Assembly (NCBI RefSeq): GCF_014203715.1
Contig: NZ_JACHJP010000005.1
Location: 248,001-312,000, forward strand
Direction of reading: 5' to 3'
Length of the DNA: 64,000 nt
From: Streptosporangium saharense
GTDB lineage: Bacteria; Actinomycetota; Actinomycetes; Streptosporangiales; Streptosporangiaceae
Each line of letters starts with the position of its first letter. Positions within the stretch are counted from its first letter, which is position 1. Below, piece after piece: positions 1 to 64,000 of the stretch. The translations under genes were made by a program, and so were the position numbers. A model generated the notes under the pieces. That model ran no database searches and was not told the origin of the DNA. It saw nothing but the letters and a program-made list of their open reading frames with translations.

Positions 1-2
1 GC

Positions 3-1142
3 TTCACCATCACCGCGGCCCTCGCCATCGGCGCCTACGTGACCAAGACCGACGTGGCCAGGGGATACGTGGTGCTCGCCCTGCCGCTGGCGACGCTGCT
101 GACCATCCTCGCGAGGTACGGCCTGCGCCGCCGACTGCACCGCAGACGCGCCCAGGGGGCCTGCATGCGCCGGGTCGTCGCGGTCGGCCACCGCGCCTCG
201 GTCACCGACCTGGTCCGCCGCTTCCGCAGGGAGCGCTACCACGGCATGGAGGTCGTCGGCGTCTGCGTGCCGTACGACGGGATGGGGGATGTCGAGGGCG
301 TTCCGGTGCTCGGGGGGCTGTCCGACGTCCCGATCGCCGTCCCCCAGGTCGCGGCCGACACGGTCGCGGTCCTGGCCTGTCCCGAGATGGACGGGGTGGC
401 GCTGCGGCGCCTGGCCTGGAGGCTTGAGCGCACCGAGACCGACCTGGTCGTCGCCCCGGCGCTGATGGAGGTCGCCGGGCCGAGGATCACGATCCGCCCC
501 GTGGCGGGGCTGCCGCTGCTGCACGTGGAACACCCGGAGCTGACCGGGCCGCGCCAGCTCGCCAAGAACCTCTTCGACCGGGTCGGCGCCGGGCTGCTGC
601 TCGTCGCGCTGCTGCCGTTGTTCGCCGTGCTGCCGGTGGCCGTACGCGCCTCGGGGCCTGGACCGGTGTTCTTCAGGCAGCGGCGGGTCGGCAGGGACGG
701 CGTCGAGTTCACGATCTACAAGTTCCGCACCATGACCACCGACGCGGAACGGCGGCGGGTCGAGCTGACCGGCGACGGGCAGAGCGTGCTCTTCAAGATC
801 CGCAACGACCCGCGCATCACCCCGGTCGGCGCCATGCTGCGGCGTCACTCCCTGGACGAGCTGCCGCAACTGGTCAACGTGCTGCTCGGCCAGATGTCGC
901 TGGTCGGTCCGAGACCGCCGCTTCCCGAGGAGGTCGCCCAGTACGGGGACGACGTCCGGCGCCGACTGTTGGTCAAGCCCGGCATGACCGGATTGTGGCA
1001 AGTCAGTGGGCGGTCTGACCTATCTTGGGAGGAATCTGTACGGTTGGACCTACGCTATGTGGAGAACTGGTCCCTCACCCTGGACCTGCAGATCCTGTGG
1101 AAGACCTGGTCGGCTGTCGCGCGAGGGGCTGGAGCATACTGA
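3..1142 (+). CDS. Polyprenyl-phosphate sugar-1-phosphate transferase (5' end outside window)
   Basis: Initiating enzyme of surface polysaccharide synthesis: it transfers a sugar-1-phosphate to undecaprenyl phosphate at the membrane. The reading frame is already open at base 3 (FTITAALAIGAYV...), so the gene starts upstream; the GTG at 39 is not the true start. The visible part has N-terminal membrane segments, then a Rossmann-like region (RRVVAVGHRAS), a membrane hairpin (GAGLLLVALLPLFAVLPV) and the full catalytic domain with FRQRRVGRDG, YKFRTM, KIRNDPRITPVG, DELPQLVNVL, SLVGPRPPLP and KPGMTGLWQVSGRS. That order is typical of the WbaP/WcaJ/CpsE family. It overlaps cysQ by one base (TGATG) and heads the rightward sulfation/glycan operon. 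The sugar cannot be told from sequence. Confidence 0.93.
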   Translation, partial: FTITAALAIGAYVTKTDVARGYVVLALPLATLLTILARYGLRRRLHRRRAQGACMRRVVAVGHRASVTDLVRRFRRERYHGMEVVGVCVPYDGMGDVEGVPVLGGLSDVPIAVPQVAADTVAVLACPEMDGVALRRLAWRLERTETDLVVAPALMEVAGPRITIRPVAGLPLLHVEHPELTGPRQLAKNLFDRVGAGLLLVALLPLFAVLPVAVRASGPGPVFFRQRRVGRDGVEFTIYKFRTMTTDAERRRVELTGDGQSVLFKIRNDPRITPVGAMLRRHSLDELPQLVNVLLGQMSLVGPRPPLPEEVAQYGDDVRRRLLVKPGMTGLWQVSGRSDLSWEESVRLDLRYVENWSLTLDLQILWKTWSAVARGAGAY

Positions 1143-1909
1143 TGACGATTCGCGACGACCACGTTCTCGCCGCGGACCTGGCGACGAGGGCGGGCGAGCT
1201 GCTGCTCGCCCTGCGCGAGAAGGTGGGCTTCGACGACCCGGCCGCGCTGCGCGCCGAAGGCGACTCCGCCTCACACCGCTTCCTGATGGACGCGCTGGCG
1301 ACCTCACGTCCAGGTGACAGTGTGCTGTCCGAGGAGGCGCCCCAGGACGAGCGTCTCGACCCCCGCCGTCTCACGGCGGAGCGGGTGTGGATCGTCGATC
1401 CGCTCGACGGCACCCGCGAGTTCGGCGAGGAGGGCCGCGACGACTGGGCGGTCCACGTGGCGCTGTGGGAGCACGGCGCGCTGGGCGCCGGGGCGGTCGC
1501 GCTGCCCGCCGCGGGTGTTACGCCGTCCACCCTTGAGCCTCCCGCCCTGCCGCAGCTCAGGACCGGCGCGCGGCCGAGGATCGCGGTCAGCAGGAGCAGG
1601 CCCCCCGAGTTCGTCGTCGAGCTGGCCGACCGCATCGGGGCCGAACTGGTGCCGATCGGCTCGGCGGGCGCCAAGATCTCCGCGGTCCTCACCGGCCGCG
1701 TCGAGGCCTACGTGCACGCGGGTGGCCAGTACGAGTGGGACTCCGCGGCCCCGGTCGCCGTCGCCCTCGCCTCGGGAGCCCACGCCAGCCGGATCGACGG
1801 CTCCCCCCTGACCTACAACCAGGGTGACCCGTTCCTGCCGGATATTCTTGTTTCCCTACCGGAACTGGCGCCGACCTTGCTCGCCGGAATCCGGGATCTC
1901 CACCGATAA
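1142..1909 (+). CDS. cysQ: 3'(2'),5'-bisphosphate nucleotidase CysQ (inositol monophosphatase family)
   Basis: Hydrolyses 3'-phosphoadenosine 5'-phosphate (PAP), the product left when a sulfotransferase has used PAPS, and so prevents product inhibition. The 255-residue product has the metal-binding motifs of the inositol monophosphatase superfamily: SEEAPQDERLD, WIVDPLDGTREF and the C-terminal WDSAAPVAVALASG. The ATG at 1142 overlaps the preceding stop as TGATG, so an upstream in-frame start at 1025 is rejected. Its place between a glycan-initiating transferase and the ATP sulfurylase genes, in a locus with three sulfotransferases, favours a role in PAPS-dependent sulfation. Members of this family can also act on inositol or fructose phosphates, which sequence alone does not exclude. 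Confidence 0.9.
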   Translation: MTIRDDHVLAADLATRAGELLLALREKVGFDDPAALRAEGDSASHRFLMDALATSRPGDSVLSEEAPQDERLDPRRLTAERVWIVDPLDGTREFGEEGRDDWAVHVALWEHGALGAGAVALPAAGVTPSTLEPPALPQLRTGARPRIAVSRSRPPEFVVELADRIGAELVPIGSAGAKISAVLTGRVEAYVHAGGQYEWDSAAPVAVALASGAHASRIDGSPLTYNQGDPFLPDILVSLPELAPTLLAGIRDLHR

Positions 1910-1928
1910 TCCCCGCTAGGAGAGTCAG

Positions 1929-2843
1929 ATGCTTCAGTGCGACTACACCACGTCGCAGCTCGATGTCCTTGAGGCAGAGGCCATTCACATCATGCGTGAG
2001 GTGGCGGCCGAGTTCGAGCGTCCCTGTCTGCTCTTCTCCGGTGGTAAAGACTCGATCGTCATGCTCCGCATCGCGGAGAAGGCCTTCTGGCCCGCGCCCA
2101 TCCCCTTCCCGCTGATGCACGTCGACACCGGGCACAACTTCCCCGAGGTGATCGAGTTCCGCGACCGCAGGGTGGCCGAGCTGGGCGCCCGCCTCGTCGT
2201 GGCCAGCGTGCAGGACTCCATCGACGCCGGGCGCGTCACCGAGGAGACGGGCCGCAGGGCCTCCCGCAACCGGCTGCAGACCACGACCCTGCTCGACGCG
2301 ATCGAGGACAACGAGTACGACGCCGTGTTCGGCGGGGCCCGCCGCGACGAGGAGAAGGCCCGCGCCAAGGAGCGCGTCTTCTCCTTCCGCGACGACTTCG
2401 GCCAGTGGGACCCGAAGAACCAGCGGCCCGAGCTGTGGAACCTCTACAACGGGCGCATCCGCAAGGGCGAGCACATCCGGGTGTTCCCGCTGTCCAACTG
2501 GACCGAGCTCGACGTCTGGGACTACATCCGGCGCGAGGGCATCGAGATCCCGTCGATCTACTACGCCCACCGGCGCAAGGTGTTCGAGCGCGACGGCATG
2601 CTGCTGTCCGACACCGAGTTCATCCTCCGCGACGAGGACGAGCCGCTCGTCGAGATGACGGTCCGCTACCGCACGGTCGGCGACGTGACCTGCACCGGCG
2701 CCGTCCAGTCGACCGCGGCCACGGTCGAGGAGATCATCGAGGAGATCGCGGTGACCCGGCTCACCGAGCGCGGCGCGACCCGCGCCGACGACCGGGCCTC
2801 CGAGGCGGCGATGGAGGACCGCAAGCGGGAGGGATACTTCTAG
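1929..2843 (+). CDS. cysD: Sulfate adenylyltransferase subunit 2 (ATP sulfurylase small subunit)
   Basis: Forms adenosine 5'-phosphosulfate (APS) from sulfate and ATP together with the GTPase CysN, in the cytosol. The 304-residue product has the N-type ATP pyrophosphatase loop (LLFSGGKDSIVML, about residues 35-47), MHVDTGHNFPEV, FGGARRDEEKARAKER and the C-terminal AVQSTAATVEEIIEEI segment, and its length fits the family. A good ribosome binding site (AGGAGAG) precedes the ATG 19 bases after cysQ. Its stop codon overlaps the GTG of a possible small reading frame that bridges to cysN. No sulfite or PAPS reductase genes accompany it, which suggests APS made here is destined for sulfation. Confidence 0.97.
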   Translation: MLQCDYTTSQLDVLEAEAIHIMREVAAEFERPCLLFSGGKDSIVMLRIAEKAFWPAPIPFPLMHVDTGHNFPEVIEFRDRRVAELGARLVVASVQDSIDAGRVTEETGRRASRNRLQTTTLLDAIEDNEYDAVFGGARRDEEKARAKERVFSFRDDFGQWDPKNQRPELWNLYNGRIRKGEHIRVFPLSNWTELDVWDYIRREGIEIPSIYYAHRRKVFERDGMLLSDTEFILRDEDEPLVEMTVRYRTVGDVTCTGAVQSTAATVEEIIEEIAVTRLTERGATRADDRASEAAMEDRKREGYF

Positions 2844-3040
2844 TGCGTGAGGTCCTGTCGCACCGGCCCGTCCCTCCCTGGGAGGGGACGCGCGTGAGCC
2901 TGGGGGCCTTCCCCAACGGCCGCGCCCTGTCTCACCTGCCGCTGCCCGCCGCCCCGGTGTGGGAACGGCCCCACCCGCTCGGCCCGCCCGCCGCGCGGCC
3001 TTCCCGTGCCAGCCGTACGACCTCTGGAGAGCAGCTCTGA
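2843..3040 (+). CDS. Possible 65-residue small protein bridging cysD and cysN
   Basis: A small open frame starts at a GTG that overlaps the cysD stop (TAGTG) and ends at a TGA that overlaps the cysN ATG (TGATG). A Shine-Dalgarno-like GGGAGGG lies about nine bases upstream. About 86% of its codons end in G or C, as in neighbouring genes. The product is rich in proline and arginine (for example RPVPPWEGTR and LPLPAAPVWERPHPLGPP), has no recognisable domain and no membrane segment. It also contains an imperfect hairpin near 2868-2892 around a CCCTGGGA core. It may be a real translationally coupled protein, or an untranslated spacer whose frame is open by chance. I do not recognise it. Confidence 0.35.
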   Translation: MREVLSHRPVPPWEGTRVSLGAFPNGRALSHLPLPAAPVWERPHPLGPPAARPSRASRTTSGEQL

Positions 3041-4302
3041 TGGACATCCTTCGCTTTGCCACCGCGGGAAGCGTCGACGACGGGAAGTCGACCCTCATCG
3101 GCCGCCTGCTCTTCGACTCGAAGGCGATCTTCGAGGACCAGCTTGAGGCCGTCGAGCGCACCTCCCGCGACCGCGGCACCGAGTACACCGACCTGTCGCT
3201 GCTCACCGACGGCCTGCGGGCCGAGCGGGAGCAGGGCATCACGATCGACGTGGCCTACCGCTACTTCGCCACGCCCAAGCGCAAGTTCATCATCGCCGAC
3301 ACCCCGGGCCACATCCAGTACACCAGGAACATGGTCACCGGCGCCTCGACCGCCGACCTGGCGATCATCCTGATCGACGCGCGCAAGGGCGTGATCGAGC
3401 AGTCGCGGCGGCACGCCTTCCTGACGACGCTGCTGCGGGTGCCGCACCTGGTGCTCGCGGTCAACAAGATGGACCTGGTCGACTACTCCCAGGAGCGGTT
3501 CGAGGAGATCCGTGAGGAGTTCACGGCCTTCGCCTCCAAGCTGAACGCCCCGGACCTCACGTTCATCCCGATCTCGGCGCTGCACGGCGACAACGTGGTC
3601 TCCCGCTCGGAGAACATGCCGTGGTACAACGGCTCCTCGCTGCTGCACCACCTGGAGCACCTGCACATCGCCTCCGACCGCAACCTGGTGGACGTGCGCT
3701 TCCCGGTGCAGTACGTGATCAGGCCGCAGCGGGCGACCGACCCGGCCTTCCACGACTACCGCGGTTACGCGGGCCAGGTCGCGGGCGGGGTGCTCAAGCC
3801 GGGCGACGAGGTCATGCACCTGCCCTCCGGGCTGACCACGCGCATCGCCTCGATCGACACCTTCGGCGGTCCCGTCGAGGAGGCCTTCCCGCCCATGTCG
3901 GTGACCCTCCGCCTTGAGGACGACATCGACATCTCCCGGGGCGACATGATCTGCCGCCCGAACAACCAGCCGCACGCCGCCCAGGAGCTTGAGGCGATGG
4001 TCTGCTGGATGACCGACGCGAGCAAGCTGGGCCCGCGCACCAAGCTGACCATCAAGCAGACGACCCGTACGGCCCGCGCCCTGGTCCGCGACCTGCACTA
4101 CCGGATCGACGTCAACACGCTGCACCGCGACGAATCGGCCCAGAGCCTCGGCCTGAACGAGATCGGCCGGGTCTCGCTGCGCGTCACCCAGCCGCTGTTC
4201 GTGGACGACTACGCGAGGAACCGCCTCACCGGCGGGTTCATCCTCATCGACGAGACGACCAGCAACACCGTCGGCGCCGGGATGATCGTCGAGGCCCGCT
4301 GA
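3040..4302 (+). CDS. cysN: Sulfate adenylyltransferase subunit 1 (GTPase subunit)
   Basis: GTP-driven regulatory subunit of ATP sulfurylase; it couples GTP hydrolysis to APS formation by CysD. The 420-residue product begins MDILRFATAGSVDDGKST, which contains the P-loop, followed by EREQGITIDVAYRYF, DTPGH, NKMD and translation-factor-like beta-barrel domains to the C terminus. There is no fused APS kinase domain after the barrels; that activity is supplied by the separate cysC gene on the other strand. The ATG at 3040 is preceded by GGAGAG, and upstream in-frame starts would add residues that are not family-like. A strong hairpin follows at 4315-4357. Confidence 0.96.
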   Translation: MDILRFATAGSVDDGKSTLIGRLLFDSKAIFEDQLEAVERTSRDRGTEYTDLSLLTDGLRAEREQGITIDVAYRYFATPKRKFIIADTPGHIQYTRNMVTGASTADLAIILIDARKGVIEQSRRHAFLTTLLRVPHLVLAVNKMDLVDYSQERFEEIREEFTAFASKLNAPDLTFIPISALHGDNVVSRSENMPWYNGSSLLHHLEHLHIASDRNLVDVRFPVQYVIRPQRATDPAFHDYRGYAGQVAGGVLKPGDEVMHLPSGLTTRIASIDTFGGPVEEAFPPMSVTLRLEDDIDISRGDMICRPNNQPHAAQELEAMVCWMTDASKLGPRTKLTIKQTTRTARALVRDLHYRIDVNTLHRDESAQSLGLNEIGRVSLRVTQPLFVDDYARNRLTGGFILIDETTSNTVGAGMIVEAR

Positions 4303-4314
4303 CACCTTCTCTCT

Positions 4315-4357
4315 GGTCCCCTTCACCGCCCGCCGTACGCGGGTGGGGGAGGGGACC
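4315..4357 (+). terminator. Hairpin terminator after cysN
   Basis: GGTCCCC at 4315-4321 pairs with GGGGACC at 4351-4357, and CACCGCCCGC pairs with GCGGGTG inside it. The result is a long GC-rich stem directly after cysN. There is no long U-tract, which is common in high-GC actinomycetes. Confidence 0.6.
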
Positions 4358-4458
4358 TTCGCGTTGCGGGGACCGGTAGATCGTTTTCCCGTTCCGCGAC
4401 CCCCATGTGACTCTCCGCGCTAGTCTCGGCACGTTCCGTATCCGGCCGGTGAGGATTC

Positions 4459-5424
4459 GTGCCCGTGTCTGACAGTCCGTCCCCCGCCAGGGTCGTCTTC
4501 CTTGGTGGTCTCGGCCGCAGCGGCACCACGTTGCTCGAACGCCTGCTCGGCGAGGTCCCCGGCATCGTCCCGCTCGGCGAGGTCGCCCACCTCTGGTCGC
4601 GCGGCGTGCTCGCGAACGAGAACTGCGGGTGCGAGCAGCCGTTCGGCACCTGCCCGTTCTGGCGCGAGGTCGGCGCGCGGGCTTTCGGCGGTTGGTCGCG
4701 GGAGCTCGCCGGAAGGGTCGTCACGCTCGGGCGGCGGGTCGACCGCACCCGGCACATCCCCGCCCTCGCCCAGCTCATGGCCGACGGCAGGACGGGCGCC
4801 CCCTGCTGGCCGTCGCGCAGGACCGCCGCCCTGGGGGAGTACGCCGCGGCCCACCGCCGTCTCTACGACGCGGCCGGTGAGATCGCCGACTGTCCGGTCG
4901 TCGTCGATTCGAGCAAGCACGCCTCCCTGGCCTTCTGCCTGGCCGCCGCGGGGGTGGACGTGCACGTCGTGCACGTCGTGCGCGACCCCAGGGCCGTCGC
5001 CCACTCCTGGCACAGGCGGGTCGTCCGCCCGGAGAACGGCTCCCCGATGACCCGCTGGTCACCGGCCCGCACCTCGGTGCACTGGCTGGCCCAGAACCTC
5101 GGCATCGAGCTCCTGGCCCGTGGCGGCGTGCCCGTCACCAGGGTCCGCTACGAGGACCTCGTCCGGGCTCCGGCGGACACGCTCAGGCACCTGACCGGCA
5201 GGATCGGCCTGCCCGCCCGCCTCGACTTCCTGACCGGCGGCGAGGCCCTGCTCTCCAGGGCGCACACGGTCGCGGGCAACCCGGTGCGCTTCACGGTCGG
5301 CCCGCTCGGGCTGGTCCCCGACGAGGCCTGGCGCACCTCGGCCCCGGTCCTGCACCGCCGCCTGGTCACCGCGCTGACCTGGCCACTGATGATCAAGTAC
5401 GGCTATCGCGGGAGGCTCGTGTGA
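4459..5424 (+). CDS. PAPS-dependent sulfotransferase (first of three)
   Basis: Probably transfers the sulfuryl group of PAPS to a hydroxyl of a glycan or glycolipid. The 321-residue product has a 5'-phosphosulfate binding loop near the N terminus (FLGGLGRSGTTLLERLL) and a 3'-phosphate binding motif (VVHVVRDPRAVAHSW). CGCEQPFGTCPFW, typical of one bacterial sulfotransferase subgroup, lies between them. The GTG at 4459 is preceded by GTGAGG. The gene follows the cysN terminator but overlaps the next glycosyltransferase (GTGA), so it belongs with the glycan genes. Substrate unknown; a trehalose/Stf0-type or other lipid-sulfating role cannot be excluded. Confidence 0.85.
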   Translation: MPVSDSPSPARVVFLGGLGRSGTTLLERLLGEVPGIVPLGEVAHLWSRGVLANENCGCEQPFGTCPFWREVGARAFGGWSRELAGRVVTLGRRVDRTRHIPALAQLMADGRTGAPCWPSRRTAALGEYAAAHRRLYDAAGEIADCPVVVDSSKHASLAFCLAAAGVDVHVVHVVRDPRAVAHSWHRRVVRPENGSPMTRWSPARTSVHWLAQNLGIELLARGGVPVTRVRYEDLVRAPADTLRHLTGRIGLPARLDFLTGGEALLSRAHTVAGNPVRFTVGPLGLVPDEAWRTSAPVLHRRLVTALTWPLMIKYGYRGRLV

Positions 5425-6332
5425 GACCGTCGGTGGGAGTGGTCATCCCCACGAGAGGCCACAGACCGGAGCACCTGCGCGCCGCCACGCGCGCCGCCCT
5501 CGGCCAGACATACTCCGGCGAGGTCGAGGTTGTCGTCGTCGCGGACGGCACGGGGAGCGCGCGGGTCACCGACCAGCTCGCCGACCTCCTCGTCCCCGGG
5601 GCACGGAGCGTCCGGGTCGTGCCCAACCGGCGCCTGCCCGGCCTTCCCGGGGCGCGCAACACCGGCATCGAGGCACTCGGCACCGACCTGGTCGCCTTCT
5701 GCGACGACGACGACCAGTGGGCGCCGGGCAAACTCGCCGCCCAGGTCGGGGCGCTCACGGCGCGGCCGGACGCGGAGTTCGCCAGCTGCGCCATCGAGGT
5801 CGAGTACGGCTCCCGCCGCGTTCCGCGCCTCGCGGGGACTTCCACGGTCACCCGGGCCCACCTGCTGCGCTCGCGGATGGCGATGGTGCACTCCTCGACC
5901 TTCCTGTTCAGGCGGGGCGCGTTCCTGGTGGACGAGAGCGCGCCGAACGGCCAGAACGAAGACTGGGACCTGGCGCTGCGCGCCGCCACGTGCCGTCCCA
6001 TCGCGCACGTGGACCGTCCACTGGTACGCGTCCGATGGGGCGCCTCGCTGTACGCGACCCGGTGGGCGGACCGCATAGCCGGGCTTGAGTGGATGCTCGC
6101 CCGGCACCCCGATCTGGCCGTGGACCCGCGCGGCGCGGCACGGGTCTACGGCCAGATCGCCTTCCACAACGCGGCCCTCGGCCGTCGCAGGGAGGCGGGC
6201 CGCTGGGCGCTTCGGGCCCTCGCCGTACGGCGTGGCGAGCCCCGGGCGCCCATCGCGCTGGCCGTGGCGGCCGGTCTGGTCTCGGCCCACACGGTGCTGG
6301 ACGTGCTGCACCACCGCGGGCACGGCATCTGA
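5421..6332 (+). CDS. Family 2 glycosyltransferase
   Basis: Nucleotide-sugar-dependent transferase that likely adds a sugar to the lipid-linked repeat unit on the inner face of the membrane. The 303-residue product shows the GT-A fold signatures SVGVVIPTRGHRPEHL at the N terminus, LPGLPGARNTGIEALGTDLVAFCDDDDQW (with a DDDD metal-binding run) and NGQNEDWDLALRA. Its start GTG overlaps the sulfotransferase stop (GTGA) and its stop overlaps the next ATG (TGATG), so all three genes are translationally coupled. No transmembrane segment is evident. Donor and acceptor are not predictable. Confidence 0.88.
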   Translation: MRPSVGVVIPTRGHRPEHLRAATRAALGQTYSGEVEVVVVADGTGSARVTDQLADLLVPGARSVRVVPNRRLPGLPGARNTGIEALGTDLVAFCDDDDQWAPGKLAAQVGALTARPDAEFASCAIEVEYGSRRVPRLAGTSTVTRAHLLRSRMAMVHSSTFLFRRGAFLVDESAPNGQNEDWDLALRAATCRPIAHVDRPLVRVRWGASLYATRWADRIAGLEWMLARHPDLAVDPRGAARVYGQIAFHNAALGRRREAGRWALRALAVRRGEPRAPIALAVAAGLVSAHTVLDVLHHRGHGI

Positions 6333-7174
6333 TGGCGACCGGTACGGCCAGGACCCAGGGCAGGCGGCGTCGTGACAAGACCCTGGACAGGGCGCGGGAC
6401 GAGGCGGCCCGTAAGCGCCGCAGGGTGCGGGTCGCGGGGCTCGTCCTCGACCCGATGAGCGAGGGCGAGGTCGTCGATCACGTGATCGCCTCGCTGAAGT
6501 GCGGTGAGGGCGGCCACCTGGTGACCCCCAACGTGGACATCGGCTGGGCCGTCGCCCGCGACCCCGAGGCGCGTGAGCTGGTCGAGAATGCCGATCTGGC
6601 GGTCGCGGACGGTATGCCGCTGGTGTGGGCGGCCGATCTGCTCGGCACGCCGGTTCCCGGCAGGGTCACCGGCGCCGACCTGATCTGGTCCCTGTCCGAG
6701 GCGGCGGCCTTCTACCGCTACCCGGTCTATCTGCTCGGTGGCCCGCAGGGCGCGGCCAGGCAGGCGGCGGCCCGGCTGCTCGAACGCCACCCCCGCCTGG
6801 ACGTCGTGGGGGCCGACGCCCCGCCGCCCGGGTTCGAGACGACCGAGGAGGGCTACGCGAAGGTCAAGGAGGACCTGCTGGCCGCCGCGCCCCGGGTGGT
6901 CTTCGTGGGCCTCGGCTTCCCCAAGCAGGACCGGCTCATCGCGCGGCTCCGCCAGGACATGCCCGCGACCTGGTTCGTCGGCTGCGGCGCGGCGATAGCC
7001 TTCGCGGCGGGTACGGCCCGCAGGGCGCCGATGTGGATGCGGCGCTCCGGGCTCGAATGGCTCTTCCGGCTGATCAACGAGCCCGGCAGGCTGGCCCGCC
7101 GCTATCTCCTGCACGACCTGCCGTTCGCGCTCAAGCTGCTCACGGTCTGTCTGCTGCGGCGGCTCTTCTCCTAG
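6332..7174 (+). CDS. WecG/TagA/CpsF family glycosyltransferase
   Basis: Members of this family (GT26) transfer N-acetylmannosamine, N-acetylmannosaminuronate or related sugars to an undecaprenyl-linked acceptor. The 280-residue product has VRVAGLVLDPMSEGEVVDHV, GGHLVTPNVDI, DLAVADGMPLVWAADLLG, RVTGADL, YLLGGPQGAA, GLGFPKQD, CGAAIAFAAGT and RAPMWMRRSGLEWLFRLINEP, which runs through the family signature from end to end. The ATG at 6332 overlaps the upstream stop. It ends tail to tail with the leftward operon: both stops lie in one CTAG at 7171-7174, so there is no spacer between the convergent genes. Confidence 0.93.
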   Translation: MATGTARTQGRRRRDKTLDRARDEAARKRRRVRVAGLVLDPMSEGEVVDHVIASLKCGEGGHLVTPNVDIGWAVARDPEARELVENADLAVADGMPLVWAADLLGTPVPGRVTGADLIWSLSEAAAFYRYPVYLLGGPQGAARQAAARLLERHPRLDVVGADAPPPGFETTEEGYAKVKEDLLAAAPRVVFVGLGFPKQDRLIARLRQDMPATWFVGCGAAIAFAAGTARRAPMWMRRSGLEWLFRLINEPGRLARRYLLHDLPFALKLLTVCLLRRLFS

Positions 7175-8097
7175 GTGGAGACCAGCTCCAGGACGCGGCG
7201 GGTCTCCTCGGGGCTGAGCCGGTTGGCCGCGTTGGTCAGGGCCAGCCGGGAGTCCATCGGGCGGTAGGCCGTACGGGACAGACCGCTCCACGCGAAGCCG
7301 AGGCCGCCCGACGCCGCCGCCGATGCCGTGGACGCCGTGCAGGCCCGCAGGACGCGTTCGCGGGCCTTGGCGGACCAGGTCAGGCCCAGCCTGCCGTACA
7401 GGGCGCGGAACCCCGCCTCGGGGTCGGCGGCGAGGTCCTCGTAGCGGACCAGGGTGATGCCCGGGTGCCCGGCCGCCAGGGTGGTGGTGACCCGCCTGGC
7501 CGCCCGCCACAGCGCGACCGCCTTGGCGATGCGGTCCTGGCAGCCGATGAGAGCGCGCAACGCCTCAAGGTGCGGGTGGTCCCTGACGAGCAGCGGCTGT
7601 TCGAGCAGCTCGTGGAAGTAGACGGTCCAGCCGAGCCGCTGCCAGCTGCCCACGAACGGCACCGCGTCACGCTGCAGGACGACCACCCGGCAGCCGAGGC
7701 GTTCGGCGAACCACCCGGCGGAGAACAGGGCGAACGGGTCGTCGAGCAGCGCCCGCCGCCCAAGCAGCCGCCCCAGCGTGAAGGCCGTGCCGTACCTCGC
7801 CATCCTGGCCAGGTCGTACGGCGAGCGGTTGCGCCGCAGCTCGGCCAGGAACCGGTAGCGCAGCGCGACCGTGTCGGTGAAGGCGGGCAGCCAGGCGTCC
7901 TCGTTGTCCCGGCAGATGTACTGGAAACGGTGGGTGACGTGGGCGTTCAGCACCCCCGGGCAGCGGCCCGGCGGGTGCTGGGGGTTGAGCGGCTCGTTGA
8001 CGTAGACCAGACCGCCGCCCGCGGCCAGCATCTTGCCCGTCCAGCTCGTGCCGCTCCTGGGCAGTCCCGTGACCAGCACGGGAACCCTGCCCGTCAC
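7171..8097 (-). CDS. Sulfotransferase (second of three)
   Basis: PAPS-dependent sulfotransferase of 308 residues. The start GTG overlaps the stop of the flippase gene (GTGA), giving an N terminus MTGRVPVLVTGLPRSGTSW. It carries the phosphosulfate-binding loop at once, so longer upstream starts are rejected. VNEPLNPQHPPG, a segment resembling the 3'-phosphate site (CRVVVLQRDAVPFVGSW) and TLVRYEDLAADPEAGF follow in the order expected for the fold. It is the last gene of the six-gene leftward operon and shares a CTAG stop with the convergent WecG-type gene. It is only distantly similar to the other two sulfotransferases, so different sites on the glycan may be sulfated. Confidence 0.85.
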   Translation of the reverse strand: MTGRVPVLVTGLPRSGTSWTGKMLAAGGGLVYVNEPLNPQHPPGRCPGVLNAHVTHRFQYICRDNEDAWLPAFTDTVALRYRFLAELRRNRSPYDLARMARYGTAFTLGRLLGRRALLDDPFALFSAGWFAERLGCRVVVLQRDAVPFVGSWQRLGWTVYFHELLEQPLLVRDHPHLEALRALIGCQDRIAKAVALWRAARRVTTTLAAGHPGITLVRYEDLAADPEAGFRALYGRLGLTWSAKARERVLRACTASTASAAASGGLGFAWSGLSRTAYRPMDSRLALTNAANRLSPEETRRVLELVST

Positions 8098-9389
8098 CGG
8101 GTCCTCCAGGGCCGCAGCGCCTCCAGGCTGTGGGCGCCGAAGGGACGCAGGCCGAGGCGGCGGTGGATCTGCCACAGCGGCAGCAGGTTCTTGACCAGCG
8201 TGCCCGCGGCCCAGGCGAAGGCGGCGCCCGCAGCGCCGTACACCGGAGTCAGGCACACCCCGCAGGCCGTCGTCACCGTGATCGCGGCCAGGAGGTTGAC
8301 CAGGCTGGAGCGGGTGTGCCCGGCGGCGGTCAGCACCACGTCGACCATGCCGCAGGCCCCGGCGAGCATCATCGTCACCGCGAGGACCAGCGCGACGGCG
8401 GCCCCCGGGGCGTATCCCTCACCGAGGAGGCCGAGCAGCCACGGAGCGCACACGGCGTATCCCAGCCAGAGTGGCCAGGTCAGCGCCACCAGCCACGTCG
8501 TCGCCGACTGGTACAGCGCGCGGGCACGGCCCAGATCACCGGTGGCCAGCGCCTCGACCAGTCTGGGCTGCGCCGCCTGGGCCAGCCCCCGGTTGACGAG
8601 CTGGCCGACCACCTTGAAGCGGGTCGCCGCGGTGTAGACGGCCGCCTCCGCGGGCCCGGCGAGGGCCGCCACGACCATGACGTCCAGCCGCTGGAACACC
8701 GCCTGGATCGCGGCCGCCACCGACCTGGGCCAGGTGTGCCGCCACAGCTCACGCGCGCTCTCCCCGATGTACGGCGTGCGGGGCAGCCGCCCGCGCAGCC
8801 AGAGCGCGGCCAGGCACAGCACCGGCACGTACGGCAGCGCCCAGGCGGCCACCAGGACCGGGACCGTCCGCGTTCCGCAGGAGAGGGCGAGCGCGACCAG
8901 CGCGAACTGGGCGAGCGGCTGGAGCAGGCCGTCGAGCAGCAGGGTCGGCAGCATCCCGAAGCCGCGCGTCGCAGAGACCAGGACGTCCGCGCACACCACG
9001 GCGGGCAGCGCGACCGCGAGCACCCGGAACGCCGGGTCGGACAGGCAGACGAACAGGACCGCGCCCACGACCACCGAGAGCGTCGCGACCGGCGCCAACG
9101 CCGCCCTGACCTGGCTACGCGCCCGGTCGTGGCCGGAGGCCCCGGCGAGGGCGTGGACGAGCCCGTTGCCCGCGTCGAGCCGCAGGACGCCCGCGACGGT
9201 CAGGCACAGCGCGGTCGCGGTGAAGAAGGCCCCTGCCGTGTGCCTGTCGGTGCCCCTGGTGACCAGCACGACCGTCAGGAACTGGGCGCCCGCCCCGACC
9301 CCGGCCCCGGCGAGCCCCGCGAGGCCGTCCCTGGCCACCCCTTCGACGCGGGGCAGCCTGGCCAGCCCTGCGGAGATCAGCGTCACCAT
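8094..9389 (-). CDS. Polysaccharide flippase, Wzx/MATE-like
   Basis: Predicted to move lipid-linked repeat units across the cytoplasmic membrane. The 431-residue product is almost wholly hydrophobic, with about 12 to 14 membrane segments. It shows the usual polysaccharide-exporter features: a helical repeat with AAIQAVFQRLDVMVVAALAGPAEAAVYTAATRF in the middle and charged loops between helices. The ATG at 9389 follows a G-rich ribosome binding site 15 bases after the upstream sulfotransferase stop. The stop overlaps the start of the downstream sulfotransferase. With the Wzz-like and ligase/polymerase-like genes of the same operon it indicates a Wzx/Wzy-type route. Confidence 0.85.
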   Translation of the reverse strand: MVTLISAGLARLPRVEGVARDGLAGLAGAGVGAGAQFLTVVLVTRGTDRHTAGAFFTATALCLTVAGVLRLDAGNGLVHALAGASGHDRARSQVRAALAPVATLSVVVGAVLFVCLSDPAFRVLAVALPAVVCADVLVSATRGFGMLPTLLLDGLLQPLAQFALVALALSCGTRTVPVLVAAWALPYVPVLCLAALWLRGRLPRTPYIGESARELWRHTWPRSVAAAIQAVFQRLDVMVVAALAGPAEAAVYTAATRFKVVGQLVNRGLAQAAQPRLVEALATGDLGRARALYQSATTWLVALTWPLWLGYAVCAPWLLGLLGEGYAPGAAVALVLAVTMMLAGACGMVDVVLTAAGHTRSSLVNLLAAITVTTACGVCLTPVYGAAGAAFAWAAGTLVKNLLPLWQIHRRLGLRPFGAHSLEALRPWRTR

Positions 9390-9404
9390 GGTGCCCCCAC
9401 GCGG

Positions 9405-10262
9405 TCAGCGGCGCCACGACGGGGTCGCGCCGAGCCAGCGGGACAGCTGGGTGTCCCACTCCTCGAAGTGGTCGGTGAGCTCACGGCGCAACGAGTCGGG
9501 CATCGGGCAGGGCCGGGGACGGGCGTTGTGCTGCTCGAAGACCGGGTCACCGATGTGCGGCAGCCCCAGGAACTCCAGCACCCGGTCGTAGACGATCTCG
9601 GGCTCGGCGAAGAACCGCCCGCTGTCGATCACGAGGATCCGGTCCCTGCCGATCAGCGGCTCGAACCGGGCGAGCTGCTCGGCGTAGCGGCCCCTGGCGA
9701 GGTAGCCGTGGTGGCGGTGGGCGTGACTCGTCGAGCAGGGCTCGGCGCACAGACCCTCGGCGGTCCCGGTGAGGCGCTCCTCCTCAAGCTCGACGGCCTT
9801 GGCGAAGGAGAACTCCGTCTCGAACCCCCTGGCCAGCTCGTGGGCGTGCGCGGAGAAGGCGCGTTCCACCGGGTCGCGCACCAGGACGATCAGCTTCACG
9901 CCCGGCAGGTCCCAGGCGATGCGGGAGGCGGCCAGCGGGTGGAACAGGTAGTAGGGGGAGGACTCGAAGACGTGCGGGCGGCAGCCGTACCTGCGGGTCA
10001 GCTTGGAGATCCTCGCGCGCAGCGGGAAGTGCGCGCGGTACCACGACAGGCCGCGGTCGTAGGCGACGTCGAAGTAGTGAACGCCCTTGTGGAGCACGGG
10101 CTTGAGGATCAGCGGATGCTGGGAGAGCGCCCGGTAGAGCGAGGTGGTTCCCGCGCGCTGCGCCCCGGCGATCAGGAAGGAGGGCAGCACCCGCCCCCCG
10201 GAGGTGAACCGGCCGGTGGTCCGCGTGACGGCGTGCACGGAACGTTTCAGCAGGGGATTCAC
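9405..10262 (-). CDS. Sulfotransferase domain protein (third of three)
   Basis: Resembles heparan-sulfate-type sulfotransferases. The 285-residue product contains SFLIAGAQRAGTTSLYRAL (phosphosulfate loop), KGVHYFDVAYDRGLSWYRAHFP, VFESSPYYLFHP and VKLIVLVRDPVERAFSAHAHE (3'-phosphate site). Its end, HNARPRPCPMPDSLRRELTDHFEEWDTQLSRWLG, is typical of this group. The GTG at 10262 overlaps the stop of the upstream kinase-like gene (GTGA), which decides the start over a frame open much further upstream. Known relatives sulfate polysaccharides (heparin, chondroitin, Nod-factor-type substrates), so a glycan target fits the context. Confidence 0.9.
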   Translation of the reverse strand: MNPLLKRSVHAVTRTTGRFTSGGRVLPSFLIAGAQRAGTTSLYRALSQHPLILKPVLHKGVHYFDVAYDRGLSWYRAHFPLRARISKLTRRYGCRPHVFESSPYYLFHPLAASRIAWDLPGVKLIVLVRDPVERAFSAHAHELARGFETEFSFAKAVELEEERLTGTAEGLCAEPCSTSHAHRHHGYLARGRYAEQLARFEPLIGRDRILVIDSGRFFAEPEIVYDRVLEFLGLPHIGDPVFEQHNARPRPCPMPDSLRRELTDHFEEWDTQLSRWLGATPSWRR

Positions 10263-11182
10263 GACAGGAGCTCCTGGAAGTCGACGACGGGGTTGAGCCA
10301 GCGCTCCGGCGGCCCGAGGGGGGCGTGGCCGTCGGCCGCGTGCCGGTCGGCGAGCGCGATCAGGTAGCGGATCACGGTCAGCCTGGCCTCGGCGGAGGAG
10401 AGCCCGAAGAGGGCCAATGTCGGCAGGGCCTGGGACAGGCACGCCCTGGCGGCCGTCGCCGGGTCGTTGCGGCGCAGGAGGCGGTGGAAGAGGTGGTGGA
10501 CGGCGTCGAAACCGAGCGGGACCCCGGTGCCGAACCGCTCCCAGTCCCACACCAGCAGCCTGCCGTCCGCGGCGCGGGCGATGTTCCACGGGGAGAGGTC
10601 GCCGTGCCAGGAGAAGTCCTGTCCCGGGGGGACGGGCAGGTGGGCGATCTCGGTGACGGCCTCGACGAGGAGGCGGCCGGGGACGGGCAGTGCGCGGGGG
10701 CCACGCCGTACGGGAAGGGGGGAGAGGGCGAGCACCGACAGGCCGCGCCAGGTTCCGTGGTGGAGCACGGTCGGCGCGACGACGGTCTTCAGCGGCGTGT
10801 CGGCGAGCATGGCGAGCGTGCGCGCCTCGTGCGTGACGAGGTCGCGGACCCTGGCCGTGTCGCCGATCTTCACGAAGGCGGCGAGCCCGTCCCGGGTGTG
10901 GGCTTCGAGGATCGGCTTGCGGTTGGCGCGTACGGCGGGGCGGACGTGCAGCACGACCCGGACCGGGGCGCCCAGCGCCTGACCGAGGTAGGTCTCGATG
11001 GTGTCGTGCCCCGAGGGCACCAGCACCCTCCTGCCCGGGTGCCACCACGCGCGGGGCGCCAGCCTGCGGGGTAGCGTGCGGTGGGGGAGCAGGCTGTAGG
11101 GGCGGGGCTCGCCGTCGGTGGTGGGGAACAGCAGACCGACGGTCCTGCTGAGGTAGCGCAGCCGGACGCGGGCGTCGTTCAT
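10259..11182 (-). CDS. APH-fold phosphotransferase in the polysaccharide operon
   Basis: Member of the aminoglycoside/choline kinase superfamily, 307 residues. The catalytic loop and metal site are visible as FSWHGDLSPWNIARAADGRLLVWDWERFG, and AFVKIGDTARVRDLVTHEARTL resembles the nucleotide-binding lobe. The ATG overlaps the upstream ligase-like stop (ATGA) and its own stop overlaps the next sulfotransferase start (GTGA), so it is locked into the glycan operon. An antibiotic-resistance role is therefore unlikely. Kinases of this fold phosphorylate sugars, choline or glycerol-like groups, so it may phosphorylate a sugar precursor or decorate the polymer. The substrate is not predictable. Confidence 0.75.
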   Translation of the reverse strand: MNDARVRLRYLSRTVGLLFPTTDGEPRPYSLLPHRTLPRRLAPRAWWHPGRRVLVPSGHDTIETYLGQALGAPVRVVLHVRPAVRANRKPILEAHTRDGLAAFVKIGDTARVRDLVTHEARTLAMLADTPLKTVVAPTVLHHGTWRGLSVLALSPLPVRRGPRALPVPGRLLVEAVTEIAHLPVPPGQDFSWHGDLSPWNIARAADGRLLVWDWERFGTGVPLGFDAVHHLFHRLLRRNDPATAARACLSQALPTLALFGLSSAEARLTVIRYLIALADRHAADGHAPLGPPERWLNPVVDFQELLS

Positions 11183-12474
11183 ACGGCGGTCCCCCTCGCC
11201 ATCGAGTTCCTCCAGAGCAGCGCGAACGAGATGAGATACAGGCTGAGCGGCGTGACCAGCCCGTCGTAGACGAACATGTAGAGCAGGGTCAGGATCATCA
11301 CCAGCACCCCGGCCAGGCCGACGGGGCTGCGGTCCGACCAGTGGCGGCGGATCGCCCCGGCGAAGAACGCCACGTAGAGCCCGGCCCCGACGAACCCCTG
11401 GGTGATCATCAGGTGCCAGAGCTGGCCGTCGCTGCCCAGCGGCGGGTGGCCGCACTCCCCGCACCAGTCGGTCCTGCCGGTGGTGATCGTGCGGTGGTTG
11501 CCCGTGGCGTTCCTGGTGTTGCCGTAGCCGATGATCGGCGAGGTGCGCGCGGCGGCGACGGTCGCCGAGACGGTGAAGGCGCGGATGTCGTTGCTGTGCG
11601 GGTTGTCCAGCCGGGCGGCGACCATCGTGCGCAACGGGCTCAGGAGCAGCAGCAACGCCCCGGCGGCGATGGCGGAGCAGGCCATGATGCGGGTCCGCGC
11701 GCCAAGGCGCAGCAGCAGGTAGCCCGCCGCGACCCCGAGGCCGATCCACAGGCCCCGGTTCAGGGAGTAGACGACGGGGACGGCGCAGAGCGCGAGCAGC
11801 GGGGCCACGGCCAGGCGCCTGCGCGGCCCGCCGTACGTCCACCAGCCGACCACGAACCAGACCAGCAGCACCGAGACGTTGCTTCCCCAGGCGTTGGCCC
11901 ACTCGAAGGGAGCCTCCGGCCGGGGGGAGGCGTGGCCGAGGACCTTCTGCACCTGGGCCGCGGTCGGGTGGATCAGGTTGTGCACGTAGGGGTTGTCGGC
12001 GATCCAGCCGGGCAGCAGCATCTCCACCGGCGAGGTGAGGTCGGCGCCGGGGGCGAACACCCCGAGTAGGCCGCCCGCCACGGTCGTGACGAACAGGGCG
12101 CCGAGCATGCGCACCAGCGTGAGCTGCGGAAGCTCCCGCTCGGTCAGGTTGCCCAGGTAGAGGACCATGATCAGAAGCGAGACGTACAGGGCGAGGCGCA
12201 TCAGGTAGCCGAGCACCCGCCCGAGCCCGAGATCGCCGTAGGTCCCCGGCGGCATCTCCCCCAGCATGAGCGCGCTGACGAGGTAACCGGCGAGCAGCAT
12301 CAGCCAGAGGCCGAACCCCTTGGGAACTTTGATCGGCCTTCGCCGCCACAGCACCGCCGCCATCACCGGGGCCAGCACGACGATCGACAGGCCGCCGAAG
12401 CCGAGCGCCCACCAGACGGGGTAACCGACGAGCAGCGCGGCGATCGGCCAGGCCGCCCGGTCCAGCCCTCTCAC
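11179..12474 (-). CDS. O-antigen ligase/polymerase-like membrane protein
   Basis: A 431-residue integral membrane protein with about 11 hydrophobic segments and one large extracytoplasmic loop (residues from about 300 on, containing ARLDNPHSNDIRAFTVSATVAAARTSP, GYGNTRNATGNH and CGECG). The fold and loop position match the Wzy_C/O-antigen ligase superfamily, which polymerises or transfers lipid-linked glycans outside the membrane. NRGLWIGLG is a common motif of these proteins. The GTG start overlaps the stop of the Wzz-like gene (GTGA), and its stop overlaps the kinase-like ATG. Polymerase and ligase functions cannot be separated by sequence alone. Confidence 0.82.
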   Translation of the reverse strand: MRGLDRAAWPIAALLVGYPVWWALGFGGLSIVVLAPVMAAVLWRRRPIKVPKGFGLWLMLLAGYLVSALMLGEMPPGTYGDLGLGRVLGYLMRLALYVSLLIMVLYLGNLTERELPQLTLVRMLGALFVTTVAGGLLGVFAPGADLTSPVEMLLPGWIADNPYVHNLIHPTAAQVQKVLGHASPRPEAPFEWANAWGSNVSVLLVWFVVGWWTYGGPRRRLAVAPLLALCAVPVVYSLNRGLWIGLGVAAGYLLLRLGARTRIMACSAIAAGALLLLLSPLRTMVAARLDNPHSNDIRAFTVSATVAAARTSPIIGYGNTRNATGNHRTITTGRTDWCGECGHPPLGSDGQLWHLMITQGFVGAGLYVAFFAGAIRRHWSDRSPVGLAGVLVMILTLLYMFVYDGLVTPLSLYLISFALLWRNSMARGTAV

Positions 12475-13730
12475 GGGGGGAAGGCCGTCTCGGTCGGGGA
12501 GAGCGTCCTGATCGGCACGGTCGGCACAGAGGCCCCGGCGACCCATTTACCCGGCTCTTTGCCGGGTTCTCTGCCTGGCTCTCTGCTCGGTTTCTCGGGG
12601 GTACGGCTGGCGGGGACGTCCGCGGAGTGGTTCACCGGGAAGGACGGGGGGCGGCCGCCGTTGGGGGGCTCCTCGCGCCGGGGAGTGGTGCCGTACGCCT
12701 TGCGTGTCTCCTGCGGGGTCTTCTGGGGGTTGTCGGTGGGAGAGGTGAGCAGGCCGCCGACGACCGGCATGCCCTGGCGCGCGAGGCGCTGCACGGCCCT
12801 GGCCATCCCGCGTGGGGAGGTCTTCGCCACGCTGACCAGCAGCATCGCGCCCTCCCTTCCCGCGAGCCGTTCGATCTCCTCGGGGCGTGCCCGCAGGACG
12901 GCGCCGTCGAGGCCGGTCACGGGGGTGTCCTGTCTGGTGGGGCGGTCGCGTAACCAGGCGAGGCCGACCCCGGCGAGGAGTCCGGCCATCAGGCCGCTGC
13001 CGAGGTAGAGGGGCGGGCTGGGCTGGCTGGCCGAGGTCGGGGGGACGGCCTCGCTGATCACGGTGCCGGGGGTCACGGCCACGGTCCGCAGCGCGTCGTA
13101 CTTCACGGTGAGGTTGTAGACCTGGCGGCCGAGGACGTTCTGCCGCTGCGCGGCCAGGGTGTGCTCCGCCGTACCCTTGCCGAGGCTTGGCAGGGAGGCG
13201 ACGACGGCGGACAGGCTGGCGTTGACCTGTCTCAGCTTGGTCATGAGGGCCTTGAGCTGGGCGTCCAGTGCCCGGGCCGCGCTCTCGCGCCGGTTGTCGA
13301 GGTAGGCCCTGGCGTAGGCGCTCGCCCCCGCGGCGGCGGCGGCCGGGTCCGAGGCGGTGTAGGAGACGCGCAGGACCGAGGTGTTCGGGGGCACGGAGAC
13401 CTCGACCGGCCCGGGGACGCCGCCGAGCGTGTGCCCGGCCTTCCCGGCGACCACGGCCGACTGGGCGACCTGGGCCTCGGTGTCGAGGTTGAGCGCCTCG
13501 CGCTGCCGGTTGGTGACCTGGTTCGTCTGCTCCTGCAGGCCCGTGGGGGTGACCAGCACCTCGGCGGAGGCGGTGTAGGAGGCGGGGATCACGCGCAGCA
13601 GCACGGCGCCGGAGCCGACGCCACCGGCGAGCAGGAACAGGATGGTCGGCCAGCGGCGGCGGAGGAAGGAGATGTAGTCCGTCAGGTCTCCGCCGGGGCG
13701 GCGGACCGAGGCGTCCGGCGGAGGGCTCAT
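12471..13730 (-). CDS. Wzz-like chain-length/polysaccharide co-polymerase with long cytoplasmic tail
   Basis: A 419-residue protein with the N-terminal Wzz topology. Membrane segment 1 is at about residues 26-48 (TILFLLAGGVGSGAVLLRVIP) and is followed by SYTASAEVLVTPTG. A long extracytoplasmic region comes next, and segment 2 is LYLGSGLMAGLLAGVGLAWLRDR. Behind it lies a region resembling the shell of a BY-kinase (EEIERLAGREGAMLLVSVAKTSPRG...MPVVGGLLTSP) but without Walker A or B motifs or a tyrosine cluster. The end is a proline-rich tail with EPGREPGKEPGK repeats. The ATG at 13730 follows AAGGA. It is the first gene of the leftward operon. Confidence 0.82.
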   Translation of the reverse strand: MSPPPDASVRRPGGDLTDYISFLRRRWPTILFLLAGGVGSGAVLLRVIPASYTASAEVLVTPTGLQEQTNQVTNRQREALNLDTEAQVAQSAVVAGKAGHTLGGVPGPVEVSVPPNTSVLRVSYTASDPAAAAAGASAYARAYLDNRRESAARALDAQLKALMTKLRQVNASLSAVVASLPSLGKGTAEHTLAAQRQNVLGRQVYNLTVKYDALRTVAVTPGTVISEAVPPTSASQPSPPLYLGSGLMAGLLAGVGLAWLRDRPTRQDTPVTGLDGAVLRARPEEIERLAGREGAMLLVSVAKTSPRGMARAVQRLARQGMPVVGGLLTSPTDNPQKTPQETRKAYGTTPRREEPPNGGRPPSFPVNHSADVPASRTPEKPSREPGREPGKEPGKWVAGASVPTVPIRTLSPTETAFPP

Positions 13731-14039
13731 ACGTTTCGAGTCCTTTTCGAGGGGATTTGATATGGGGGGTCGGTGATTCCGAACCCTAGGAACTATAGGT
13801 CCGCCTGCTGTTTCCTCGATCCGATACACAAGATTTTTGTCGTGGTCGCCGCTATGGCGGCATGAAAATAAACACCATTTATCGGATATTTCCTCACGAT
13901 TGCCATGGGGGTCCGGCGCCGGGGCGCCGAAGCCCATGACATGGCACGTCCGCGCGATGGCAGGCTTGGGGCGTGCCCGCGCTCGCGGGACCGGAAACCG
14001 GGAAAGCGGAATGTTCGTGAGGAAACGGAGTGTGCAACT
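13731..14039. promoter_or_regulatory. Divergent promoter region between the Wzz-like and GH26-like genes
   Basis: This 309-base spacer separates two divergent transcription units and is clearly more AT-rich than its surroundings, especially 13780-13900 (for example CACAAGATTTTTGTCG and ATGAAAATAAACACC). It must contain promoters for both the six-gene leftward operon and the rightward GH26-like gene. Short open frames in it lack ribosome binding sites and coding bias. I cannot assign exact -10/-35 boxes with confidence. Confidence 0.5.
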
Positions 14040-15134
14040 GTGTGTTTACGTGATGCCACCAAGCGGCTTTTCTCGCGGAGAGTGTTAGTCGCCGTTTCGG
14101 GTTTGTCGCTGGTCCTCGGAACCGGGGCGTGCGGCCCTTCCGAGGGCGTTTCCCACAAACAACCAGAAAGCACCCCGAAACCAGCTAAGGCGAACCCGGC
14201 CGCCTGCGCGGTCAACGCCAAGCTCGTCCCCGCCTGCGGGGTCTGGTGGGGAATCGCGCCCGAGGTCTTCACCGGCAGGCCCCCGCAGCGGGCGCTCGCC
14301 CGCGCCGAGCGGCGCATGGGCCGCCGCGCCGACGTCGTGCACCTCTACCACCGGGGCGCCGAGCTGTTCCCGACCTCCCAGGAGCGCCGGATCGCCCGCG
14401 ACCCAGGGGGCCGCAGGATCCTGCTGGTCAACTGGAAGCCGTCCTTCGACCACACCTGGGCGCAGATCGCCGACGGCGCCCTCGACGACCGCATCGACCG
14501 GCTGGCCGAGCACATCACCGCGACCTTCCCCGAGCGGTTCTTCCTCACCGTCCACCACGAACCGGAGAACGACGTACGGCAGAGCCCCGGCTCCGGCATG
14601 ACCGCCGAGGACTACGCAGCGATGTTCCGGCACGTGGTGCTGCGGCTACGGCGTGACGGCGTGCGCAACGCGGTCACGGTCATGACCTACATGGGCGCGC
14701 CCAACTGGGGGGCCAACCCCTGGTTCGAGCGGCTCTACCCGGGTGACGACGTGGTGGACTGGGTGGCGATGGACCCCTACGCCGACGAGCGGGTGCAGAC
14801 CTTCGGCGACCTGGTCGACAGGACCCGTGAGGAGTTCGCCCGCTGGCCGGGGACCTACCGGTGGATGAACGCGCACCTGCCGGGCAAGCCCGTCATGGTC
14901 GCCGAGTGGGGCGCGTTCGAACGGCCCGGTGACCCGGCTTTCAAGGAGAGGTTCTTCGCCACCGCGCGGCGGCAACTGCGTGACTACCCCCGGATCAGGG
15001 CGCTGGTCTACTTCGACTCACCGCACGCCCCGAGGGGGGACACCCGCTTCGACACCACTCCCGGCGCCCTGCACGCCTTCTCCGGCCTCGCCCGCGACCC
15101 CGGCCTGCGCGCCCCCGCGGTTCCGCAGCAGTGA
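14040..15134 (+). CDS. GH26-like (beta-mannanase-type) glycoside hydrolase lipoprotein
   Basis: Predicted exported glycosidase of 364 residues. From the GTG at 14040 (GGAG ten bases upstream) the product has a basic n-region, a hydrophobic stretch (VLVAVSGLSLVLG) and a cysteine at 31 in GTGAC that could be lipid-modified, although the lipobox is not perfect. The mature part is a TIM-barrel type: HHEPEN carries the likely acid/base Glu174 and VAEWGAFE the likely nucleophile Glu289, spaced as in GH26. A glycan lyase or hydrolase is common in polysaccharide loci, where it trims or releases polymer. The gene contains two UUA leucine codons (codons 3 and 16). Its last 117 bases overlap the convergent permease gene. 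Confidence 0.75.
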   Translation: MCLRDATKRLFSRRVLVAVSGLSLVLGTGACGPSEGVSHKQPESTPKPAKANPAACAVNAKLVPACGVWWGIAPEVFTGRPPQRALARAERRMGRRADVVHLYHRGAELFPTSQERRIARDPGGRRILLVNWKPSFDHTWAQIADGALDDRIDRLAEHITATFPERFFLTVHHEPENDVRQSPGSGMTAEDYAAMFRHVVLRLRRDGVRNAVTVMTYMGAPNWGANPWFERLYPGDDVVDWVAMDPYADERVQTFGDLVDRTREEFARWPGTYRWMNAHLPGKPVMVAEWGAFERPGDPAFKERFFATARRQLRDYPRIRALVYFDSPHAPRGDTRFDTTPGALHAFSGLARDPGLRAPAVPQQ

Positions 15135-15977
15135 CCAGGCCACGGCGCCCGCGACGGCCATCCCGCCCACGGCCCACATCAGGGCCGTGTTGCCGACGCC
15201 GAGGAGCTTCAGCGCCGAGGCGAGCAGCACGACCGCCAGCAGCGCGCGGATGACGCCGCCCGGCGCCCAGGCGGAGATCCTGGCGCCGATGTAGACGCCG
15301 GGGATCGAGCCGACCAGCAGGGAGGTGGTGATGGATAACTGGAAGTCGCCGAACAGCAGGTGCCCGAGGGCGGCGGAGGCGACCAGCGGCACGGCCTGGA
15401 CCAGGTCGGTGCCGACGAGCTGGTTGGCCTTGAGGGCCGGATACAGCGCGAGCAGCGCCACGATGATCAGCGATCCCGAGCCGACCGACGAGATGCCGAC
15501 GACGAGGCCCCCGATCATACCGACCAGTAAGGTCGGAATAGGGTGCACGACAATGGACGACAGGTCCGCCGAGGCCTTCCCCCGGCCGTCGTCACGCGAC
15601 ATCCACGCCTTGGCGACCAGACCGACGACCGCCAGCAGCAGGGCGACCCCCAGCGCGTACTTGACGACCTCCTGGACCCGCTCGCCGTCCCCGAAGGCCC
15701 TGGCGGCGAAGACCCCGCAGAAGGCCGCGGGGACCGAGCCCGCGCACAGCCAGGCGACCAGGCGCAGGTTCACCGTTCCGCGCCGCATGTGGACGACCCC
15801 GCCGATCGGCTTCATGACGGCGGAGGCGACCAGGTCGCTGGAGACGGCCGCCAGGGGAGGCACGTTGAAGAACAGCAGCATCATCGGCGTCATCAGCGCG
15901 CCGCCGCCCATGCCGGTCAGCCCGACGATGATCGCGACGAGGAAGGATCCGGCTGCGAGGGGGATGTCGATGGCCAT
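15018..15977 (-). CDS. TauE/SafE (TSUP) family sulfur-anion permease
   Basis: A 319-residue membrane protein with about eight hydrophobic segments and the duplicated TSUP architecture: LVAIIVGLTGMGGGALMTPMMLLFFNVPP in the first half and IGGLVVGISSVGSGSLIIVALLALYPALKANQLVGTDL in the second. Members export or import sulfite, sulfoacetate, sulfolactate or thiosulfate. It lies 84 bases downstream of the APS kinase gene on the same strand, so it may supply or relieve sulfur anions in the sulfation pathway. The last 38 residues are a low-complexity Gly/Ala/Val tail encoded antisense to the end of the GH26-like gene. The functional part probably ends near the last helix. Confidence 0.85.
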   Translation of the reverse strand: MAIDIPLAAGSFLVAIIVGLTGMGGGALMTPMMLLFFNVPPLAAVSSDLVASAVMKPIGGVVHMRRGTVNLRLVAWLCAGSVPAAFCGVFAARAFGDGERVQEVVKYALGVALLLAVVGLVAKAWMSRDDGRGKASADLSSIVVHPIPTLLVGMIGGLVVGISSVGSGSLIIVALLALYPALKANQLVGTDLVQAVPLVASAALGHLLFGDFQLSITTSLLVGSIPGVYIGARISAWAPGGVIRALLAVVLLASALKLLGVGNTALMWAVGGMAVAGAVAWSLLRNRGGAQAGVAGEAGEGVQGAGSGVEAGVPPRGVR

Positions 15978-16061
15978 CGGTCGTTCACCATTTCTCGGTC
16001 ACTGTGCGGTGGGCGGCGCGGGGCCGCCCGTTACGGGGGCCCGGCGCCCCGGGCCCCGTGG

Positions 16062-17291
16062 TCAACGGATCCACCCTCCCTGGATCAGCGGGTCGAGCAC
16101 CTGCCGTACGGCCTGGTCGACGCTGACCGAGGTGGTGTCGAGGACCAGGTCGGCGTCCTCCGGCTCCTCGTACGGGTCGGAGATCCCGGTGAACTCGGGA
16201 ATGAGACCCGCGCGGGCCTTGGCGTAGAGCCCCTTGCGGTCGCGGCGCTCGCACTCCTCAAGCGGGGTGGCCACGTGGACCAGCAGGAAGTCGGCGCCGA
16301 CCGCCTCGACCATCTCCCTGACCTCGGCGCGGGTGGCGGCGTAGGGCGCGATGGGCGCGCAGATCGCCAGCCCGCCGTGCCTGGCCGTCTCGGCGGCGAC
16401 GAACCCGATCCTGCGGATGTTCAGGTCGCGGTCCTGCCTGGAGAAGGTCAGCCCCGCCGACAGCAGCCGCCTGACCACGTCGCCGTCGAGATAGGTGACC
16501 GTACGGCCGCCGCGTTCGAGCAGCGCGTCCCGCAGCCCCCTGGCCACCGTGGACTTCCCGGAACCGGACAGGCCGGTGAAGAAGACCACCAGGCCGCGCC
16601 GGTGCGGCGGGCCCGGCAGCGTCACCGGCTCGGGACCCGCCAGGTGTTCGGTCGCGCCGTACGCCTCGGCGACGCGCTCGCGCAGCTCCAGGTCGATGCT
16701 GGGCTCGTCCCCGCGGGCCAGGGGCACGACGGCAAGGAGGGTGTCCCCGCCGAGCCTCTCGCGTGCCTTCAGCGCCGCGCGGACCACCGCGGGACCGTCC
16801 TCGCCGAACGCCAGCGGAAGCAGCAGCACCACGGCCCCCAGCTCCCTGGCGGTCGCCTCGACCTCGCCGAGGTCGTCGAGCGGGCCGCGCATGGTGACCG
16901 CGAGCGCGGGCCGCTCACCCAGCTCCTTGCGGATCTCCGCCGGGGTGAGGCGCAGCCTGGCGAACGGGCCGTGCTCGGGGGCGTCGAGCCCCTCGACCGG
17001 GCCGGCGACGAGGCCGTCCTGACGGTCGGTGACGGTGAGCACGGCCAGTGCGGCGCCCTCGGGGTCACGCAGGGTGATCCGGTCGCCGGGGGCGGCCGGA
17101 TGGTCCTCGGGCAGCGCGAGCGTGACCGGCGAGGGCCAGCGGGTGCCGTCGGACAGGACGCCGTGCTCGCCGACGGCGTGCGCGTCGGCCGAGCTCATGA
17201 AGCCCGTCAGCGGCTGGAAGGCACCCGAGAGCAGCAGCTCCAGGTCGGCCAGCTCATGGGCGTCGGGGGTCCACTCGAAAGGGGCCGTCAT
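16062..17291 (-). CDS. cysC: APS kinase with degenerate ATP-sulfurylase-like N-terminal domain
   Basis: Phosphorylates APS at the 3' position to give PAPS, the donor for sulfotransferases. In the 409-residue product the C-terminal kinase domain is intact: P-loop GLSGSGKS (240-247), YLDGDVVRRLLSAGLTFSRQDR (267 on), NIRRIGFVAAE, ICAPIAPYAATR and GLYAKARAG. Residues 1 to about 225 resemble ATP sulfurylase (LLSGAFQPLTGFM). However, they are too short and lack the QxRNPxHxxH catalytic motif, so sulfurylase activity is unlikely; CysDN supplies it. The ATG at 17291 has GGAG five bases upstream and is preferred to a TTG 21 bases earlier. Confidence 0.93.
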   Translation of the reverse strand: MTAPFEWTPDAHELADLELLLSGAFQPLTGFMSSADAHAVGEHGVLSDGTRWPSPVTLALPEDHPAAPGDRITLRDPEGAALAVLTVTDRQDGLVAGPVEGLDAPEHGPFARLRLTPAEIRKELGERPALAVTMRGPLDDLGEVEATARELGAVVLLLPLAFGEDGPAVVRAALKARERLGGDTLLAVVPLARGDEPSIDLELRERVAEAYGATEHLAGPEPVTLPGPPHRRGLVVFFTGLSGSGKSTVARGLRDALLERGGRTVTYLDGDVVRRLLSAGLTFSRQDRDLNIRRIGFVAAETARHGGLAICAPIAPYAATRAEVREMVEAVGADFLLVHVATPLEECERRDRKGLYAKARAGLIPEFTGISDPYEEPEDADLVLDTTSVSVDQAVRQVLDPLIQGGWIR

Positions 17292-17369
17292 CTGCTCCAC
17301 AATCCCGATCAACTTAGTCGGATTTCATCACCTTACCTACTCCAGTTGTCCCACACCAACCCCCGCGAC

Positions 17370-18098
17370 TCATATCAACCGGGCGAAGTGGTTCTGCGGC
17401 TTGCGGACGACCATGGTGATCTCGTCGTGCGAGGCGGACCGCCGCCCCCGTGAGGCGGTCTCGACCGCGGCGCAGACGAGCCTGACCAGGCCGCCCCTCG
17501 GCCCCTCAAGCGCCGGGCCGCTCGTCGCCGACAGGTCGTCGGTCACCATCAGGCCGCGCGTCAGGCAGTAGGAGTGCATCCCCTCGCGCGAGGTGACCTC
17601 GCCGTAGAAGGGGAGCAGCGGCCCCACGGCGCCCTCCGGCACCAGCCTCGGCCACAGCAGCCGCCGCAATGCCGGGGGCAGCAGCCGGTCGCACGTGCCG
17701 TAGGCCGAGGCGCGGTCGCGGATGCGCAGCAGCAGCAGGCCTCCGGGACGCAGCCCGGCGAGCAGCCGGTCGAGCACCAGCTCGGGATGCTCGATCCGCT
17801 CAAGCAGGAACGGCACGTGCAGGACGTCGAACGCGCGGGGCGGCACGGGCACGGAACGCAGGTCCCCCAGGGCCAGCGCGTCGAGGTCCTTGCGCGACCC
17901 CGCGCTCGCCCGCAGCGTGGGCAGGTCCTCGTCGATCCCGGTGACCCGCGCCTTGACCCCGTCCAGGTCCAGCGGCTCGGGCCACCCGCACCCGGCGACC
18001 AGGATGTCCAGCCGCCTGTCGGGGTACCCCGCCGCCTGCTCGCGGATCCGCCTGCTGAATATGTCGTCCCGTGAGACGACCGACCGTACCTCAGACAT
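17370..18098 (-). CDS. Class I SAM-dependent methyltransferase
   Basis: A 242-residue protein with the seven-strand methyltransferase pattern: motif I is LDILVAGCGWPEPLDL, followed by RVTGIDEDLPTL, a motif resembling post-I/II (ALGDLRSVPVPPRAFDVLHVPFLLERIEHPELVLDRLLAGLRPGGLLLLRI) and a C-terminal substrate region. The substrate is unknown. I chose the ATG at 18098; a TTG at 18116 is also in frame. No clear ribosome binding site precedes either, so the mRNA may be leaderless or nearly so. It is divergent from mfd, and one arm of a perfect inverted repeat sits directly before the start. Confidence 0.75.
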   Translation of the reverse strand: MSEVRSVVSRDDIFSRRIREQAAGYPDRRLDILVAGCGWPEPLDLDGVKARVTGIDEDLPTLRASAGSRKDLDALALGDLRSVPVPPRAFDVLHVPFLLERIEHPELVLDRLLAGLRPGGLLLLRIRDRASAYGTCDRLLPPALRRLLWPRLVPEGAVGPLLPFYGEVTSREGMHSYCLTRGLMVTDDLSATSGPALEGPRGGLVRLVCAAVETASRGRRSASHDEITMVVRKPQNHFARLI

Positions 18099-18100
18099 GT

Positions 18101-18153
18101 AGCCGACAGTAGTCAACTGGGCACGAATAGTCGCGCACCGACCACTGTCGGCT
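18101..18153. promoter_or_regulatory. Perfect 10-bp inverted repeat between divergent genes (candidate operator)
   Basis: AGCCGACAGT at 18101-18110 is exactly repeated in reverse complement (ACTGTCGGCT) at 18144-18153, with 33 bases between the arms. The pair lies in the 150-base spacer between the methyltransferase gene and mfd. The left arm starts three bases upstream of the methyltransferase ATG. It could bind a dimeric regulator or form an RNA hairpin; no factor can be named. Confidence 0.4.
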
Positions 18154-18248
18154 GGTGACGGTCGCGAGGGAAGTAGCCTTGGGAGAGCCCCGTGCCCTGC
18201 CGGCCCGGGGCATGCCGTGTTGCCGTCGTGGGGCTGTGGGCGAATCTG

Positions 18249-21779
<3,531 letters not shown>

Positions 21780-21806
21780 ACGGCGTCTGTCGTGAAGGGA
21801 TCGCAA

Positions 21807-22427
21807 GTGAAGTCGACTCGACTGCGCGTCATCCTGGCGGTCGCCGCCGCCGGAGTCGCCCTGACCGCCTGCTCTCCGGGGCAGGCGGGGACCGCCGCCA
21901 TCGTCGGCGGCGACCGGATCAGCACCGGCGAGCTGGACAGCAACGTCAAGGAGTACGAGGACGCCCTCGCCAAGGCCAAGGTCCCCGTGTCCGAGCTGCA
22001 GTTCCCCGGCAGCGTCCCGCAGGTCGTGCTCTTCCAGCTCGCCACCGCCAAGCGGTACATCAAGGCGGCCGAGCAGCAGGGCATCACGGTCACCGAGGCC
22101 GAGATCGACCAGGTGATCGCCGCCTCCGGCGGTGAGGCCCAGAACGAGCAGCGGATGCTCCAGCAGGCCGTCGCGCCCTCGCACGCGCGCGAGTTCACCA
22201 AGGCCGGTCTGATGCTCACCAAGCTCATGGCCAAGTACGGCGGCGGCTCCGACCAGGAGGCGCTCCAGAAGGGCCAGGCCCAGGCGATCAAGGACCTGGA
22301 GTCGGTGAAGGTCACCTGGAGCCCGCGGTACGGCACGCTGAACAACGAGCGCAGCGAGCAGTCTCCGCAGCTCTTCGTCGACGCGGGCCGTTTCGGCGCG
22401 ATCCCTCCGGCTGAGCGGGCCCAGTAG
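21807..22427 (+). CDS. SurA N-terminal domain lipoprotein
   Basis: A 206-residue secreted lipoprotein. The signal peptide MKSTRLRVILAVAAAGVALTAC ends in a good lipobox (LTAC). The mature part resembles the SurA N-terminal chaperone domain (AAIVGGDRISTGELDSNVKEYEDAL ... AAEQQGITVTEAEIDQVIAA). No parvulin prolyl isomerase domain follows, so it may act only as a chaperone for exported proteins at the outer membrane face. The GTG at 21807 is six bases behind AAGGGA, better than the GTG at 21792. The gene lies between mfd and mazG, an arrangement common in actinomycetes. Confidence 0.85.
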   Translation: MKSTRLRVILAVAAAGVALTACSPGQAGTAAIVGGDRISTGELDSNVKEYEDALAKAKVPVSELQFPGSVPQVVLFQLATAKRYIKAAEQQGITVTEAEIDQVIAASGGEAQNEQRMLQQAVAPSHAREFTKAGLMLTKLMAKYGGGSDQEALQKGQAQAIKDLESVKVTWSPRYGTLNNERSEQSPQLFVDAGRFGAIPPAERAQ

Positions 22428-22437
22428 TCTCGGGGAC

Positions 22438-23403
22438 ATGCCCCTGATCGTCGTCACCACCTCGCCCAGGGTCGCCCCCGGGCTGCTCAGCCACCGCGCG
22501 TGGCGGGCCTTCCAGGAGGGGCCGGTGCGCACCGGGTCCGCCGACCACCCGCACCTGCCCTTCCTCGCGGAGGCGGGCGTCGCCGTCGAGGTCGGCACGC
22601 CGGACCCGGCGGCCCTGGTGCGCGAGGCCCGTGACGGGACCGTGGTCTGGCTCGGGGGAGACGAGGCGTTCATGCGCGCGGTCGGCCACGCCGCCCTCGC
22701 GCTCGACGACCCCCCGGTGATCGAGGTGGTGCCGGGGTCCTACGACCTGCCCGGTGGGCGGCTGATCGACCTGGTCGAGGTGATGGACCGGCTCAGGACG
22801 AACTGCCCGTGGGATGCCAAACAGACCCACGAGTCGCTGGCGCCGTACCTCCTTGAGGAGGCCTACGAGGTGCTGGAGACCATCGAGGAGGGCGACCACG
22901 CCGCGCTGCGCGAGGAGCTGGGCGACCTGATGCTCCAGGTGGCCTTCCACGCCAGGCTCGCCAACGAGCGCCCCGCGGAGGAGGGCGGCTTCGACATCGA
23001 CGACGTGGCCGACGGGATCGTCGCCAAGCTCGTCCGCCGCCACCCGCACGTGTTCGCCGGGGTCGAGGTCTCCGGCGCCGAGCAGGTCGGCGACAACTGG
23101 GAGGCCATCAAGGCCGCCGAGCGCGCAGCCAAGAACGACGGCGACGCGGGGTCCGTCCTCGACGGGGTCCCGATGGGCCAGCCCGCCCTCTCCCTGGCGG
23201 CCCAGCTCCTGCGCCGCGCGGGCCGGATCGGCGCCCCCGACGAGCTGCTCCCCGACGAGGACGACCTGGGAGCGAGCCTTCTGGCTCTGGTACGGCGGGC
23301 CCACGAGGCCGGTCTCGACCCCGAGGCCGAGCTGCGCGCCACCGCCCGCCGCTACCGCGACCGGGTCCGCGCCTGGGAGGCGCTCAGACGAGACGGCCGT
23401 TGA
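22438..23403 (+). CDS. mazG: Nucleoside triphosphate pyrophosphohydrolase MazG
   Basis: Hydrolyses (d)NTPs to the monophosphate and pyrophosphate, cleaning non-canonical nucleotides. The 321-residue product carries the MazG core (LVEVMDRLRTNCPWDAKQTHESLAPYLLEEAYEVLETIEEGD, then REELGDLMLQVAFHARLA), with the acidic EExxE/ExxD metal ligands. A second, more degenerate segment follows (VRRHPHVFAGVEVSGAEQVGDNWEAIK). An N-terminal extension of about 100 residues is usual for actinomycete MazG. The ATG lies ten bases after the SurA-like stop. The 3' end overlaps a convergent methyltransferase gene by 20 bases. Confidence 0.93.
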   Translation: MPLIVVTTSPRVAPGLLSHRAWRAFQEGPVRTGSADHPHLPFLAEAGVAVEVGTPDPAALVREARDGTVVWLGGDEAFMRAVGHAALALDDPPVIEVVPGSYDLPGGRLIDLVEVMDRLRTNCPWDAKQTHESLAPYLLEEAYEVLETIEEGDHAALREELGDLMLQVAFHARLANERPAEEGGFDIDDVADGIVAKLVRRHPHVFAGVEVSGAEQVGDNWEAIKAAERAAKNDGDAGSVLDGVPMGQPALSLAAQLLRRAGRIGAPDELLPDEDDLGASLLALVRRAHEAGLDPEAELRATARRYRDRVRAWEALRRDGR

Positions 23404-24148
23404 CGAACTGGACCAGGCCGTAGGCGCGGTGACGCACCCCGGAGAAGCCGAGCCCGGTCAGGGCCTCGACGACCTCCTCGTCCCCGAACAGACGCACCCC
23501 CGAGGCCACCCCGACCAGGGCGTTGAGCGGCCCGCCGTACGGCACGCGTCTGGTTGTCATGACGGCGATCCTGCCGCCTGGCCTGAGGGTCCTGGCCATC
23601 CCGGCGAGGGCCTCGAAGGGGTGTTCGAACAGGTAGAGCGCCGCCAGGCAGGCGATCGCGTCGAAGCTTCCCGGCAGGAACGGCAGGTCAACGGCGTCAC
23701 CCCGGACGTAGCCGACGTTGTCGAGCCCGCGCGTTCGGGTGTCGCGCACCGCGCGGGCGAGCATGGTGGCCGAGGCGTCCAGGCCGACGGCAAGCCCGGC
23801 GGGGCCGACGTTTCCGGCAAGGGCCCTGGTGACGTTGCCGGGGCCACAGGCGACGTCGAGCACCTGGTCGCCGGGCCCGAGTTCGAGCATCCGGCCGACC
23901 AGCGCCAACTCCTGGCTCGTGCCGGGGCCGAAGGGGCCCTTCATCGCGCCGAGCACCGTCGGACGCCAGATCCGCTCGTAGATCCCCGGCAGGAAACCCG
24001 AGCGCATCAGCCACTGCACGGGCGACGCGGCGGGTTCCTCGCCGAGCAGGTCCAGATAGCCGTTGGCCGTGGACTCCTGGCCCGCCAGGTCGAGCAGGGC
24101 GGGGTTCAGCAGTTCACGGACCCGGTCGAGTGCCGTGCCTTGGCTCAT
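23384..24148 (-). CDS. Class I SAM-dependent methyltransferase (UbiE/COQ5-like)
   Basis: A 254-residue methyltransferase. Motif I is GDQVLDVACGPGNVTRALAG, followed by AVGLDASATMLARAV, YVRGDAVDLPFLPGSFDAIACLAALYLFEHPFEALAGMARTLRPGGRIAVMT; these are the motifs of the Methyltransf_11/25 group. The N terminus (LRSGFLPGIYERIWRPTVLGAM) resembles menaquinone/phospholipid-type methyltransferases that act on hydrophobic substrates, but the substrate is not predictable. It is convergent with mazG (20-base overlap) and divergent from eno, with 112 bases between the starts. Confidence 0.85.
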   Translation of the reverse strand: MSQGTALDRVRELLNPALLDLAGQESTANGYLDLLGEEPAASPVQWLMRSGFLPGIYERIWRPTVLGAMKGPFGPGTSQELALVGRMLELGPGDQVLDVACGPGNVTRALAGNVGPAGLAVGLDASATMLARAVRDTRTRGLDNVGYVRGDAVDLPFLPGSFDAIACLAALYLFEHPFEALAGMARTLRPGGRIAVMTTRRVPYGGPLNALVGVASGVRLFGDEEVVEALTGLGFSGVRHRAYGLVQFVNGRLV

Positions 24149-24251
24149 GGTTTCGATTTGAGCACACGCGGGATTCCAAGGGGGAAGCCGCCCGCCGTAC
24201 TGAGAGGTAGGCCTCGATAGGCTTCTGCGGCAAACTGTCCTGCGACTTTAG

Positions 24252-25538
<1,287 letters not shown>

Positions 25539-25546
25539 TTTCGCCT

Positions 25547-25585
25547 GTACGGCTTGCGCCCGATTTGCTCGGGCGCGGGCCGTAC
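25547..25585 (+). terminator. Hairpin terminator after eno
   Basis: GCGCCCGA (25556-25563) pairs with TCGGGCGC (25569-25576) around a TTTGC loop. GTACGGC (25547-25553) and GCCGTAC (25579-25585) extend the structure. It lies between eno and the FtsB-like gene. Confidence 0.65.
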
Positions 25586-25651
25586 GGCGGGCACCGAGGG
25601 CCCGGCCGTACGGCGAGACAGGCGAGAGCGGGCGAGGACGGGGAGGCGTGG

Positions 25652-26062
25652 GTGGCGAGACGACCGCAGTTGACGGGACGGGCCGCGGTCCTCGCGATCG
25701 TGGTGTGCGCGATCGCCATGAGCCTCGCCTACCCGGTCAGGGAGTATGTCGCGCAGCGGCGCTACATCGCCCAGCTCGAACAGCAGCGGGCCAAGGAGCT
25801 CGCCGAGATCAAGGAGCAGGAGGACCGCTACCGCCAGCACTTCGACCCCGGCTACATCAAGCGGCAGGGCAGGGAGCGGCTCTTCTACTGCGACCCCGGG
25901 CGCAAGTGCTACGTCGTCATGCGGGAGCGGCAGGGCCAGAACAAGGGAACCGTCGCCGCCGAGAAGAAGGCCGTGACGCCGCCGTGGTACCAGACGCTGT
26001 GGGAGTCGGTCGAGGCGGCCGACGCGGGGACCGGCGCGAAGGTGGCCGGGACCGGCGGGTGA
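25652..26062 (+). CDS. Septum formation initiator (FtsB/DivIC family)
   Basis: A 136-residue bitopic membrane protein. A short basic N terminus (VARRPQLTGR) is followed by one membrane segment (AAVLAIVVCAIAMSLAYP). A coiled-coil comes next (RRYIAQLEQQRAKELAEIKEQEDRYRQH), then the FtsB-type motif DPGYIKRQGRERLFYCDPGRKCYVV. Such proteins stabilise the FtsQLB divisome complex. The GTG at 25652 has GGGAGG upstream. Position between eno and DUF501 is the usual actinomycete arrangement. The Cys pair in YCDPGRKCY replaces the PGE motif of many homologues. Confidence 0.87.
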   Translation: MARRPQLTGRAAVLAIVVCAIAMSLAYPVREYVAQRRYIAQLEQQRAKELAEIKEQEDRYRQHFDPGYIKRQGRERLFYCDPGRKCYVVMRERQGQNKGTVAAEKKAVTPPWYQTLWESVEAADAGTGAKVAGTGG

Positions 26063-26102
26063 CCCCGATACCCTGGATGTCGTCTTTCAGGGGGTGCCTC
26101 AG

Positions 26103-26636
26103 ATGGTTGACGACCGCGATGTCGCGGCAGTGGAACGGCAGCTCGGCCGGGCCCCGCGGGGCCTGCGGGCCATCGCGCACCGCTGTCCGTGCGGGCTGCC
26201 GGACGTGGTCGAGACGGCGCCCCGGCTGCCCGACGGTTCGCCCTTCCCGACGCTGTTCTACCTGACCTGCCCGAAGGCCGCCTCGGCGATCGGCAGGCTT
26301 GAGGGCTCGGGCGCGATGCGGGCCATGCAGGCCAGGCTGGCCGAGGATCCCGAGCTGGCGAGGGCCTACCAGGCCGCGCACGACGACTACATCGCGCGCC
26401 GCGACAAGGCCGCGGCCGAAGAGGGCATGGAGCCGCTGCCCAGGGGCATGCAGAGCACCGGGGGCATGCCGAACCGGGTCAAGTGCCTGCACGCCCTGGT
26501 CGGGCACGAGCTGGCGGTGCCGGGAGCCAACCCGTTCGGCCGCGAGACGCTGGACGCGCTCGGCGAGTGGTGGGCGGACGGCCCCTGCTGCTCCGAGGAG
26601 ACTTCGAGTACGACAACCACCGAGGAGACCATGTGA
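26103..26636 (+). CDS. DUF501 family protein
   Basis: A 177-residue protein of unknown function. The family core is visible as AIAHRCPCGLPDVVETAPRLPDGSPFPTLFYLTCPKAASAIGRLEGSGAMRAM, and a second conserved block is GMPNRVKCLHALVGHELAVPGANPFG. The conserved Cys-containing motifs (CPCG, CP, KCLH) suggest metal binding, but that is inference. The ATG at 26103 is placed seven bases after AGGGGG; a GTG at 26094 abuts the ribosome binding site and is less likely. Its stop overlaps the ppx start (GTGA), so the two are translationally coupled. Confidence 0.85.
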   Translation: MVDDRDVAAVERQLGRAPRGLRAIAHRCPCGLPDVVETAPRLPDGSPFPTLFYLTCPKAASAIGRLEGSGAMRAMQARLAEDPELARAYQAAHDDYIARRDKAAAEEGMEPLPRGMQSTGGMPNRVKCLHALVGHELAVPGANPFGRETLDALGEWWADGPCCSEETSSTTTTEETM

Positions 26637-27592
26637 CCCGTGTCGCCGCGATCGACTGTGGCACCAACTCCGTCCGCCTGCTCATCGCCGACATCGACGG
26701 CGGCGTCCTGACCGACGTCGACCGGCGGATGGAGATCGTCAGGCTGGGACAGGGCGTCGACAGGACGGGCAGGCTGGCCCCCGAGGCGCTCGAACGCACC
26801 TTCGCCGCGATGCGCGGCTACGCCGACCTCATCAGGCGTCACGACGTCTCGGCGGTGCGGGTCGTCGCCACCAGCGCGACCAGGGACGCCGCCAACCGTC
26901 AGGAGTTCGTCGACGGCGTCAGGGAGATCTTCGGCGTCGAGCCCGAGGTGATCACCGGTTCCGAGGAGGCCGAGCTCTCCTTCACCGGCGCCACCCGCGA
27001 TCTGGTACGGCTCTCGCCGGAGACCGGCCTGCCGACCCCGGACGGGACCAGGCCGCCCTACCTCGTGTTCGACATCGGCGGTGGCTCGACCGAGTTCGTG
27101 CTCGGCACGACGCACGCCGAGGCGGCGATCTCGGTGGACATCGGCTGCGTCAGGCTGACCGAGCGGCACCTGCGGGGCTCCGTGGCGCCGCCGTCCCCGG
27201 AGGTGGTCGAGGCCATCACCGCCGACATCGACGACGCGCTCGACCGGGTGGCGGAGAAGATTCCGGTCGAGCGGGCGCTGACGCTGGTCGGTCTCGCGGG
27301 CTCGGTCACGACCGTCGCGGGAATAGCGCTTGACCTGCCGGAATATGACCCGGATAAAATTCACCACTCACGAATTCCGGCAAATCGGGCGCATGACATT
27401 TCCCGTCGTCTGCTGGGGATGTCCCATGAGGAGCGCGCGGCCATCGGTGTCATGCATCCCGGCCGGGTTGACGTCATCGGCGCCGGTTCCCTCATTCTCG
27501 ACCGCGTCCTGCGGCGCTACGGATTCGACGAAGTCGTAGTCAGCGAACATGACATCCTCGATGGAATCGCGTGGCTGGCATCTAAACCTTAA
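26633..27592 (+). CDS. ppx: Exopolyphosphatase, Ppx/GppA family
   Basis: Degrades inorganic polyphosphate or the pppGpp alarmone. The 319-residue product carries actin-fold phosphate motifs: RVAAIDCGTNSVRLLIAD (phosphate 1), RVVATSATRDAANRQEF, ITGSEEAELSFTGA, FDIGGGSTEFVLG (phosphate 2) and LVGLAGSVTTVAGIAL (adenosine region). It is a short-form actinomycete Ppx that lacks the C-terminal HD domain of E. coli Ppx/GppA. The GTG overlaps the DUF501 stop. The last 250 bases are lower in GC than the rest of the gene (for example GGATAAAATTCACC). Confidence 0.93.
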   Translation: MTRVAAIDCGTNSVRLLIADIDGGVLTDVDRRMEIVRLGQGVDRTGRLAPEALERTFAAMRGYADLIRRHDVSAVRVVATSATRDAANRQEFVDGVREIFGVEPEVITGSEEAELSFTGATRDLVRLSPETGLPTPDGTRPPYLVFDIGGGSTEFVLGTTHAEAAISVDIGCVRLTERHLRGSVAPPSPEVVEAITADIDDALDRVAEKIPVERALTLVGLAGSVTTVAGIALDLPEYDPDKIHHSRIPANRAHDISRRLLGMSHEERAAIGVMHPGRVDVIGAGSLILDRVLRRYGFDEVVVSEHDILDGIAWLASKP

Positions 27593-27760
27593 TGAGATCT
27601 GGACATTTGACTTGTTGATGGGGTATTGAGAGATCGTTCCGTTCATGATTAGGTAAAGGGGCTTTAGCGAGGCTTTGCCGTGGGGCCCGGCACAGCTGGT
27701 GTCGGGGCGGCAACCGTCTCCGGAGCGCATTCGCTTCCTAACGAAACGGAGCAACCCCTC

Positions 27761-29140
27761 ATGAAGTCCGGACTAGCGCGCAGGCTAGCCGCGGTGAGCG
27801 CCGGCACGGCCATGCTGGCGACGATGGCGACGGCCCTCCTGGCCTCGCCCGCGGCGGCCGCGAGCGCATCCACCCAGACGGCTTCGGCCGTCGCCAAGGC
27901 GAGGCCCGCGGTCTCGGTTGGCACCCCCAAGGCGTCCCCCTCGAACTACAAGGGTGACTGCCCCGTCAAGGTGACCTTCTCCTCGACCGTCAAGGTCAAG
28001 GCCGTCGCCTCCAAGACCACGGTCGCCTACCGCTGGCTGCGCGGCGACGGCTCCAAGAGCAAGGTCAAGACCCTTGTTCTGAAGGGCAAGGGCGTCAAGA
28101 AGGTCACCGTCAAGGAGTCCTCGACCTTCAAGGGTGACGTCAAGGGCTGGCAGGCCCTGCAGGTCCTGGCTCCCAGGACCGCGACCTCCAGCAAGGGGAA
28201 CTTCCGGGTCTCCTGCGGCGGTGGCAACGACAACGGTGGCAAGGAAGTCATCCAGGTCGGCGTCGGCGCCAGGGCCTGGGTCGACGAGGGCAACTGCCAG
28301 GCCACGCTGGTCGGCCGCATCACCGCCTCCAGCCCCACCTGGGTTCGTTACCGCTGGGTCGTCAACGGTGACGTCGTCGACCGTGACGTCGTCCGCGTCA
28401 GCAGCTCGGCCAAGGTGTTCCACGTGATCAGGCCGCGTCACAACCTGAGTGGCTGGGCCGCTCTGGAGATCGTGGACCCGGGTCACAGCACCTCCAACCG
28501 CGTCGGCTTCAGGATCTGGTGCAAGGACGAGTCGCCGAAGGTGACCGCGTCCGTCAGCGCGCCCGACTCCTACACCGGCACCTGCCCGGTCACCCGCGCC
28601 TTCACCGGCACGATCGCCGTCTCGCACGGCCAGGGCAGCGTCAAGTACCGCTGGATCCGTGACGGCGTTGCCGGCGCGTGGCAGGACGTGTACTTCGGTG
28701 GCCGTGGCTACCAGTCCCGCACCGTGACCGACTCCTGGAGCGCCTCGGCCTCCGGTACGGCCAAGCGCGCGATCGAGCTCTACCGCGGTTCCACCACCGG
28801 CACCGTCACCGGCAAGGTCACCTGTGAGGCTCCGGCCCCCGAGGTGAAGGTCTGGGTCGTGGGCGAGAGCGTCTCGGCCACCCAGACCGCGGGCACCTGC
28901 CCCGCGGCCACCCTGTCCGGCACCGGCCAGATCTACGCCAGTGGCGCGACCAAGGTCAACTACCGCTGGACCGTTGACGGCGTGACCGTCGACTCCGGCC
29001 CGCTGGTCTTCACCGAGGCCGGCACCAAGACCGTCACCTTCACCAAGGCGACGAACGGCACCCACGGCGGCAGCGCGAAGCTGGCGATCGACGGTGCCGG
29101 CGCGCAGTCGGTGAACTTCAACGCGGTCTGCGCCGCCTGA
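27761..29140 (+). CDS. Secreted protein with four about 95-residue disulfide-type repeats
   Basis: A 459-residue exported protein of unknown function. A signal peptide (residues 1 to about 34, ending SPAAAASA) precedes four repeats at about 50-152, 166-254, 261-355 and 362-457. Each repeat has one cysteine near its start and one near its end (C67/C152, C179/C254, C275/C355, C380/C457). Each also has a central YRW core (90, 197, 296, 401; the second reads YRW within VRYRWV), suggesting beta-sandwich domains closed by one disulfide. There is no sorting signal or membrane anchor, so it is probably released or cell-wall associated. The ATG at 27761 follows CGGAG. The upstream 168 bases hold no other gene. 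A role at the cell surface is inferred only from export. Confidence 0.8.
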   Translation: MKSGLARRLAAVSAGTAMLATMATALLASPAAAASASTQTASAVAKARPAVSVGTPKASPSNYKGDCPVKVTFSSTVKVKAVASKTTVAYRWLRGDGSKSKVKTLVLKGKGVKKVTVKESSTFKGDVKGWQALQVLAPRTATSSKGNFRVSCGGGNDNGGKEVIQVGVGARAWVDEGNCQATLVGRITASSPTWVRYRWVVNGDVVDRDVVRVSSSAKVFHVIRPRHNLSGWAALEIVDPGHSTSNRVGFRIWCKDESPKVTASVSAPDSYTGTCPVTRAFTGTIAVSHGQGSVKYRWIRDGVAGAWQDVYFGGRGYQSRTVTDSWSASASGTAKRAIELYRGSTTGTVTGKVTCEAPAPEVKVWVVGESVSATQTAGTCPAATLSGTGQIYASGATKVNYRWTVDGVTVDSGPLVFTEAGTKTVTFTKATNGTHGGSAKLAIDGAGAQSVNFNAVCAA

Positions 29141-29177
29141 GCGGTGCCGGGAACCCTCCCGGCCCGTGAGGGCTCGG

Positions 29178-29243
29178 CCCGCGTCTGACGCGGGACCGGA
29201 AACGAGATGAGAGCGGCGTTCGCCTCGGGCGGGCGCCGCTTTC
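29178..29243 (+). terminator. Two tandem hairpins after the secreted repeat protein
   Basis: CCCGCGT/ACGCGGG (29178-29184 and 29188-29194) forms one tight hairpin. AGCGGCG/CGCCGCT (29212-29218 and 29234-29240) forms a second, followed by TTC. Either could terminate transcription of the secreted-protein gene. Confidence 0.55.
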
Positions 29244-29304
29244 GCGTGCCATGGGTTAAGCGCATGTTTCCACGCCTGAGGTTCCCCCTGGCACGATCGA
29301 AGGC

Positions 29305-30102
29305 ATGACATTCGTTCCTCCCGGGTCCGGCTGGCCCGGAGACCCCGCCTCGCCGGATACCCCCGTCGCCCACGACCCGGCCCAGGTCGTACGGCTGGCG
29401 GCGGCGAGCCGTACCCTCGGTGAGCTGACCGCGAGGGAGTCCGTCTGCCGCGCCTGCCCGCGCCTGGTCGCCTGGCGGGAGGAGGTCGCGACGGTCAGAC
29501 GGCGGGCGTTCGCCGACGAGACCTACTGGGGCAGGCCCATCGCCGGGTGGGGGGAGGACAGGCCGGAGGTCCTCATCGTGGGACTCGCCCCGGCCGCGCA
29601 CGGCGGCAACCGCACCGGGAGGATCTTCACCGGCGACCGCAGCGGGGACTGGCTGTTCGCCTCGCTGTACAGGACGGGCCTGGCCGTACAGGAGACCAGC
29701 GTGCACGCGGCGGACGGGCAGCGGCTCGTCGGCGCGCGGATGCTGGCCGCGGTGCGCTGCGCCCCGCCGGGGAACAAGCCGGAGCCGTCGGAGCGTACGG
29801 CCTGCTTCCCCTGGCTGGCCAGGGAGGTCGAGTTGGTCGCCGACAGCGTCCGGGTGATCGTGGCGCTCGGGGGCTTCGCCTGGCAGGCGGTCTGGCCCGC
29901 GCTGCGGGAGGCGGGTTACGTCCTGCCCAGCCGCAGGCCGTCCTTCGGGCACGGGGCCGAGGTCGAGATCTCCCGTGGTGACTCCACGGCCCATCTCCTC
30001 GGGTGCTATCACCCGAGCCAGCAGAACACCTTCACGGGCCGGGTGACGGCCGAGATGCTCGACACCCTCTTCACCAGGGCAAACACGCTGCGGAGCTTGT
30101 GA
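29305..30102 (+). CDS. Uracil-DNA glycosylase, family 5 (UdgB type)
   Basis: Removes uracil, and in this family also hypoxanthine or other deaminated bases, from DNA. The 265-residue product has [15 protein letters not shown] (two Cys of the iron-sulfur cluster), the catalytic motif [50 protein letters not shown] (two more Cys) and the C-terminal motif [19 protein letters not shown]. The LAPAAHG form of motif A, without the acidic residue of families 1 and 4, identifies family 5. The ATG at 29305 follows GAAGG. The stop codon lies inside an operator-like palindrome of the next gene. Confidence 0.93.
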
Positions 30103-30114
30103 ACTCGATCACAA
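30097..30114. promoter_or_regulatory. Rex-type operator 1 upstream of ndh
   Basis: TTGTGA-N6-TCACAA at 30097-30114 differs at one position from the TTGTGAA-N4-TTCACAA palindrome bound by Rex repressors. It overlaps the stop codon of the uracil-DNA glycosylase gene and lies about 160 bases before the NADH dehydrogenase start. A CRP-family site (TGTGA-N6-TCACA) has the same core and cannot be excluded from sequence. Confidence 0.6.
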
Positions 30115-30223
30115 AGAGAAGAATCGTAGAACTTCGCTCCGAAACCCCTGGTCGTTCTCGCTGTTCTGGAAACTATGACGAAAGTTACATGGGGGGTGCC
30201 TGGTCCAGATTTTTGCGGGGACG

Positions 30224-30247
30224 TATGCTTGTGAAAGCTTTCACAAG
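30224..30247 (+). promoter_or_regulatory. ndh promoter -10 and Rex-type operator 2
   Basis: CTTGTGAAAGCTTTCACAAG at 30228-30247 is a perfect 20-base palindrome and an exact match to the Rex consensus TTGTGAA-N4-TTCACAA. It overlaps a -10-like TATGCT (30224-30229) and ends 25 bases before the ndh GTG, so a bound repressor would block transcription start. The -35 box is weak. NADH dehydrogenase II is a known Rex-controlled function in Gram-positive bacteria, where NADH releases the repressor. Confidence 0.7.
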
Positions 30248-30272
30248 GCCTCGACCTAAGGATGGCGTCGAA

Positions 30273-31589
30273 GTGAACCGTACCTCCAAGCACATCGTGG
30301 TCGTCGGCGGAGGTTACGTCGGGCTCTACACGGTGCTGCGCCTGCAGCACACTCTCCGTAGGGAACTGCGCGACGGTAGCGTCCGGATCTCCGTTCTCAC
30401 CCCCGAATCCCACATGACCTACCAGCCGTTCCTTCCCGAGGCGGCGGCGGGAAACCTCTCGCCCCGGCACGTGGTCGTCCCGCTGCGCCGTGTCCTGTCG
30501 AAGGCGACGATCCTCAACGGCAAGGTCACCAAGGTCAACCACGCCGCCAAGAGCGTGGCCTTCGAGCCGAACGTCGGCACCCCGCACGACATCGACTACG
30601 ACATCCTCGTGATGGCGGCGGGCTCGGTCTCGCGCACGCTGCCCATCCCCGGTCTGGCGGACGCCGCGATCGGCTTCAAGACGGTCGGCGAGGCCATCGC
30701 GCTGCGCAACCGGGTGCTTGAGCTCCTCGACCGCGCCGAGACCGACGAGGACGAGGCCCTGCGCCGCAGGGCGCTGACCTTCGTCGTGGTCGGCGGCGGC
30801 TTCGCGGGCGTCGAGGCGCTGGCCGAGCTTGAGGACATGGCCGTCGACGCGGTCCGCTACTACCGCAACATCTCCCGCAAGGACATGCGCTGGGTCCTCG
30901 TCGAGGCGACCGACCGCATCCTGCCCGAGGTCGGCCCCGAGATGGGCAAGTGGACCGCCGAGCAGCTACGTGAGCGCGGCATCGAGGTCAAGATGAACAC
31001 CCGCCTCGACTCCTGCGAGGGCGGCCTGGTGAAGCTCTCCGACGGTGAGGAGTTCGAGTCGGCGACCATCGTCTGGACCGCGGGCGTCAAGCCCAGCCCC
31101 GTCGTCAACGCCGGGGACCTGCCCCTGGACGAGCGCGGCCGGATCAAGACCACCACCCGCCTGACCGTGGCCGGGGTCGAGGACGCCTTCTCCGCGGGCG
31201 ACGTGGCCGGGGTGCCCGACGTGACCAACCCCGGTCAGTACTGCGCGCCCAACGCCCAGCACGCCGTACGGCAGGCCAAGGTGCTCGCCGACAACATCAC
31301 CCGGCACCTGCACGGACAGCCGCTGGCCGACTACCGCCACAAGTACGTCGGCTCGGTCGCCGGACTCGGCCTGCACAAGGGCGTCGCCAATGTCTACGGG
31401 ATCAAGCTCCGTGGGGTGCTCGCCTGGTTCATGCACCGCACCTACCACCTGTCGCGGGTGCCCACCGTCAACCGCAAGGTCCGCGTGACGATGGACTGGA
31501 CGCTCGCGCTGTTCTTCAAGCGGGAGACCGTCTCGCTCGGTGAGATCGAGGCGCCTCGCGAGGAGTTCCGCAGCGCCGCCAGGACCTGA
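30273..31589 (+). CDS. ndh: Type II NADH dehydrogenase (NDH-2)
   Basis: Single-subunit, non-proton-pumping NADH:menaquinone oxidoreductase at the inner face of the membrane. The 438-residue product has an FAD dinucleotide fold (HIVVVGGGYVGLYTVLRL), MTYQPFLPEAAAGNLSPRHVVVPLRR, a second NADH fold (FVVVGGGFAGVEALAELEDM), ATIVWTAGVKPSPVV, AGDVAGVPD (FAD ribityl site), QYCAPNAQHAVRQAKVLADN and a C-terminal amphipathic membrane-anchor region (LRGVLAWFMHRTYHLSRVP). The GTG at 30273 has AAGGA ten bases upstream. Two Rex-type palindromes precede it and a strong terminator follows. Confidence 0.95.
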   Translation: MNRTSKHIVVVGGGYVGLYTVLRLQHTLRRELRDGSVRISVLTPESHMTYQPFLPEAAAGNLSPRHVVVPLRRVLSKATILNGKVTKVNHAAKSVAFEPNVGTPHDIDYDILVMAAGSVSRTLPIPGLADAAIGFKTVGEAIALRNRVLELLDRAETDEDEALRRRALTFVVVGGGFAGVEALAELEDMAVDAVRYYRNISRKDMRWVLVEATDRILPEVGPEMGKWTAEQLRERGIEVKMNTRLDSCEGGLVKLSDGEEFESATIVWTAGVKPSPVVNAGDLPLDERGRIKTTTRLTVAGVEDAFSAGDVAGVPDVTNPGQYCAPNAQHAVRQAKVLADNITRHLHGQPLADYRHKYVGSVAGLGLHKGVANVYGIKLRGVLAWFMHRTYHLSRVPTVNRKVRVTMDWTLALFFKRETVSLGEIEAPREEFRSAART

Positions 31590-31611
31590 CGCCCATCCCC
31601 TGTCGTCTGTC

Positions 31612-31653
31612 ACGAGCCCCCTTCCGGTCGTTCCGTACCGGGAGGGGGCTCGT
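31612..31653 (+). terminator. Strong hairpin terminator after ndh
   Basis: ACGAGCCCCCT (31612-31622) pairs perfectly over 11 bases with AGGGGGCTCGT (31643-31653), followed by TCG. It lies 22 bases after the ndh stop. Confidence 0.85.
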
Positions 31654-31760
31654 TCGCCTACGCCCGGTCTCGGGGATCGGAACGCTGTGGCATGGTTTGT
31701 GTGACGCCTGATACAAAGTTGTGCTCCTCTGATGAGTGGTCAGTTACGTATGATTACGGC

Positions 31761-31833
31761 GTCCCCGTAGCCCAATGGCAGAGGCAAACCCCTTAAAAGG
31801 GTTCGAGTGAGGGTTCGAGTCCCTCCGGGGGCA
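31761..31833 (+). tRNA. tRNA-like gene, class I shape, anticodon UAA (reads UUA)
   Basis: The 73 bases fold as a complete cloverleaf. The acceptor stem is 7 bp (GTCCCCG with CGGGGGC, one G-U) and the D-arm has a 3-bp stem and GG in the loop. The anticodon stem is 5 bp (AACCC/GGGTT) with loop CTTAAAA, the variable loop is 5 bases, and the T-arm is perfect (GAGGG TTCGAGT CCCTC) with discriminator A. CCA is not encoded. The anticodon UAA would read the rare leucine codon UUA, but bacterial leucine tRNAs have a long variable arm, which is missing. GGGTTCGAGT occurs twice, two bases apart. A -10-like TATGAT ends seven bases upstream. The charged amino acid is uncertain. Confidence 0.75.
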
Positions 31834-31854
31834 CTCGTAGTGATCCGCGAAGTT

Positions 31855-31888
31855 CGGCCCGTGACCGGGAAAGACCGGTCACGGGCCG
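31855..31888 (+). terminator. Terminator after the tRNA gene
   Basis: CGGCCCGTGACCGG (31855-31868) pairs perfectly with CCGGTCACGGGCCG (31875-31888) over 14 bases around a six-base loop, followed by a T-containing run (CTCTGTTGTG). It lies 21 bases after the tRNA. Confidence 0.85.
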
Positions 31889-32047
31889 CTCTGTTGTGGG
31901 GGAAAACCCCGGGTCAGGCCGTTTCGTGTTGTCCTGTCGTTTGCACGCTGATCGCATGCGGTTCTGCCGGTCAAATTGTGGCGCGGAAATCCCGGTCTTC
32001 GCGATCGGCGGATGTCGCGGGCCTTTGGGGGCCTTTTCGAGGTGCCG

Positions 32048-32094
32048 TTGCGGTGCCGTACGGCGTCTCGTATAGTCGGTTCCTGATATCAGGA
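32048..32094 (+). promoter_or_regulatory. padR promoter and autoregulatory operator
   Basis: TTGCGG (32048-32053) and TATAGT (32071-32076) form a -35/-10 pair with 17-base spacing. Four bases downstream lies the perfect 14-base palindrome TCCTGATATCAGGA (32081-32094), at the expected transcription start. Its right arm also forms part of the AGGAGG ribosome binding site of the PadR gene. A dimeric PadR protein bound here would block its own synthesis. Confidence 0.7.
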
Positions 32095-32101
32095 GGCGAC
32101 T

Positions 32102-32689
32102 ATGGCGCGAAGCGCGGACAACCCCCTGGCCCTGGGGGTGCTGGGGCTGCTGCTGGAGAGACCCATGCATCCCTACGAGATGGCCGCCGTGCTGCGGGAA
32201 CGCGGCAAGGACGCCAGCGTGCGGATCAACCGGGGCTCGCTCTACGACGTGGTCACGGCTCTTGAGGGGGAGGGGTGGATCACGGAGAAGGCCAGGGTCC
32301 AGGAGGGCAACCGGCCGGCCCGCACGGTCTACGCGATCACCGAGGCCGGGAGAAACGCCTTCGTGCGGCGGCTCGACCAGCAGATCCGCGTTCCCCGGCG
32401 TGAGTATCCCCTCTTTCTCACGGCCGTCGCCTACCTTGGCGCCCTCGGCCCCGAGGGCGCGCGGGCGGCCCTGCTCGAACGGGCCGAACGGCTGCGCGCG
32501 ACCCTCGCCGAGGACCAGCGGGCCCTCGACGAGGCGCTGGCCACAGGGACGGTGCCCCGCCTGTTCGTCATCGAGGCCGAGTACGCCCTGCACATGACGC
32601 GCGGCGAACTCGCCTGGGTGGAGGCCACCGCGCAGGAGATCCACACGGGCGGCCTGACCTGGCCCGACGACCGAGAGGACCTCGCATGA
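32102..32689 (+). CDS. PadR family transcriptional regulator
   Basis: A 195-residue repressor with an N-terminal winged helix-turn-helix (LALGVLGLLLERPMHPYEMAAVLRERGKDASVRINRGSLYDVVTALEGEGWITE, then TVYAITEAGRNAFVRRL) and a helical C-terminal dimerisation domain (residues about 105-195). This is the PadR subfamily 2-like layout with the long C-terminal domain. AGGAGG lies seven bases before the ATG and overlaps a perfect palindrome, so autoregulation is likely. The stop overlaps the next gene's ATG (ATGA), so the glycosidase-like protein is co-regulated. The ligand is unknown. Confidence 0.92.
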   Translation: MARSADNPLALGVLGLLLERPMHPYEMAAVLRERGKDASVRINRGSLYDVVTALEGEGWITEKARVQEGNRPARTVYAITEAGRNAFVRRLDQQIRVPRREYPLFLTAVAYLGALGPEGARAALLERAERLRATLAEDQRALDEALATGTVPRLFVIEAEYALHMTRGELAWVEATAQEIHTGGLTWPDDREDLA

Positions 32690-33654
32690 CAGCCGACGAC
32701 CTGGTCTTCGGGATCTACCCCGGCGGAGCGGTCGGTGACGAGAACGGCGGCCTGCTCCAGGGACCCCCCGACGACCCAGACCGGATCACCGAGGCGCTCG
32801 ACCACCTGCGCGTCTCCCTGGTCCGTGGCTACGTCAGCTTCAGCGACCCCGGGGACGCCTACCCGCAGGCTCCCGAGCGGGTGGAGCAGTACGCCACCGG
32901 CGGGCGCATGCTCGACCTCGTCGCGCAGTACCGCTCCCGCAGCGGTGACGTCGCGGGCTACGTGGCCTTCGTCCGCGACCTCGTCCGGCGCCACGGAGCA
33001 CGCGTCGCGACCCTCCAGGTGACCGAGGAGCCGAACCTTCCCGTCTACGACGGGAGTCACCCCCGGGTGCTCGAAGCCCTCGTCGAGGGCGTCGTCGCGG
33101 CCAAGGAGGAGGCGCGCCTGCTCGGCCTCGACCACCTCAGGGTCGGGTTCAACACCACGCCCCTGTTCGGCCCCGCCGAGGGTTTCGTCGCCGCGCTGAC
33201 CGCCGACGGCGGACCGCGTTTCGTCGCGGCCCTCGACTACGTCGGCCTGGACTTCTTTCCCGACGTCTTCCAACCGGCCCCCGCGGACGGGCTCGGGGAG
33301 GCCGTCGCCGGGCTGCTCGGCCACCACCGCGACCGCTGCCTCACCCCGGCGGGCATCGACGAGAGCGTCCCCCTGTGGATCACCGAGAACGGCTGGCCGA
33401 CCGGCCCCGAGCGGAGCCCGCGACGACAGGCCGACGTTCTGGAGACGATCGTCACGGCGGTCGTGAACTGCCGTATCCGCCGGAACATCGGCGGCTATAC
33501 CCATTTCGCCCTGCGTGATGCCGACAGTACGAAACCCGGCCTGTTCTACCGGTTCGGCCTTCTCACCGATGACTACCGCCCCAAACCGGCCTTCGACACT
33601 TATCAGCGGCTCGTCAAGCGCTTCGGCAGTGCACAGTCGTTTTCCCCATCGTGA
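32686..33654 (+). CDS. Glycoside-hydrolase-like TIM-barrel protein
   Basis: A 322-residue cytosolic protein (no signal peptide). The pattern is that of clan GH-A barrels: TLQVTEEPNLP (Glu114/115, candidate acid/base after strand 4) and LWITENGWPTG (Glu234, candidate nucleophile after strand 7), with DYVGLDFFPDVF between them and a terminal KPAFDTYQRLV. The two Glu motifs are about 120 residues apart, as expected. I cannot assign a CAZy family; GH1, GH5 and GH39 share such motifs. It is translationally coupled to the PadR gene and may act on the inducer or on an imported glycoside. A long hairpin spans its 3' end. Confidence 0.65.
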   Translation: MTADDLVFGIYPGGAVGDENGGLLQGPPDDPDRITEALDHLRVSLVRGYVSFSDPGDAYPQAPERVEQYATGGRMLDLVAQYRSRSGDVAGYVAFVRDLVRRHGARVATLQVTEEPNLPVYDGSHPRVLEALVEGVVAAKEEARLLGLDHLRVGFNTTPLFGPAEGFVAALTADGGPRFVAALDYVGLDFFPDVFQPAPADGLGEAVAGLLGHHRDRCLTPAGIDESVPLWITENGWPTGPERSPRRQADVLETIVTAVVNCRIRRNIGGYTHFALRDADSTKPGLFYRFGLLTDDYRPKPAFDTYQRLVKRFGSAQSFSPS

Positions 33655-33682
33655 CCGCGTTGTTTATGTCGGTGGGGAAAAC
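33639..33682 (+). terminator. Hairpin across the 3' end of the glycosidase-like gene
   Basis: GTTTTCCCCATCG (33639-33651) pairs with CGGTGGGGAAAAC (33670-33682) over 13 bases with one G-U pair. It straddles the stop codon at 33652-33654. A third copy of the left arm, GTTTTCC, lies at 33708-33714 and could pair with the same right arm instead. Confidence 0.5.
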
Positions 33683-33992
33683 AACACGACAAATCCAGTT
33701 CCACGCGGTTTTCCAGGGACGGGCCGGTCGATTCCCGAAGGCCATTCCCGCGCCGCTGTTTCCCGGCGGCCGGTTCACGACGGCCTGACGTCCACGCGAA
33801 GACCTGGCGCGGACCCGGCCGACGAGGCCATGATTCCTCGGGAGGGCCGGGAACCCGGCTTGAAGGTCGTTCGTTGGAACCCTCGGCGGTAGCCGTACGG
33901 TCACTTGACCCTAAAACGGACAACAACACGATACGGCCGTGTGACAACCGATCTATACGCCGATCGCGTAGGTCGCAGCGTGGAGGCTAGCG
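33655..33992 (+). other. 338-base intergenic region before the YccA gene
   Basis: No coding frame with a ribosome binding site and codon bias is visible. The proximal part holds the hairpin described at 33639-33682. The distal part (33900-33992) is the likely promoter of the YccA gene: TTGACC at about 33905 is a candidate -35 and the following AACACGATAC region a weak -10. AT-rich stretches (CTAAAACGGACAACAACACG) contrast with the GC-rich middle. Confidence 0.45.
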
Positions 33993-34772
33993 ATGGAAAG
34001 CAAGAATCCCGTGTTCAGCAGGCAGGCGCCCGGGCGCCAGCAGGCCTGGGGCACCCCGACCCCCGAGCAGCTCAGGGGAATGTATGACGCGCCCTCCTAC
34101 GCGCCGCCCGCGCAGCGGAGGATGACCATCGACGACGTGGTCGTGCGTGGCTTCATCACGCTGGGCACGCTGGTCGTCTCCGCCGCGCTCGCCTGGGCGC
34201 TCAACTTCGGGACGGGCGCGCTGATCGCCGGCGTGCTCGTCGGTCTCGTGCTCGCGTTGATCGTCTCGTTCAAGCAGAGCACCAACCCGGTGCTGATCCT
34301 CGGCTACGCGGTCTCCTACGGCGTCGCCATCGGCGTGATCAGCCACATGTACAACAACCTGTACAACGGCATCGTCCTGCAGGCGGTCGTCGGCACGGCG
34401 CTCGCCTTCGGCTCCATGCTGACGGTCTACGCGCTGCGGATCGTCCGCGTGACGCCGAAGTTCACCAAGTTCGTCGTGGCGGCCGGGCTCGGCCTGATGG
34501 GCCTCATCCTGGTCAACCTGCTGGCGAGCTTCTTCATCACCGACGGCATCGGCATCCGCTCCGGCGGCCCGCTGGCCTACGTCTTCAGTATCGCGGCGAT
34601 CCTCGTCGGCTGCTTCTTCCTGCTCCTCGACTTCGACGCCGTCGAGCAGGGCGTGAAGTCCGGCGCCCCCGAGAAGTACTCCTGGCTGATGGCCTTCGGC
34701 CTGACGGTCACCCTGGTCTGGATCTACCTGGAGATCCTCCGCTTCCTCAGCTACTTCACCAGCAACGACTAG
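33993..34772 (+). CDS. Bax inhibitor-1/YccA family membrane protein
   Basis: A 259-residue membrane protein with about seven hydrophobic segments after a cytosolic N terminus (MESKNPVFSRQAPGRQQ, characteristic of actinomycete members). The segments include VVRGFITLGTLVVSAALAWAL, GVLVGLVLALIVSF, LGYAVSYGVAIGVISHMYNN and YVFSIAAILVGCFFLLLDFDAVEQGV; the last carries the conserved Asp residues of the TMBIM/BsYetJ calcium-leak family. Function in actinomycetes is not established. The ATG has GGAGG upstream. A 14-bp terminator stem follows, then a repeat element. Confidence 0.93.
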   Translation: MESKNPVFSRQAPGRQQAWGTPTPEQLRGMYDAPSYAPPAQRRMTIDDVVVRGFITLGTLVVSAALAWALNFGTGALIAGVLVGLVLALIVSFKQSTNPVLILGYAVSYGVAIGVISHMYNNLYNGIVLQAVVGTALAFGSMLTVYALRIVRVTPKFTKFVVAAGLGLMGLILVNLLASFFITDGIGIRSGGPLAYVFSIAAILVGCFFLLLDFDAVEQGVKSGAPEKYSWLMAFGLTVTLVWIYLEILRFLSYFTSND

Positions 34773-34785
34773 CCGACCTGACCCC

Positions 34786-34825
34786 CACGCACCCCGCGCC
34801 GCCCCAGTGCAGCGCGGGGTGCGTG
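34786..34825 (+). terminator. Terminator after the YccA gene
   Basis: CACGCACCCCGCGC (34786-34799) pairs perfectly over 14 bases with GCGCGGGGTGCGTG (34812-34825), 13 bases after the stop codon. Confidence 0.85.
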
Positions 34826-34845
34826 CTGTCCGGCCGGTTTTGGGG

Positions 34846-34986
34846 TACCGGTGCTGTGAGTGAAGAGTGTCGGGCTTGGGCGCGTCGGTGAGCTGGACTG
34901 AGGAGTGACGGAGCGAAGCGGAGGAGCGACGAGGGAAGTCACCGACTTCAGGCGCCCAAGCCCGCGACGCCGTCAGGCGTCGCAAA
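34846..34986 (+). repeat. Covarying hairpin repeat element, copy A
   Basis: The element starts TACCGGTGCTGTG and runs into a large hairpin. The conserved outer stem GCTTGGGCGC (34874-34883) pairs with GCGCCCAAGC (34952-34961). The inner stem GTCGGTGA (34884-34891) pairs with TCACCGAC (34939-34946), leaving a five-base bulge TTCAG. The loop contains the conserved purine-rich run GGACTGAGGAGTGACGGAGC. A second small hairpin GCGACGCC-GTCA-GGCGTCGC (34964-34983) and AAA follow. The same plan recurs at 41.2, 41.5 and 60.0 kb with different but paired inner stems. Confidence 0.85.
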
Positions 34987-34994
34987 GGGGCAGG

Positions 34995-35064
34995 GCAGCG
35001 GATGAGCGACGAGGGAAAGCGTTGGCCTCAGGCGCCCGAACCCTGCGGTGTCGAAGACACCGCT
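34995..35064 (+). repeat. Partial copy A2 of the hairpin repeat element
   Basis: A 3' half copy directly after copy A. It has the loop end (CAGCGGATGAGCGACGAGGG), a right inner arm AAGCGTTGGC without its partner, GGCGCCCGAA and a second-hairpin variant GCGGTGTC-GAA-GACACCGC (35045-35063). The second hairpin keeps pairing although five of its eight left-arm bases match and three differ from copy A. Confidence 0.75.
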
Positions 35065-35144
35065 AAGCGACAGGGCCTGGGGGCTTGCTATCTGGGAGTT
35101 CGTGAGGCACTGTCGAGCAAAGGAGCCTATCCGTGGAGGTGCCC

Positions 35145-35372
35145 ATGTCGTTGAGCCACTCACTGGAGACGCAGAGCAAACTGATCGCTAGAGTCACGGA
35201 TATCACCGGCCGCGCACTCCCAGAGTGGTTCCAAACCATCGACAACGGCCCGTCCTTCCTGCGTTGCGAGGAGCGGGCCAACTGGCTCGCCCAGGAGCAC
35301 GGTCTGTCCCACGGCTACGCCGCCGCCATCGTGCGTGAGCACGAGCGCCACCGTCACAGCCGTCGTATGTAA
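35145..35372 (+). CDS. DUF4287-like small protein
   Basis: A 75-residue cytosolic protein (MSLSHSLETQSKLIARVTDITGRALPEWF ... ERANWLAQEHGLSHGYAAAIVREHER). The pattern, an N-terminal helix, GRALPEW, then A-W-L-x-x-EHGLSHG-A-x-x-IV, fits the DUF4287 family, whose function is unknown. The ATG at 35145 lies five bases after GGAGGT; an in-frame GTG at 35133, preceded by AAAGGAG, is a second possible start. A terminator with a long stem follows. It lies downstream of the repeat copies A and A2. Confidence 0.8.
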   Translation: MSLSHSLETQSKLIARVTDITGRALPEWFQTIDNGPSFLRCEERANWLAQEHGLSHGYAAAIVREHERHRHSRRM

Positions 35373-35388
35373 GTTGTCCGTCTTCTGT

Positions 35389-35421
35389 AAGCCCGCGCCT
35401 TCCATCGGAGGGTGCGGGCTT
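35389..35421 (+). terminator. Terminator after the DUF4287-like gene
   Basis: AAGCCCGCGCC (from 35389) pairs with GGTGCGGGCTT (ending 35421), a stem of 11 or more bases with one G-U pair, followed by TCTGTGTG. Confidence 0.8.
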
Positions 35422-35446
35422 CTGTGTGTCCGGCCATGATGGGCTT

Positions 35447-35857
35447 ATGGATCTCGACAAGGCACGTGACTTCATCCGCGTCAACCACCGTGCGGTCCTG
35501 CTGACCAAGCACGCCGACGGACGCCCGCAACTGTCCCCGGTGACGGTCGGGCTGGACGCCGAGGGGCGCGCGATCGTCAGCAGCAGGGAGACCGCGGCGA
35601 AGGTCCGCAACCTCCGCAGGGACTCCCGGGCCACGCTCTGCGTGATGACCGACTCCTTCTACGGAGACTGGATCCAGATCGAGGGGGAGACGGAGATCCT
35701 CTCGCTGCCGGAGGCACTGGAACCGCTGGTCGACTACTACCGCGACATCTCCGGCGAGCACCCCGACTGGGACGACTACCGGGCCGCCATGGAGCGGGAC
35801 AGGCGGGTCCTGCTGCGCATCGACATCACCCGCGCGGGTCCCGACGTCCACGGCTGA
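35447..35857 (+). CDS. PPOX-fold (pyridoxamine 5'-phosphate oxidase-like) F420/flavin protein
   Basis: A 136-residue split-barrel protein. MDLDKARDFIRVNHRAVLLTKHADGRPQLSPVTVGLDAEGRAIVSS at the N terminus and KVRNLRRDSRATLCVMTDSFYGDWIQIEGETEIL are typical of the actinobacterial PPOX class often annotated F420-dependent (Rv1155 type). The YYRDISGEHPDWDDYRAAM block near the end fits the subgroup. Cofactor and substrate are inferred from the family only. The ATG at 35447 gives the family-like start; a GTG at 35426 is in frame and closer to a GGAGG. A bidirectional terminator separates it from the thiolase gene. Confidence 0.82.
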   Translation: MDLDKARDFIRVNHRAVLLTKHADGRPQLSPVTVGLDAEGRAIVSSRETAAKVRNLRRDSRATLCVMTDSFYGDWIQIEGETEILSLPEALEPLVDYYRDISGEHPDWDDYRAAMERDRRVLLRIDITRAGPDVHG

Positions 35858-35864
35858 AACGGGC

Positions 35865-35893
35865 GCCGCGCCATACCGTTGGTACGGCGCGGC
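35865..35893. terminator. Bidirectional terminator between PPOX and thiolase genes
   Basis: GCCGCGCCATACC (35865-35877) pairs with GGTACGGCGCGGC (35881-35893) over 13 bases with one mismatch and a three-base loop, between two convergent genes. Confidence 0.75.
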
Positions 35894-35903
35894 ACCGTCG
35901 TTC

Positions 35904-37124
35904 TCAGCTCAGGCGTTCGAGGATCATGGCCATGCCCTGGCCGCCGCCCACGCACATGGTCTCAAGGCCGATCGTCCTGTCGTGGAAGCGGAGGCTGTTG
36001 ACCAGCGTCGAGGTGATGCGGGCGCCGGTCATGCCGAACGGGTGACCGACCGCGATGGCGCCGCCGTTGACGTTGAGCCGGTCGAGGTCGATGCCGAGGT
36101 CGCGGTAGGACGGGATGACCTGGGCCGCGAAGGCCTCGTTGATCTCGACGAGGTCCACGTCGTCGATGGCCATGCCCGCCCTGGACAGGGCCTGCCGGGA
36201 GGCCTCGACCGGGCCGAGCCCCATGATCTCGGGGGACAGGCCGGTGACGCCGGTCGAGACGATCCTGGCCAGCGGGGTGATGCCCAGCTCTGCGGCCCTG
36301 GTGTCGCTCATCACGACCACCGCGGCCGCGCCGTCGTTCAGCGGGCAGCAGTTTCCCGCCGTGACGGTCCCGTCGTGCCGGAAGACCGGCTTGAGCTGGG
36401 AGACCGCCTCGTAGGTCGTTCCCTGACGGGGGCCGTCGTCCCCGGTCACCACGGTCCCGTCCGGCAGGGTCACCGGCGTGATGTCGCTCTCCCAGAAGCC
36501 GTTGGCGATGGCCCGCTCCGCGAGGTTCTGCGACCGGACGCCGAACTCGTCCTGCTCCCGGCGCGAGACCCCCCTGAGGGCGGCGACGTTCTCCGCGGTC
36601 TGGCCCATGGCGATGTAGACGTCGGGCAGCTCGCCGTCCTCGCGCGGGTCGTGCCAGACCTCGCCGCCGCCCTCGGCGGCCCGTGCCGTACGGCTGCGCG
36701 CCTCGGTGAACAGTTCGTTCTCGGTGTCGGGCAGCGAGTCGGAGTTGCCCTTGGTGAACCGGGAGACGCACTCGACACCGGCGGAGACGAAGACGTCGCC
36801 CTCGCCCGCCTTGATCGCGTGCAGGGCCATCCTCGTGGTCTGCAGGGACGACGAGCAGTAGCGGGTGATGGTCGTGCCGGGCACGCCGTCGAGCCCGAGG
36901 AGCGTGGCGACCACCCGGCCCAGGTTGAACCCCTGCTCACCACCGGGCAGGCCGCAGCCCAGCATCAGGTCGTCGATGGTCGCGGGGTCGAGCTGGGGCA
37001 CCTTGGCCAGGGCGGCCCTGACGATCTGGACGGTCAGGTCGTCGGGGCGGATGTCCTTGAGCGATCCCTTGAAGGCGCGTCCGATGGGTGAGCGCGCGGT
37101 CGCGACGATGACTGCCTCGGGCAT
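35904..37124 (-). CDS. Acetyl-CoA C-acyltransferase (thiolase)
   Basis: A 406-residue type II thiolase that either cleaves 3-ketoacyl-CoA or condenses two acyl-CoA units. The nucleophile is Cys90 in TRYCSSSLQTTRMA; the other catalytic motifs are VEINEAFAAQ, GGAIAVGHPFGMTGAR (His) and CVGGGQGMA (second Cys) near the C terminus. CSSS after the nucleophile and the insertion FTKGNSDSLPDTENELF are features of FadA-like and steroid-type thiolases of actinomycetes. No hydratase or dehydrogenase gene adjoins it, so the pathway is not defined. The ATG at 37124 gives the canonical MPEAVIVATARSPIG start. Confidence 0.94.
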   Translation of the reverse strand: MPEAVIVATARSPIGRAFKGSLKDIRPDDLTVQIVRAALAKVPQLDPATIDDLMLGCGLPGGEQGFNLGRVVATLLGLDGVPGTTITRYCSSSLQTTRMALHAIKAGEGDVFVSAGVECVSRFTKGNSDSLPDTENELFTEARSRTARAAEGGGEVWHDPREDGELPDVYIAMGQTAENVAALRGVSRREQDEFGVRSQNLAERAIANGFWESDITPVTLPDGTVVTGDDGPRQGTTYEAVSQLKPVFRHDGTVTAGNCCPLNDGAAAVVVMSDTRAAELGITPLARIVSTGVTGLSPEIMGLGPVEASRQALSRAGMAIDDVDLVEINEAFAAQVIPSYRDLGIDLDRLNVNGGAIAVGHPFGMTGARITSTLVNSLRFHDRTIGLETMCVGGGQGMAMILERLS

Positions 37125-37226
37125 GGGGCTCTCCTGGGTTGTCGGTCACTCCTGAGCGGAGGCTACTCCCCGGTAGGGCGAAGGGCTTGGGCGGGGCGGC
37201 CCGAAACAGAACTTTGTACGGGGGCG

Positions 37227-38576
37227 TCAGCCGTACATGCCGGGGGTGGTCGTGGTTCCGTCCTTGACGCCGTGCAGGCCGCCCGCCTCGTCGCGCCAGA
37301 TCCGCCAGCCGTCCTGGCTGCCGGTGAACCAGGCGGGAGGCGGCTCGGAACGGGGTGTCCTCCTGCCGCTGGCCAGGTCGAACTCGCACAGGGAGGCCAC
37401 CGGGTAGAAGCCCGCCGCCTGGTGTTTGAGGGGGAGCGGCCTGGGGTCGGTGACGCAGAAGGACCAGCCGCGTTGGTCCTTGACCTCGGTGCCGTGACCC
37501 GTGGCCAGGTCGAAGGCGCTGCCCTGCTGGCCGTGCTTGAGGAAGCCGAGCCTGTCCATCCGCTCGGGGAAGGCCAGCCACCAGCCGGAGCCGGGGATCT
37601 GGGCCGCGGAGATCTGGCCGAGGACGCGCCCGTCGCTCGCGTCGAGCCGGGCGAAGCCGCCGTACTGCCCTCGCTGGTCGACGGGACGGACGACGGGGGC
37701 CAGGCCGGGACTGCCGCTGGGATAGACCCGCACCACGGAGGGACGCAGCCAGTTGACCGTGCCGTCCAGGAGCCTGACGGAGAACAGGCCGAAGGTGGAG
37801 ACCCGCTTCGTCGAGGGACTGGTGTAGGGGGCGACGTAGCCGATGAGGTCGTCGCCGGTCGAGCCGAAGGCCCATCCACCGGACAGATCGACCCCGGGGC
37901 CGAGCGCCTGCTCGACGGGCAACTGCCACGATCGCCTGCCCGAGGCCAGGTCGTAGGCCTCAAGGGCGGGATGGCGGGCCATGCGCAGCAGCACGGCGTG
38001 AGAGGCGCCCGACCACTCGACCTCGGCGATGCCGGGTAGCTGCCACATCTGCTTGCCGGTCTCCGGGGCCAGCACGGACAGCCGGGCCCTGGACAGGGCG
38101 GTGTTCTCCGAGACGCACACGAACGCCCCGCACCGCTGCGGCCCGAAGGTCGAGTGCAGCGGGCGTGTCCACAGCCGGATCCCGGTGCGCGCGTCACGGC
38201 CGACCAGGACGGCCTTCCAGCGACCCCCGCGGACCGGATCGACCGCGACCGCGACGAGGCGTCCCCCCGCGGACTCGACGATCGCCGGGGCGGGGACGCC
38301 CATTCCCGGCAGCCGACCGGCCATGGTCGCGGGATGGGCCCACAGCTTCCTGCCCGTGGCCAGGTCGAGGGCGACCGTCTCCAGCGTGCCGTCCGCCCTC
38401 ATGGAGGTCGTCATGGCGACGCCCGCGGCCGAGGTGGTGCGGCTCACCGCGTTCACCTCGCCGTTGTGCCAGGTCGGATGGGCGGGAACTGCCGCTTCAC
38501 TGCCGGAGCAGCCGGCCAGGGCGAGCACTCCGGCGAGGACCGCAGCCGTCTTCACGTGGGGCCGGATCACGGGCAT
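37227..38576 (-). CDS. Lipoprotein with PQQ-type beta-propeller repeats
   Basis: A 449-residue exported lipoprotein. The signal peptide MPVIRPHVKTAAVLAGVLALAGC ends in the lipobox LAGC. The mature part has repeated propeller blades of the PQQ/YncE type, each built as 'value ... D-A-x-T/S-G-x-x-L/W-W/G': ALDLATGRKLWAHPA, GRDARTGIRLWTRPL, APETGKQMWQLPG, AYDLASGRRSWQLPV and ARLDASDGRVLGQIS. No PQQ enzyme motif is seen, so it is more likely a binding or scaffold protein. The ATG has GGAG five bases upstream. It is followed on the same strand by nothing nearer than the thiolase. Confidence 0.8.
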   Translation of the reverse strand: MPVIRPHVKTAAVLAGVLALAGCSGSEAAVPAHPTWHNGEVNAVSRTTSAAGVAMTTSMRADGTLETVALDLATGRKLWAHPATMAGRLPGMGVPAPAIVESAGGRLVAVAVDPVRGGRWKAVLVGRDARTGIRLWTRPLHSTFGPQRCGAFVCVSENTALSRARLSVLAPETGKQMWQLPGIAEVEWSGASHAVLLRMARHPALEAYDLASGRRSWQLPVEQALGPGVDLSGGWAFGSTGDDLIGYVAPYTSPSTKRVSTFGLFSVRLLDGTVNWLRPSVVRVYPSGSPGLAPVVRPVDQRGQYGGFARLDASDGRVLGQISAAQIPGSGWWLAFPERMDRLGFLKHGQQGSAFDLATGHGTEVKDQRGWSFCVTDPRPLPLKHQAAGFYPVASLCEFDLASGRRTPRSEPPPAWFTGSQDGWRIWRDEAGGLHGVKDGTTTTPGMYG

Positions 38577-38629
38577 TGCACTCCAAAGGGGGCGAGGCGT
38601 CACGGCCTCGCCGCGGAGGGTAACCGTGT

Positions 38630-39604
38630 TCAGGCGTCGTGAGGCAGCACCCCGTTTCTCCGACGGAGCAGTGTCGCCCACCGTCCGTGGGGTCCGGTTG
38701 CTCGGCCGGCGACGCGGGTTGCGGAGACTTCGGCGCCGGGTTCCTCCGCGGCCTTGGCCGCCGCGAGGTAGATCGACTCACTGCGCTCGGAGTGCGACTC
38801 TGGCCACAGTCCAAGTGCGGTGCATACAGACGGTAGCACCGCATAAGCAACCTGTAGATAACCTTGGACAGATGGGTGGAAACGATCAGGTCCAAACATT
38901 TCATCCGGATTTGCGGAGAACTCATCGCCGAGCAGGTCGGCGAAGGCGACGGTACGGCCACCCGCCTCCACCACGGCCACGGTCTGCGCCGCGGCGAGCT
39001 GACGGCTCCAGCGCCGGGTCACCCAGCGCAGCGGCTGCGCGATCGGCCTGACCGTCCCCAGGTCGGGACAGGTGCCGACGACCACCTCGGCCCCCGCCTC
39101 ACGCAGCCGCCGCACCGCCTTCTGCAGATGCCGTACGGCATGCGTCGGCATGGTCCGCGTGGTGACGTCGTTCGCGCCGACGAAGATCACCGCGATCTCG
39201 GGGGAGGCTTCGAGCGCCCGATCGGTCTGGCCGTCCAGATCGGCCGAGACCGCGCCCGACATGCCGACCACGGTCAGCCGGACGGGACGCTCGGCGACGG
39301 CGGCCAGGCCAGTGGCGATCAGCACGGCCGGGGTCTGCGCGGCCTCCGCGGTGCCCAGGCCGACCGACGTCGAGTCACCCAGCATGACCATCCGGACCGG
39401 CTCGCCGGCGAAGTCGCCGTAGACCCCGTCGGAGGGCGGCCCCTCCATGCCGTGCGGGCGGCCGACGATGCGCCGGGCCAGCAGGGCCTCACCCATCAGC
39501 AGGCCGTACGTGACCGCGCCGAGCGCGGTGAGCCCTCCTCCGCCGACGGCCGCGGCGGCGGCGATACGACGGGCGGCCCGTGCCGCCCCCGGTGTCCAGA
39601 TCAC
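38630..39604 (-). CDS. SGNH/GDSL-type hydrolase, membrane anchored
   Basis: A 324-residue esterase/lipase-type protein with an N-terminal hydrophobic segment (AAAAAVGGGGLTALGAVTYGLLMG), probably an uncleaved anchor. The SGNH blocks are MVMLGDSTSVGLGTAE (block I, Ser), VGMSGAVSADL (Gly block), VIFVGANDVTTRT (Asn block) and FGPDRFHPSVQGY (block V, Asp-x-x-His). Actinomycete relatives act on acyl or acetyl groups of cell-envelope lipids or glycans; the substrate is unknown. The GTG at 39604 lies nine bases after AAGGAG; earlier in-frame starts would lack a ribosome binding site. It is divergent from cbs. Confidence 0.87.
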   Translation of the reverse strand: MIWTPGAARAARRIAAAAAVGGGGLTALGAVTYGLLMGEALLARRIVGRPHGMEGPPSDGVYGDFAGEPVRMVMLGDSTSVGLGTAEAAQTPAVLIATGLAAVAERPVRLTVVGMSGAVSADLDGQTDRALEASPEIAVIFVGANDVTTRTMPTHAVRHLQKAVRRLREAGAEVVVGTCPDLGTVRPIAQPLRWVTRRWSRQLAAAQTVAVVEAGGRTVAFADLLGDEFSANPDEMFGPDRFHPSVQGYLQVAYAVLPSVCTALGLWPESHSERSESIYLAAAKAAEEPGAEVSATRVAGRATGPHGRWATLLRRRNGVLPHDA

Positions 39605-39738
39605 CTGGCATTGCTCCTTCGGTACCGCGCGCCGGTAGCGTTGCCTTGAACCTAGCCGAGTCCCACATACCCCCCTTGGGGGCGCGGCGTTCAGCACAAC
39701 AAGCCGACCGGGCTCTGTATTTCGAGGTGATCGTCGCG

Positions 39739-41115
39739 ATGCGTGTGTATGACTCGCTTGTGGAACTGATGGGAAACACGCCGCTTGTCCGGCTGAGGAA
39801 GGTGACGGCCGGGGCACCCGCCCAGGTGCTCGCCAAGGTGGAGTATTTCAACCCCGGCGGTTCGGTGAAGGACCGGATCGCGGTGCGCATGATCGACGCT
39901 GCGGAGCGGTCTGGGGCGCTGGTGCCCGGTGGCACGATCGTCGAGCCCACCTCCGGCAACACCGGCATCGGCCTGGCCATTGTGGCGCAGGAGCGTGGCT
40001 ACCGGTGCCTGTTCGTCGTGCCGGACAAGGTCGCCCAGGACAAGATCGGGGTGCTGCGCGCCTACGGGGCCGAGGTCGTGGTCTGCCCGACGGCGGTCTC
40101 CCCTGAGCACCCCGACTCCTACTACTCGGTCTCCGACCGGCTGGCCAGGGAGACGCCGAACGCCTGGAAGCCCGACCAGTACTCCAACACCTTCAACCCC
40201 GAGAGCCACTACCACTCGACCGGGCCGGAGATCTGGGAGCAGACGGAGGGCCGGATCACCCACTTCGTCGCGGGCATCGGCACCGGTGGCACGATCAGCG
40301 GCACGGGCCGCTACCTCAAGGAGGTCTCCGACGGCCGGGTCAAGATCATCGGGGCTGACCCCGAGGGGTCCGTCTACTCGGGCGGCACCGGCAGGCCGTA
40401 CCTCGTCGAGGGCGTCGGGGAGGACATCTGGCCCTCGACCTACGACACCACGATCTGCGACGAGGTCATCGCGGTCTCCGACAAGGACTCCTTCGTCATG
40501 ACGCGCCGCCTGGCCCGCGAGGAGGCGCTCCTGGTCGGCGGCTCCTGCGGGATGGCGACGGTCGCGGCGCTGCGGGTCGCCCGTCAGGCGGGCCCCGAGG
40601 ACGTGGTCGTCGTGCTGCTGCCCGACGGCGGCCGGGGCTACCTGTCGAAGATCTTCAACGACGAGTGGATGGCCGACTACGGCTTCCTGACCACCTCCTC
40701 CGACGAGGGTTCGGTCAGGGACGTGCTGGTCCGCAAGGGGGTGGAGATGCCCGAGTTCGTGCACACCCACCCACACGAGTCGGTCGACACGGCCATCTCG
40801 ATCATGCGGGAGTACGGCGTCTCGCAGCTCCCCGTCATGAAGGAGGAGCCCCCGGTCATGGCCGCCGAGGTCGTGGGCTCGATCGTGGAGCGCGACCTGC
40901 TTGAGGCGCTCTACCGGGGTCGCGTACGGCCAACCGACCCCCTGGCCGAGCACATGTCCCAGCCCCTCCCCATGATCGGCGCCGGCGAACCGGTGTCCAT
41001 CGCCATCGAGGCCCTGGAGAAGGCCGACGCCGCCGTGGTCCTCGACGACGGCAAACCCGTGGGCCTGGTAACCCGCCAAGATCTCCTGGCGTTCCTTGTT
41101 AATGGCACTGCCTAA
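39739..41115 (+). CDS. cbs: Cystathionine beta-synthase
   Basis: PLP enzyme that joins serine and homocysteine to cystathionine, the first step of reverse transsulfuration. In the 458-residue product the fold-type II domain has LVELMGNTPLVRLRKV, NPGGSVKDRIAVRMID (Lys44 binds PLP), PTSGNTGIGLAIVAQ, GTGGTISGTGRYLKE and GGSCGMATVAALRVA. Two C-terminal CBS domains follow (about 335-458: HESVDTAISIMREYGVSQLPV and PVSIAIEALEKADAAVVLDDGKPVGLVTRQDLLAFL), which in other proteins bind adenosine compounds. The ATG at 39739 follows GAGGTGA. A repeat element begins about 12 bases after the stop codon. Confidence 0.94.
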   Translation: MRVYDSLVELMGNTPLVRLRKVTAGAPAQVLAKVEYFNPGGSVKDRIAVRMIDAAERSGALVPGGTIVEPTSGNTGIGLAIVAQERGYRCLFVVPDKVAQDKIGVLRAYGAEVVVCPTAVSPEHPDSYYSVSDRLARETPNAWKPDQYSNTFNPESHYHSTGPEIWEQTEGRITHFVAGIGTGGTISGTGRYLKEVSDGRVKIIGADPEGSVYSGGTGRPYLVEGVGEDIWPSTYDTTICDEVIAVSDKDSFVMTRRLAREEALLVGGSCGMATVAALRVARQAGPEDVVVVLLPDGGRGYLSKIFNDEWMADYGFLTTSSDEGSVRDVLVRKGVEMPEFVHTHPHESVDTAISIMREYGVSQLPVMKEEPPVMAAEVVGSIVERDLLEALYRGRVRPTDPLAEHMSQPLPMIGAGEPVSIAIEALEKADAAVVLDDGKPVGLVTRQDLLAFLVNGTA

Positions 41116-41126
41116 CGGCAGTGCGG

Positions 41127-41193
41127 GCTTGGGCGCCTGAAGTCGGTGACTTCCCTCGTCGTTCCTCCGCTGCCCTGCCCCTTTGCGACGCCT
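41127..41193 (-). repeat. Partial copy B1 of the hairpin repeat element (reverse orientation)
   Basis: Begins with GCTTGGGCGC (41127 on), CTGAA and GTCGGTGACTTCCCTCGTCG. Read on the minus strand it is the 3' half of the element, joined to the second hairpin GCGACGCC-TGAC-GGCGTCGC. The bases directly after the cbs stop also form a small hairpin (CACTGCC/GGCAGTG). Confidence 0.75.
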
Positions 41194-41208
41194 GACGGCG
41201 TCGCGAGG

Positions 41209-41323
41209 GCTTGGGCGCCCCAAGTCGGTGACTTCCCTCGTCGTTCCTCCGCTGCGCTCCGTCACTCCTCAGTCCAGCTCACCGACGCGCCCAAGCCGAC
41301 ACTCCTCATACACGGCACCGGTA
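41209..41323 (-). repeat. Full copy B2 of the hairpin repeat element (reverse orientation)
   Basis: Outer stem GCTTGGGCGC (41209-41218) with GCGCCCAAGC (41287-41296); inner stem GTCGGTGA (41224-41231) with TCACCGAC (41279-41286); five-base bulge CCCAA on the left, as expected for the reversed orientation. The conserved flank (CGACACTCCTCATACACGGC ... ACCGGTA) follows to 41323. It lies between the convergent cbs and histidine kinase genes. Confidence 0.8.
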
Positions 41324-41470
41324 AAGCACAAGCCAAACTCCTCACTTCCAGGGCCGATGCGCTTGGAGCGAGGAGGCGTTCCAGAGGGATTCCCAGCGGA
41401 ACAGGTCGTTGATCACCCCGTTCAGGACCGGCTTTGGCTGTGCTCCGGCGCCAAGCGTGAAGAGTTAGGG

Positions 41471-41644
41471 GTACCGGTGCTGTGTGTGAGGAGTGTCGGC
41501 TTGGGCGCGCCTGTGCTTGGACTGAGGAGCGAAGGAGCGCCAGCGGATGAGCGACGAGGGAAAGCACAGGCTTGAGGCGCCCAAGCCCGCGACGCCGCAG
41601 GCGGCGCAAAAGCAAGCACAACCCGCGGCGCCGTCAGGCGTCGC
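41471..41644 (+). repeat. Copy C of the hairpin repeat element
   Basis: Flank GTACCGGTGCTGTGTGTGAG, outer stem GCTTGGGCGC (41499-41508) with GCGCCCAAGC (41577-41586), inner stem GCCTGTGCTT (41509-41518) with AAGCACAGGC (41562-41571), bulge TTGAG and loop GGACTGAGGAGCGAAGGAGC. Two copies of the second hairpin follow (41589-41607 and 41625-41644). The inner stem sequence differs from copies A and B but remains fully paired. Its end runs into the C-terminal codons of the histidine kinase gene. Confidence 0.85.
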
Positions 41645-42866
41645 CAAAAGGCAGGGCCACAGGAAAGCCCGCCACTACCTCCCACGCGCCCGTGTACGTG
41701 TGGCCCGCTGTTAGGCGGCCGCCCAGGGCTTCGACGCGTTCTGACATGCCTACCAGGCCGAAGCCGCCGCCGAGGCGGGAGATCTTGGCGTCGGTCGCAG
41801 AGCCGTAGTTGCGCACGCGCAGCCACACCCAGTGGGCCCCCTGGTTGCCCTGGCGCGGTTCCCGTCTGCCGGGAGTGGGAGCCGCCTCGGGCGGTCCGCC
41901 GAGTCGTAGGTCGGCCTCGACCCAGCCGGTGCCGGGGGCGTGTCTGCGCACGTTGGTGAGGGCCTCCTGCAGGACGCGGTGGAGGGTGGTCAGCACCTCG
42001 GGGGCCAGGGTCTCGTCGTTGATGCCCTGGCCGATGTCGAAGGCGACCTGGGGGCCGCCCGAGGAGAAGCGTTCGACCAGGGTGCGCATGTCCATGAGGG
42101 TGCTGCCGGGGGAGCGGGCGGCCCCGTCCTGGGCGCGGAGCACGCCGACCAGGCGGCGCATCGAGGTCAGGGCGTCGGCGCCCGCCCCGGCGATCGCGTC
42201 GAGGGCGGGAACGACGGCCTCCGGCTTCTGCTCGGCCACGATCTTGGCGGCCTGGGCCTGGACGACGATCCCGGTGATGTGGTGGGCGACCAGGTCGTGC
42301 AGTTCCCTGGCGAGTTCGAGGCGTTCCGCGCGCCGTACCGAGCTGACCGCCTCCTTGCGGCGTTCGAGCTGGAAGCGGAGGTAGGCGCCGACCCCCGCCG
42401 CGACGGACCAGCCGACGAAGACGAGGAAGCCGACGGCGAGGGACGGGGTGTCCTCGCGCAGCCGTCCGGCGGCGCTCTCCAGCACGACGACGGAGGCGAT
42501 GGAGAACAGCGCGGCGTTCCTGATGGGTTCGATCCAGCGCAGGCCCGCGATGGTGAGGATCAGCAGTGACCCGGTCTCGGCGAGGGAGGGCAGGCCGCTG
42601 ACGCCGCTGACGCCAAAGACCAGGGTGGTGACGAACGACGCGACGAGCAGGGTGACGTATCCGCTGATCCTGCGCGTCCTCCGCCACAGCACCGCAAGGA
42701 CTCCGATGGCGCCGCAGACCGGGCTGAGCCACAACACGGGGTTGCCGAGGTTCGTGGCCACGATCATCACGTCCAGCAGGAGCAGCAGGCCGAGCCAGCC
42801 GATCAGGGCGATCTCACTGAGCCGCTGGATCCAGTAGACGATGCGATGTGTCTCCCCCACGGCCAC
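41634..42866 (-). CDS. Sensor histidine kinase, NarL/DesK type (orphan)
   Basis: A 410-residue membrane sensor. The N-terminal half has about six hydrophobic segments (IALIGWLGLLLLLDVMIV, PVCGAIGVLAVLW, YVTLLVASFVTTLVFGVSG and others). The HisKA_3 dimerisation motif is RRAERLELARELHDLVAHHITGIVVQAQAA, with the phosphorylated His in RELHD. It is followed by an ATPase domain with LHRVLQEALTNVRRHAPGTGW (N box) and GGGFGLVGMSERVEALGGRLTAG (G boxes). The start at GTG 42866 is a best guess without a clear ribosome binding site. No response regulator gene adjoins it. The last residues (PFGDA) are encoded within repeat copy C. Confidence 0.85.
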   Translation of the reverse strand: MAVGETHRIVYWIQRLSEIALIGWLGLLLLLDVMIVATNLGNPVLWLSPVCGAIGVLAVLWRRTRRISGYVTLLVASFVTTLVFGVSGVSGLPSLAETGSLLILTIAGLRWIEPIRNAALFSIASVVVLESAAGRLREDTPSLAVGFLVFVGWSVAAGVGAYLRFQLERRKEAVSSVRRAERLELARELHDLVAHHITGIVVQAQAAKIVAEQKPEAVVPALDAIAGAGADALTSMRRLVGVLRAQDGAARSPGSTLMDMRTLVERFSSGGPQVAFDIGQGINDETLAPEVLTTLHRVLQEALTNVRRHAPGTGWVEADLRLGGPPEAAPTPGRREPRQGNQGAHWVWLRVRNYGSATDAKISRLGGGFGLVGMSERVEALGGRLTAGHTYTGAWEVVAGFPVALPFGDA

Positions 42867-42996
42867 TGAGCCTAAGACTCTTGGCCAAATCGGACATCGG
42901 CCATTCGGCCGAGCGCCCCCATGCGGAACCGGACCTTCAGCGGAGGTGCCCTCCGGGGTCCGCGACCGATGCTTGAGAGGTCGAAGGGGGACGGAG

Positions 42997-43209
42997 ATGA
43001 CCGTCATCGGAGTTCTGGTACTGATCGTCGGGTTCGTGGTCGCGCTCGCTCTGGCGCTGGCCGACCCGGTCATTCTGTCGCGGATCAACGGCCAGGACGG
43101 CGAGGGCGCCAGTGGCCGTCACATCAGGGTGCCGCCGGTCGAGACGGGCGGAGAGGTCGTGTGGCTGCCGGGGCGTCACACGGGCGACACGGGGCACCGG
43201 GCCGCCTGA
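42997..43209 (+). CDS. Small single-pass membrane protein
   Basis: A 70-residue protein of unknown function. MTVIGVLVLIVGFVVALALALADP is one membrane segment. A soluble tail of about 45 residues follows (INGQDGEGASGRHIRVPPVETGGEVVWLPGRHTGD), probably cytosolic or surface exposed. The ATG has GGGGGACGGAG directly upstream, a strong ribosome binding site. It is divergent from the histidine kinase gene and 148 bases before the cystathionine gamma-synthase gene. A partner role with the kinase is possible but unsupported. Confidence 0.7.
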   Translation: MTVIGVLVLIVGFVVALALALADPVILSRINGQDGEGASGRHIRVPPVETGGEVVWLPGRHTGDTGHRAA

Positions 43210-43252
43210 GAGCGCGGACCCGCTGGTCAGCGCTCCGGAGGCATCGGGGGGT

Positions 43253-43301
43253 ACGGCGGGGCGCGCCGGATCTTGGGGGACGGTCCGGTGCGCCCCGCCG
43301 T
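43253..43301 (+). terminator. 18-bp stem between the small membrane protein and metB
   Basis: ACGGCGGGGCGCGCCGGA (43253-43270) pairs with TCCGGTGCGCCCCGCCGT (43284-43301) over 18 bases with one G-U pair and a 13-base loop. It lies 43 bases after one gene and 55 before the next, so it is either a terminator or a leader structure of metB. Confidence 0.65.
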
Positions 43302-43356
43302 GTGGACGGGGCAGTGGACGGGACATGGCCCGTCCGGGGGCGAGTAGCGTGGCCCT

Positions 43357-44496
43357 ATGACTGAAGGATTCGAAACGCTGGCCATTCACGCAGGTCAGGA
43401 GCCGGACCCGCACACGGGGGCCGTTGTTCCGCCGATCTACGCGGTGTCCACGTACAAGCAGGACGGCGTCGGAGGGCTGCGCGCCGGATATGAGTACAGC
43501 CGTTCGGCCAACCCGACCAGGACCGCCTTCGAGGAGGCGATCGCCGCGGTCGAGGGCGGTACCCGGGGTCTCGCCTTCGCCTCCGGCCTGGCGGCCGAGG
43601 ACGCGGTGCTGCGTACGGTGTGCAGGCCGAGTGACCACGTTCTCATCCCGAACGACGCCTACGGCGGCACCTACCGGTTGTTCTCCAAGGTGAACCGGCC
43701 GTGGGGGCTGCACTACGACCCGGTGCCGCTCGGTGACCTCGACGCGGTCGCCTCGGCCATGACGCCGAAGTCCAAGATCGTCTGGGTCGAGACGCCGACG
43801 AACCCGCTGCTCGGCATCGCCGACATCGCGGCGCTGGCCGAGCTGGCCCACGAGAACGGCGCGTTGCTCGTGGTGGACAACACCTTCGCCTCGCCGTACC
43901 TGCAGCAGCCGCTGGCGCTCGGCGCGGACATCGTCGTGCACTCGACCACGAAGTACGTCGGCGGGCACTCCGACGTGGTCGGTGGCGCGCTCGTCACGGC
44001 CGACGCCGAGCTTGGCGCGAAGCTCGCCTTCAACCAGAACGCCATGGGCGCGGTCGCTGGGCCGTTCGACGCGTGGCTGGCGCTGCGCGGGCTCAAGACG
44101 CTCGCGGTGCGGATGGAGCGCCACTGCGACAACGCCGAGCGGGTCGCCGACCTGCTGCTCGCCCACCCGAAGGTCACCTCGGTGCTCTACCCCGGTCTGC
44201 CCGACCACCCGGGGCACGAGACCGCGGCCAAGCAGATGCGGCGTTTCGGGGGCATGGTCTCCTTCCGGGTCGGGGGAGGGGAGGCCGAGGCGGTCGAGAT
44301 CTGCAACCGGGCCGAGCTCTTCACCCTCGGCGAGTCGCTGGGCGGCGTCGAGTCGCTGATCGAGCACCCGGGGCGGATGACCCACGCCTCGGCGGCGGGT
44401 TCGCCGCTTGAGGTGCCCGCGGACCTGGTCCGGCTGTCCGTCGGCATCGAGTCGGTGGACGACCTGCTCGCCGACCTCAGCCAGGCGCTGGGCTGA
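43357..44496 (+). CDS. metB: Cystathionine gamma-synthase (Cys/Met metabolism PLP enzyme)
   Basis: Fold-type I PLP enzyme of 379 residues that makes cystathionine from an O-acylated homoserine and cysteine. The motifs are TLAIHAGQEPDPHTGAVVPPIYAVSTYKQ, YEYSRSANPTRTAFEEAIAAVEGG, GLAFASGLAAEDAVL, YGGTYRLF, VWVETPTNPLLGIADI, VVDNTFASPYLQQPLALGADIVVHSTTKYVGGHSDVVGG (Lys199 binds PLP) and TLGESLGGVESLIEHP. Gamma-synthase, gamma-lyase and O-acetylhomoserine sulfhydrylase are close relatives, so the exact reaction is less sure than the family. With cbs 2.2 kb upstream it suggests transsulfuration in both directions. A terminator follows. Confidence 0.9.
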   Translation: MTEGFETLAIHAGQEPDPHTGAVVPPIYAVSTYKQDGVGGLRAGYEYSRSANPTRTAFEEAIAAVEGGTRGLAFASGLAAEDAVLRTVCRPSDHVLIPNDAYGGTYRLFSKVNRPWGLHYDPVPLGDLDAVASAMTPKSKIVWVETPTNPLLGIADIAALAELAHENGALLVVDNTFASPYLQQPLALGADIVVHSTTKYVGGHSDVVGGALVTADAELGAKLAFNQNAMGAVAGPFDAWLALRGLKTLAVRMERHCDNAERVADLLLAHPKVTSVLYPGLPDHPGHETAAKQMRRFGGMVSFRVGGGEAEAVEICNRAELFTLGESLGGVESLIEHPGRMTHASAAGSPLEVPADLVRLSVGIESVDDLLADLSQALG

Positions 44497-44497
44497 G

Positions 44498-44534
44498 GTC
44501 GGGCCGGGCGTGCCCCTTCCGCCCGGCGCCGACC
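44498..44534 (+). terminator. Terminator after metB
   Basis: GGTCGGGCCGGGCG (from 44498) pairs with CGCCCGGC and CCGACC (ending 44534), with a single unpaired G in the right arm, directly after the stop codon. Confidence 0.75.
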
Positions 44535-44788
44535 TTCCCCGCCCGTTCCCGTGCGTTCCGGTGAACCGTCCCGGCGCGGGAAGGCGTGGGAAATGGGGAA
44601 TGTCGTCGAATCGGAAACTCCCTGCCGGGAATGGCGCTTTTTCGGCGTTCCCGGAGGGGTGGATATCACCGGAGATCCTTTCCCGGGTGACGGCCGGCGA
44701 TGGGCGGACGTGATCTCGTCCGTCCCGGCGCCCGCCGTCTTCCGGGCCCCGTTTCTCGCTGCTGCTGAGGATCTCCGGCGAACGGAGG

Positions 44789-45214
44789 TCAGGCGGGGCT
44801 GCCCCAGACCATCAGCACGAGGATGACCAGCCAGATGAGGGCGATCACGCCGGAGAAGGCGCCGATCCGCGCCCGCTGGGCCTTCGCGTCGTCGGTCGGG
44901 GGTTCGGCGCCGAGCAGTTTGATGGCGCTCGACTGGTCGCGGTCCACGATGACCAGGAGCACGGCGGCGACGATGAACAGCGTCATGGAGATCGACAGGT
45001 AGGGCTTGCCGAGATAGTCGCGGCCGAGCAGCACGCCGGCGACGAAGACGCCGATGGCGCCGATGGCGTAGATCCGGGTGGTCCTGTGCAGGTAGCGCAG
45101 GACGTTGAGGTCCTTGGAGCGGATGAACCTCGGCGTGGACATCGTCACCGCGGTGAGCGGTCCGAGCGCGAAGATCGCGAAGCCGATGTGCAGCCAGAGC
45201 AGCAGTTGGGTCAT
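44789..45214 (-). CDS. DUF2269-like four-helix membrane protein
   Basis: A 141-residue integral membrane protein with about four hydrophobic segments (LLLWLHIGFAIFALGPLTAVTM, YAIGAIGVFVAGVLLG, ISMTLFIVAAVLLVIV and FSGVIALIWLVILVLMVWG). The conserved HI near the N terminus is typical of the DUF2269 group, whose function is not known; the His may bind haem or a metal, but that is speculation. The gene is convergent with metB. The 292 bases between them hold the metB terminator and no supported gene. Confidence 0.75.
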   Translation of the reverse strand: MTQLLLWLHIGFAIFALGPLTAVTMSTPRFIRSKDLNVLRYLHRTTRIYAIGAIGVFVAGVLLGRDYLGKPYLSISMTLFIVAAVLLVIVDRDQSSAIKLLGAEPPTDDAKAQRARIGAFSGVIALIWLVILVLMVWGSPA

Positions 45215-45509
45215 GAACCAGACATTAGCCCTCGGTGATCTCGGTCAGGGACGGAACGCCCCGGGTCACGGGGGCGTCGGTGCCCGGACAGGAGAAGTTT
45301 GCGGACAGAACATCACAATTTGGATAATCTGCATTTATGGTGATGTGCGATGGTAGATCTTCTTATTAATGCTCTAAGCACTCCATTGAAGTGAGTAGGA
45401 TCACCAATGGACTCGCTCTTGTGCGTTGGGGCCGTCGGCGATGAGATCGCGGCCGTGCCGGGCGAGCAGTCAACCAGATCGTGCACGACGGCACAAGGGA
45501 GTGCCCCCT
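45215..45509. promoter_or_regulatory. AT-rich control region between DUF2269-like and DUF6292-like genes
   Basis: The stretch 45300-45410 is the most AT-rich in the window (for example TTGGATAATCTGCATTTATG and CTTCTTATTAATGCTC). It holds a perfect 7-base inverted repeat, ACATCAC (45310-45316) and GTGATGT (45340-45346). TATTAAT and GGATAAT are -10-like. No coding frame in it has a ribosome binding site. It probably controls the rightward DUF6292-like gene. Confidence 0.5.
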
Positions 45510-45932
45510 GTGGGTGTGAAACATGTGGAGCCGTACACCGAGGAGTGGCGCGGGCAGCCCTCCTTCTACGTGAGCCGCGTCGTCGAGGCGCTGGGCGCCC
45601 AGGCCACCGGCTGGTGGGCGGGTCCCTGCGACCCGAGGGCCGCCACGATCCTGCTCACCGGCGGAGAGGCCCTGGTGTGGGACGAGGAGAGCGGCTGGCG
45701 CCGGGGACGCTACGTCTCCGGCGACCGTGAGCGCTGCACCGTCCTGACCGAGCCCCGCTATCTCGGCGGAGGCCTGCTGCCCAGCCCCGAGCGCGTTCCC
45801 GCCGCGGTCGAGGACGCCCGCGCCGGAGTCGGCAACAGTACGGCCTGGCGCCCCTGCTACAGGTCCTACCGCCACTACCGCGACGGCTTCGACCTCGCGC
45901 TCAACCACTACCTCGCCTACGCCGACGCCTGA
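45510..45932 (+). CDS. DUF6292-like protein
   Basis: A 140-residue soluble protein of unknown function. The motif FYVSRVVEALGAQATGWWAGPCDPRAATILLTGGEALVWDEESGWRRG resembles the actinomycete DUF6292 group, often found near regulators; this assignment is from memory of the family pattern. The C-terminal part has an aromatic/basic end (CYRSYRHYRDGFDLALNHYLAY). The GTG at 45510 lies nine bases after AAGGGAG; an in-frame GTG at 45516 is possible. Control by the unusually AT-rich upstream region is likely. A bidirectional hairpin follows the stop codon. Confidence 0.55.
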   Translation: MGVKHVEPYTEEWRGQPSFYVSRVVEALGAQATGWWAGPCDPRAATILLTGGEALVWDEESGWRRGRYVSGDRERCTVLTEPRYLGGGLLPSPERVPAAVEDARAGVGNSTAWRPCYRSYRHYRDGFDLALNHYLAYADA

Positions 45933-45933
45933 C

Positions 45934-45959
45934 GGGCCTGTAAAGCCTGCGAAAGGCCC
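45934..45959. terminator. Hairpin between convergent DUF6292-like and VWA genes
   Basis: GGGCCT (45934-45939) pairs with AGGCCC (45954-45959) directly after the DUF6292-like stop codon and ten bases before the end of the convergent VWA gene. Confidence 0.5.
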
Positions 45960-45968
45960 AAGAAGGGC

Positions 45969-47915
45969 TCAGCGGTTCCTGCGGGTGCGCAGGAAGTCAC
46001 TGACGACGTACTCGCCGAGTCTGTCGGCGCTTGAGGAGAAGACCCGGCCGCCGTTGCGCCTGGCCACCTCGTTGACGAAGTCCTTCAGCCGCTCGTCGTC
46101 GGCGAGCATGAACACGTTGAGCGTCGCCCTGCGCCGGGTCATCTTGTCCACCTCGGCCAGCGTCAGGTCGAGCGTCTCGCGGGTCGGCGGCCACTCGAAG
46201 GCCGCCGAGCCGTTGCGCCGCAGGTGGGCGGTCGGCTCCCCGTCGGTGACGACCAGCACGACCGGCTCGAAGTCGGGGTGGCGGTCCAGGTGGCGGCCTG
46301 CGATCAGCAGGGCGTGGTGCAGGTTGGTGCCCTGGACCATGTCCCATTCGAGCCCGGCCAGCTCGTCGGGCTGCAGGACGCGGGCGTAGTTGGAGAAGCC
46401 GATGATCTGCACCGAGTCCTGGGGGAACTTCGAGGCCACCAGCGCCTGCAGGGCCATCGCGGTCTGCTTGGCCGCCGCCCAGGTGCCGCGCAGGGCCATC
46501 GAGTAGGACAGGTCGACCAGCAGGCACACCGCCGCCGCGGTGCGCCGCTCGGTCTCGGCCACCTCGAAGTCGTCGACGGTCAGGGTCACGGTCCCCCCCG
46601 CGCCGCCGCGCCGTACACCGTTGACCACCGTGCGGACCACGTCGATGGGCTGCTCGTCGCCGAAGCGCCAGGGCCGGGAGGAGCCGGTGAGCTCCCCGGC
46701 CGCGCCCGCGTCCACCTGGTCGTGGTCGCCCCTGCGGCCTGAGTCCAGGGAGGCGAAGACGCGGCGTAGCGCGGTCTCGCCGAGGCGGCGCACGGCCTTT
46801 GGGGTGAGTTCGAGCTTGCCGCGCTGGCGGCGCAGGTATCCCTGCCGTTCGAGCTCCCGCTCGATCCGCCTGAGCGCGTCCAGGTCGTCGACGGCAGAGC
46901 GGCCCAGGGCACGGCGGATGGCCGCCTCGTCGATGTCGTCGAGCCGGGCGCCCGGGTAGTCCTGGCGCAGCGCGGCCTCAAGCTGGGTGAGGTCGGCCAG
47001 CTCCTCAAGGGCGCTGACCGCGTCGCCCATCTCCAGGGGCTCCTCGCCGGAGAGCCGCTCCGGGGTGTTCCAGGCCAGGTCGGGGCGGCGGGAGTAGAGG
47101 GACTCGCCGAGACGGCGCATCTGCTCGCCGAGCCCCGCCTGGTCGAGCGTCTGGTTGATCAGCTGGTTGAGCTCCTCGCGCTGGCGGGGGGTGAGCGAGG
47201 CCATCAGGCGCTGGGTCGCGGCGGCCCTGCGGGCGAGGATGTCGACCAGCTCCTCCAGGTTCCGCGGCGCCTCCGGGAACATGTCCCCATATTTCGACAT
47301 AAAAGCGTCGAAGTCTTCTTGGGTGTGTTCGCCACGCGCGTCCCGGTCCAGCATGTCGTTCAGCGCCGACATCATCTGCCCGACCCGCTCCATCGCGGCC
47401 GGATCGGGATTGGCCAGCGCCTCGCGCATCCCACGGAACTGGCTGTCGAGCACCTCCCTGCGCAGCAGGTCGCGCAGCTCCTCGAAGGTCTGGCGCGCGG
47501 CGCCGGAACGCCACTGGTAGTCGCTCAGCTCCTGGATCGCGCTGGCCGTGTCCGAGGGCAGGCCGTCCAGCTCCGCCTCACGCAGTCTGGCCTCGTCGGA
47601 CGGGTCGGGGAACAGCTCGGCCCGCTCCTGGCCGATCGCCTTGTCCAGCAGCGCCCTGGCCCGTTCGAGCGTCCCGTCGAGGCGGCCGCGCTCACGCAGC
47701 TCACGCCTGCGCCGCCGTACCTCACGGAGCAGGTCGTCCAGGCCGCGCCGGTCTCCCGCGCCCGGCAGGCCCTGCTTGAGCAGGTCACGCAGGGCGTGGG
47801 CCGGGTTGGCCCCGGCCAGCACGGCGTCGCCCATCTGGTCGAGCGCCGAACGCACGTCGTACGGCGGGGCGAGCGGATCGGGCCCTTCCCGGTACTCGCC
47901 ATAGCGGTAGCTCAT
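45969..47915 (-). CDS. VWA domain protein (partner of a MoxR-type ATPase)
   Basis: A 648-residue protein whose last 180 residues are a von Willebrand A domain with an intact metal-ion-dependent adhesion site (CLLVDLSYSMALRG, about residue 465, then GTNLHHALL and VVTDGEPTAH). The N-terminal two thirds are helical and charged (LRDLLKQGLPGAGDRRGLDDLLREVRRRRRELRERG), without a known fold, typical of CoxE/YehP/ChlD-like partners. It is the second gene of a leftward pair, 31 bases downstream of the ATPase gene; such pairs remodel or insert metal into client proteins. GGAGGG precedes the ATG. The client is unknown. Confidence 0.82.
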   Translation of the reverse strand: MSYRYGEYREGPDPLAPPYDVRSALDQMGDAVLAGANPAHALRDLLKQGLPGAGDRRGLDDLLREVRRRRRELRERGRLDGTLERARALLDKAIGQERAELFPDPSDEARLREAELDGLPSDTASAIQELSDYQWRSGAARQTFEELRDLLRREVLDSQFRGMREALANPDPAAMERVGQMMSALNDMLDRDARGEHTQEDFDAFMSKYGDMFPEAPRNLEELVDILARRAAATQRLMASLTPRQREELNQLINQTLDQAGLGEQMRRLGESLYSRRPDLAWNTPERLSGEEPLEMGDAVSALEELADLTQLEAALRQDYPGARLDDIDEAAIRRALGRSAVDDLDALRRIERELERQGYLRRQRGKLELTPKAVRRLGETALRRVFASLDSGRRGDHDQVDAGAAGELTGSSRPWRFGDEQPIDVVRTVVNGVRRGGAGGTVTLTVDDFEVAETERRTAAAVCLLVDLSYSMALRGTWAAAKQTAMALQALVASKFPQDSVQIIGFSNYARVLQPDELAGLEWDMVQGTNLHHALLIAGRHLDRHPDFEPVVLVVTDGEPTAHLRRNGSAAFEWPPTRETLDLTLAEVDKMTRRRATLNVFMLADDERLKDFVNEVARRNGGRVFSSSADRLGEYVVSDFLRTRRNR

Positions 47916-47946
47916 CGAACGCCCTCCAACGCGCGGCCCCCGGATC

Positions 47947-49344
47947 TCAGGTGCGGTAGACCGTGGTGCCGTCCACCTCGTCCTTGGACAGACGACGCAG
48001 GAGATACAGGCCCTCAAGGGCGAACTCCAGCGCCGCCGCGGCGTGCCCGGGGGACTCGTCGCCGATGCCCAGCCCTGACATGATCTTGGAGAGCCCCGGC
48101 ACCGGGCCGATCCCGCGCAGCAGGTCGGCCGCCGGGACCATGGCCCCCGACTCGACCTGGGCGCCCTCGGAGAAGCGTTCGAGCAGCGGGCTCAGGTCGT
48201 GGCCGCCGATGGTGCCGCGGAAGGTCTCCGCCACGGCCCTGCGCAGCAGGTGGGCCAGGACCTCGGTCTCCCTGCCCTCCTCGCTGACCTCGAACTCCAC
48301 CTTGCCCCGCAGGCTGTGCACGATGCCCGGCAGGTCGGCGACCCGGGTCACCGCGCGCTCCTCACCGGTCAGCGCGGCACGCCGTACGGCGGAGGCGGCG
48401 GCCGTCTCGGCGGCGGCGATGGAGAAGCGGGCAGAGACACCGGAGCGCGCGTCGACGGCCGTGGACTCGCGGACCAGGCGGGTGAAGCGGGCGATCACCT
48501 CGACCAGATGGTCGGGCAGGTCGGCGCCCACCTCGTCGAGCGCGGCCTCCTGGCGGATGAGCTGCAACTCGGTCTCGACGGACAGCGGGTAGTGGGTGCG
48601 GATCTCGGCGCCGAAGCGGTCCTTCAGCGGGGTGATGATCCGGCCCCGGTTGGTGTAGTCCTCGGGGTTGGCGCTGGCGATCAACAGGATGTCCAGCGGG
48701 AGACGCAGGTTGTATCCCCTGACCTGGATGTCGCGCTCCTCAAGCACGTTGAGCAGCGAGACCTGGATCCGCTCGGCCAGGTCGGGCAGCTCGTTGACCG
48801 AGAAGACACCCCGGTTGCTGCGGGGGACCAGGCCGTAGTGGACGGTCTCCGGGTCACCGAGCGTGCGTCCCTCAGCGATCTTGATGGGGTCGATGTCACC
48901 GATCAGGTCGCCGACGGAGGTGTCGGGGGTGGCGAGCTTCTCGCCGTAGCGCTCGTCCCTGTGCCGCCAGGAGACCGGCAGCTCCTCGCCCGCCTCCTCG
49001 GCCAGCCTGCGGCACCGGGCACAGGAGGGGGCGTAGGGGTGGTCGTTGATCTCACAGCCGTCGACGACCGGCGTCCACTCGTCGAGAAGACCGGTCACCG
49101 TACGGATGAGCCGGGTCTTGCCCTGCCCTCGCTCGCCCAGCAGGACCAGGTCGTGCCCGGCCAGCAGGGCTGTCTCCAGGTGTGGCAGGACGGTCTCGTC
49201 GAAACCCACGATGCCGGGGAACCGCGGCTGCCCCGCCCGCAGGCGTTCCAGCAGGTTCTCGCGGATCTCGGCCTTTACCGTACGGTGGACATGGCCGCTC
49301 TCGCGAAGATCGCGAAGAGTACGTGGCTCTGGGATTTGAGGCAC
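47947..49344 (-). CDS. MoxR/magnesium-chelatase-type AAA+ ATPase
   Basis: A 465-residue AAA+ ATPase. Walker A is LLGERGQGKTRLI (70-82); a candidate Walker B/helix-2-like segment is VFSVNELPDLAERIQVSLLNVLEERDIQVRG; sensor 1 is LLIASANPEDYTN, followed by the arginine-finger region DRFGAEIRTHYPL. A CxxxxHPYAPSCARC cluster (C97, H102, C108, C111) sits between Walker A and B and could bind zinc. With the VWA protein it forms the usual two-component remodelling system, similar to BchI/BchD. The GTG at 49344 has no strong ribosome binding site. The C-terminal AAA+ lid domain is followed by a long extension (ALEFALEGLYLLRRLSKDEVDG). Confidence 0.85.
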   Translation of the reverse strand: MPQIPEPRTLRDLRESGHVHRTVKAEIRENLLERLRAGQPRFPGIVGFDETVLPHLETALLAGHDLVLLGERGQGKTRLIRTVTGLLDEWTPVVDGCEINDHPYAPSCARCRRLAEEAGEELPVSWRHRDERYGEKLATPDTSVGDLIGDIDPIKIAEGRTLGDPETVHYGLVPRSNRGVFSVNELPDLAERIQVSLLNVLEERDIQVRGYNLRLPLDILLIASANPEDYTNRGRIITPLKDRFGAEIRTHYPLSVETELQLIRQEAALDEVGADLPDHLVEVIARFTRLVRESTAVDARSGVSARFSIAAAETAAASAVRRAALTGEERAVTRVADLPGIVHSLRGKVEFEVSEEGRETEVLAHLLRRAVAETFRGTIGGHDLSPLLERFSEGAQVESGAMVPAADLLRGIGPVPGLSKIMSGLGIGDESPGHAAAALEFALEGLYLLRRLSKDEVDGTTVYRT

Positions 49345-49497
49345 GAGATTGAGCCTACGTCCCCGAAGCCGAAACCGGGACTGTTATCCCGGTTCCGGAT
49401 CTTGCACATCGTGTGACGTCCGGCGCGCGTGCATGTCCCCACAGTGGGGAGAATCGCTGCAAGGCAAGGCTTCGGACAAGAAGGGGAGGTGAGACGA

Positions 49498-50697
49498 GTG
49501 GCGCTGTTGACGAGCTGCTTCTCCGACGGTCTCGCCGTGGGATCCGACCTGGTCGTCGCGGCGGAGACCGCGGTGCGCCAGGCCCTCTCCGGCCTGACCG
49601 GGCCGCCTCACCTGGTCTGTTTCTTCATCTGCGGCGACGATCCCGACGAGGTCGCCCAGGCGGGCCTGCGGGCCATGCGCATGGCTCCCGGGGCCTCGGT
49701 GATCGGCTGCAGTGCGACGGGCGTGATCGGCGACGGGCGGGGTGTCGAGGTCACCCCCGCGGTGAGCGCCTGGGCCGCGACCCTCGACGGAGCCAGGCTG
49801 ACGACCTTCGCCCTGGACACGCTCAGGGCCGATGACCGTTTCGTGGTCGTCGGCCTGCCGGAACCCCAGGCCGACGACCACGCGGCCATCCTGTTCGCCG
49901 ACCCCTACAGCTTCCCGACCGACGGTTTCGTCGAGCGTTCCGACGAGGTGCTCGGCGACCTGCCGCTGATCGGCGGCCTCGCCAACGCGCTCACCGGCCG
50001 AGGTGCCGTACGGCTGTTCGCCGACGGTGAGGTCTACACCGAGGGCGCGGTCGGCGTCCTGCTCGGCGGGGCCGTCGAGATCAGGACCGTGGTCAGCCAG
50101 GGCTGCCGTCCGATCGGCCCGACGATGGCCGTCACCGGCGTCGAGGACAACCTCCTGCTCGAACTCGCGGGCCAGCCCGCCCTGGCCAGGCTTGAGGAGG
50201 TGGTCAGCGCGCTGGACGAGGACGAGCGGGAGCTGGTCGCCTCGGGCCTGCAGATCGGTGTCGCCATGGACGAGTACGCAGAACGGCACGAGCACGGAGA
50301 TTTCCTCATCCGGGGGGTGCTCGGCATCGACCCGGAACGGGAGGCCGTCGCCATCGGGGACGTCGTGGAGATCGGCCGCACGGTCCGTTTCCAGGTGCGT
50401 GACGCCGCGACCGCCGACGAGGACCTCTACGAGCTGCTCGACGCCCACCGGGAGGAGTTCGGCGGCGGGGACGGCGCCCTGCTGTTCTCCTGCAACGGCA
50501 GGGGCTCTGCCATGTTCGGCAGCGCCGACCACGACGCCGTCGCGGTCAGGGAGACCCTCGGCCCGATCGGCGTCGCCGGGTTCTTCGCAGCGGGCGAGGT
50601 CGGCCCCGTCGGGGGCCACAACCACGTGCACGGTTTCACCGCCTCCGTCCTGGTCTTCTCCTCACGCCCCTCGGGCGACAGATCGTATGATCGCTAG
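49498..50697 (+). CDS. FIST-domain sensory protein
   Basis: A 399-residue soluble protein with the FIST N-terminal (VALLTSCFSDGLAVGSDLVVAAETAVRQALSGL ... VIGCSATGVIGDGRGVEVTPAVSAWAATL) and FIST C-terminal domains (DLYELLDAHREEFGGGDGALLFSCNGRGSAMFG ... GFFAAGEVGPVGGHNHVHGFTASVLVF). FIST domains are predicted small-ligand sensors, possibly for amino acids, usually attached to signalling domains; here no output domain is fused. GGAGGTGA precedes the GTG. It is immediately followed by the ROK kinase gene (TAG-ATG, no spacer), so the two are co-translated. Confidence 0.87.
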   Translation: MALLTSCFSDGLAVGSDLVVAAETAVRQALSGLTGPPHLVCFFICGDDPDEVAQAGLRAMRMAPGASVIGCSATGVIGDGRGVEVTPAVSAWAATLDGARLTTFALDTLRADDRFVVVGLPEPQADDHAAILFADPYSFPTDGFVERSDEVLGDLPLIGGLANALTGRGAVRLFADGEVYTEGAVGVLLGGAVEIRTVVSQGCRPIGPTMAVTGVEDNLLLELAGQPALARLEEVVSALDEDERELVASGLQIGVAMDEYAERHEHGDFLIRGVLGIDPEREAVAIGDVVEIGRTVRFQVRDAATADEDLYELLDAHREEFGGGDGALLFSCNGRGSAMFGSADHDAVAVRETLGPIGVAGFFAAGEVGPVGGHNHVHGFTASVLVFSSRPSGDRSYDR

Positions 50698-51678
50698 ATG
50701 TCCGGTTCGGTGCTCGCCGTGGACATCGGCGGGACGAAGTTCGCCGTCGCCCTGGTCGGCCGTGAGGGAGAGATCCTCCGGGTCCGCAGGACGGCGACAC
50801 CTCCGGGCGGCGACGCCCACACCCTGTGGAGGACTCTCGACTCCCTGATCGACGCGCTGCTCACGGAACCGGCCGAGATCGAGGGCGTCGGGGTCGGCTG
50901 CGGCGGCCCGATGACCTGGCCGGAGGGTGAGGTCTCCCCGATCAACATGCCCGGCTGGCGCGCCTTCCCGCTCAGGGCGAGGCTGGCCGAGCGGTTTCCC
51001 GGCGTACCGGTGCGCGTCCACAACGACGCCGTCTGCCTGGCCGTCGCCGAACACTGGCGGGGCGCGGGCCGGGGCAGCGAGAACATGCTCGGCATGGTCG
51101 TCTCGACGGGCGTCGGCGGCGGGCTCGTCCTGGGCGGCAGGCTGATCGACGGCGGCAGCGGCAACGCCGGGCACGTCGGGCACGTGGTGGTCGAACCCGG
51201 CGGGCCGGTCTGCGGCTGCGGGGCCAGGGGCTGCCTTGAGGCCGTCGCCCGGGGTCCCGCCCTGGCCGCCTGGGCGCTGGGACGCGGCTGGCAGCCGGGC
51301 TCCGCCGTACGGGACGTGCCCGATGGGGAGGCCGCGCCGTACGTGGAGGCGGCGACGGCGAGCGGGCGGCAGCTCGCGCTGGACGCCGCGGCGGGCGACC
51401 GGCTGGCCCTGGCCGCGATGGACCGGGCGGGACGGGCCCTCGGCCTGGCCGTCGCCGCCGCCGTCAACCTCTGCGACCTCGACCTCGTCACCGTCGGCGG
51501 CGGCCTCTCACAGGCCGGGCGGCTGCTGTTCGACCCGCTTGAGGCCACGCTCGGGGAGCACACCAGGATGGGCTTCGCCCGCCGCGCCAGGGTGGTCCCC
51601 GCCGCCCTCGGCCAGGACGCCGGCCTGGTAGGCGCCGCCGCCCTCGTCCTCGCCGAGTCTCGCTACTGGTCGCACTGA
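50698..51678 (+). CDS. ROK-family sugar kinase (glucokinase-like)
   Basis: A 326-residue cytosolic kinase. VLAVDIGGTKFAVALV binds the ATP phosphate, HNDAVCLAVAEHWRGAG carries the catalytic Asp (HND), GMVVSTGVGGGLVLGGRL is the second phosphate motif, and GHVVVEPGGPVCGCGARGCLEAVARG is the ROK signature with a CxCxxxxC zinc site. Glucose or N-acetylmannosamine are the likely substrates; it lacks a helix-turn-helix and is therefore an enzyme, not a ROK repressor. The ATG abuts the FIST stop codon. A bidirectional terminator lies between it and the convergent hydrolase. Confidence 0.9.
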   Translation: MSGSVLAVDIGGTKFAVALVGREGEILRVRRTATPPGGDAHTLWRTLDSLIDALLTEPAEIEGVGVGCGGPMTWPEGEVSPINMPGWRAFPLRARLAERFPGVPVRVHNDAVCLAVAEHWRGAGRGSENMLGMVVSTGVGGGLVLGGRLIDGGSGNAGHVGHVVVEPGGPVCGCGARGCLEAVARGPALAAWALGRGWQPGSAVRDVPDGEAAPYVEAATASGRQLALDAAAGDRLALAAMDRAGRALGLAVAAAVNLCDLDLVTVGGGLSQAGRLLFDPLEATLGEHTRMGFARRARVVPAALGQDAGLVGAAALVLAESRYWSH

Positions 51679-51751
51679 GTACGGCGGGGCCTCGTCGAGC
51701 ATGTGCCGGACCTCGGCCTCGAACAGGCCGGGTCCGCCCGCTGGTTCAACA

Positions 51752-51783
51752 TCCCCCGGTACGGCGTCTGTCATACCGGGGGA
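51752..51783. terminator. Bidirectional terminator between ROK and hydrolase genes
   Basis: TCCCCCGGTA (51752-51761) pairs perfectly with TACCGGGGGA (51774-51783), loop of 12 bases. It overlaps the last codons of the hydrolase reading frame as it stands, but would lie eight bases outside the frame corrected for the shift. Confidence 0.7.
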
Positions 51784-52979
51784 GAGTAGCTCAGAGGTTC
51801 TTCCAGAACCGGACTTCGGGGTAGGTGGGGGAGGGGTGGTTGAGGAGGGGGGGTGGGGAGGTGGCGTAGGTGCAGGTCGAAGAAGGCTCGCACGTAGGAG
51901 CGGGTGATGGGGATCGCCCTGGCGGCGGGGAGGGTGCCGGGGGGCAGGCCGAGCTGCTCGCTCAGGACCGGGTAGTCGGTGAACGACTCGTGCTGGGAGC
52001 CGGAGACGGTCGCCCAGCGCTTCCAGCCGGTCAGCCGGGGCCAGTTGTCCCGCCAGGAGGTCTCCTCGTCGGGGCTGCCGGGCAGGAACGCCTCCTCGGT
52101 GCCGAACAGCATGAACGGCCTGGCCAGACCGGTCGTGGGGAGCGGGACGATGAACGAGCCGTCCATGACGAGGCCCGCGTCGATCCTGGGGTCGTCGGCC
52201 ATGGCCTTGGCCGCGCTGTTGCCGCCGATGGAGTGGCCCGCCATGCCGATCTTCGAGGCGTCGATCAGCCCGCGCGGGCCCCAGGCGGGGTGGGCGCCGG
52301 TCAGTTTGCCGATGAGGAAGGACACGTCGGCCGAGCGGATCGCCGGGACGAGGCCGGGGGAGTCCTCGATCTCACATGCCTTGCAGGGGACGGTGGTGCC
52401 GTCGGGTAGCGTGGTGGCCACCGCCTCGTATGGATGTCCGACCGTGGCGACCGCGTAGCCCCGGCTGGCCAGTTCCTCACTGAGCGTGGTCAGCGTGGAG
52501 CGCGGCAGTCCGAAGCCGGGTGAGAGGACCACCAGGGGCAGCCCGGAGCGCAACGGCCTCGCTTCGGCCCTGGCGTGCGTCCTGATGCGGCTCAGCAGGT
52601 CGGGCGGGACGCCCTCGGCTTCCTGCCCGGCCAGCAGCAGCGCCGACTCGGCAGGGGTCATGTACCGCGTCCTGACGCTGCTCTGGGAGCGGGCCGGGTA
52701 GCGCAGCGTGACCATCAGCTCGCGCCGCCGCTCCGGCGCCCACGGGTCGGCGCGGGAGAGGTCGACGAGGTGCAGGTCGGTGGCGCCGACGGGGTGGGGG
52801 CCGGTGGGCCTGGGCAGGACGGGCACCGTGAGCCGGGCGGCGGCGTTCGCCGAAACCAACGGGGGTGGCACCGGCGTGGACCGTGCGGGTGAGGGAGGTG
52901 GGGGAGAGGCGTGGGCGGGGGGCGCGGCTATGGCCAGTGCGACGCAGGCGGCCAAACCCCTCACGAGAAGTTTGATCAT
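51771..52979 (-). CDS. Secreted alpha/beta hydrolase (PAF-acetylhydrolase-like), C-terminal frameshift likely
   Basis: A 402-residue exported hydrolase. The signal peptide ends at about residue 25 (AIAAPPAHAS) and is followed by a proline-rich stretch. GLPLVVLSPGFGLPRSTLTTLSEELASRGYAVATV is the oxyanion region, GMAGHSIGGNSAAKAM carries the nucleophile Ser and GSQHESFTDYPVL the catalytic His. The last about 25 residues (TPPPQPPLPHLPRSPVLEEPLSYSPPV) are unlike the family. The alternate frame after a seven-base G run (plus strand, 51847-51853) instead reads LLNHPSPTYPEVRFWKNL and stops at 51791-51793, which looks like the normal end. A single-base indel, real or a sequencing error, is therefore likely. 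Confidence 0.82.
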   Translation of the reverse strand: MIKLLVRGLAACVALAIAAPPAHASPPPPSPARSTPVPPPLVSANAAARLTVPVLPRPTGPHPVGATDLHLVDLSRADPWAPERRRELMVTLRYPARSQSSVRTRYMTPAESALLLAGQEAEGVPPDLLSRIRTHARAEARPLRSGLPLVVLSPGFGLPRSTLTTLSEELASRGYAVATVGHPYEAVATTLPDGTTVPCKACEIEDSPGLVPAIRSADVSFLIGKLTGAHPAWGPRGLIDASKIGMAGHSIGGNSAAKAMADDPRIDAGLVMDGSFIVPLPTTGLARPFMLFGTEEAFLPGSPDEETSWRDNWPRLTGWKRWATVSGSQHESFTDYPVLSEQLGLPPGTLPAARAIPITRSYVRAFFDLHLRHLPTPPPQPPLPHLPRSPVLEEPLSYSPPV

Positions 52980-53128
52980 TAATCGAACCTAGTTCCGCCC
53001 TTTCCGATGGGCGTGTGGCCGCACGCCAAAGGTTGGCGGTCCCGTGTCGTCCCCGGAGCCAAAGCGCCGTCGTCAACTTTGCGTTTACGGCCAAAAGGTT
53101 CTCGGCAATGTGCGTGCATAGTGAAGGC

Positions 53129-54655
53129 ATGGATCTTGATCTGGTAAATCGCGAGGTGGAAGCCCTGGTCAAGGCCGGTGGGCCCGGGCTCGCGGTCGGT
53201 GTCTACGCCGACGGCAGGGCGCTGCTCACCACCGCCCGAGGGCTGGCCTGCGTCGAGTTCGGCGTCCCCGCCGACGCCCACACCCGCTTCGACATCGCCT
53301 CGGTCAGCAAGCAGTTCACCGCCACGTGTCTGCTGCTGCTGGCCAGGGACGGCAGGCTCAGTCTCGACGACGACGTCAGGGAACACGTTCCCGGCCTGGC
53401 GCTGGCCGTACCCGTCACGTTGCGGCAGTGTCTGCGGCACACCGGTGGGCTGCCCGAGTGGTACACGCTGCAGGCGATCACCGGGACGCCGTTCACCGCG
53501 CTCACCGAGGAACGGCTGGTCGAGGAGGTGCGGGGGATCAGGCATCCGGTCTTCCCGCCGGGGACCGACTTCAGCTACTCCAACACCGGCTACGTCCTGG
53601 CCGCCGCCGTGGTCCGCGCGGTGACAGGGCTCTCGCTCGCCGGGTTCGCCCGCGAGCGGATCCTCGGCCCGCTCGGCATGGACGACACCCTGTTCAGGGA
53701 CGACACCTCGCTGGTGCTGCCAAGGTTGGCGTACGGCTACGCCAACGCCGACGGCGAGCCGCGACGGGCCGACACCCTGGAGAGCGCGGTCGGCGACGGT
53801 GGCCTGGTGACCAGCGTGGCGGACCTGGCGCCGTGGTTCGGCTTCCTGGCCGACGGGCGGGTCCTGGGTGACGATCTGCGGCGGGAGCTGCTCGAACCGG
53901 CAGTGCTGGCCGACGGCACCGTCCTGCCGTACGCCCTGGGCGTCTACCACTCGCGGATCGCGGGCAGGGCGGCCTACGGGCACGCGGGAGGCGTCTCCGG
54001 CTACCTGTCGAACCTGCTGTACCTGCCCGAGGCCGGGTTCGGCGTCGCCGTACTGGTCAACCAGACGGCGATCGACCCGATCGCGCTGAGCGAGCGCCTG
54101 GCCAGGATGCTGCTGGGCGAGGCACCCGAGGCGCCCCTCGACCTGGTCGAGACCGTGGATTCGTCCACGGTGCCCACCGGGCACTGGCACGACCCGGAGG
54201 GGGACGCCTTCCTCACGCTCGACGCCGGGGAGAACGGCAGGTTCAGGCTCGGAGAGGGCGCCGAGTTCGCCCCGGCCAAGGACGGCCGCTGGTACGGCCT
54301 TGGCGAGGCGGACGGACTGTGGTTCGAGCGCCGGGAGGACGGGCTGCTGCTGGGCAACAAGTCGGGTGCGCGTCGTCCGATCGCCTACCGGCCGTGTGAG
54401 GCCCCGGGCGACAAGTCGATGCCCGACGGGTCCTACCGCTCCTCGGAGCTCGACGTCCGGGTCACGGTCAGGGACGGCGTGCTGTCCGTGGGGCGTGACC
54501 TGCGGGTTCCCGTCGAACCGGGTCCCGCAGGGACGTGGAAGGCGGGGCCGTTCACGCTGCGGCTTGAGGGCGGGGACCTGCTGGTCAGCGGGGGCGGGCT
54601 GCGTCGGATGCGCTTCACGGGCGACTCCGGCTTCGTGGGAGCCCCGGCTTCGTGA
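53129..54655 (+). CDS. Beta-lactamase-fold serine hydrolase, D-aminopeptidase-like
   Basis: A 508-residue hydrolase without a signal peptide. The catalytic triad motifs are SVSK (Ser58, Lys61), YSN (Tyr150, Asn152) and HAG (285-287). The C-terminal about 150 residues form beta-rich modules (HWHDPEGDAFLTLDAGENGRFRLG ... WKAGPFTLRLEGGDLLVSG), matching the layout of the D-aminopeptidase DAP/DmpB family rather than penicillin-binding proteins. The ATG at 53129 has almost no leader: a -10-like CATAGT ends eight bases upstream, so the mRNA may be leaderless. It lies 230 bases before an oligopeptide transporter operon, which supports a role in using D-residue peptides. Esterase or beta-lactamase activity is an alternative. 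Confidence 0.8.
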   Translation: MDLDLVNREVEALVKAGGPGLAVGVYADGRALLTTARGLACVEFGVPADAHTRFDIASVSKQFTATCLLLLARDGRLSLDDDVREHVPGLALAVPVTLRQCLRHTGGLPEWYTLQAITGTPFTALTEERLVEEVRGIRHPVFPPGTDFSYSNTGYVLAAAVVRAVTGLSLAGFARERILGPLGMDDTLFRDDTSLVLPRLAYGYANADGEPRRADTLESAVGDGGLVTSVADLAPWFGFLADGRVLGDDLRRELLEPAVLADGTVLPYALGVYHSRIAGRAAYGHAGGVSGYLSNLLYLPEAGFGVAVLVNQTAIDPIALSERLARMLLGEAPEAPLDLVETVDSSTVPTGHWHDPEGDAFLTLDAGENGRFRLGEGAEFAPAKDGRWYGLGEADGLWFERREDGLLLGNKSGARRPIAYRPCEAPGDKSMPDGSYRSSELDVRVTVRDGVLSVGRDLRVPVEPGPAGTWKAGPFTLRLEGGDLLVSGGGLRRMRFTGDSGFVGAPAS

Positions 54656-54741
54656 CGGCGGCTGGTTCCGGCGACTCCGGCTTCAAGTAGACCGGGAACT
54701 TCGCCGGGGACTCCGGCTTCACGGGGACGTCGGCTTCGTGG
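54621..54741 (+). repeat. Short degenerate tandem repeat spanning the gene end
   Basis: GCGACTCCGGCTTC occurs at 54621-54634 and 54671-54684, GGACTCCGGCTTC at 54708-54720 and GACGTCGGCTTCGTGG at 54726-54741. The first copy encodes the GDSGF near the C terminus of the serine hydrolase and the rest follow the stop codon, so the repeat crosses the coding boundary. Confidence 0.7.
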
Positions 54742-54885
54742 AGGGGTCCTGAAAGCCGGGGAAGCGGGAGCACGTTGGCCTGCAGCACGAGGGTGGGACC
54801 GAGGGTTTTGGCTGCGGGGTCAGTGAACGAGGGCCGGACGGCTTCTAGCGTCCCACTATCCCGCTCCCCTCCCGAGGTGGTCACC

Positions 54886-56451
54886 ATGAAAACGCCGACC
54901 ATCAGGGCCGCCGTGGTCGCCCTGCTCCTCCTTCCCGTCGCGGCCTGCGCAGGCTCCCCGCAGAAGGGCGGATCCGGCCCAGAGCGCGACACCCTGGTCT
55001 GGGCGTCCTCGGCGGCGCCGAACAGCCTGGACATCGCGCACGGCTTCAACAACGCCTCGACCACCATCCAGCTCGCGGTGCTGGACACCATGGTCACCCT
55101 CGACGCCAAGGGGACGCCCGCCCCGGCCCTGGCCACGTCGTGGACCCAGCCGACGCCGGACAGCTACGAGTTCACCCTCCGCAAGGCCGTGACCTTCACC
55201 GACGGCTCCCCGCTGACCGCCGACGACGCGGCCTACTCGCTGAGCCGCCACCTGGACCCCGCCGTCGCCTCCCAGGCGGCCAGCTACTTCACCACCGTCA
55301 AGAAGGTCGAGGCCGTCGGCACCGACAGGGTCAGGGTCACCCTGACCCGCCCCAACACGGCCTTCCTGTCCGTCGCGGCCATCGCCTGGCAGGTCGTGCC
55401 GCGCAAGCTCGCCGAGGCCCACCCCGGCGACCTGGGCAGCCCCGAGGTCGGCACGATCGGCACCGGCCCCTTCAAGGTCGCGAAGTTCTCCCTCACCTCG
55501 GGGACCGTGCTTGAGCGCAACGAGTCCTACTGGGGGCCGAAGCCCGCGCTGCGCCGGGTCGAGATCAAGGCCATCTCCGACGCCGAGACGCTCAGGATGG
55601 CCGTCAGGTCGGGCGAGGTGGACGCCACAGACGGCCTCAACGCCCGGGACGCCCGCAAGTGGACGGGTCTGTCCGGTGTCACCACGAGCTTCTACCCGGG
55701 CAACAACATCGCCTACCTGGCCCTGGCCGTCGGCAACGGGCCGCTCAAGGACGTCCACGTGCGGCGGGCCATCGCGCACGCCGTGGACCGCGAGGCCCTG
55801 ACCACCCTGATGACCGGGGGACACGGCACCATCGCGCGGACGGTGCTGCCGATGCCGCAGATGACGGCCCTCTACGGCGACAATATGCCGAAATTTCCGG
55901 ACTATTCGTTCGACCTGGCCGCGGCGAAGGCCGAGTTGGCCAAGTCCGCCTACCCGGACGGGTTCACGATGGCCGTGCCGTACGCCTCAGGATCGGACGG
56001 CGCGACCGTCATGCAGGCCGTCGCCGCCGACCTCGCGAAGATCGGCATCAGGCTGACCATGGAGCCGAGCCCCGGCGACAAGTACATGGCCACGCTGATG
56101 GACCACAGAGGACTCGGCGTGCAGTACGTCAACCTGTCCTACGGCACCCCGGAGCCGGTCGAGGTGCTGCCCGACATGATCAGCCGGGCCGCCGCCGAGC
56201 CGCAGGGCTTCAACTTCTCCGGGTACGGCTCCGCCGAGCTGGACGCCAGGCTCGACGCCCTCGCCGGGGCCACCGGGCAGGAGCGCCAGGACCAGGTGAC
56301 GGCCCTGCTGACCGAGATCGGGGAGCAGGTGCCGTACGTCCCGCTGTTCCACATGGACAACGGGATCGCGCTGCGCGACGGGTTCACCGCCACGGGCCTG
56401 AGCGTCTGGAATCCCAACTTCTTCGCCGTCATCCGCCCGGCGGGCAAGTGA
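54886..56451 (+). CDS. Oligopeptide ABC transporter, substrate-binding lipoprotein
   Basis: A 521-residue exported lipoprotein of the SBP_bac_5 (DppA/OppA) family. MKTPTIRAAVVALLLLPVAAC ends in a lipobox. The family signature WTQPTPDSYEFTLRKAVTFTDGSPLTADDAAYSLSR is present, with IAWQVVPRKLAEAHPGDLGSPEVGTIGTGPFKVAKFS and LKDVHVRRAIAHAVDREAL later. It would capture peptides or peptide-like compounds outside the membrane. GAGG precedes the ATG at 54886. It is the first of four overlapping or closely spaced transporter genes. Relatives also bind nickel or oligosaccharides, but the neighbouring deacylase favours peptides. Confidence 0.93.
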   Translation: MKTPTIRAAVVALLLLPVAACAGSPQKGGSGPERDTLVWASSAAPNSLDIAHGFNNASTTIQLAVLDTMVTLDAKGTPAPALATSWTQPTPDSYEFTLRKAVTFTDGSPLTADDAAYSLSRHLDPAVASQAASYFTTVKKVEAVGTDRVRVTLTRPNTAFLSVAAIAWQVVPRKLAEAHPGDLGSPEVGTIGTGPFKVAKFSLTSGTVLERNESYWGPKPALRRVEIKAISDAETLRMAVRSGEVDATDGLNARDARKWTGLSGVTTSFYPGNNIAYLALAVGNGPLKDVHVRRAIAHAVDREALTTLMTGGHGTIARTVLPMPQMTALYGDNMPKFPDYSFDLAAAKAELAKSAYPDGFTMAVPYASGSDGATVMQAVAADLAKIGIRLTMEPSPGDKYMATLMDHRGLGVQYVNLSYGTPEPVEVLPDMISRAAAEPQGFNFSGYGSAELDARLDALAGATGQERQDQVTALLTEIGEQVPYVPLFHMDNGIALRDGFTATGLSVWNPNFFAVIRPAGK

Positions 56452-56452
56452 C

Positions 56453-57409
56453 ATGGCCGTTCTCAGTCTTGTCGCCCGGCGTCTGGCGGCCGCGCTGGTC
56501 CTGCTCGGCGCGCTCTCGGTGATCACGTACGGCCTGCTTGTCGCCTCGCCGGGCGGCCCCGAGCAGGTGCTGCTGGGCACCCGGCCCTCGACGCCGGAGA
56601 CCAGGGCCGCGATCAGGGCCGAGTACCACCTCGACGACCCGTTCCCGCTGCGCTACGCCCACTGGCTCGGCGACGCCGTACACGGCGACTTCGGCGTCTC
56701 CATCTACTCGCGGGAGCCGGTCACCGACGTCATCGCCGACCGGCTGCCGGTCACCGCGGGCCTGGCGGGCTACGCCCTGCTGATCACCTTCGCCGTCGGC
56801 GTCCCGGTCGGCCTGGTGGCCGCGATGGGCCGTGGCGGACTCCTCGACCAGGGCATCACGCTCGGCTCACTGGTCCTGCTGGCCGTACCGCCGTTCGCGA
56901 TGAGCATCCTGCTGCTGTACGGCTTCGCGGTCGCGCTCGGCTGGTTCCCCGTCTTCGGCGCGGGCGACACGTTCATGGAGCGCGTCACCCACCTGACGCT
57001 GCCCGCTGTCGCACTGGCCGCGGCGCAGGCGGCCATGGTCGTACGGCAGATGCGCGCGGCGGCGCTCGACCTGGCCGGGCAGGACTTCCTGACCTTCGCC
57101 AGGGCCAGGGGGCTGCCGCGCACCCGCGTCTGGATCGGCTACGCGCTGCGTAACGCCGCCCTGCCCGTGCTGACCGTCGGCGGCCTGCTGCTCGCGGCGA
57201 ACCTCACCGGCGCCCTCTTCGTCGAGCAGGCCTTCGGGCTGCACGGGCTCGGCGCCCTGCTCATCGCCGCCGTCAGCCAGAAGGACATCCCCGTGGTGCA
57301 GGCGCTCGTCCTGTTCGGCGGCGCGATCGTGGTCGCGGTCAACCTGCTCATCGACCTGGCCTACCTCGTGGTCGATCCCCGGGTACGGCACGGCGCGGTG
57401 GCGCTGTGA
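56453..57409 (+). CDS. ABC transporter permease, DppB type
   Basis: A 318-residue inner membrane permease with six hydrophobic segments. LVARRLAAALVLLGALSVITYGLLVASPGGP is the typical N terminus, and FARARGLPRTRVWIGYALRNAALPVLTVGGL is the EAA loop that contacts the ATPase. VEQAFGLHGLGALLIAAVSQKDIPVVQAL is a common DppB motif. The ATG begins one base after the binding-protein stop codon, so the two are probably coupled. It forms the channel with the next gene product. Confidence 0.94.
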   Translation: MAVLSLVARRLAAALVLLGALSVITYGLLVASPGGPEQVLLGTRPSTPETRAAIRAEYHLDDPFPLRYAHWLGDAVHGDFGVSIYSREPVTDVIADRLPVTAGLAGYALLITFAVGVPVGLVAAMGRGGLLDQGITLGSLVLLAVPPFAMSILLLYGFAVALGWFPVFGAGDTFMERVTHLTLPAVALAAAQAAMVVRQMRAAALDLAGQDFLTFARARGLPRTRVWIGYALRNAALPVLTVGGLLLAANLTGALFVEQAFGLHGLGALLIAAVSQKDIPVVQALVLFGGAIVVAVNLLIDLAYLVVDPRVRHGAVAL

Positions 57410-58200
57410 GGGGCGTGCTGGCCGGGCTGCTCGGCCTGGCGGTCCTCGTCGCGCTGTTCGGCTCCCACCTGGCGCCCCACGACCCGGCGGCGCAGGACCT
57501 GGCGCTCGGCGTGGCCGGTCCGAGCGCGGCCCACTGGCTCGGCACCGACGACCTGGGCAGGGACGTGCTGTCCCGGCTGCTGGCCGGGGCCGGTTCGGCG
57601 CTGCTGTGGCCCGTCCTCGTGGCGGTCGGCACGACCACGCTGAGCACCTCGCTCGGCCTGCTCGCCGGATACCGGCTCGGCTGGATCGACGCGATCATGA
57701 TGCGGACCGTGGACCTGGCCATCGCGATGCCCGGGATGCTCGTGCTGATCGTGCTGGTGGGGGTGCTCGGCGGGGGATACGGCTGGTCCGTGCTGGCCAT
57801 GGCCGTACTGTTCACGCCAGGTGACATCAGGGTGATCCGCAGCCTGACGCTGGCCCAGCGCGAGCTGGCCTACGCGGAGGCGGCCAGGACGCTCGGCCTG
57901 CCTCCCCGGCGGGTCATGTTCCGCCACCTGCTGCCCAACCTCGCCCCCACGGTCGTCTCCAACGCGCTGCTGAGCTTCGTGGCCGCCCTGGTCTCGCTGG
58001 CCGGGCTCTCGTTCCTGGGCATCGGCCTGCCAGCGGGCACCCCCGACTGGGGGCTGATGGTCGAGGAGAACAGGGACCTGCTCGACCTCAACCCATGGGC
58101 CTCCGTCGCCCCGGTCGTCCTGATCACCCTGGTCGCGACCTCGGCCACCCTGCTGGGCGACCGGCTGTTCGACACCCTCTCCAAGGGAGGCGCGCGATGA
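57406..58200 (+). CDS. ABC transporter permease, DppC type
   Basis: A 264-residue inner membrane permease. LGLAVLVALFGSHLAPHDPAAQDLALG, AHWLGTDDLGRDVLSRLLAG and LLAGYRLGWIDAIMMRTVDLAIAMPGMLVLIVLVG are the DppC landmarks. YAEAARTLGLPPRRVMFRHLLPNLAPTVV is the EAA loop and SFLGIGLPAGTPDWGLMVEENRDLL the conserved end. The short cytosolic N terminus of many DppC proteins is missing. The GTG overlaps the upstream stop (GTGA) and the stop overlaps the ATPase ATG (ATGA). Confidence 0.94.
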   Translation: MRGVLAGLLGLAVLVALFGSHLAPHDPAAQDLALGVAGPSAAHWLGTDDLGRDVLSRLLAGAGSALLWPVLVAVGTTTLSTSLGLLAGYRLGWIDAIMMRTVDLAIAMPGMLVLIVLVGVLGGGYGWSVLAMAVLFTPGDIRVIRSLTLAQRELAYAEAARTLGLPPRRVMFRHLLPNLAPTVVSNALLSFVAALVSLAGLSFLGIGLPAGTPDWGLMVEENRDLLDLNPWASVAPVVLITLVATSATLLGDRLFDTLSKGGAR

Positions 58201-59933
58201 CCCTCCTCGACGTCACCGGCCTGACCGTCACCGGCCGTCACCTGGTCGTGGACGGGGTCGATCTGACCGTCTCCGCGGGGGAGACCGTGGGGCTGGTCGG
58301 CGAGTCGGGCAGCGGCAAGTCGCTGACCGCCAGGGCCGTCGCGGGCCTGCTGCCCAAGGGCATGACCGCGACCGGCTCGGTCACCCTGTCCGGCCTGCGA
58401 CTGCTCGGCGCCCGCGAACGCGTGCTGCGCTCGGTGCGCGGCAGCCGGATCGCGCTGCTCATGCAGGACCCCTTCGCCATGCTCAACCCACTGATCACGG
58501 CGGGCGCCCACATCGCCGAGTCGCTGCCCCGCACCGGACCCGTGCGCCGCGACCGGGCCTGGCGCAGGACCGAGGTGGCGCGGCGCCTCGCCGAGGTGGG
58601 CATCGACGACCCCTCGGTCTCCGGCCGCTACCCCTTCCAGCTCTCCGGGGGGATGCGCCAGCGGATCGCGCTCGCCGCCGCCCTGGCCCGCGACCCCGAG
58701 CTGCTCATCGCCGACGAGCCCACGACCGCGCTGGACGCGACGACCCAGCACGAGATCCTCACGCTGCTGCGCGAGGTCCAGCGGGCACGCGGGATGGGGG
58801 TGCTGCTGATCACCCACGACCTGCGGGTGGCCTTCGAGATGTGCGACCGGGTCGCGGTCATGTACGCGGGCCGCATCGTCGAGAGCGGACCCGGCTTCGA
58901 CGTGGCCAAGGTGCCCGCCCACCCCTACACCTCGGGGCTGCTCGCGGCCCTGCCCTCGGCGACCGTGACGCTGCCCAGGCTTGAGGGAATCCCGGGCAGC
59001 GTGCCCTCGGCCGGGGACGTCACCGGGACGTGCGCCTTCGCCGACCGCTGCTCCCAGGTGGACGCGGACTGCGGGCACGCCCGCCCGCCGCTGCGCGAGA
59101 TCACCCCCGGCAGGCACACCGCCTGCCTGTACGAGGTGCGCCCCCGCCCCCGCGTCGAACAGCCCCCCGCCGCGCTCCGCGAGCCCTCACCGGGCGCCCC
59201 CCTGCTCACGATCGACGACCTGAGCAAGCGGTATGGCGAGCACACCGCCCTCGGCGGCGTCTCACTGAGCGTCGGGGAGGGCGAGAGCGTCGGCGTCGTC
59301 GGCGAGTCGGGCTCGGGCAAGACCACGCTGGCCCGGTGCGTCCTCGGCCTGGCCGTCCCGGACGGGGGCCGCATCGAGCTGGCCGGACTCGACCTGACCC
59401 GGCGTGGACGGCGGGGAGACCGGGCGCACCGCCTTGTGCAGTGCGTCTTCCAGGACCCCTCGACCTCCCTCAACCCCTCACTGACCGTTGGCGCCACGCT
59501 CGCCGAAGCCGCCGCCCAGGGAACACGCGAGGGACGACTCTCCGTGCCCGAACTGCTCGACCTCGTGGGCCTGCCCGCCTCCTACGCCGAACGCCGCCCC
59601 AGGGCGCTGTCCGGCGGCGAACGCCAGCGCGTGGCCATCGCCAGGGCCCTCGCCGTACGGCCCGCCCTGCTGATCTGCGACGAACCGGTGGCCTCCCTGG
59701 ACGTCTCGGTCCAGGCACACGTCCTCGAACTGCTCCGCACGGTAGTCCGCGACCTGGGCACCAGCCTGCTGTTCATCACCCACGACCTGGCCGTGGTCAG
59801 ACAGATCACCAACAGAACCGTGGTCCTCCTCAAAGGAAAGATCGTCGAAGAGGGCAAAACCCCCCAGATCCTCGACACCCCATCCCACCCCTACACCCAA
59901 AAACTCCTCGCCTCAGTTCCACCTACCCCCTAA
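58197..59933 (+). CDS. Fused double ATPase of the oligopeptide ABC transporter (DppD-DppF type)
   Basis: A 578-residue protein with two ABC domains in one chain. Domain 1 (about 1-310) has GLVGESGSGKSLTARAVAGLL, LSGGMRQRIALAAALARDPELLIADEPTTALD and the oligopeptide-transporter C-terminal motif (GTCAFADRCSQVDADCGHARPPL), which in relatives carries an iron-sulfur or zinc site. Domain 2 (about 345-578) has VGVVGESGSGKTTLARCVLG, LSGGERQRVAIARALAVRPALLICDEPVASLD and FITHDLAVVRQI. Fusion of DppD and DppF into one protein is common in actinomycetes. The ATG overlaps the permease stop. A small hairpin with a T-run follows. Confidence 0.94.
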   Translation: MTLLDVTGLTVTGRHLVVDGVDLTVSAGETVGLVGESGSGKSLTARAVAGLLPKGMTATGSVTLSGLRLLGARERVLRSVRGSRIALLMQDPFAMLNPLITAGAHIAESLPRTGPVRRDRAWRRTEVARRLAEVGIDDPSVSGRYPFQLSGGMRQRIALAAALARDPELLIADEPTTALDATTQHEILTLLREVQRARGMGVLLITHDLRVAFEMCDRVAVMYAGRIVESGPGFDVAKVPAHPYTSGLLAALPSATVTLPRLEGIPGSVPSAGDVTGTCAFADRCSQVDADCGHARPPLREITPGRHTACLYEVRPRPRVEQPPAALREPSPGAPLLTIDDLSKRYGEHTALGGVSLSVGEGESVGVVGESGSGKTTLARCVLGLAVPDGGRIELAGLDLTRRGRRGDRAHRLVQCVFQDPSTSLNPSLTVGATLAEAAAQGTREGRLSVPELLDLVGLPASYAERRPRALSGGERQRVAIARALAVRPALLICDEPVASLDVSVQAHVLELLRTVVRDLGTSLLFITHDLAVVRQITNRTVVLLKGKIVEEGKTPQILDTPSHPYTQKLLASVPPTP

Positions 59934-59942
59934 GGGGTTTTA
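59925..59942 (+). terminator. Short hairpin terminator after the transporter operon
   Basis: ACCCC (59925-59929) pairs with GGGGT (59934-59938) around CTAA, followed by TTTTAA. The stop codon TAA lies in the loop. It is one of the few sites in the window with a true T-run after the stem. Confidence 0.65.
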
Positions 59943-59956
59943 ACCGGATCGCTCCG

Positions 59957-60137
59957 GCGCCGGGAGTGAGGAGTTTGGCTTGGGCGCGCCGACGCTTGGA
60001 CTGAGGAGCGAAGGAGCGAAGCGGATGAGCGACGAGGGAAAGCGTTGGCCTCAGGCGCCCAAGCCCTGCGGCGCCGCCAGGCGCCGCAAAAGCAAGCACA
60101 GCCCAAGCCCGCGACGCCGCCAGGCGTCGCAAAGCAA
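59957..60137 (+). repeat. Copy D of the hairpin repeat element
   Basis: Outer stem GCTTGGGCGC (59978-59987) with GCGCCCAAGC (60055-60064); inner stem GCCGACGCTT (59988-59997) with AAGCGTTGGC (60040-60049, one G-U pair); bulge CTCAG; loop GGACTGAGGAGCGAAGGAGC. Two second hairpins follow: GCGGCGCC-GCCA-GGCGCCGC (60068-60087) and GCGACGCC-GCCA-GGCGTCGC (60111-60130), each with AAA after it. It fills most of the 262-base spacer before the deacylase gene. Confidence 0.85.
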
Positions 60138-60195
60138 GCGCAGTACATACTTTGGTCGCTTGTGGCCGGAGTCCCCCGAAAGGAAACCTTGCCTC

Positions 60196-61731
60196 ATGCA
60201 CGACCTGCTGCTCAGTCATGGAAGCGTCCACGACGGGTTCGGCACCCCCGCGAAGGACGCCGACGTCGCGATCACCCACGGACGGATCACCGCCGTAGGC
60301 CGTGACCTGGGGCCCGCCCGGCGGGTGATCGACGTCTCCGGGATGGTCGTGGCGCCCGGGTTCGTCGATCCGCACAGCCACTCCGACACCGTGCCCTTCC
60401 TCGACGAGCCCCAGCCCTTCAAGCTCCACCAGGGCGTCACCACCGAGATCGTCGGCAACTGCGGCTTCTCCTGCGGCCCCTCGAACCCCGAGACGGCCGG
60501 GTTCATGCCCGCCGTACTGGCCGGGCAGACGTTCGGCGAGTATCTCGACGCGGCGCGGGCGGCGGGGCCGAGCAACAACCTGGCCTTCATGGTGGGGCAC
60601 AACACGCTGCGGCTGGCGGCCGGGGGGATGGAGGCGAAGCTGACCGGTGAGGCGCTCGACCGGATGCGCGACCTGGCGGCCGAGGCGTTCGAGGCGGGGG
60701 CGGTCGGACTGTCCAGCGGCCTTGAGTACGTCCCCGGGGCCTACGCCGACATCGACGAGCTGGTCGCGCTGGCGCTGGTCGCCCGGCGGTGGAACCTCAC
60801 CTACGCCACGCACATGCGCAGCGAGAGCGAGGGCCTGGCCGACGCGCTCGACGAGGCGATCACCGTCGCCACCCGGGCCGGGGTCCGTCTCCAGGTCTCG
60901 CACTGCAAGGCGTCGGGGCGGGCCGTGCACGGATCCTCCGCCATGCTGCTGGCCAAGCTCGCCGGGGCGCGCAGGGCCGGTCTGGACGTGCGCGCCGACG
61001 TGTATCCGTACCGGGCCTTCGGCACCGGCCTGGTGGCCGTGCTGCCACCGCTCGCCTGTGAGGGCGGGCAGGACGCGCTGCTGGCCAGGCTCGCCGACCC
61101 CCTGACCAGGACCGCGCTCCGCGAGCTTGCGGAGGACCCGGCGACCGGCACCGGGGTCGGCCTGTGGCGCGAGCTGCACCCGGCCGACGTGCAGATCCTC
61201 ACCCACACCGATCCAGAAGTCGCGGGCAGACGTCTGGCCGACCTGCCGGGAGACCCGTGGGAGGCCCTGTGCGACCTGCTGCGACGGGACCCGCACGCCT
61301 CGGGGGTGTTCCACACCATGCATGACGACGACGTGACCGCGATCATGGCGGATCCGCTGGTCTCCATCGGCTCGGACGGCGGTCCGCCGGTCGGCCCCAA
61401 CCATCCGAGGACGTTCGGCACCTTCCCCACGTTCTTGGGGACCTACGTCAGGGAGCGGGAGGTCGTCCCGATGCCCGAGGCGATCCGCAAGGTCAGCTCG
61501 GCCGTCGCCGCCCAGTTCGGGCTGACGGACCGGGGCTGGCTGGGTCCCGGCGCGGTCGCCGACGTCTGCGTCTTCGACCCCGCGACCATCGGTCACGACG
61601 GCACCTACGAGGTCCCCGACGTGCGTCCCCACGGGGTGCGGCACGTGTTCCTCGCCGGGCACGAGGTGGTCGCCGAGGGCGAGTTCACCGGGGGCAGGCA
61701 TGGAACGGTCCTGCGCAGGGGGGCGTCATGA
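60196..61731 (+). CDS. N-acyl-D-amino-acid deacylase (D-aminoacylase)
   Basis: Amidohydrolase-superfamily enzyme of 511 residues that removes the acyl group from N-acyl-D-amino acids. PGFVDPHSHSDTVPF (metal ligands), TTEIVGNCGFSCGP (bridging Cys in family members), GLSSGLEYVPGAYADIDEL, THMRSESEGLADALDEAI, LQVSHCKASG and SIGSDGGPPVGPNHPRTFGTFPTFLGTYVRE with KVSSAVAAQFGLTDRGWLGPGAVADVCVFDP are the family blocks in order. The ATG at 60196 follows AAAGGA; longer frames run into the repeat element. Its stop overlaps the PucR regulator start (ATGA). D-aminoacylase, dihydroorotase-like and dipeptidase functions are related, but the blocks fit D-aminoacylase best. Confidence 0.9.
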   Translation: MHDLLLSHGSVHDGFGTPAKDADVAITHGRITAVGRDLGPARRVIDVSGMVVAPGFVDPHSHSDTVPFLDEPQPFKLHQGVTTEIVGNCGFSCGPSNPETAGFMPAVLAGQTFGEYLDAARAAGPSNNLAFMVGHNTLRLAAGGMEAKLTGEALDRMRDLAAEAFEAGAVGLSSGLEYVPGAYADIDELVALALVARRWNLTYATHMRSESEGLADALDEAITVATRAGVRLQVSHCKASGRAVHGSSAMLLAKLAGARRAGLDVRADVYPYRAFGTGLVAVLPPLACEGGQDALLARLADPLTRTALRELAEDPATGTGVGLWRELHPADVQILTHTDPEVAGRRLADLPGDPWEALCDLLRRDPHASGVFHTMHDDDVTAIMADPLVSIGSDGGPPVGPNHPRTFGTFPTFLGTYVREREVVPMPEAIRKVSSAVAAQFGLTDRGWLGPGAVADVCVFDPATIGHDGTYEVPDVRPHGVRHVFLAGHEVVAEGEFTGGRHGTVLRRGAS

Positions 61732-63299
61732 CGGCGCGGGGCCGGGTCACGCTCGGGGTGCTGCTGGACAGCCTCGGTCCCGAGATGGTGCGTCCCCTCG
61801 CCATGCCCAACGGCAGGGAGCCGCTGATCGGCACCCCGGTCATCTACGACCCCGAGGAGACCATGACCGGTCTTGAGGGGGCCGTGCTGCTGGTCACGGG
61901 GCGTCCGTCCGCCGAGGTGCTCGCCCGCGCGGGCGAGGTGGGCGTCGCGGTCGTGGTGGCGAAACCGGGCGCGGGCGGCGAGGAGTCGCTGGCGGAGGCG
62001 GCGGAGGCAGCCGGTACGGCGTTGCTCGCCGCCGCCCCCGACGTGTCCTGGGGCCAGCTCTACACGCTGATCGACGCCCTGCTCGCGGTGGTCGCCCCCG
62101 TCGAGTCGCTGGGTGACATCAGGGCCGCCGACCTGTTCGCGCTGGCCAACCAGGTGGCGGTACGGGTCGGCGGGGCCGTGGCGATCGAGGACCTGGCCAT
62201 GCGGGTGCTCGCCTACTCGACGGTCGAGGGGCAGCAGATCGACGACCTGCGCAGGGAGGGCATCCTGGGCCGCAGGGTGCCCGAGCACCCGACCAACGCC
62301 GAGGAGTACGCCGCGGTGCTGCGCGCCGAGGACGCGGTGTGGAGCTACCAGCCGCGCGAGTACTACCCCCGCCTGGCCATCGCGATCCGCGCCCACGGCG
62401 AGGCGCTCGGCACGATCTGGGCGCTCAGGGCCGAGGAGCCGCTGGCCACGGACGCCGCGCAGGTGCTCGCCGAGGCGGCCCGGGTCGCCGCGCCCCACCT
62501 GGCGAGGATCACCCTGGCCGCGGACGAGGCACGCCGCCGTCGCGACGAGTGCCTGTGCGACCTGCTGCGCGGCCTCGGGCCGGTCAGGGAGCTGGCGACC
62601 TCCTTCGGTCTGCTGCCCGACGAGCCCGTCGTCGTGGTCACCGTCGGTCCGCACGGCCGTACGGCTGACGCCTTCGCGGCCACCCACACCGGTGACCTGC
62701 TGCGCACCGCCTACGCCGCCTACCGGATGCGCGCGGCGGCCGGGGCCGTCGACGGATGCGCCTACGCGATCGTCGCCGCCGACTCGGTGACGCCGCTGCT
62801 GCGCAGGATCACCGCCGACGTGCTGGCCAGGATTCCCGACCGGCTCGGCGGGCAGTGGCGCGCGGGAATCGGCAGGGTCGTCTCCTCGGTGGCGCTCGCG
62901 CCGACCAGTGCCCGCCAGGCCGAGGAGGCGCTGCGGGCGCTCTGCGGGCCGTACGCCAGGGCCGAGGTCGGGCACCACGAGGAGCTGTCGGCGGCGCTCT
63001 TCCTGATGGACGTGGACGTCTCCGTCCGCGCCAAGCCCTCCCTGTACGGCGAGCCGCTCGGCGTCGTCGCCGCGCACGACGCCAGGCACGGCACCCACTA
63101 CGTGCGCAGCCTGCGGGTGTGGGTGGCGGCGCACTACGACGTGCCGAGGGCGGCCGACACGCTGTCCCTGCACCCCAACACGCTGCGCTACCGGCTGCGC
63201 AGGATCGGCGAACTGATCGACCTGGACGACCCGGACACGCGCCTGGTCCTGGCCCTCCAACTCCGCCTGAACGGCGCCTCGGAACCGGCCGGATCCTGA
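61728..63299 (+). CDS. PucR-family transcriptional regulator
   Basis: A 523-residue regulator. The N-terminal purine-catabolism-type sensory domain (LGVLLDSLGPEMVRPLAMP ... GLEGAVLLVTGRPSAEVLARAGEVGVAVVVAKPG) is followed by a GAF-like central part (ANQVAVRVGGAVAIEDLAMRVLAYSTVEGQQIDDLRREGIL). The C-terminal PucR helix-turn-helix is LRVWVAAHYDVPRAADTLSLHPNTLRYRLRRIGELIDLDD. The ATG overlaps the deacylase stop, so it probably controls this deacylase/transporter cluster in response to a nitrogen compound. Ligand unknown. Confidence 0.92.
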   Translation: MTARGRVTLGVLLDSLGPEMVRPLAMPNGREPLIGTPVIYDPEETMTGLEGAVLLVTGRPSAEVLARAGEVGVAVVVAKPGAGGEESLAEAAEAAGTALLAAAPDVSWGQLYTLIDALLAVVAPVESLGDIRAADLFALANQVAVRVGGAVAIEDLAMRVLAYSTVEGQQIDDLRREGILGRRVPEHPTNAEEYAAVLRAEDAVWSYQPREYYPRLAIAIRAHGEALGTIWALRAEEPLATDAAQVLAEAARVAAPHLARITLAADEARRRRDECLCDLLRGLGPVRELATSFGLLPDEPVVVVTVGPHGRTADAFAATHTGDLLRTAYAAYRMRAAAGAVDGCAYAIVAADSVTPLLRRITADVLARIPDRLGGQWRAGIGRVVSSVALAPTSARQAEEALRALCGPYARAEVGHHEELSAALFLMDVDVSVRAKPSLYGEPLGVVAAHDARHGTHYVRSLRVWVAAHYDVPRAADTLSLHPNTLRYRLRRIGELIDLDDPDTRLVLALQLRLNGASEPAGS

Positions 63300-63501
63300 G
63301 CGGGGCCGTACAACTGGCTAAGCCCGGCGGTGCCGTACGACCGGATGAGGAAGGCGGCGCTGGGCGAGGCCGTACAGCCAAACAGGTGATAAGGCCGAAC
63401 GGGTGAGGTGGGTGGCGCTGAGCGGGGCCACAAAGCCGGGCGGGTGAAGTTCGGCGTGTGCGCCAACGCCCCGGCGGCCTTCCGGCAGGATGCTGTGTGC
63501 C
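63300..63501 (+). other. Intergenic spacer with a degenerate tandem repeat
   Basis: Three diverged units share CGGGGCCGTACA at their start and a GGTGAGGxGGxGGCGCTG-like end: 63301-63364, 63365-63422 and a truncated unit 63423-63448. No coding frame with codon bias is visible. Bases 63449-63501 hold no clear promoter, although the GNAT gene starts at 63502. Confidence 0.5.
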
Positions 63502-64000
63502 ATGGTCGAACTCCTCGCCTCGGCTCGGGCCGGGGTACGTCTCCTTTCCCTGCACGGCACCGCCGACCTGCGGCGCGCCGACCGGCTGCTCCGCCAGGTC
63601 TGGGGGACCAGGCCGGGTGACGACCCGCCCATCTCCCTGGACGTGATGTGCGCGCTGGCGCACACCGGCGGCTACGTCGGCGGCGCCTTCCTCGACGGGG
63701 AACTGGTCGGGGTCGCCGCGGGGTTCCTCGCCTCAGGCGCGAGTCTGCACTCCCATGTCGCCGGGGTCGCCCCCAGGGCGCGGGGGCTCGGCGTCGGCCT
63801 GGCGCTCAAGGAGCACCAGCGCGCCTGGGCGGCCGAGCGCGGCCTCGGCTCCGTCTCCTGGACCTTCGACCCGCTGGTACGGCGCAACGCCTACTTCAAC
63901 CTGGTCAAACTCGGCGCGAGGGCCGTCGAGTACCTCCCCGACTTCTACGGCCCGATGACCGACGGCATCAACGACGGCGACGTCTCCGACCGGCTGTTCG
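63502..64000 (+). CDS. GNAT-family acetyltransferase (3' end outside window)
   Basis: The frame from ATG 63502 is open to the end of the window (166 residues seen). The product reads MVELLASARAGVRLLSLHG ... GGAFLDGELVGVAAGFLASGASLHSHVAGVAPRARGLGVGLALKEHQRAWAAERGLGSVSWTFDPLVRRNAYFNLVKLGARAVEYLPDFYGPMTDGINDGDVSDRLF. ARGLGVGLALKEHQR is the acetyl-CoA binding motif A. The WTFDPLVRRNAYFNLVKLGA and YGPMTDGINDGDVSDRLF blocks mark the COG3375-type acetyltransferases, which are often next to N-acylamino-acid racemase (MenC-like) genes. With the D-aminoacylase upstream it extends the D-amino-acid cluster. No ribosome binding site is obvious. Confidence 0.85.
   Translation, partial: MVELLASARAGVRLLSLHGTADLRRADRLLRQVWGTRPGDDPPISLDVMCALAHTGGYVGGAFLDGELVGVAAGFLASGASLHSHVAGVAPRARGLGVGLALKEHQRAWAAERGLGSVSWTFDPLVRRNAYFNLVKLGARAVEYLPDFYGPMTDGINDGDVSDRLF

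Follow-up and report, generated by a model that had tools for sequence, protein, structure and literature searches.

Genes for sulfate activation lie interleaved with genes for polysaccharide assembly between pth and mfd in a Streptosporangium genome (G000), which raises the question of whether this locus makes a sulfated surface glycan and whether its cys genes serve that glycan alone. The window analyzed was a stretch of 64,000 nucleotides containing the locus, as seen in Table 1. All the genes named in the original prediction were present by profile matches, namely the initiating transferase (PGT), two glycosyltransferases, Wzx, Wzy, Wzz, the GH26-like protein, three sulfotransferases (ST1 to ST3), cysD, cysN, cysC, cysQ, and the TauE/SafE permease, but that inventory had overlooked the APH-fold kinase, the methyltransferase, and the start of PGT, predicted ∼304 bases before the window begins, for a full-length protein of 481 aa. 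An initiating transferase, glycosyltransferases, Wzx, Wzy, and Wzz are together the components by which a Wzx/Wzy-dependent locus is recognized; the Wzy protein has seven hydrophobic segments and conserved relatives. The sulfotransferase and glycan genes had also been described as joined by 4-base overlaps. This was correct for ST1/GT2, and such overlaps were also found at kinase/wzy and wzy/wzz, but ST2-wzx, wzx-ST3, and ST3-kinase are separated by 14, 15, and 20 bases, and the sole 4-base overlap of ST2 is tail-to-tail with wecG (CTAG). The permease likely moves a sulfur compound. Conserved linkage, intact motifs, and orthology to the wps-1 cluster described below give good support to the central proposal, a sulfated surface polysaccharide of the Wzx/Wzy type, and we consider it very likely that such a polysaccharide, whether at the surface or in a matrix, is the product of the locus.

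Table 1. Predicted genes of the locus and their positions in the window
Feature	Position	Strand	Match or remark
PGT, initiating polyprenyl-phosphate sugar-phosphate transferase	1..1142	+	Bac_transf 1.7e-67; CoA_binding_3 below cut-off
cysQ-like PAP phosphatase	1142..1909	+	Inositol_P family 1.5e-28; TIGR01331 101.9 bits, below cut-off 228.8
cysD, ATP sulfurylase small subunit	1929..2843	+	TIGR02039, 5.7e-138
cysN, ATP sulfurylase GTPase subunit	2959..4302	+	TIGR02034, 1.2e-172
ST1, sulfotransferase	4459..5424	+	PF13469; WpsB position
GT2 glycosyltransferase	5421..6332	+	WpsA position
WecG/TagA/CpsF (GT26) glycosyltransferase	6332..7174	+	WpsC position
ST2, sulfotransferase	7171..8079	-	PF13469; none seen in A. 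missouriensis stretch read
Wzx-type flippase	8094..9389	-	WpsG position
ST3, sulfotransferase	9405..10238	-	WpsH position
APH-fold kinase	10259..11182	-	Usual kinase catalytic residues; WpsI position
Wzy-type polymerase	11179..12474	-	Wzy_C 9.5e-06, below Pfam cut-off; WpsJ position
Wzz-type chain-length protein	12471..13730	-	WpsK position
GH26-like lipoprotein	14034..15134, start approximate	+	GH26 0.0029, below Pfam cut-off
TauE/SafE permease	15018..15977	-	Putative transport of a sulfur compound
cysC, ATP-sulfurylase-like PUA remnant fused to APS kinase	16062..17300	-	APS kinase 5.6e-56; matches AMIS_7390
SAM-dependent methyltransferase	17370..18098	-	Often adjoins cysC

The three sulfotransferases matched PF13469 at 1.5e-13, 4.4e-12, and 6.6e-11 and have no clear membrane helices. 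Their alignments (22, 18, and 13 sequences) contain an invariant R-x-G followed by T, which we take to be the 5'-phosphosulfate P-loop, and an invariant R-D with a downstream S, presumably the 3'-phosphate motif; the D of R-D is nearly invariant in the ST2 alignment. All three thus carry the motifs for PAPS binding and are predicted PAPS-dependent sulfotransferases. Conservation of these columns in all three alignments, together with the linkage of PAPS genes to the locus, makes it very improbable that the polysaccharide is mainly phosphorylated or methylated and that the sulfotransferase-like proteins are inactive or use another donor, although the APH-fold kinase and the methyltransferase are also conserved and WbdD, which we take to be a kinase-methyltransferase, was found at rank 28 among the structural matches listed for the kinase. 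The motif columns of the kinase are conserved among its relatives. Its fold matches were weak, with TM-scores below 0.5 in the best 50 matches listed (the best being APH(3')-IIa), and, therefore, no substrate was inferred from them. The methyltransferase is an uncertain member of the pathway.

The locus was compared with wps-1 of Actinoplanes missouriensis in genome G743, which we take to be that species, in part by map position and gene order. The Streptosporangium-family profiles place GT2, ST1, GT26, Wzx, ST3, the kinase, Wzy, Wzz, GH26, and cysC in this genome in the published order, and unannotated ORFs occupy the WpsD and WpsF positions. These same genes make up the likeness of the window locus to wps-1 plus AMIS_7390. 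In contrast to wps-1, the window locus also has PGT, cysD, cysN, cysQ, TauE, and a third sulfotransferase and sits between pth and mfd, whereas no counterpart of WpsD (DUF4262) is annotated in it. On sequence grounds, the window locus is orthologous to wps-1 and is the Streptosporangium version of it. A paper of June 2026 describes wps-1 (AMIS_7280-7380), predicted to be a sulfated-polysaccharide cluster, and reports that normal sporangia depend on it (PMC13390465). Since this orthologue was already published, the suggestion of an uncharacterized product has been overtaken; the kind of cluster is known, and there may be earlier descriptions besides PMC13390465.

The GH26-like lipoprotein of the window had CtLic26 as its best Foldseek hit (E 3.9e-22). 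Its E176 and E291, presumably the catalytic Glu pair of GH26, are invariant in 26 sequences, and by predicted fold and Glu pair the protein belongs to glycoside hydrolase family 26, with a score of 17.5 bits against a Pfam cut-off of 20.2. Its best A. missouriensis match is the gene beside AMIS_7390, not WpsE, and this relative scored 28.7 bits, above the Pfam cut-off.

Related loci were found across the class, for example in Nonomuraea, Actinomadura, Glycomyces, and Geodermatophilaceae. Many members of these taxa are not classed as sporangium formers, and for this reason a role confined to sporangia was not accepted. Gene content is kept even in relatives with protein identities as low as 26-60% for the faster genes, and gene order is the same in most nearer genera and rearranged in more distant ones (L055-L072). 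A chance neighborhood was rejected because gene content and linkage persist from family to family. A wzx match was present in 200 of 249 genomes of the order, these and our other genome counts being phylogenetically non-independent; Fisher values, which take no account of relatedness, carry no weight here. With a profile threshold of 100 bits, and after merging two pieces of G016, 78 loci of the family were read, 56 with wzx or wzy and 22 without, a split that is not a random sample because loci were chosen by wzx status (mostly among wzx-positive genomes, with 20 picked as lacking a listed wzx match). Negative here means no match to our own profiles, with L056, L194, and L195 lacking a Pfam check. 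When these homologous loci were checked for absence of sulfotransferases or cys genes, none of the 56 positive loci was missing a sulfotransferase, cysQ, cysD, or cysN, while 19 of the 22 others had no sulfotransferase by profile. Many of the 20-kb stretches stop short of cysC and mfd; the nine of 56 that span pth to mfd all hold cysC, and seven hold tauE. In L193, the PGT-cysQDN block is followed by a different polysaccharide cluster holding a different Wzy_C protein, and no sulfotransferase was found in that cluster.

The kinase was kept in 12 of the 22 loci without a wzx/wzy match, including L208, which also lacks an ST3 match. Because both ST3 and the kinase persist without a wzx or wzy match in L199 and L203, they may have another substrate. 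Other bacterial sulfotransferases act on lipids and small molecules, and it is thus conceivable that those of the locus, or at any rate ST3 together with the kinase, modify something else (a lipid, a small molecule, a protein, or a cell-wall polymer, for instance) and that the Wzx/Wzy glycan is unsulfated. We consider this unlikely, given the sulfotransferase in 56/56 positive loci and the company of wzx, kinase, and wzy that ST3 keeps in distant families; 23 of 27 annotated outgroup loci hold ST3 with kinase and wzy, the 1-kb L106 having been left out of the annotation. Also against it, the wps-1 paper reports squashed sporangia for both wpsH and wzx/wzy deletions (PMC13390465). Deletion of wpsB, the ST1 gene, gave normal-looking sporangia and approximately tenfold fewer released spores in the same paper (PMC13390465).

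Of 394 class genomes, 67 (counted by hand) had an ST3 match at E<=1e-60, a cut chosen after inspecting the results and one that may include paralogues. An APS kinase was found in 66 of these 67 genomes vs 232 of the 327 others, the exception being G379, which is 86% complete; when the ST3 cut was relaxed to 1e-30, an APS kinase match was missing from 6 of 95 genomes (G262, G305, G328, G370, G379, and G453). In family f39, 228 of 250 genomes match, many of genus g115 only at ∼1e-75 to 1e-84, and this count overstates the locus because the g115 scores fall in the range of L099 and L100, the two loci of G338, both without a kinase match.

The original prediction had further proposed a dedicated, closed cycle from sulfate to PAP removal. 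It was right that the locus holds no CysH or sulfite reductase; both are encoded elsewhere, in a sir-cysH-cbiX group distant from the locus with no cysDNC among the neighbors examined. The dedicated cycle itself did not hold up. Searches of G000 found no CysD besides that of the window and no PF01747 ATP sulfurylase; thus, CysDN are very probably shared with cysteine synthesis, and no ATP sulfurylase reserved for sulfation was found in G000. The distant CysH, through which CysDN would very probably feed cysteine synthesis, carries the CC..CxxC motif, which we take to be a mark of APS reductases and, therefore, cysteine synthesis should not need PAPS. No APS kinase other than the window cysC was found in the genome, and this one is probably specific to sulfation rather than feeding cysteine synthesis. 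A second, dedicated sulfate-activation gene set was rejected, as no further CysD or APS kinase and no PF01747 enzyme was found in G000. PAPS has other users, since PF13469 sulfotransferases also occur outside the locus in 23 of 23 genomes searched, and CysC may supply them as well. Genome searches with PF13469 and PF00685 miss some sulfotransferases, because neither listed the window ST1.

The finding of sole copies of CysD and CysC, and the fact that none of the 22 family loci lacking a wzx/wzy match has lost cysQDN from the pth stretch, would also suit housekeeping sulfate assimilation that stands by chance beside an unrelated polysaccharide cluster. This probably holds in part, for the shared cysDN, but as an account of the whole locus it is quite unlikely. 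The PAPS made by CysC should be unneeded by a CysH of the APS-reductase type, and in Micromonosporaceae cysC adjoins wps-1-type loci with cysD and cysN not seen in the stretch read. Also, deletion of AMIS_7390, which adjoins wps-1, causes severe sporangium defects with plates macroscopically no different, although the media may supply cysteine; the result is introduced with "unexpectedly" in the paper, which adds that the gene was not activated along with wps-1 on day 3 (PMC13390465).

The gene called cysC in the original prediction is indeed an APS kinase but also carries a PUA-like remnant without a PF01747 match. A bifunctional ATP sulfurylase/APS kinase was rejected for it, given this missing match and the loss, in alignment to 1i2d, of QTRN...HRAH, which we take to be the ATP-sulfurylase active-site motif. 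No APS kinase was found in G743 apart from that of AMIS_7390. AMIS_7390 matched PF01747 at 44.4 bits, over the cut-off of 24.3, and other residues stand in place of QTRN when it is aligned to 1i2d, where 3cr8 also departs from the motif. AMIS_7390 appears to be without a working ATP-sulfurylase active site, a loss that rests on the motif reading because PF01747 still matches. The rejection of a bifunctional enzyme is weaker for AMIS_7390 than for the window cysC. Since the sole APS kinase found is there and the sulfurylase site is apparently lost, loss of PAPS would explain the sporangium defect of the deletion.

Two other systems were likened to the locus by description. The xss (synechan) cluster of Synechocystis 6803 has Wzx/Wzy and two sulfotransferases of distinct subfamilies, and its product was chemically shown to be sulfated, but it is a cyanobacterial plasmid cluster with eight glycosyltransferases (PMC8205485). 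A term search of the text of PMC8205485 found neither "PAPS" nor "cysH". The capsule cluster of Cobetia marina KMM 1449 combines cysN/C, cysD, cysQ, and a sulfate permease with sulfotransferases and has a sulfated product of reported structure, which makes it a precedent with the same cys set, but it is an ABC-transporter capsule of ∼70 genes in another phylum (PMC11766843).

In the proposed pathway, CysDN would make APS and CysC would phosphorylate it to PAPS. PGT would start a short repeat on a polyprenyl carrier, to be extended by the GT26 and GT2 enzymes, sulfated in the cytoplasm by ST1 to ST3, and possibly phosphorylated by the APH-fold kinase. Wzx would then flip the repeat, Wzy and Wzz would polymerize it, the GH26-like lipoprotein would trim or remodel the polysaccharide, and CysQ would remove PAP. 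Here, we infer the glycan as sulfate acceptor, the short repeat, the roles of the kinase and the GH26-like protein, and the role in a spore or sporangium matrix.

So far, the bacteria credited with sulfated polysaccharides have mostly been cyanobacteria, along with a few marine species. If the locus works as it appears, the trait would be frequent among soil actinomycetes and linked to the spore or sporangium matrix. The surprise published for AMIS_7390 would have a simple explanation, in that the deletion removes the one source of PAPS found in that genome, and existing mutants make sulfation testable. More tentatively, a sulfated matrix polysaccharide could be an old and widespread trait of the Actinomycetes, in many of which APS kinase would mainly provide PAPS for sulfation and not for cysteine, with the glycan locus of Streptosporangiaceae housing the genome's only sulfate-activation genes and one APS pool serving both matrix sulfation and sulfur assimilation. 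If this is true, the matrices of sporangia and spores would be sulfated, possibly phosphorylated, glycans that are chemically analogous to animal and algal matrices.

In the 8.5 Mb genome, where the window occupies C5:248001-312000, the locus is preceded by glmU-, prs-, rplY- and pth-like genes; its other flank carries mfd, a SurA-like gene and mazG. wecG and ST2 are tail-to-tail, and a CTAG common to both means that the two convergent series share 4 bases. The original prediction had placed the locus at 1-17291. Its outline stands, but about 304 bases of PGT (by its predicted start) and the methyltransferase fall outside those coordinates, and its gene list lacked the kinase.

Features of the locus and of compared genomes (PGT, initiating polyprenyl-phosphate sugar-phosphate transferase; ST1-ST3, sulfotransferases; kinase, APH-fold kinase)
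Feature	Coordinates	Strand
Series in order: PGT, cysQ, cysD, cysN, ST1, GT2, wecG		+
Convergent series in order: wzz, wzy, kinase, ST3, wzx, ST2		-
GH26-like lipoprotein, after the convergent series		+
cysC, tauE, methyltransferase, beyond the GH26-like gene		-
CTAG common to wecG and ST2	window:7171-7174	
Kinase	window:10259-11182	
Paired sulfotransferases elsewhere in this genome (L008)	C1:1114642-1116284	
APS kinase match of G743 (A. missouriensis-like)	790776-791237	
Second GH26-like gene of G743	L104:2393-3718	+
Different glycan genes, L193 (G113)	6233-14607	
cysD, cysN, APS kinase and sulfotransferase genes of G144 (L077)	C11:14735-19739	
cysD, cysN, APS kinase and sulfotransferase genes of G144 (L078)	C5:457037-460747	

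Strong PF01507 matches in the genome were two, the window CysD and one CysH on another contig (C3); three other matches were weak (E about 1e-8 to 1e-10) and are other family members. The genome search found the window CysC as the only APS kinase, and it found no PF01747 sulfurylase. The CysH gene is adjoined by sir and cbiX, and its product contains CC and CxxC, the iron-sulfur signature of APS reductases. Together, these results suggest that CysDN very probably serve cysteine synthesis and PAPS formation alike and that CysC, which would form PAPS, is probably needed for sulfation only. Further sulfotransferases of this genome may also use PAPS from CysC.

The P-loop and 3'-phosphate motif columns are kept in all three sulfotransferases (alignments: ST3, n = 22; ST1, n = 18; ST2, n = 13). 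No clear transmembrane segments were found in ST1-ST3 (one borderline segment in ST1, zero in ST2 and ST3), suggesting that sulfation should be cytoplasmic, ahead of export by Wzx. Two adjacent PF13469/PF00685 sulfotransferases are encoded elsewhere in the genome. In the kinase, K105, E119, HGD193-195, N200 and D213 are invariant (n = 30); these correspond to the customary catalytic residues of kinases. Its structure model is confident (pLDDT 90), and Foldseek gave APH-type matches that are weak by TM-score. The Foldseek matches also include, at rank 28, WbdD (4azw), the O9a kinase-methyltransferase chain terminator, and a methyltransferase stands at the end of the window locus. The N-terminus of the GH26-like protein is lipobox-like; the protein also has a GH26 fold (best Foldseek match CtLic26, E 3.9e-22) and invariant E176 and E291.

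The wps-1 cluster of Actinoplanes missouriensis (AMIS_7280-7380, WpsA-WpsK) was studied by Tezuka and Ohnishi, who deleted each of its genes and three neighbours (PMC13390465, cited here from excerpts). They predict a sulfated polysaccharide, which by their statement awaits verification. The wps-1 order was reproduced in G743, which we take for A. missouriensis by its map position and gene order: GT2, ST, GT26, ORF, GH26, ORF, Wzx, ST, kinase, Wzy, Wzz, cysC. The wpsB deletion left a normal appearance but released about tenfold fewer spores. Deletion of AMIS_7390, which adjoins wps-1, "unexpectedly" caused severe defects; macroscopically, the strain did not differ on the plates used. By the authors' assignment, AMIS_7390 is a member of the sulfate adenylyltransferase and APS kinase family, and their emphasis is on the formation of APS (PMC13390465). 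Unlike them, we read AMIS_7390 as a probable PAPS-forming enzyme; it holds the sole APS kinase match of G743 in the genome search, and its deletion would, on our reading, remove the donor of both sulfotransferases. On day 3, AMIS_7390 was not activated together with wps-1 (PMC13390465), which counts against tight coupling. The window CysC aligns to bifunctional sulfurylase/APS kinases across a PUA-like N-terminus and the kinase domain, and in this alignment the QTRN...HRAH stretch of structure 1i2d is not retained. QTRN is also replaced in AMIS_7390, yet its PF01747 match exceeds the cut-off, and structure 3cr8 likewise departs from the motif. In G743, the window GH26-like protein matches the gene that follows AMIS_7390 best (341 bits) and the WpsE position much less well (138 bits). 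The former, a second GH26-like gene immediately past AMIS_7390, is not mentioned in the excerpts of PMC13390465 cited here.

Since PGT lies inside the window locus, the simplest repeat would have three sugars, added by PGT, GT26 and GT2. For wps-1, two sugars were proposed from the transferases in that cluster (PMC13390465, in the same excerpts). Synechan (PMC8205485) and the Cobetia marina capsule (PMC11766843), both cited from excerpts, are precedents with a sulfated product; sulfation of the window product is predicted from the genes. Like the window locus, the C. marina cluster holds cys genes (cysN/C, cysD and cysQ) together with a sulfate permease (PMC11766843).

Across the class, ST3 was matched in 67 of 394 genomes at E<=1e-60 (hand count) and in 95 of 394 at 1e-30. 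An APS kinase was found in 66/67 of the former, versus 232/327 of the other genomes, and in 89/95 at the looser cut. The family that includes G743 (f39) had matches in 228/250 genomes, although many in one genus (g115) are weak and may be paralogues. ST3, kinase and wzy occur together in 23 of 27 annotated outgroup loci; the exceptions are L085 (6.6 kb, cut by a contig end), L099, L100 and L102, a weak match included on purpose. The locus is again beside pth in L094, with mfd too, and in L169 (Blastococcus), whose stretch holds cysD and cysQ. cysC is present in L109, L111 and L112 (f39), cysC with tauE in L097, and cysQ in L091. In the 80 best named loci, from 255 relatives found and each extending no more than 10 kb to both sides, ST3 and kinase were present in 80, wzy in 79, wzz 78, GH26 73, wzx 72, wecG 70, ST1 66, GT2 66, cysC 62, ST2 55, cysN 48 and cysD 47.

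Within the order, Wzx was matched in 200/249 genomes. Gene maps of the loci beside pth in Streptosporangium, Planobispora, Nonomuraea and Microtetraspora agree in content and, for the most part, in gene order. Genera further away (L055-L072) have GT2, wzz and other genes in changed positions, and their loci gave no match for wecG or ST2. Among 78 family loci, a non-random sample, profiles found wzx or wzy in 56, and each of these 56 also held cysQ, cysD, cysN and one or more sulfotransferases. Where wzx and ST3 were both present (53 loci), 36 loci had all three sulfotransferases, nine had ST1 and ST3, and eight had ST3 only. In the same non-random sample, 22 loci had no wzx/wzy match; 19 of these had no sulfotransferase match, all 22 kept cysQDN in the pth stretch, and 12 kept the kinase. 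L199 (G052) and L203 (G018) hold ST3 and the kinase between cysN and mfd with cysQDN alongside, and L054, the third unmatched locus with a sulfotransferase, kept ST1, ST3, kinase and GH26. This retention of the ST3-kinase pair leaves room for a sulfotransferase acceptor other than the Wzx/Wzy glycan, and the two genes may serve a separate function.

In L208 (G067), the kinase alone was matched between cysN and mfd. Genome G144 has two further places at which a PF13469 sulfotransferase lies together with cysD, cysN and an APS kinase, and its pth-mfd stretch is without matched glycan genes. In L193, RmlA/B/D-like genes follow the PGT-cysQDN block together with a different Wzy_C protein, and therefore the glycan part of the locus appears to be exchangeable.
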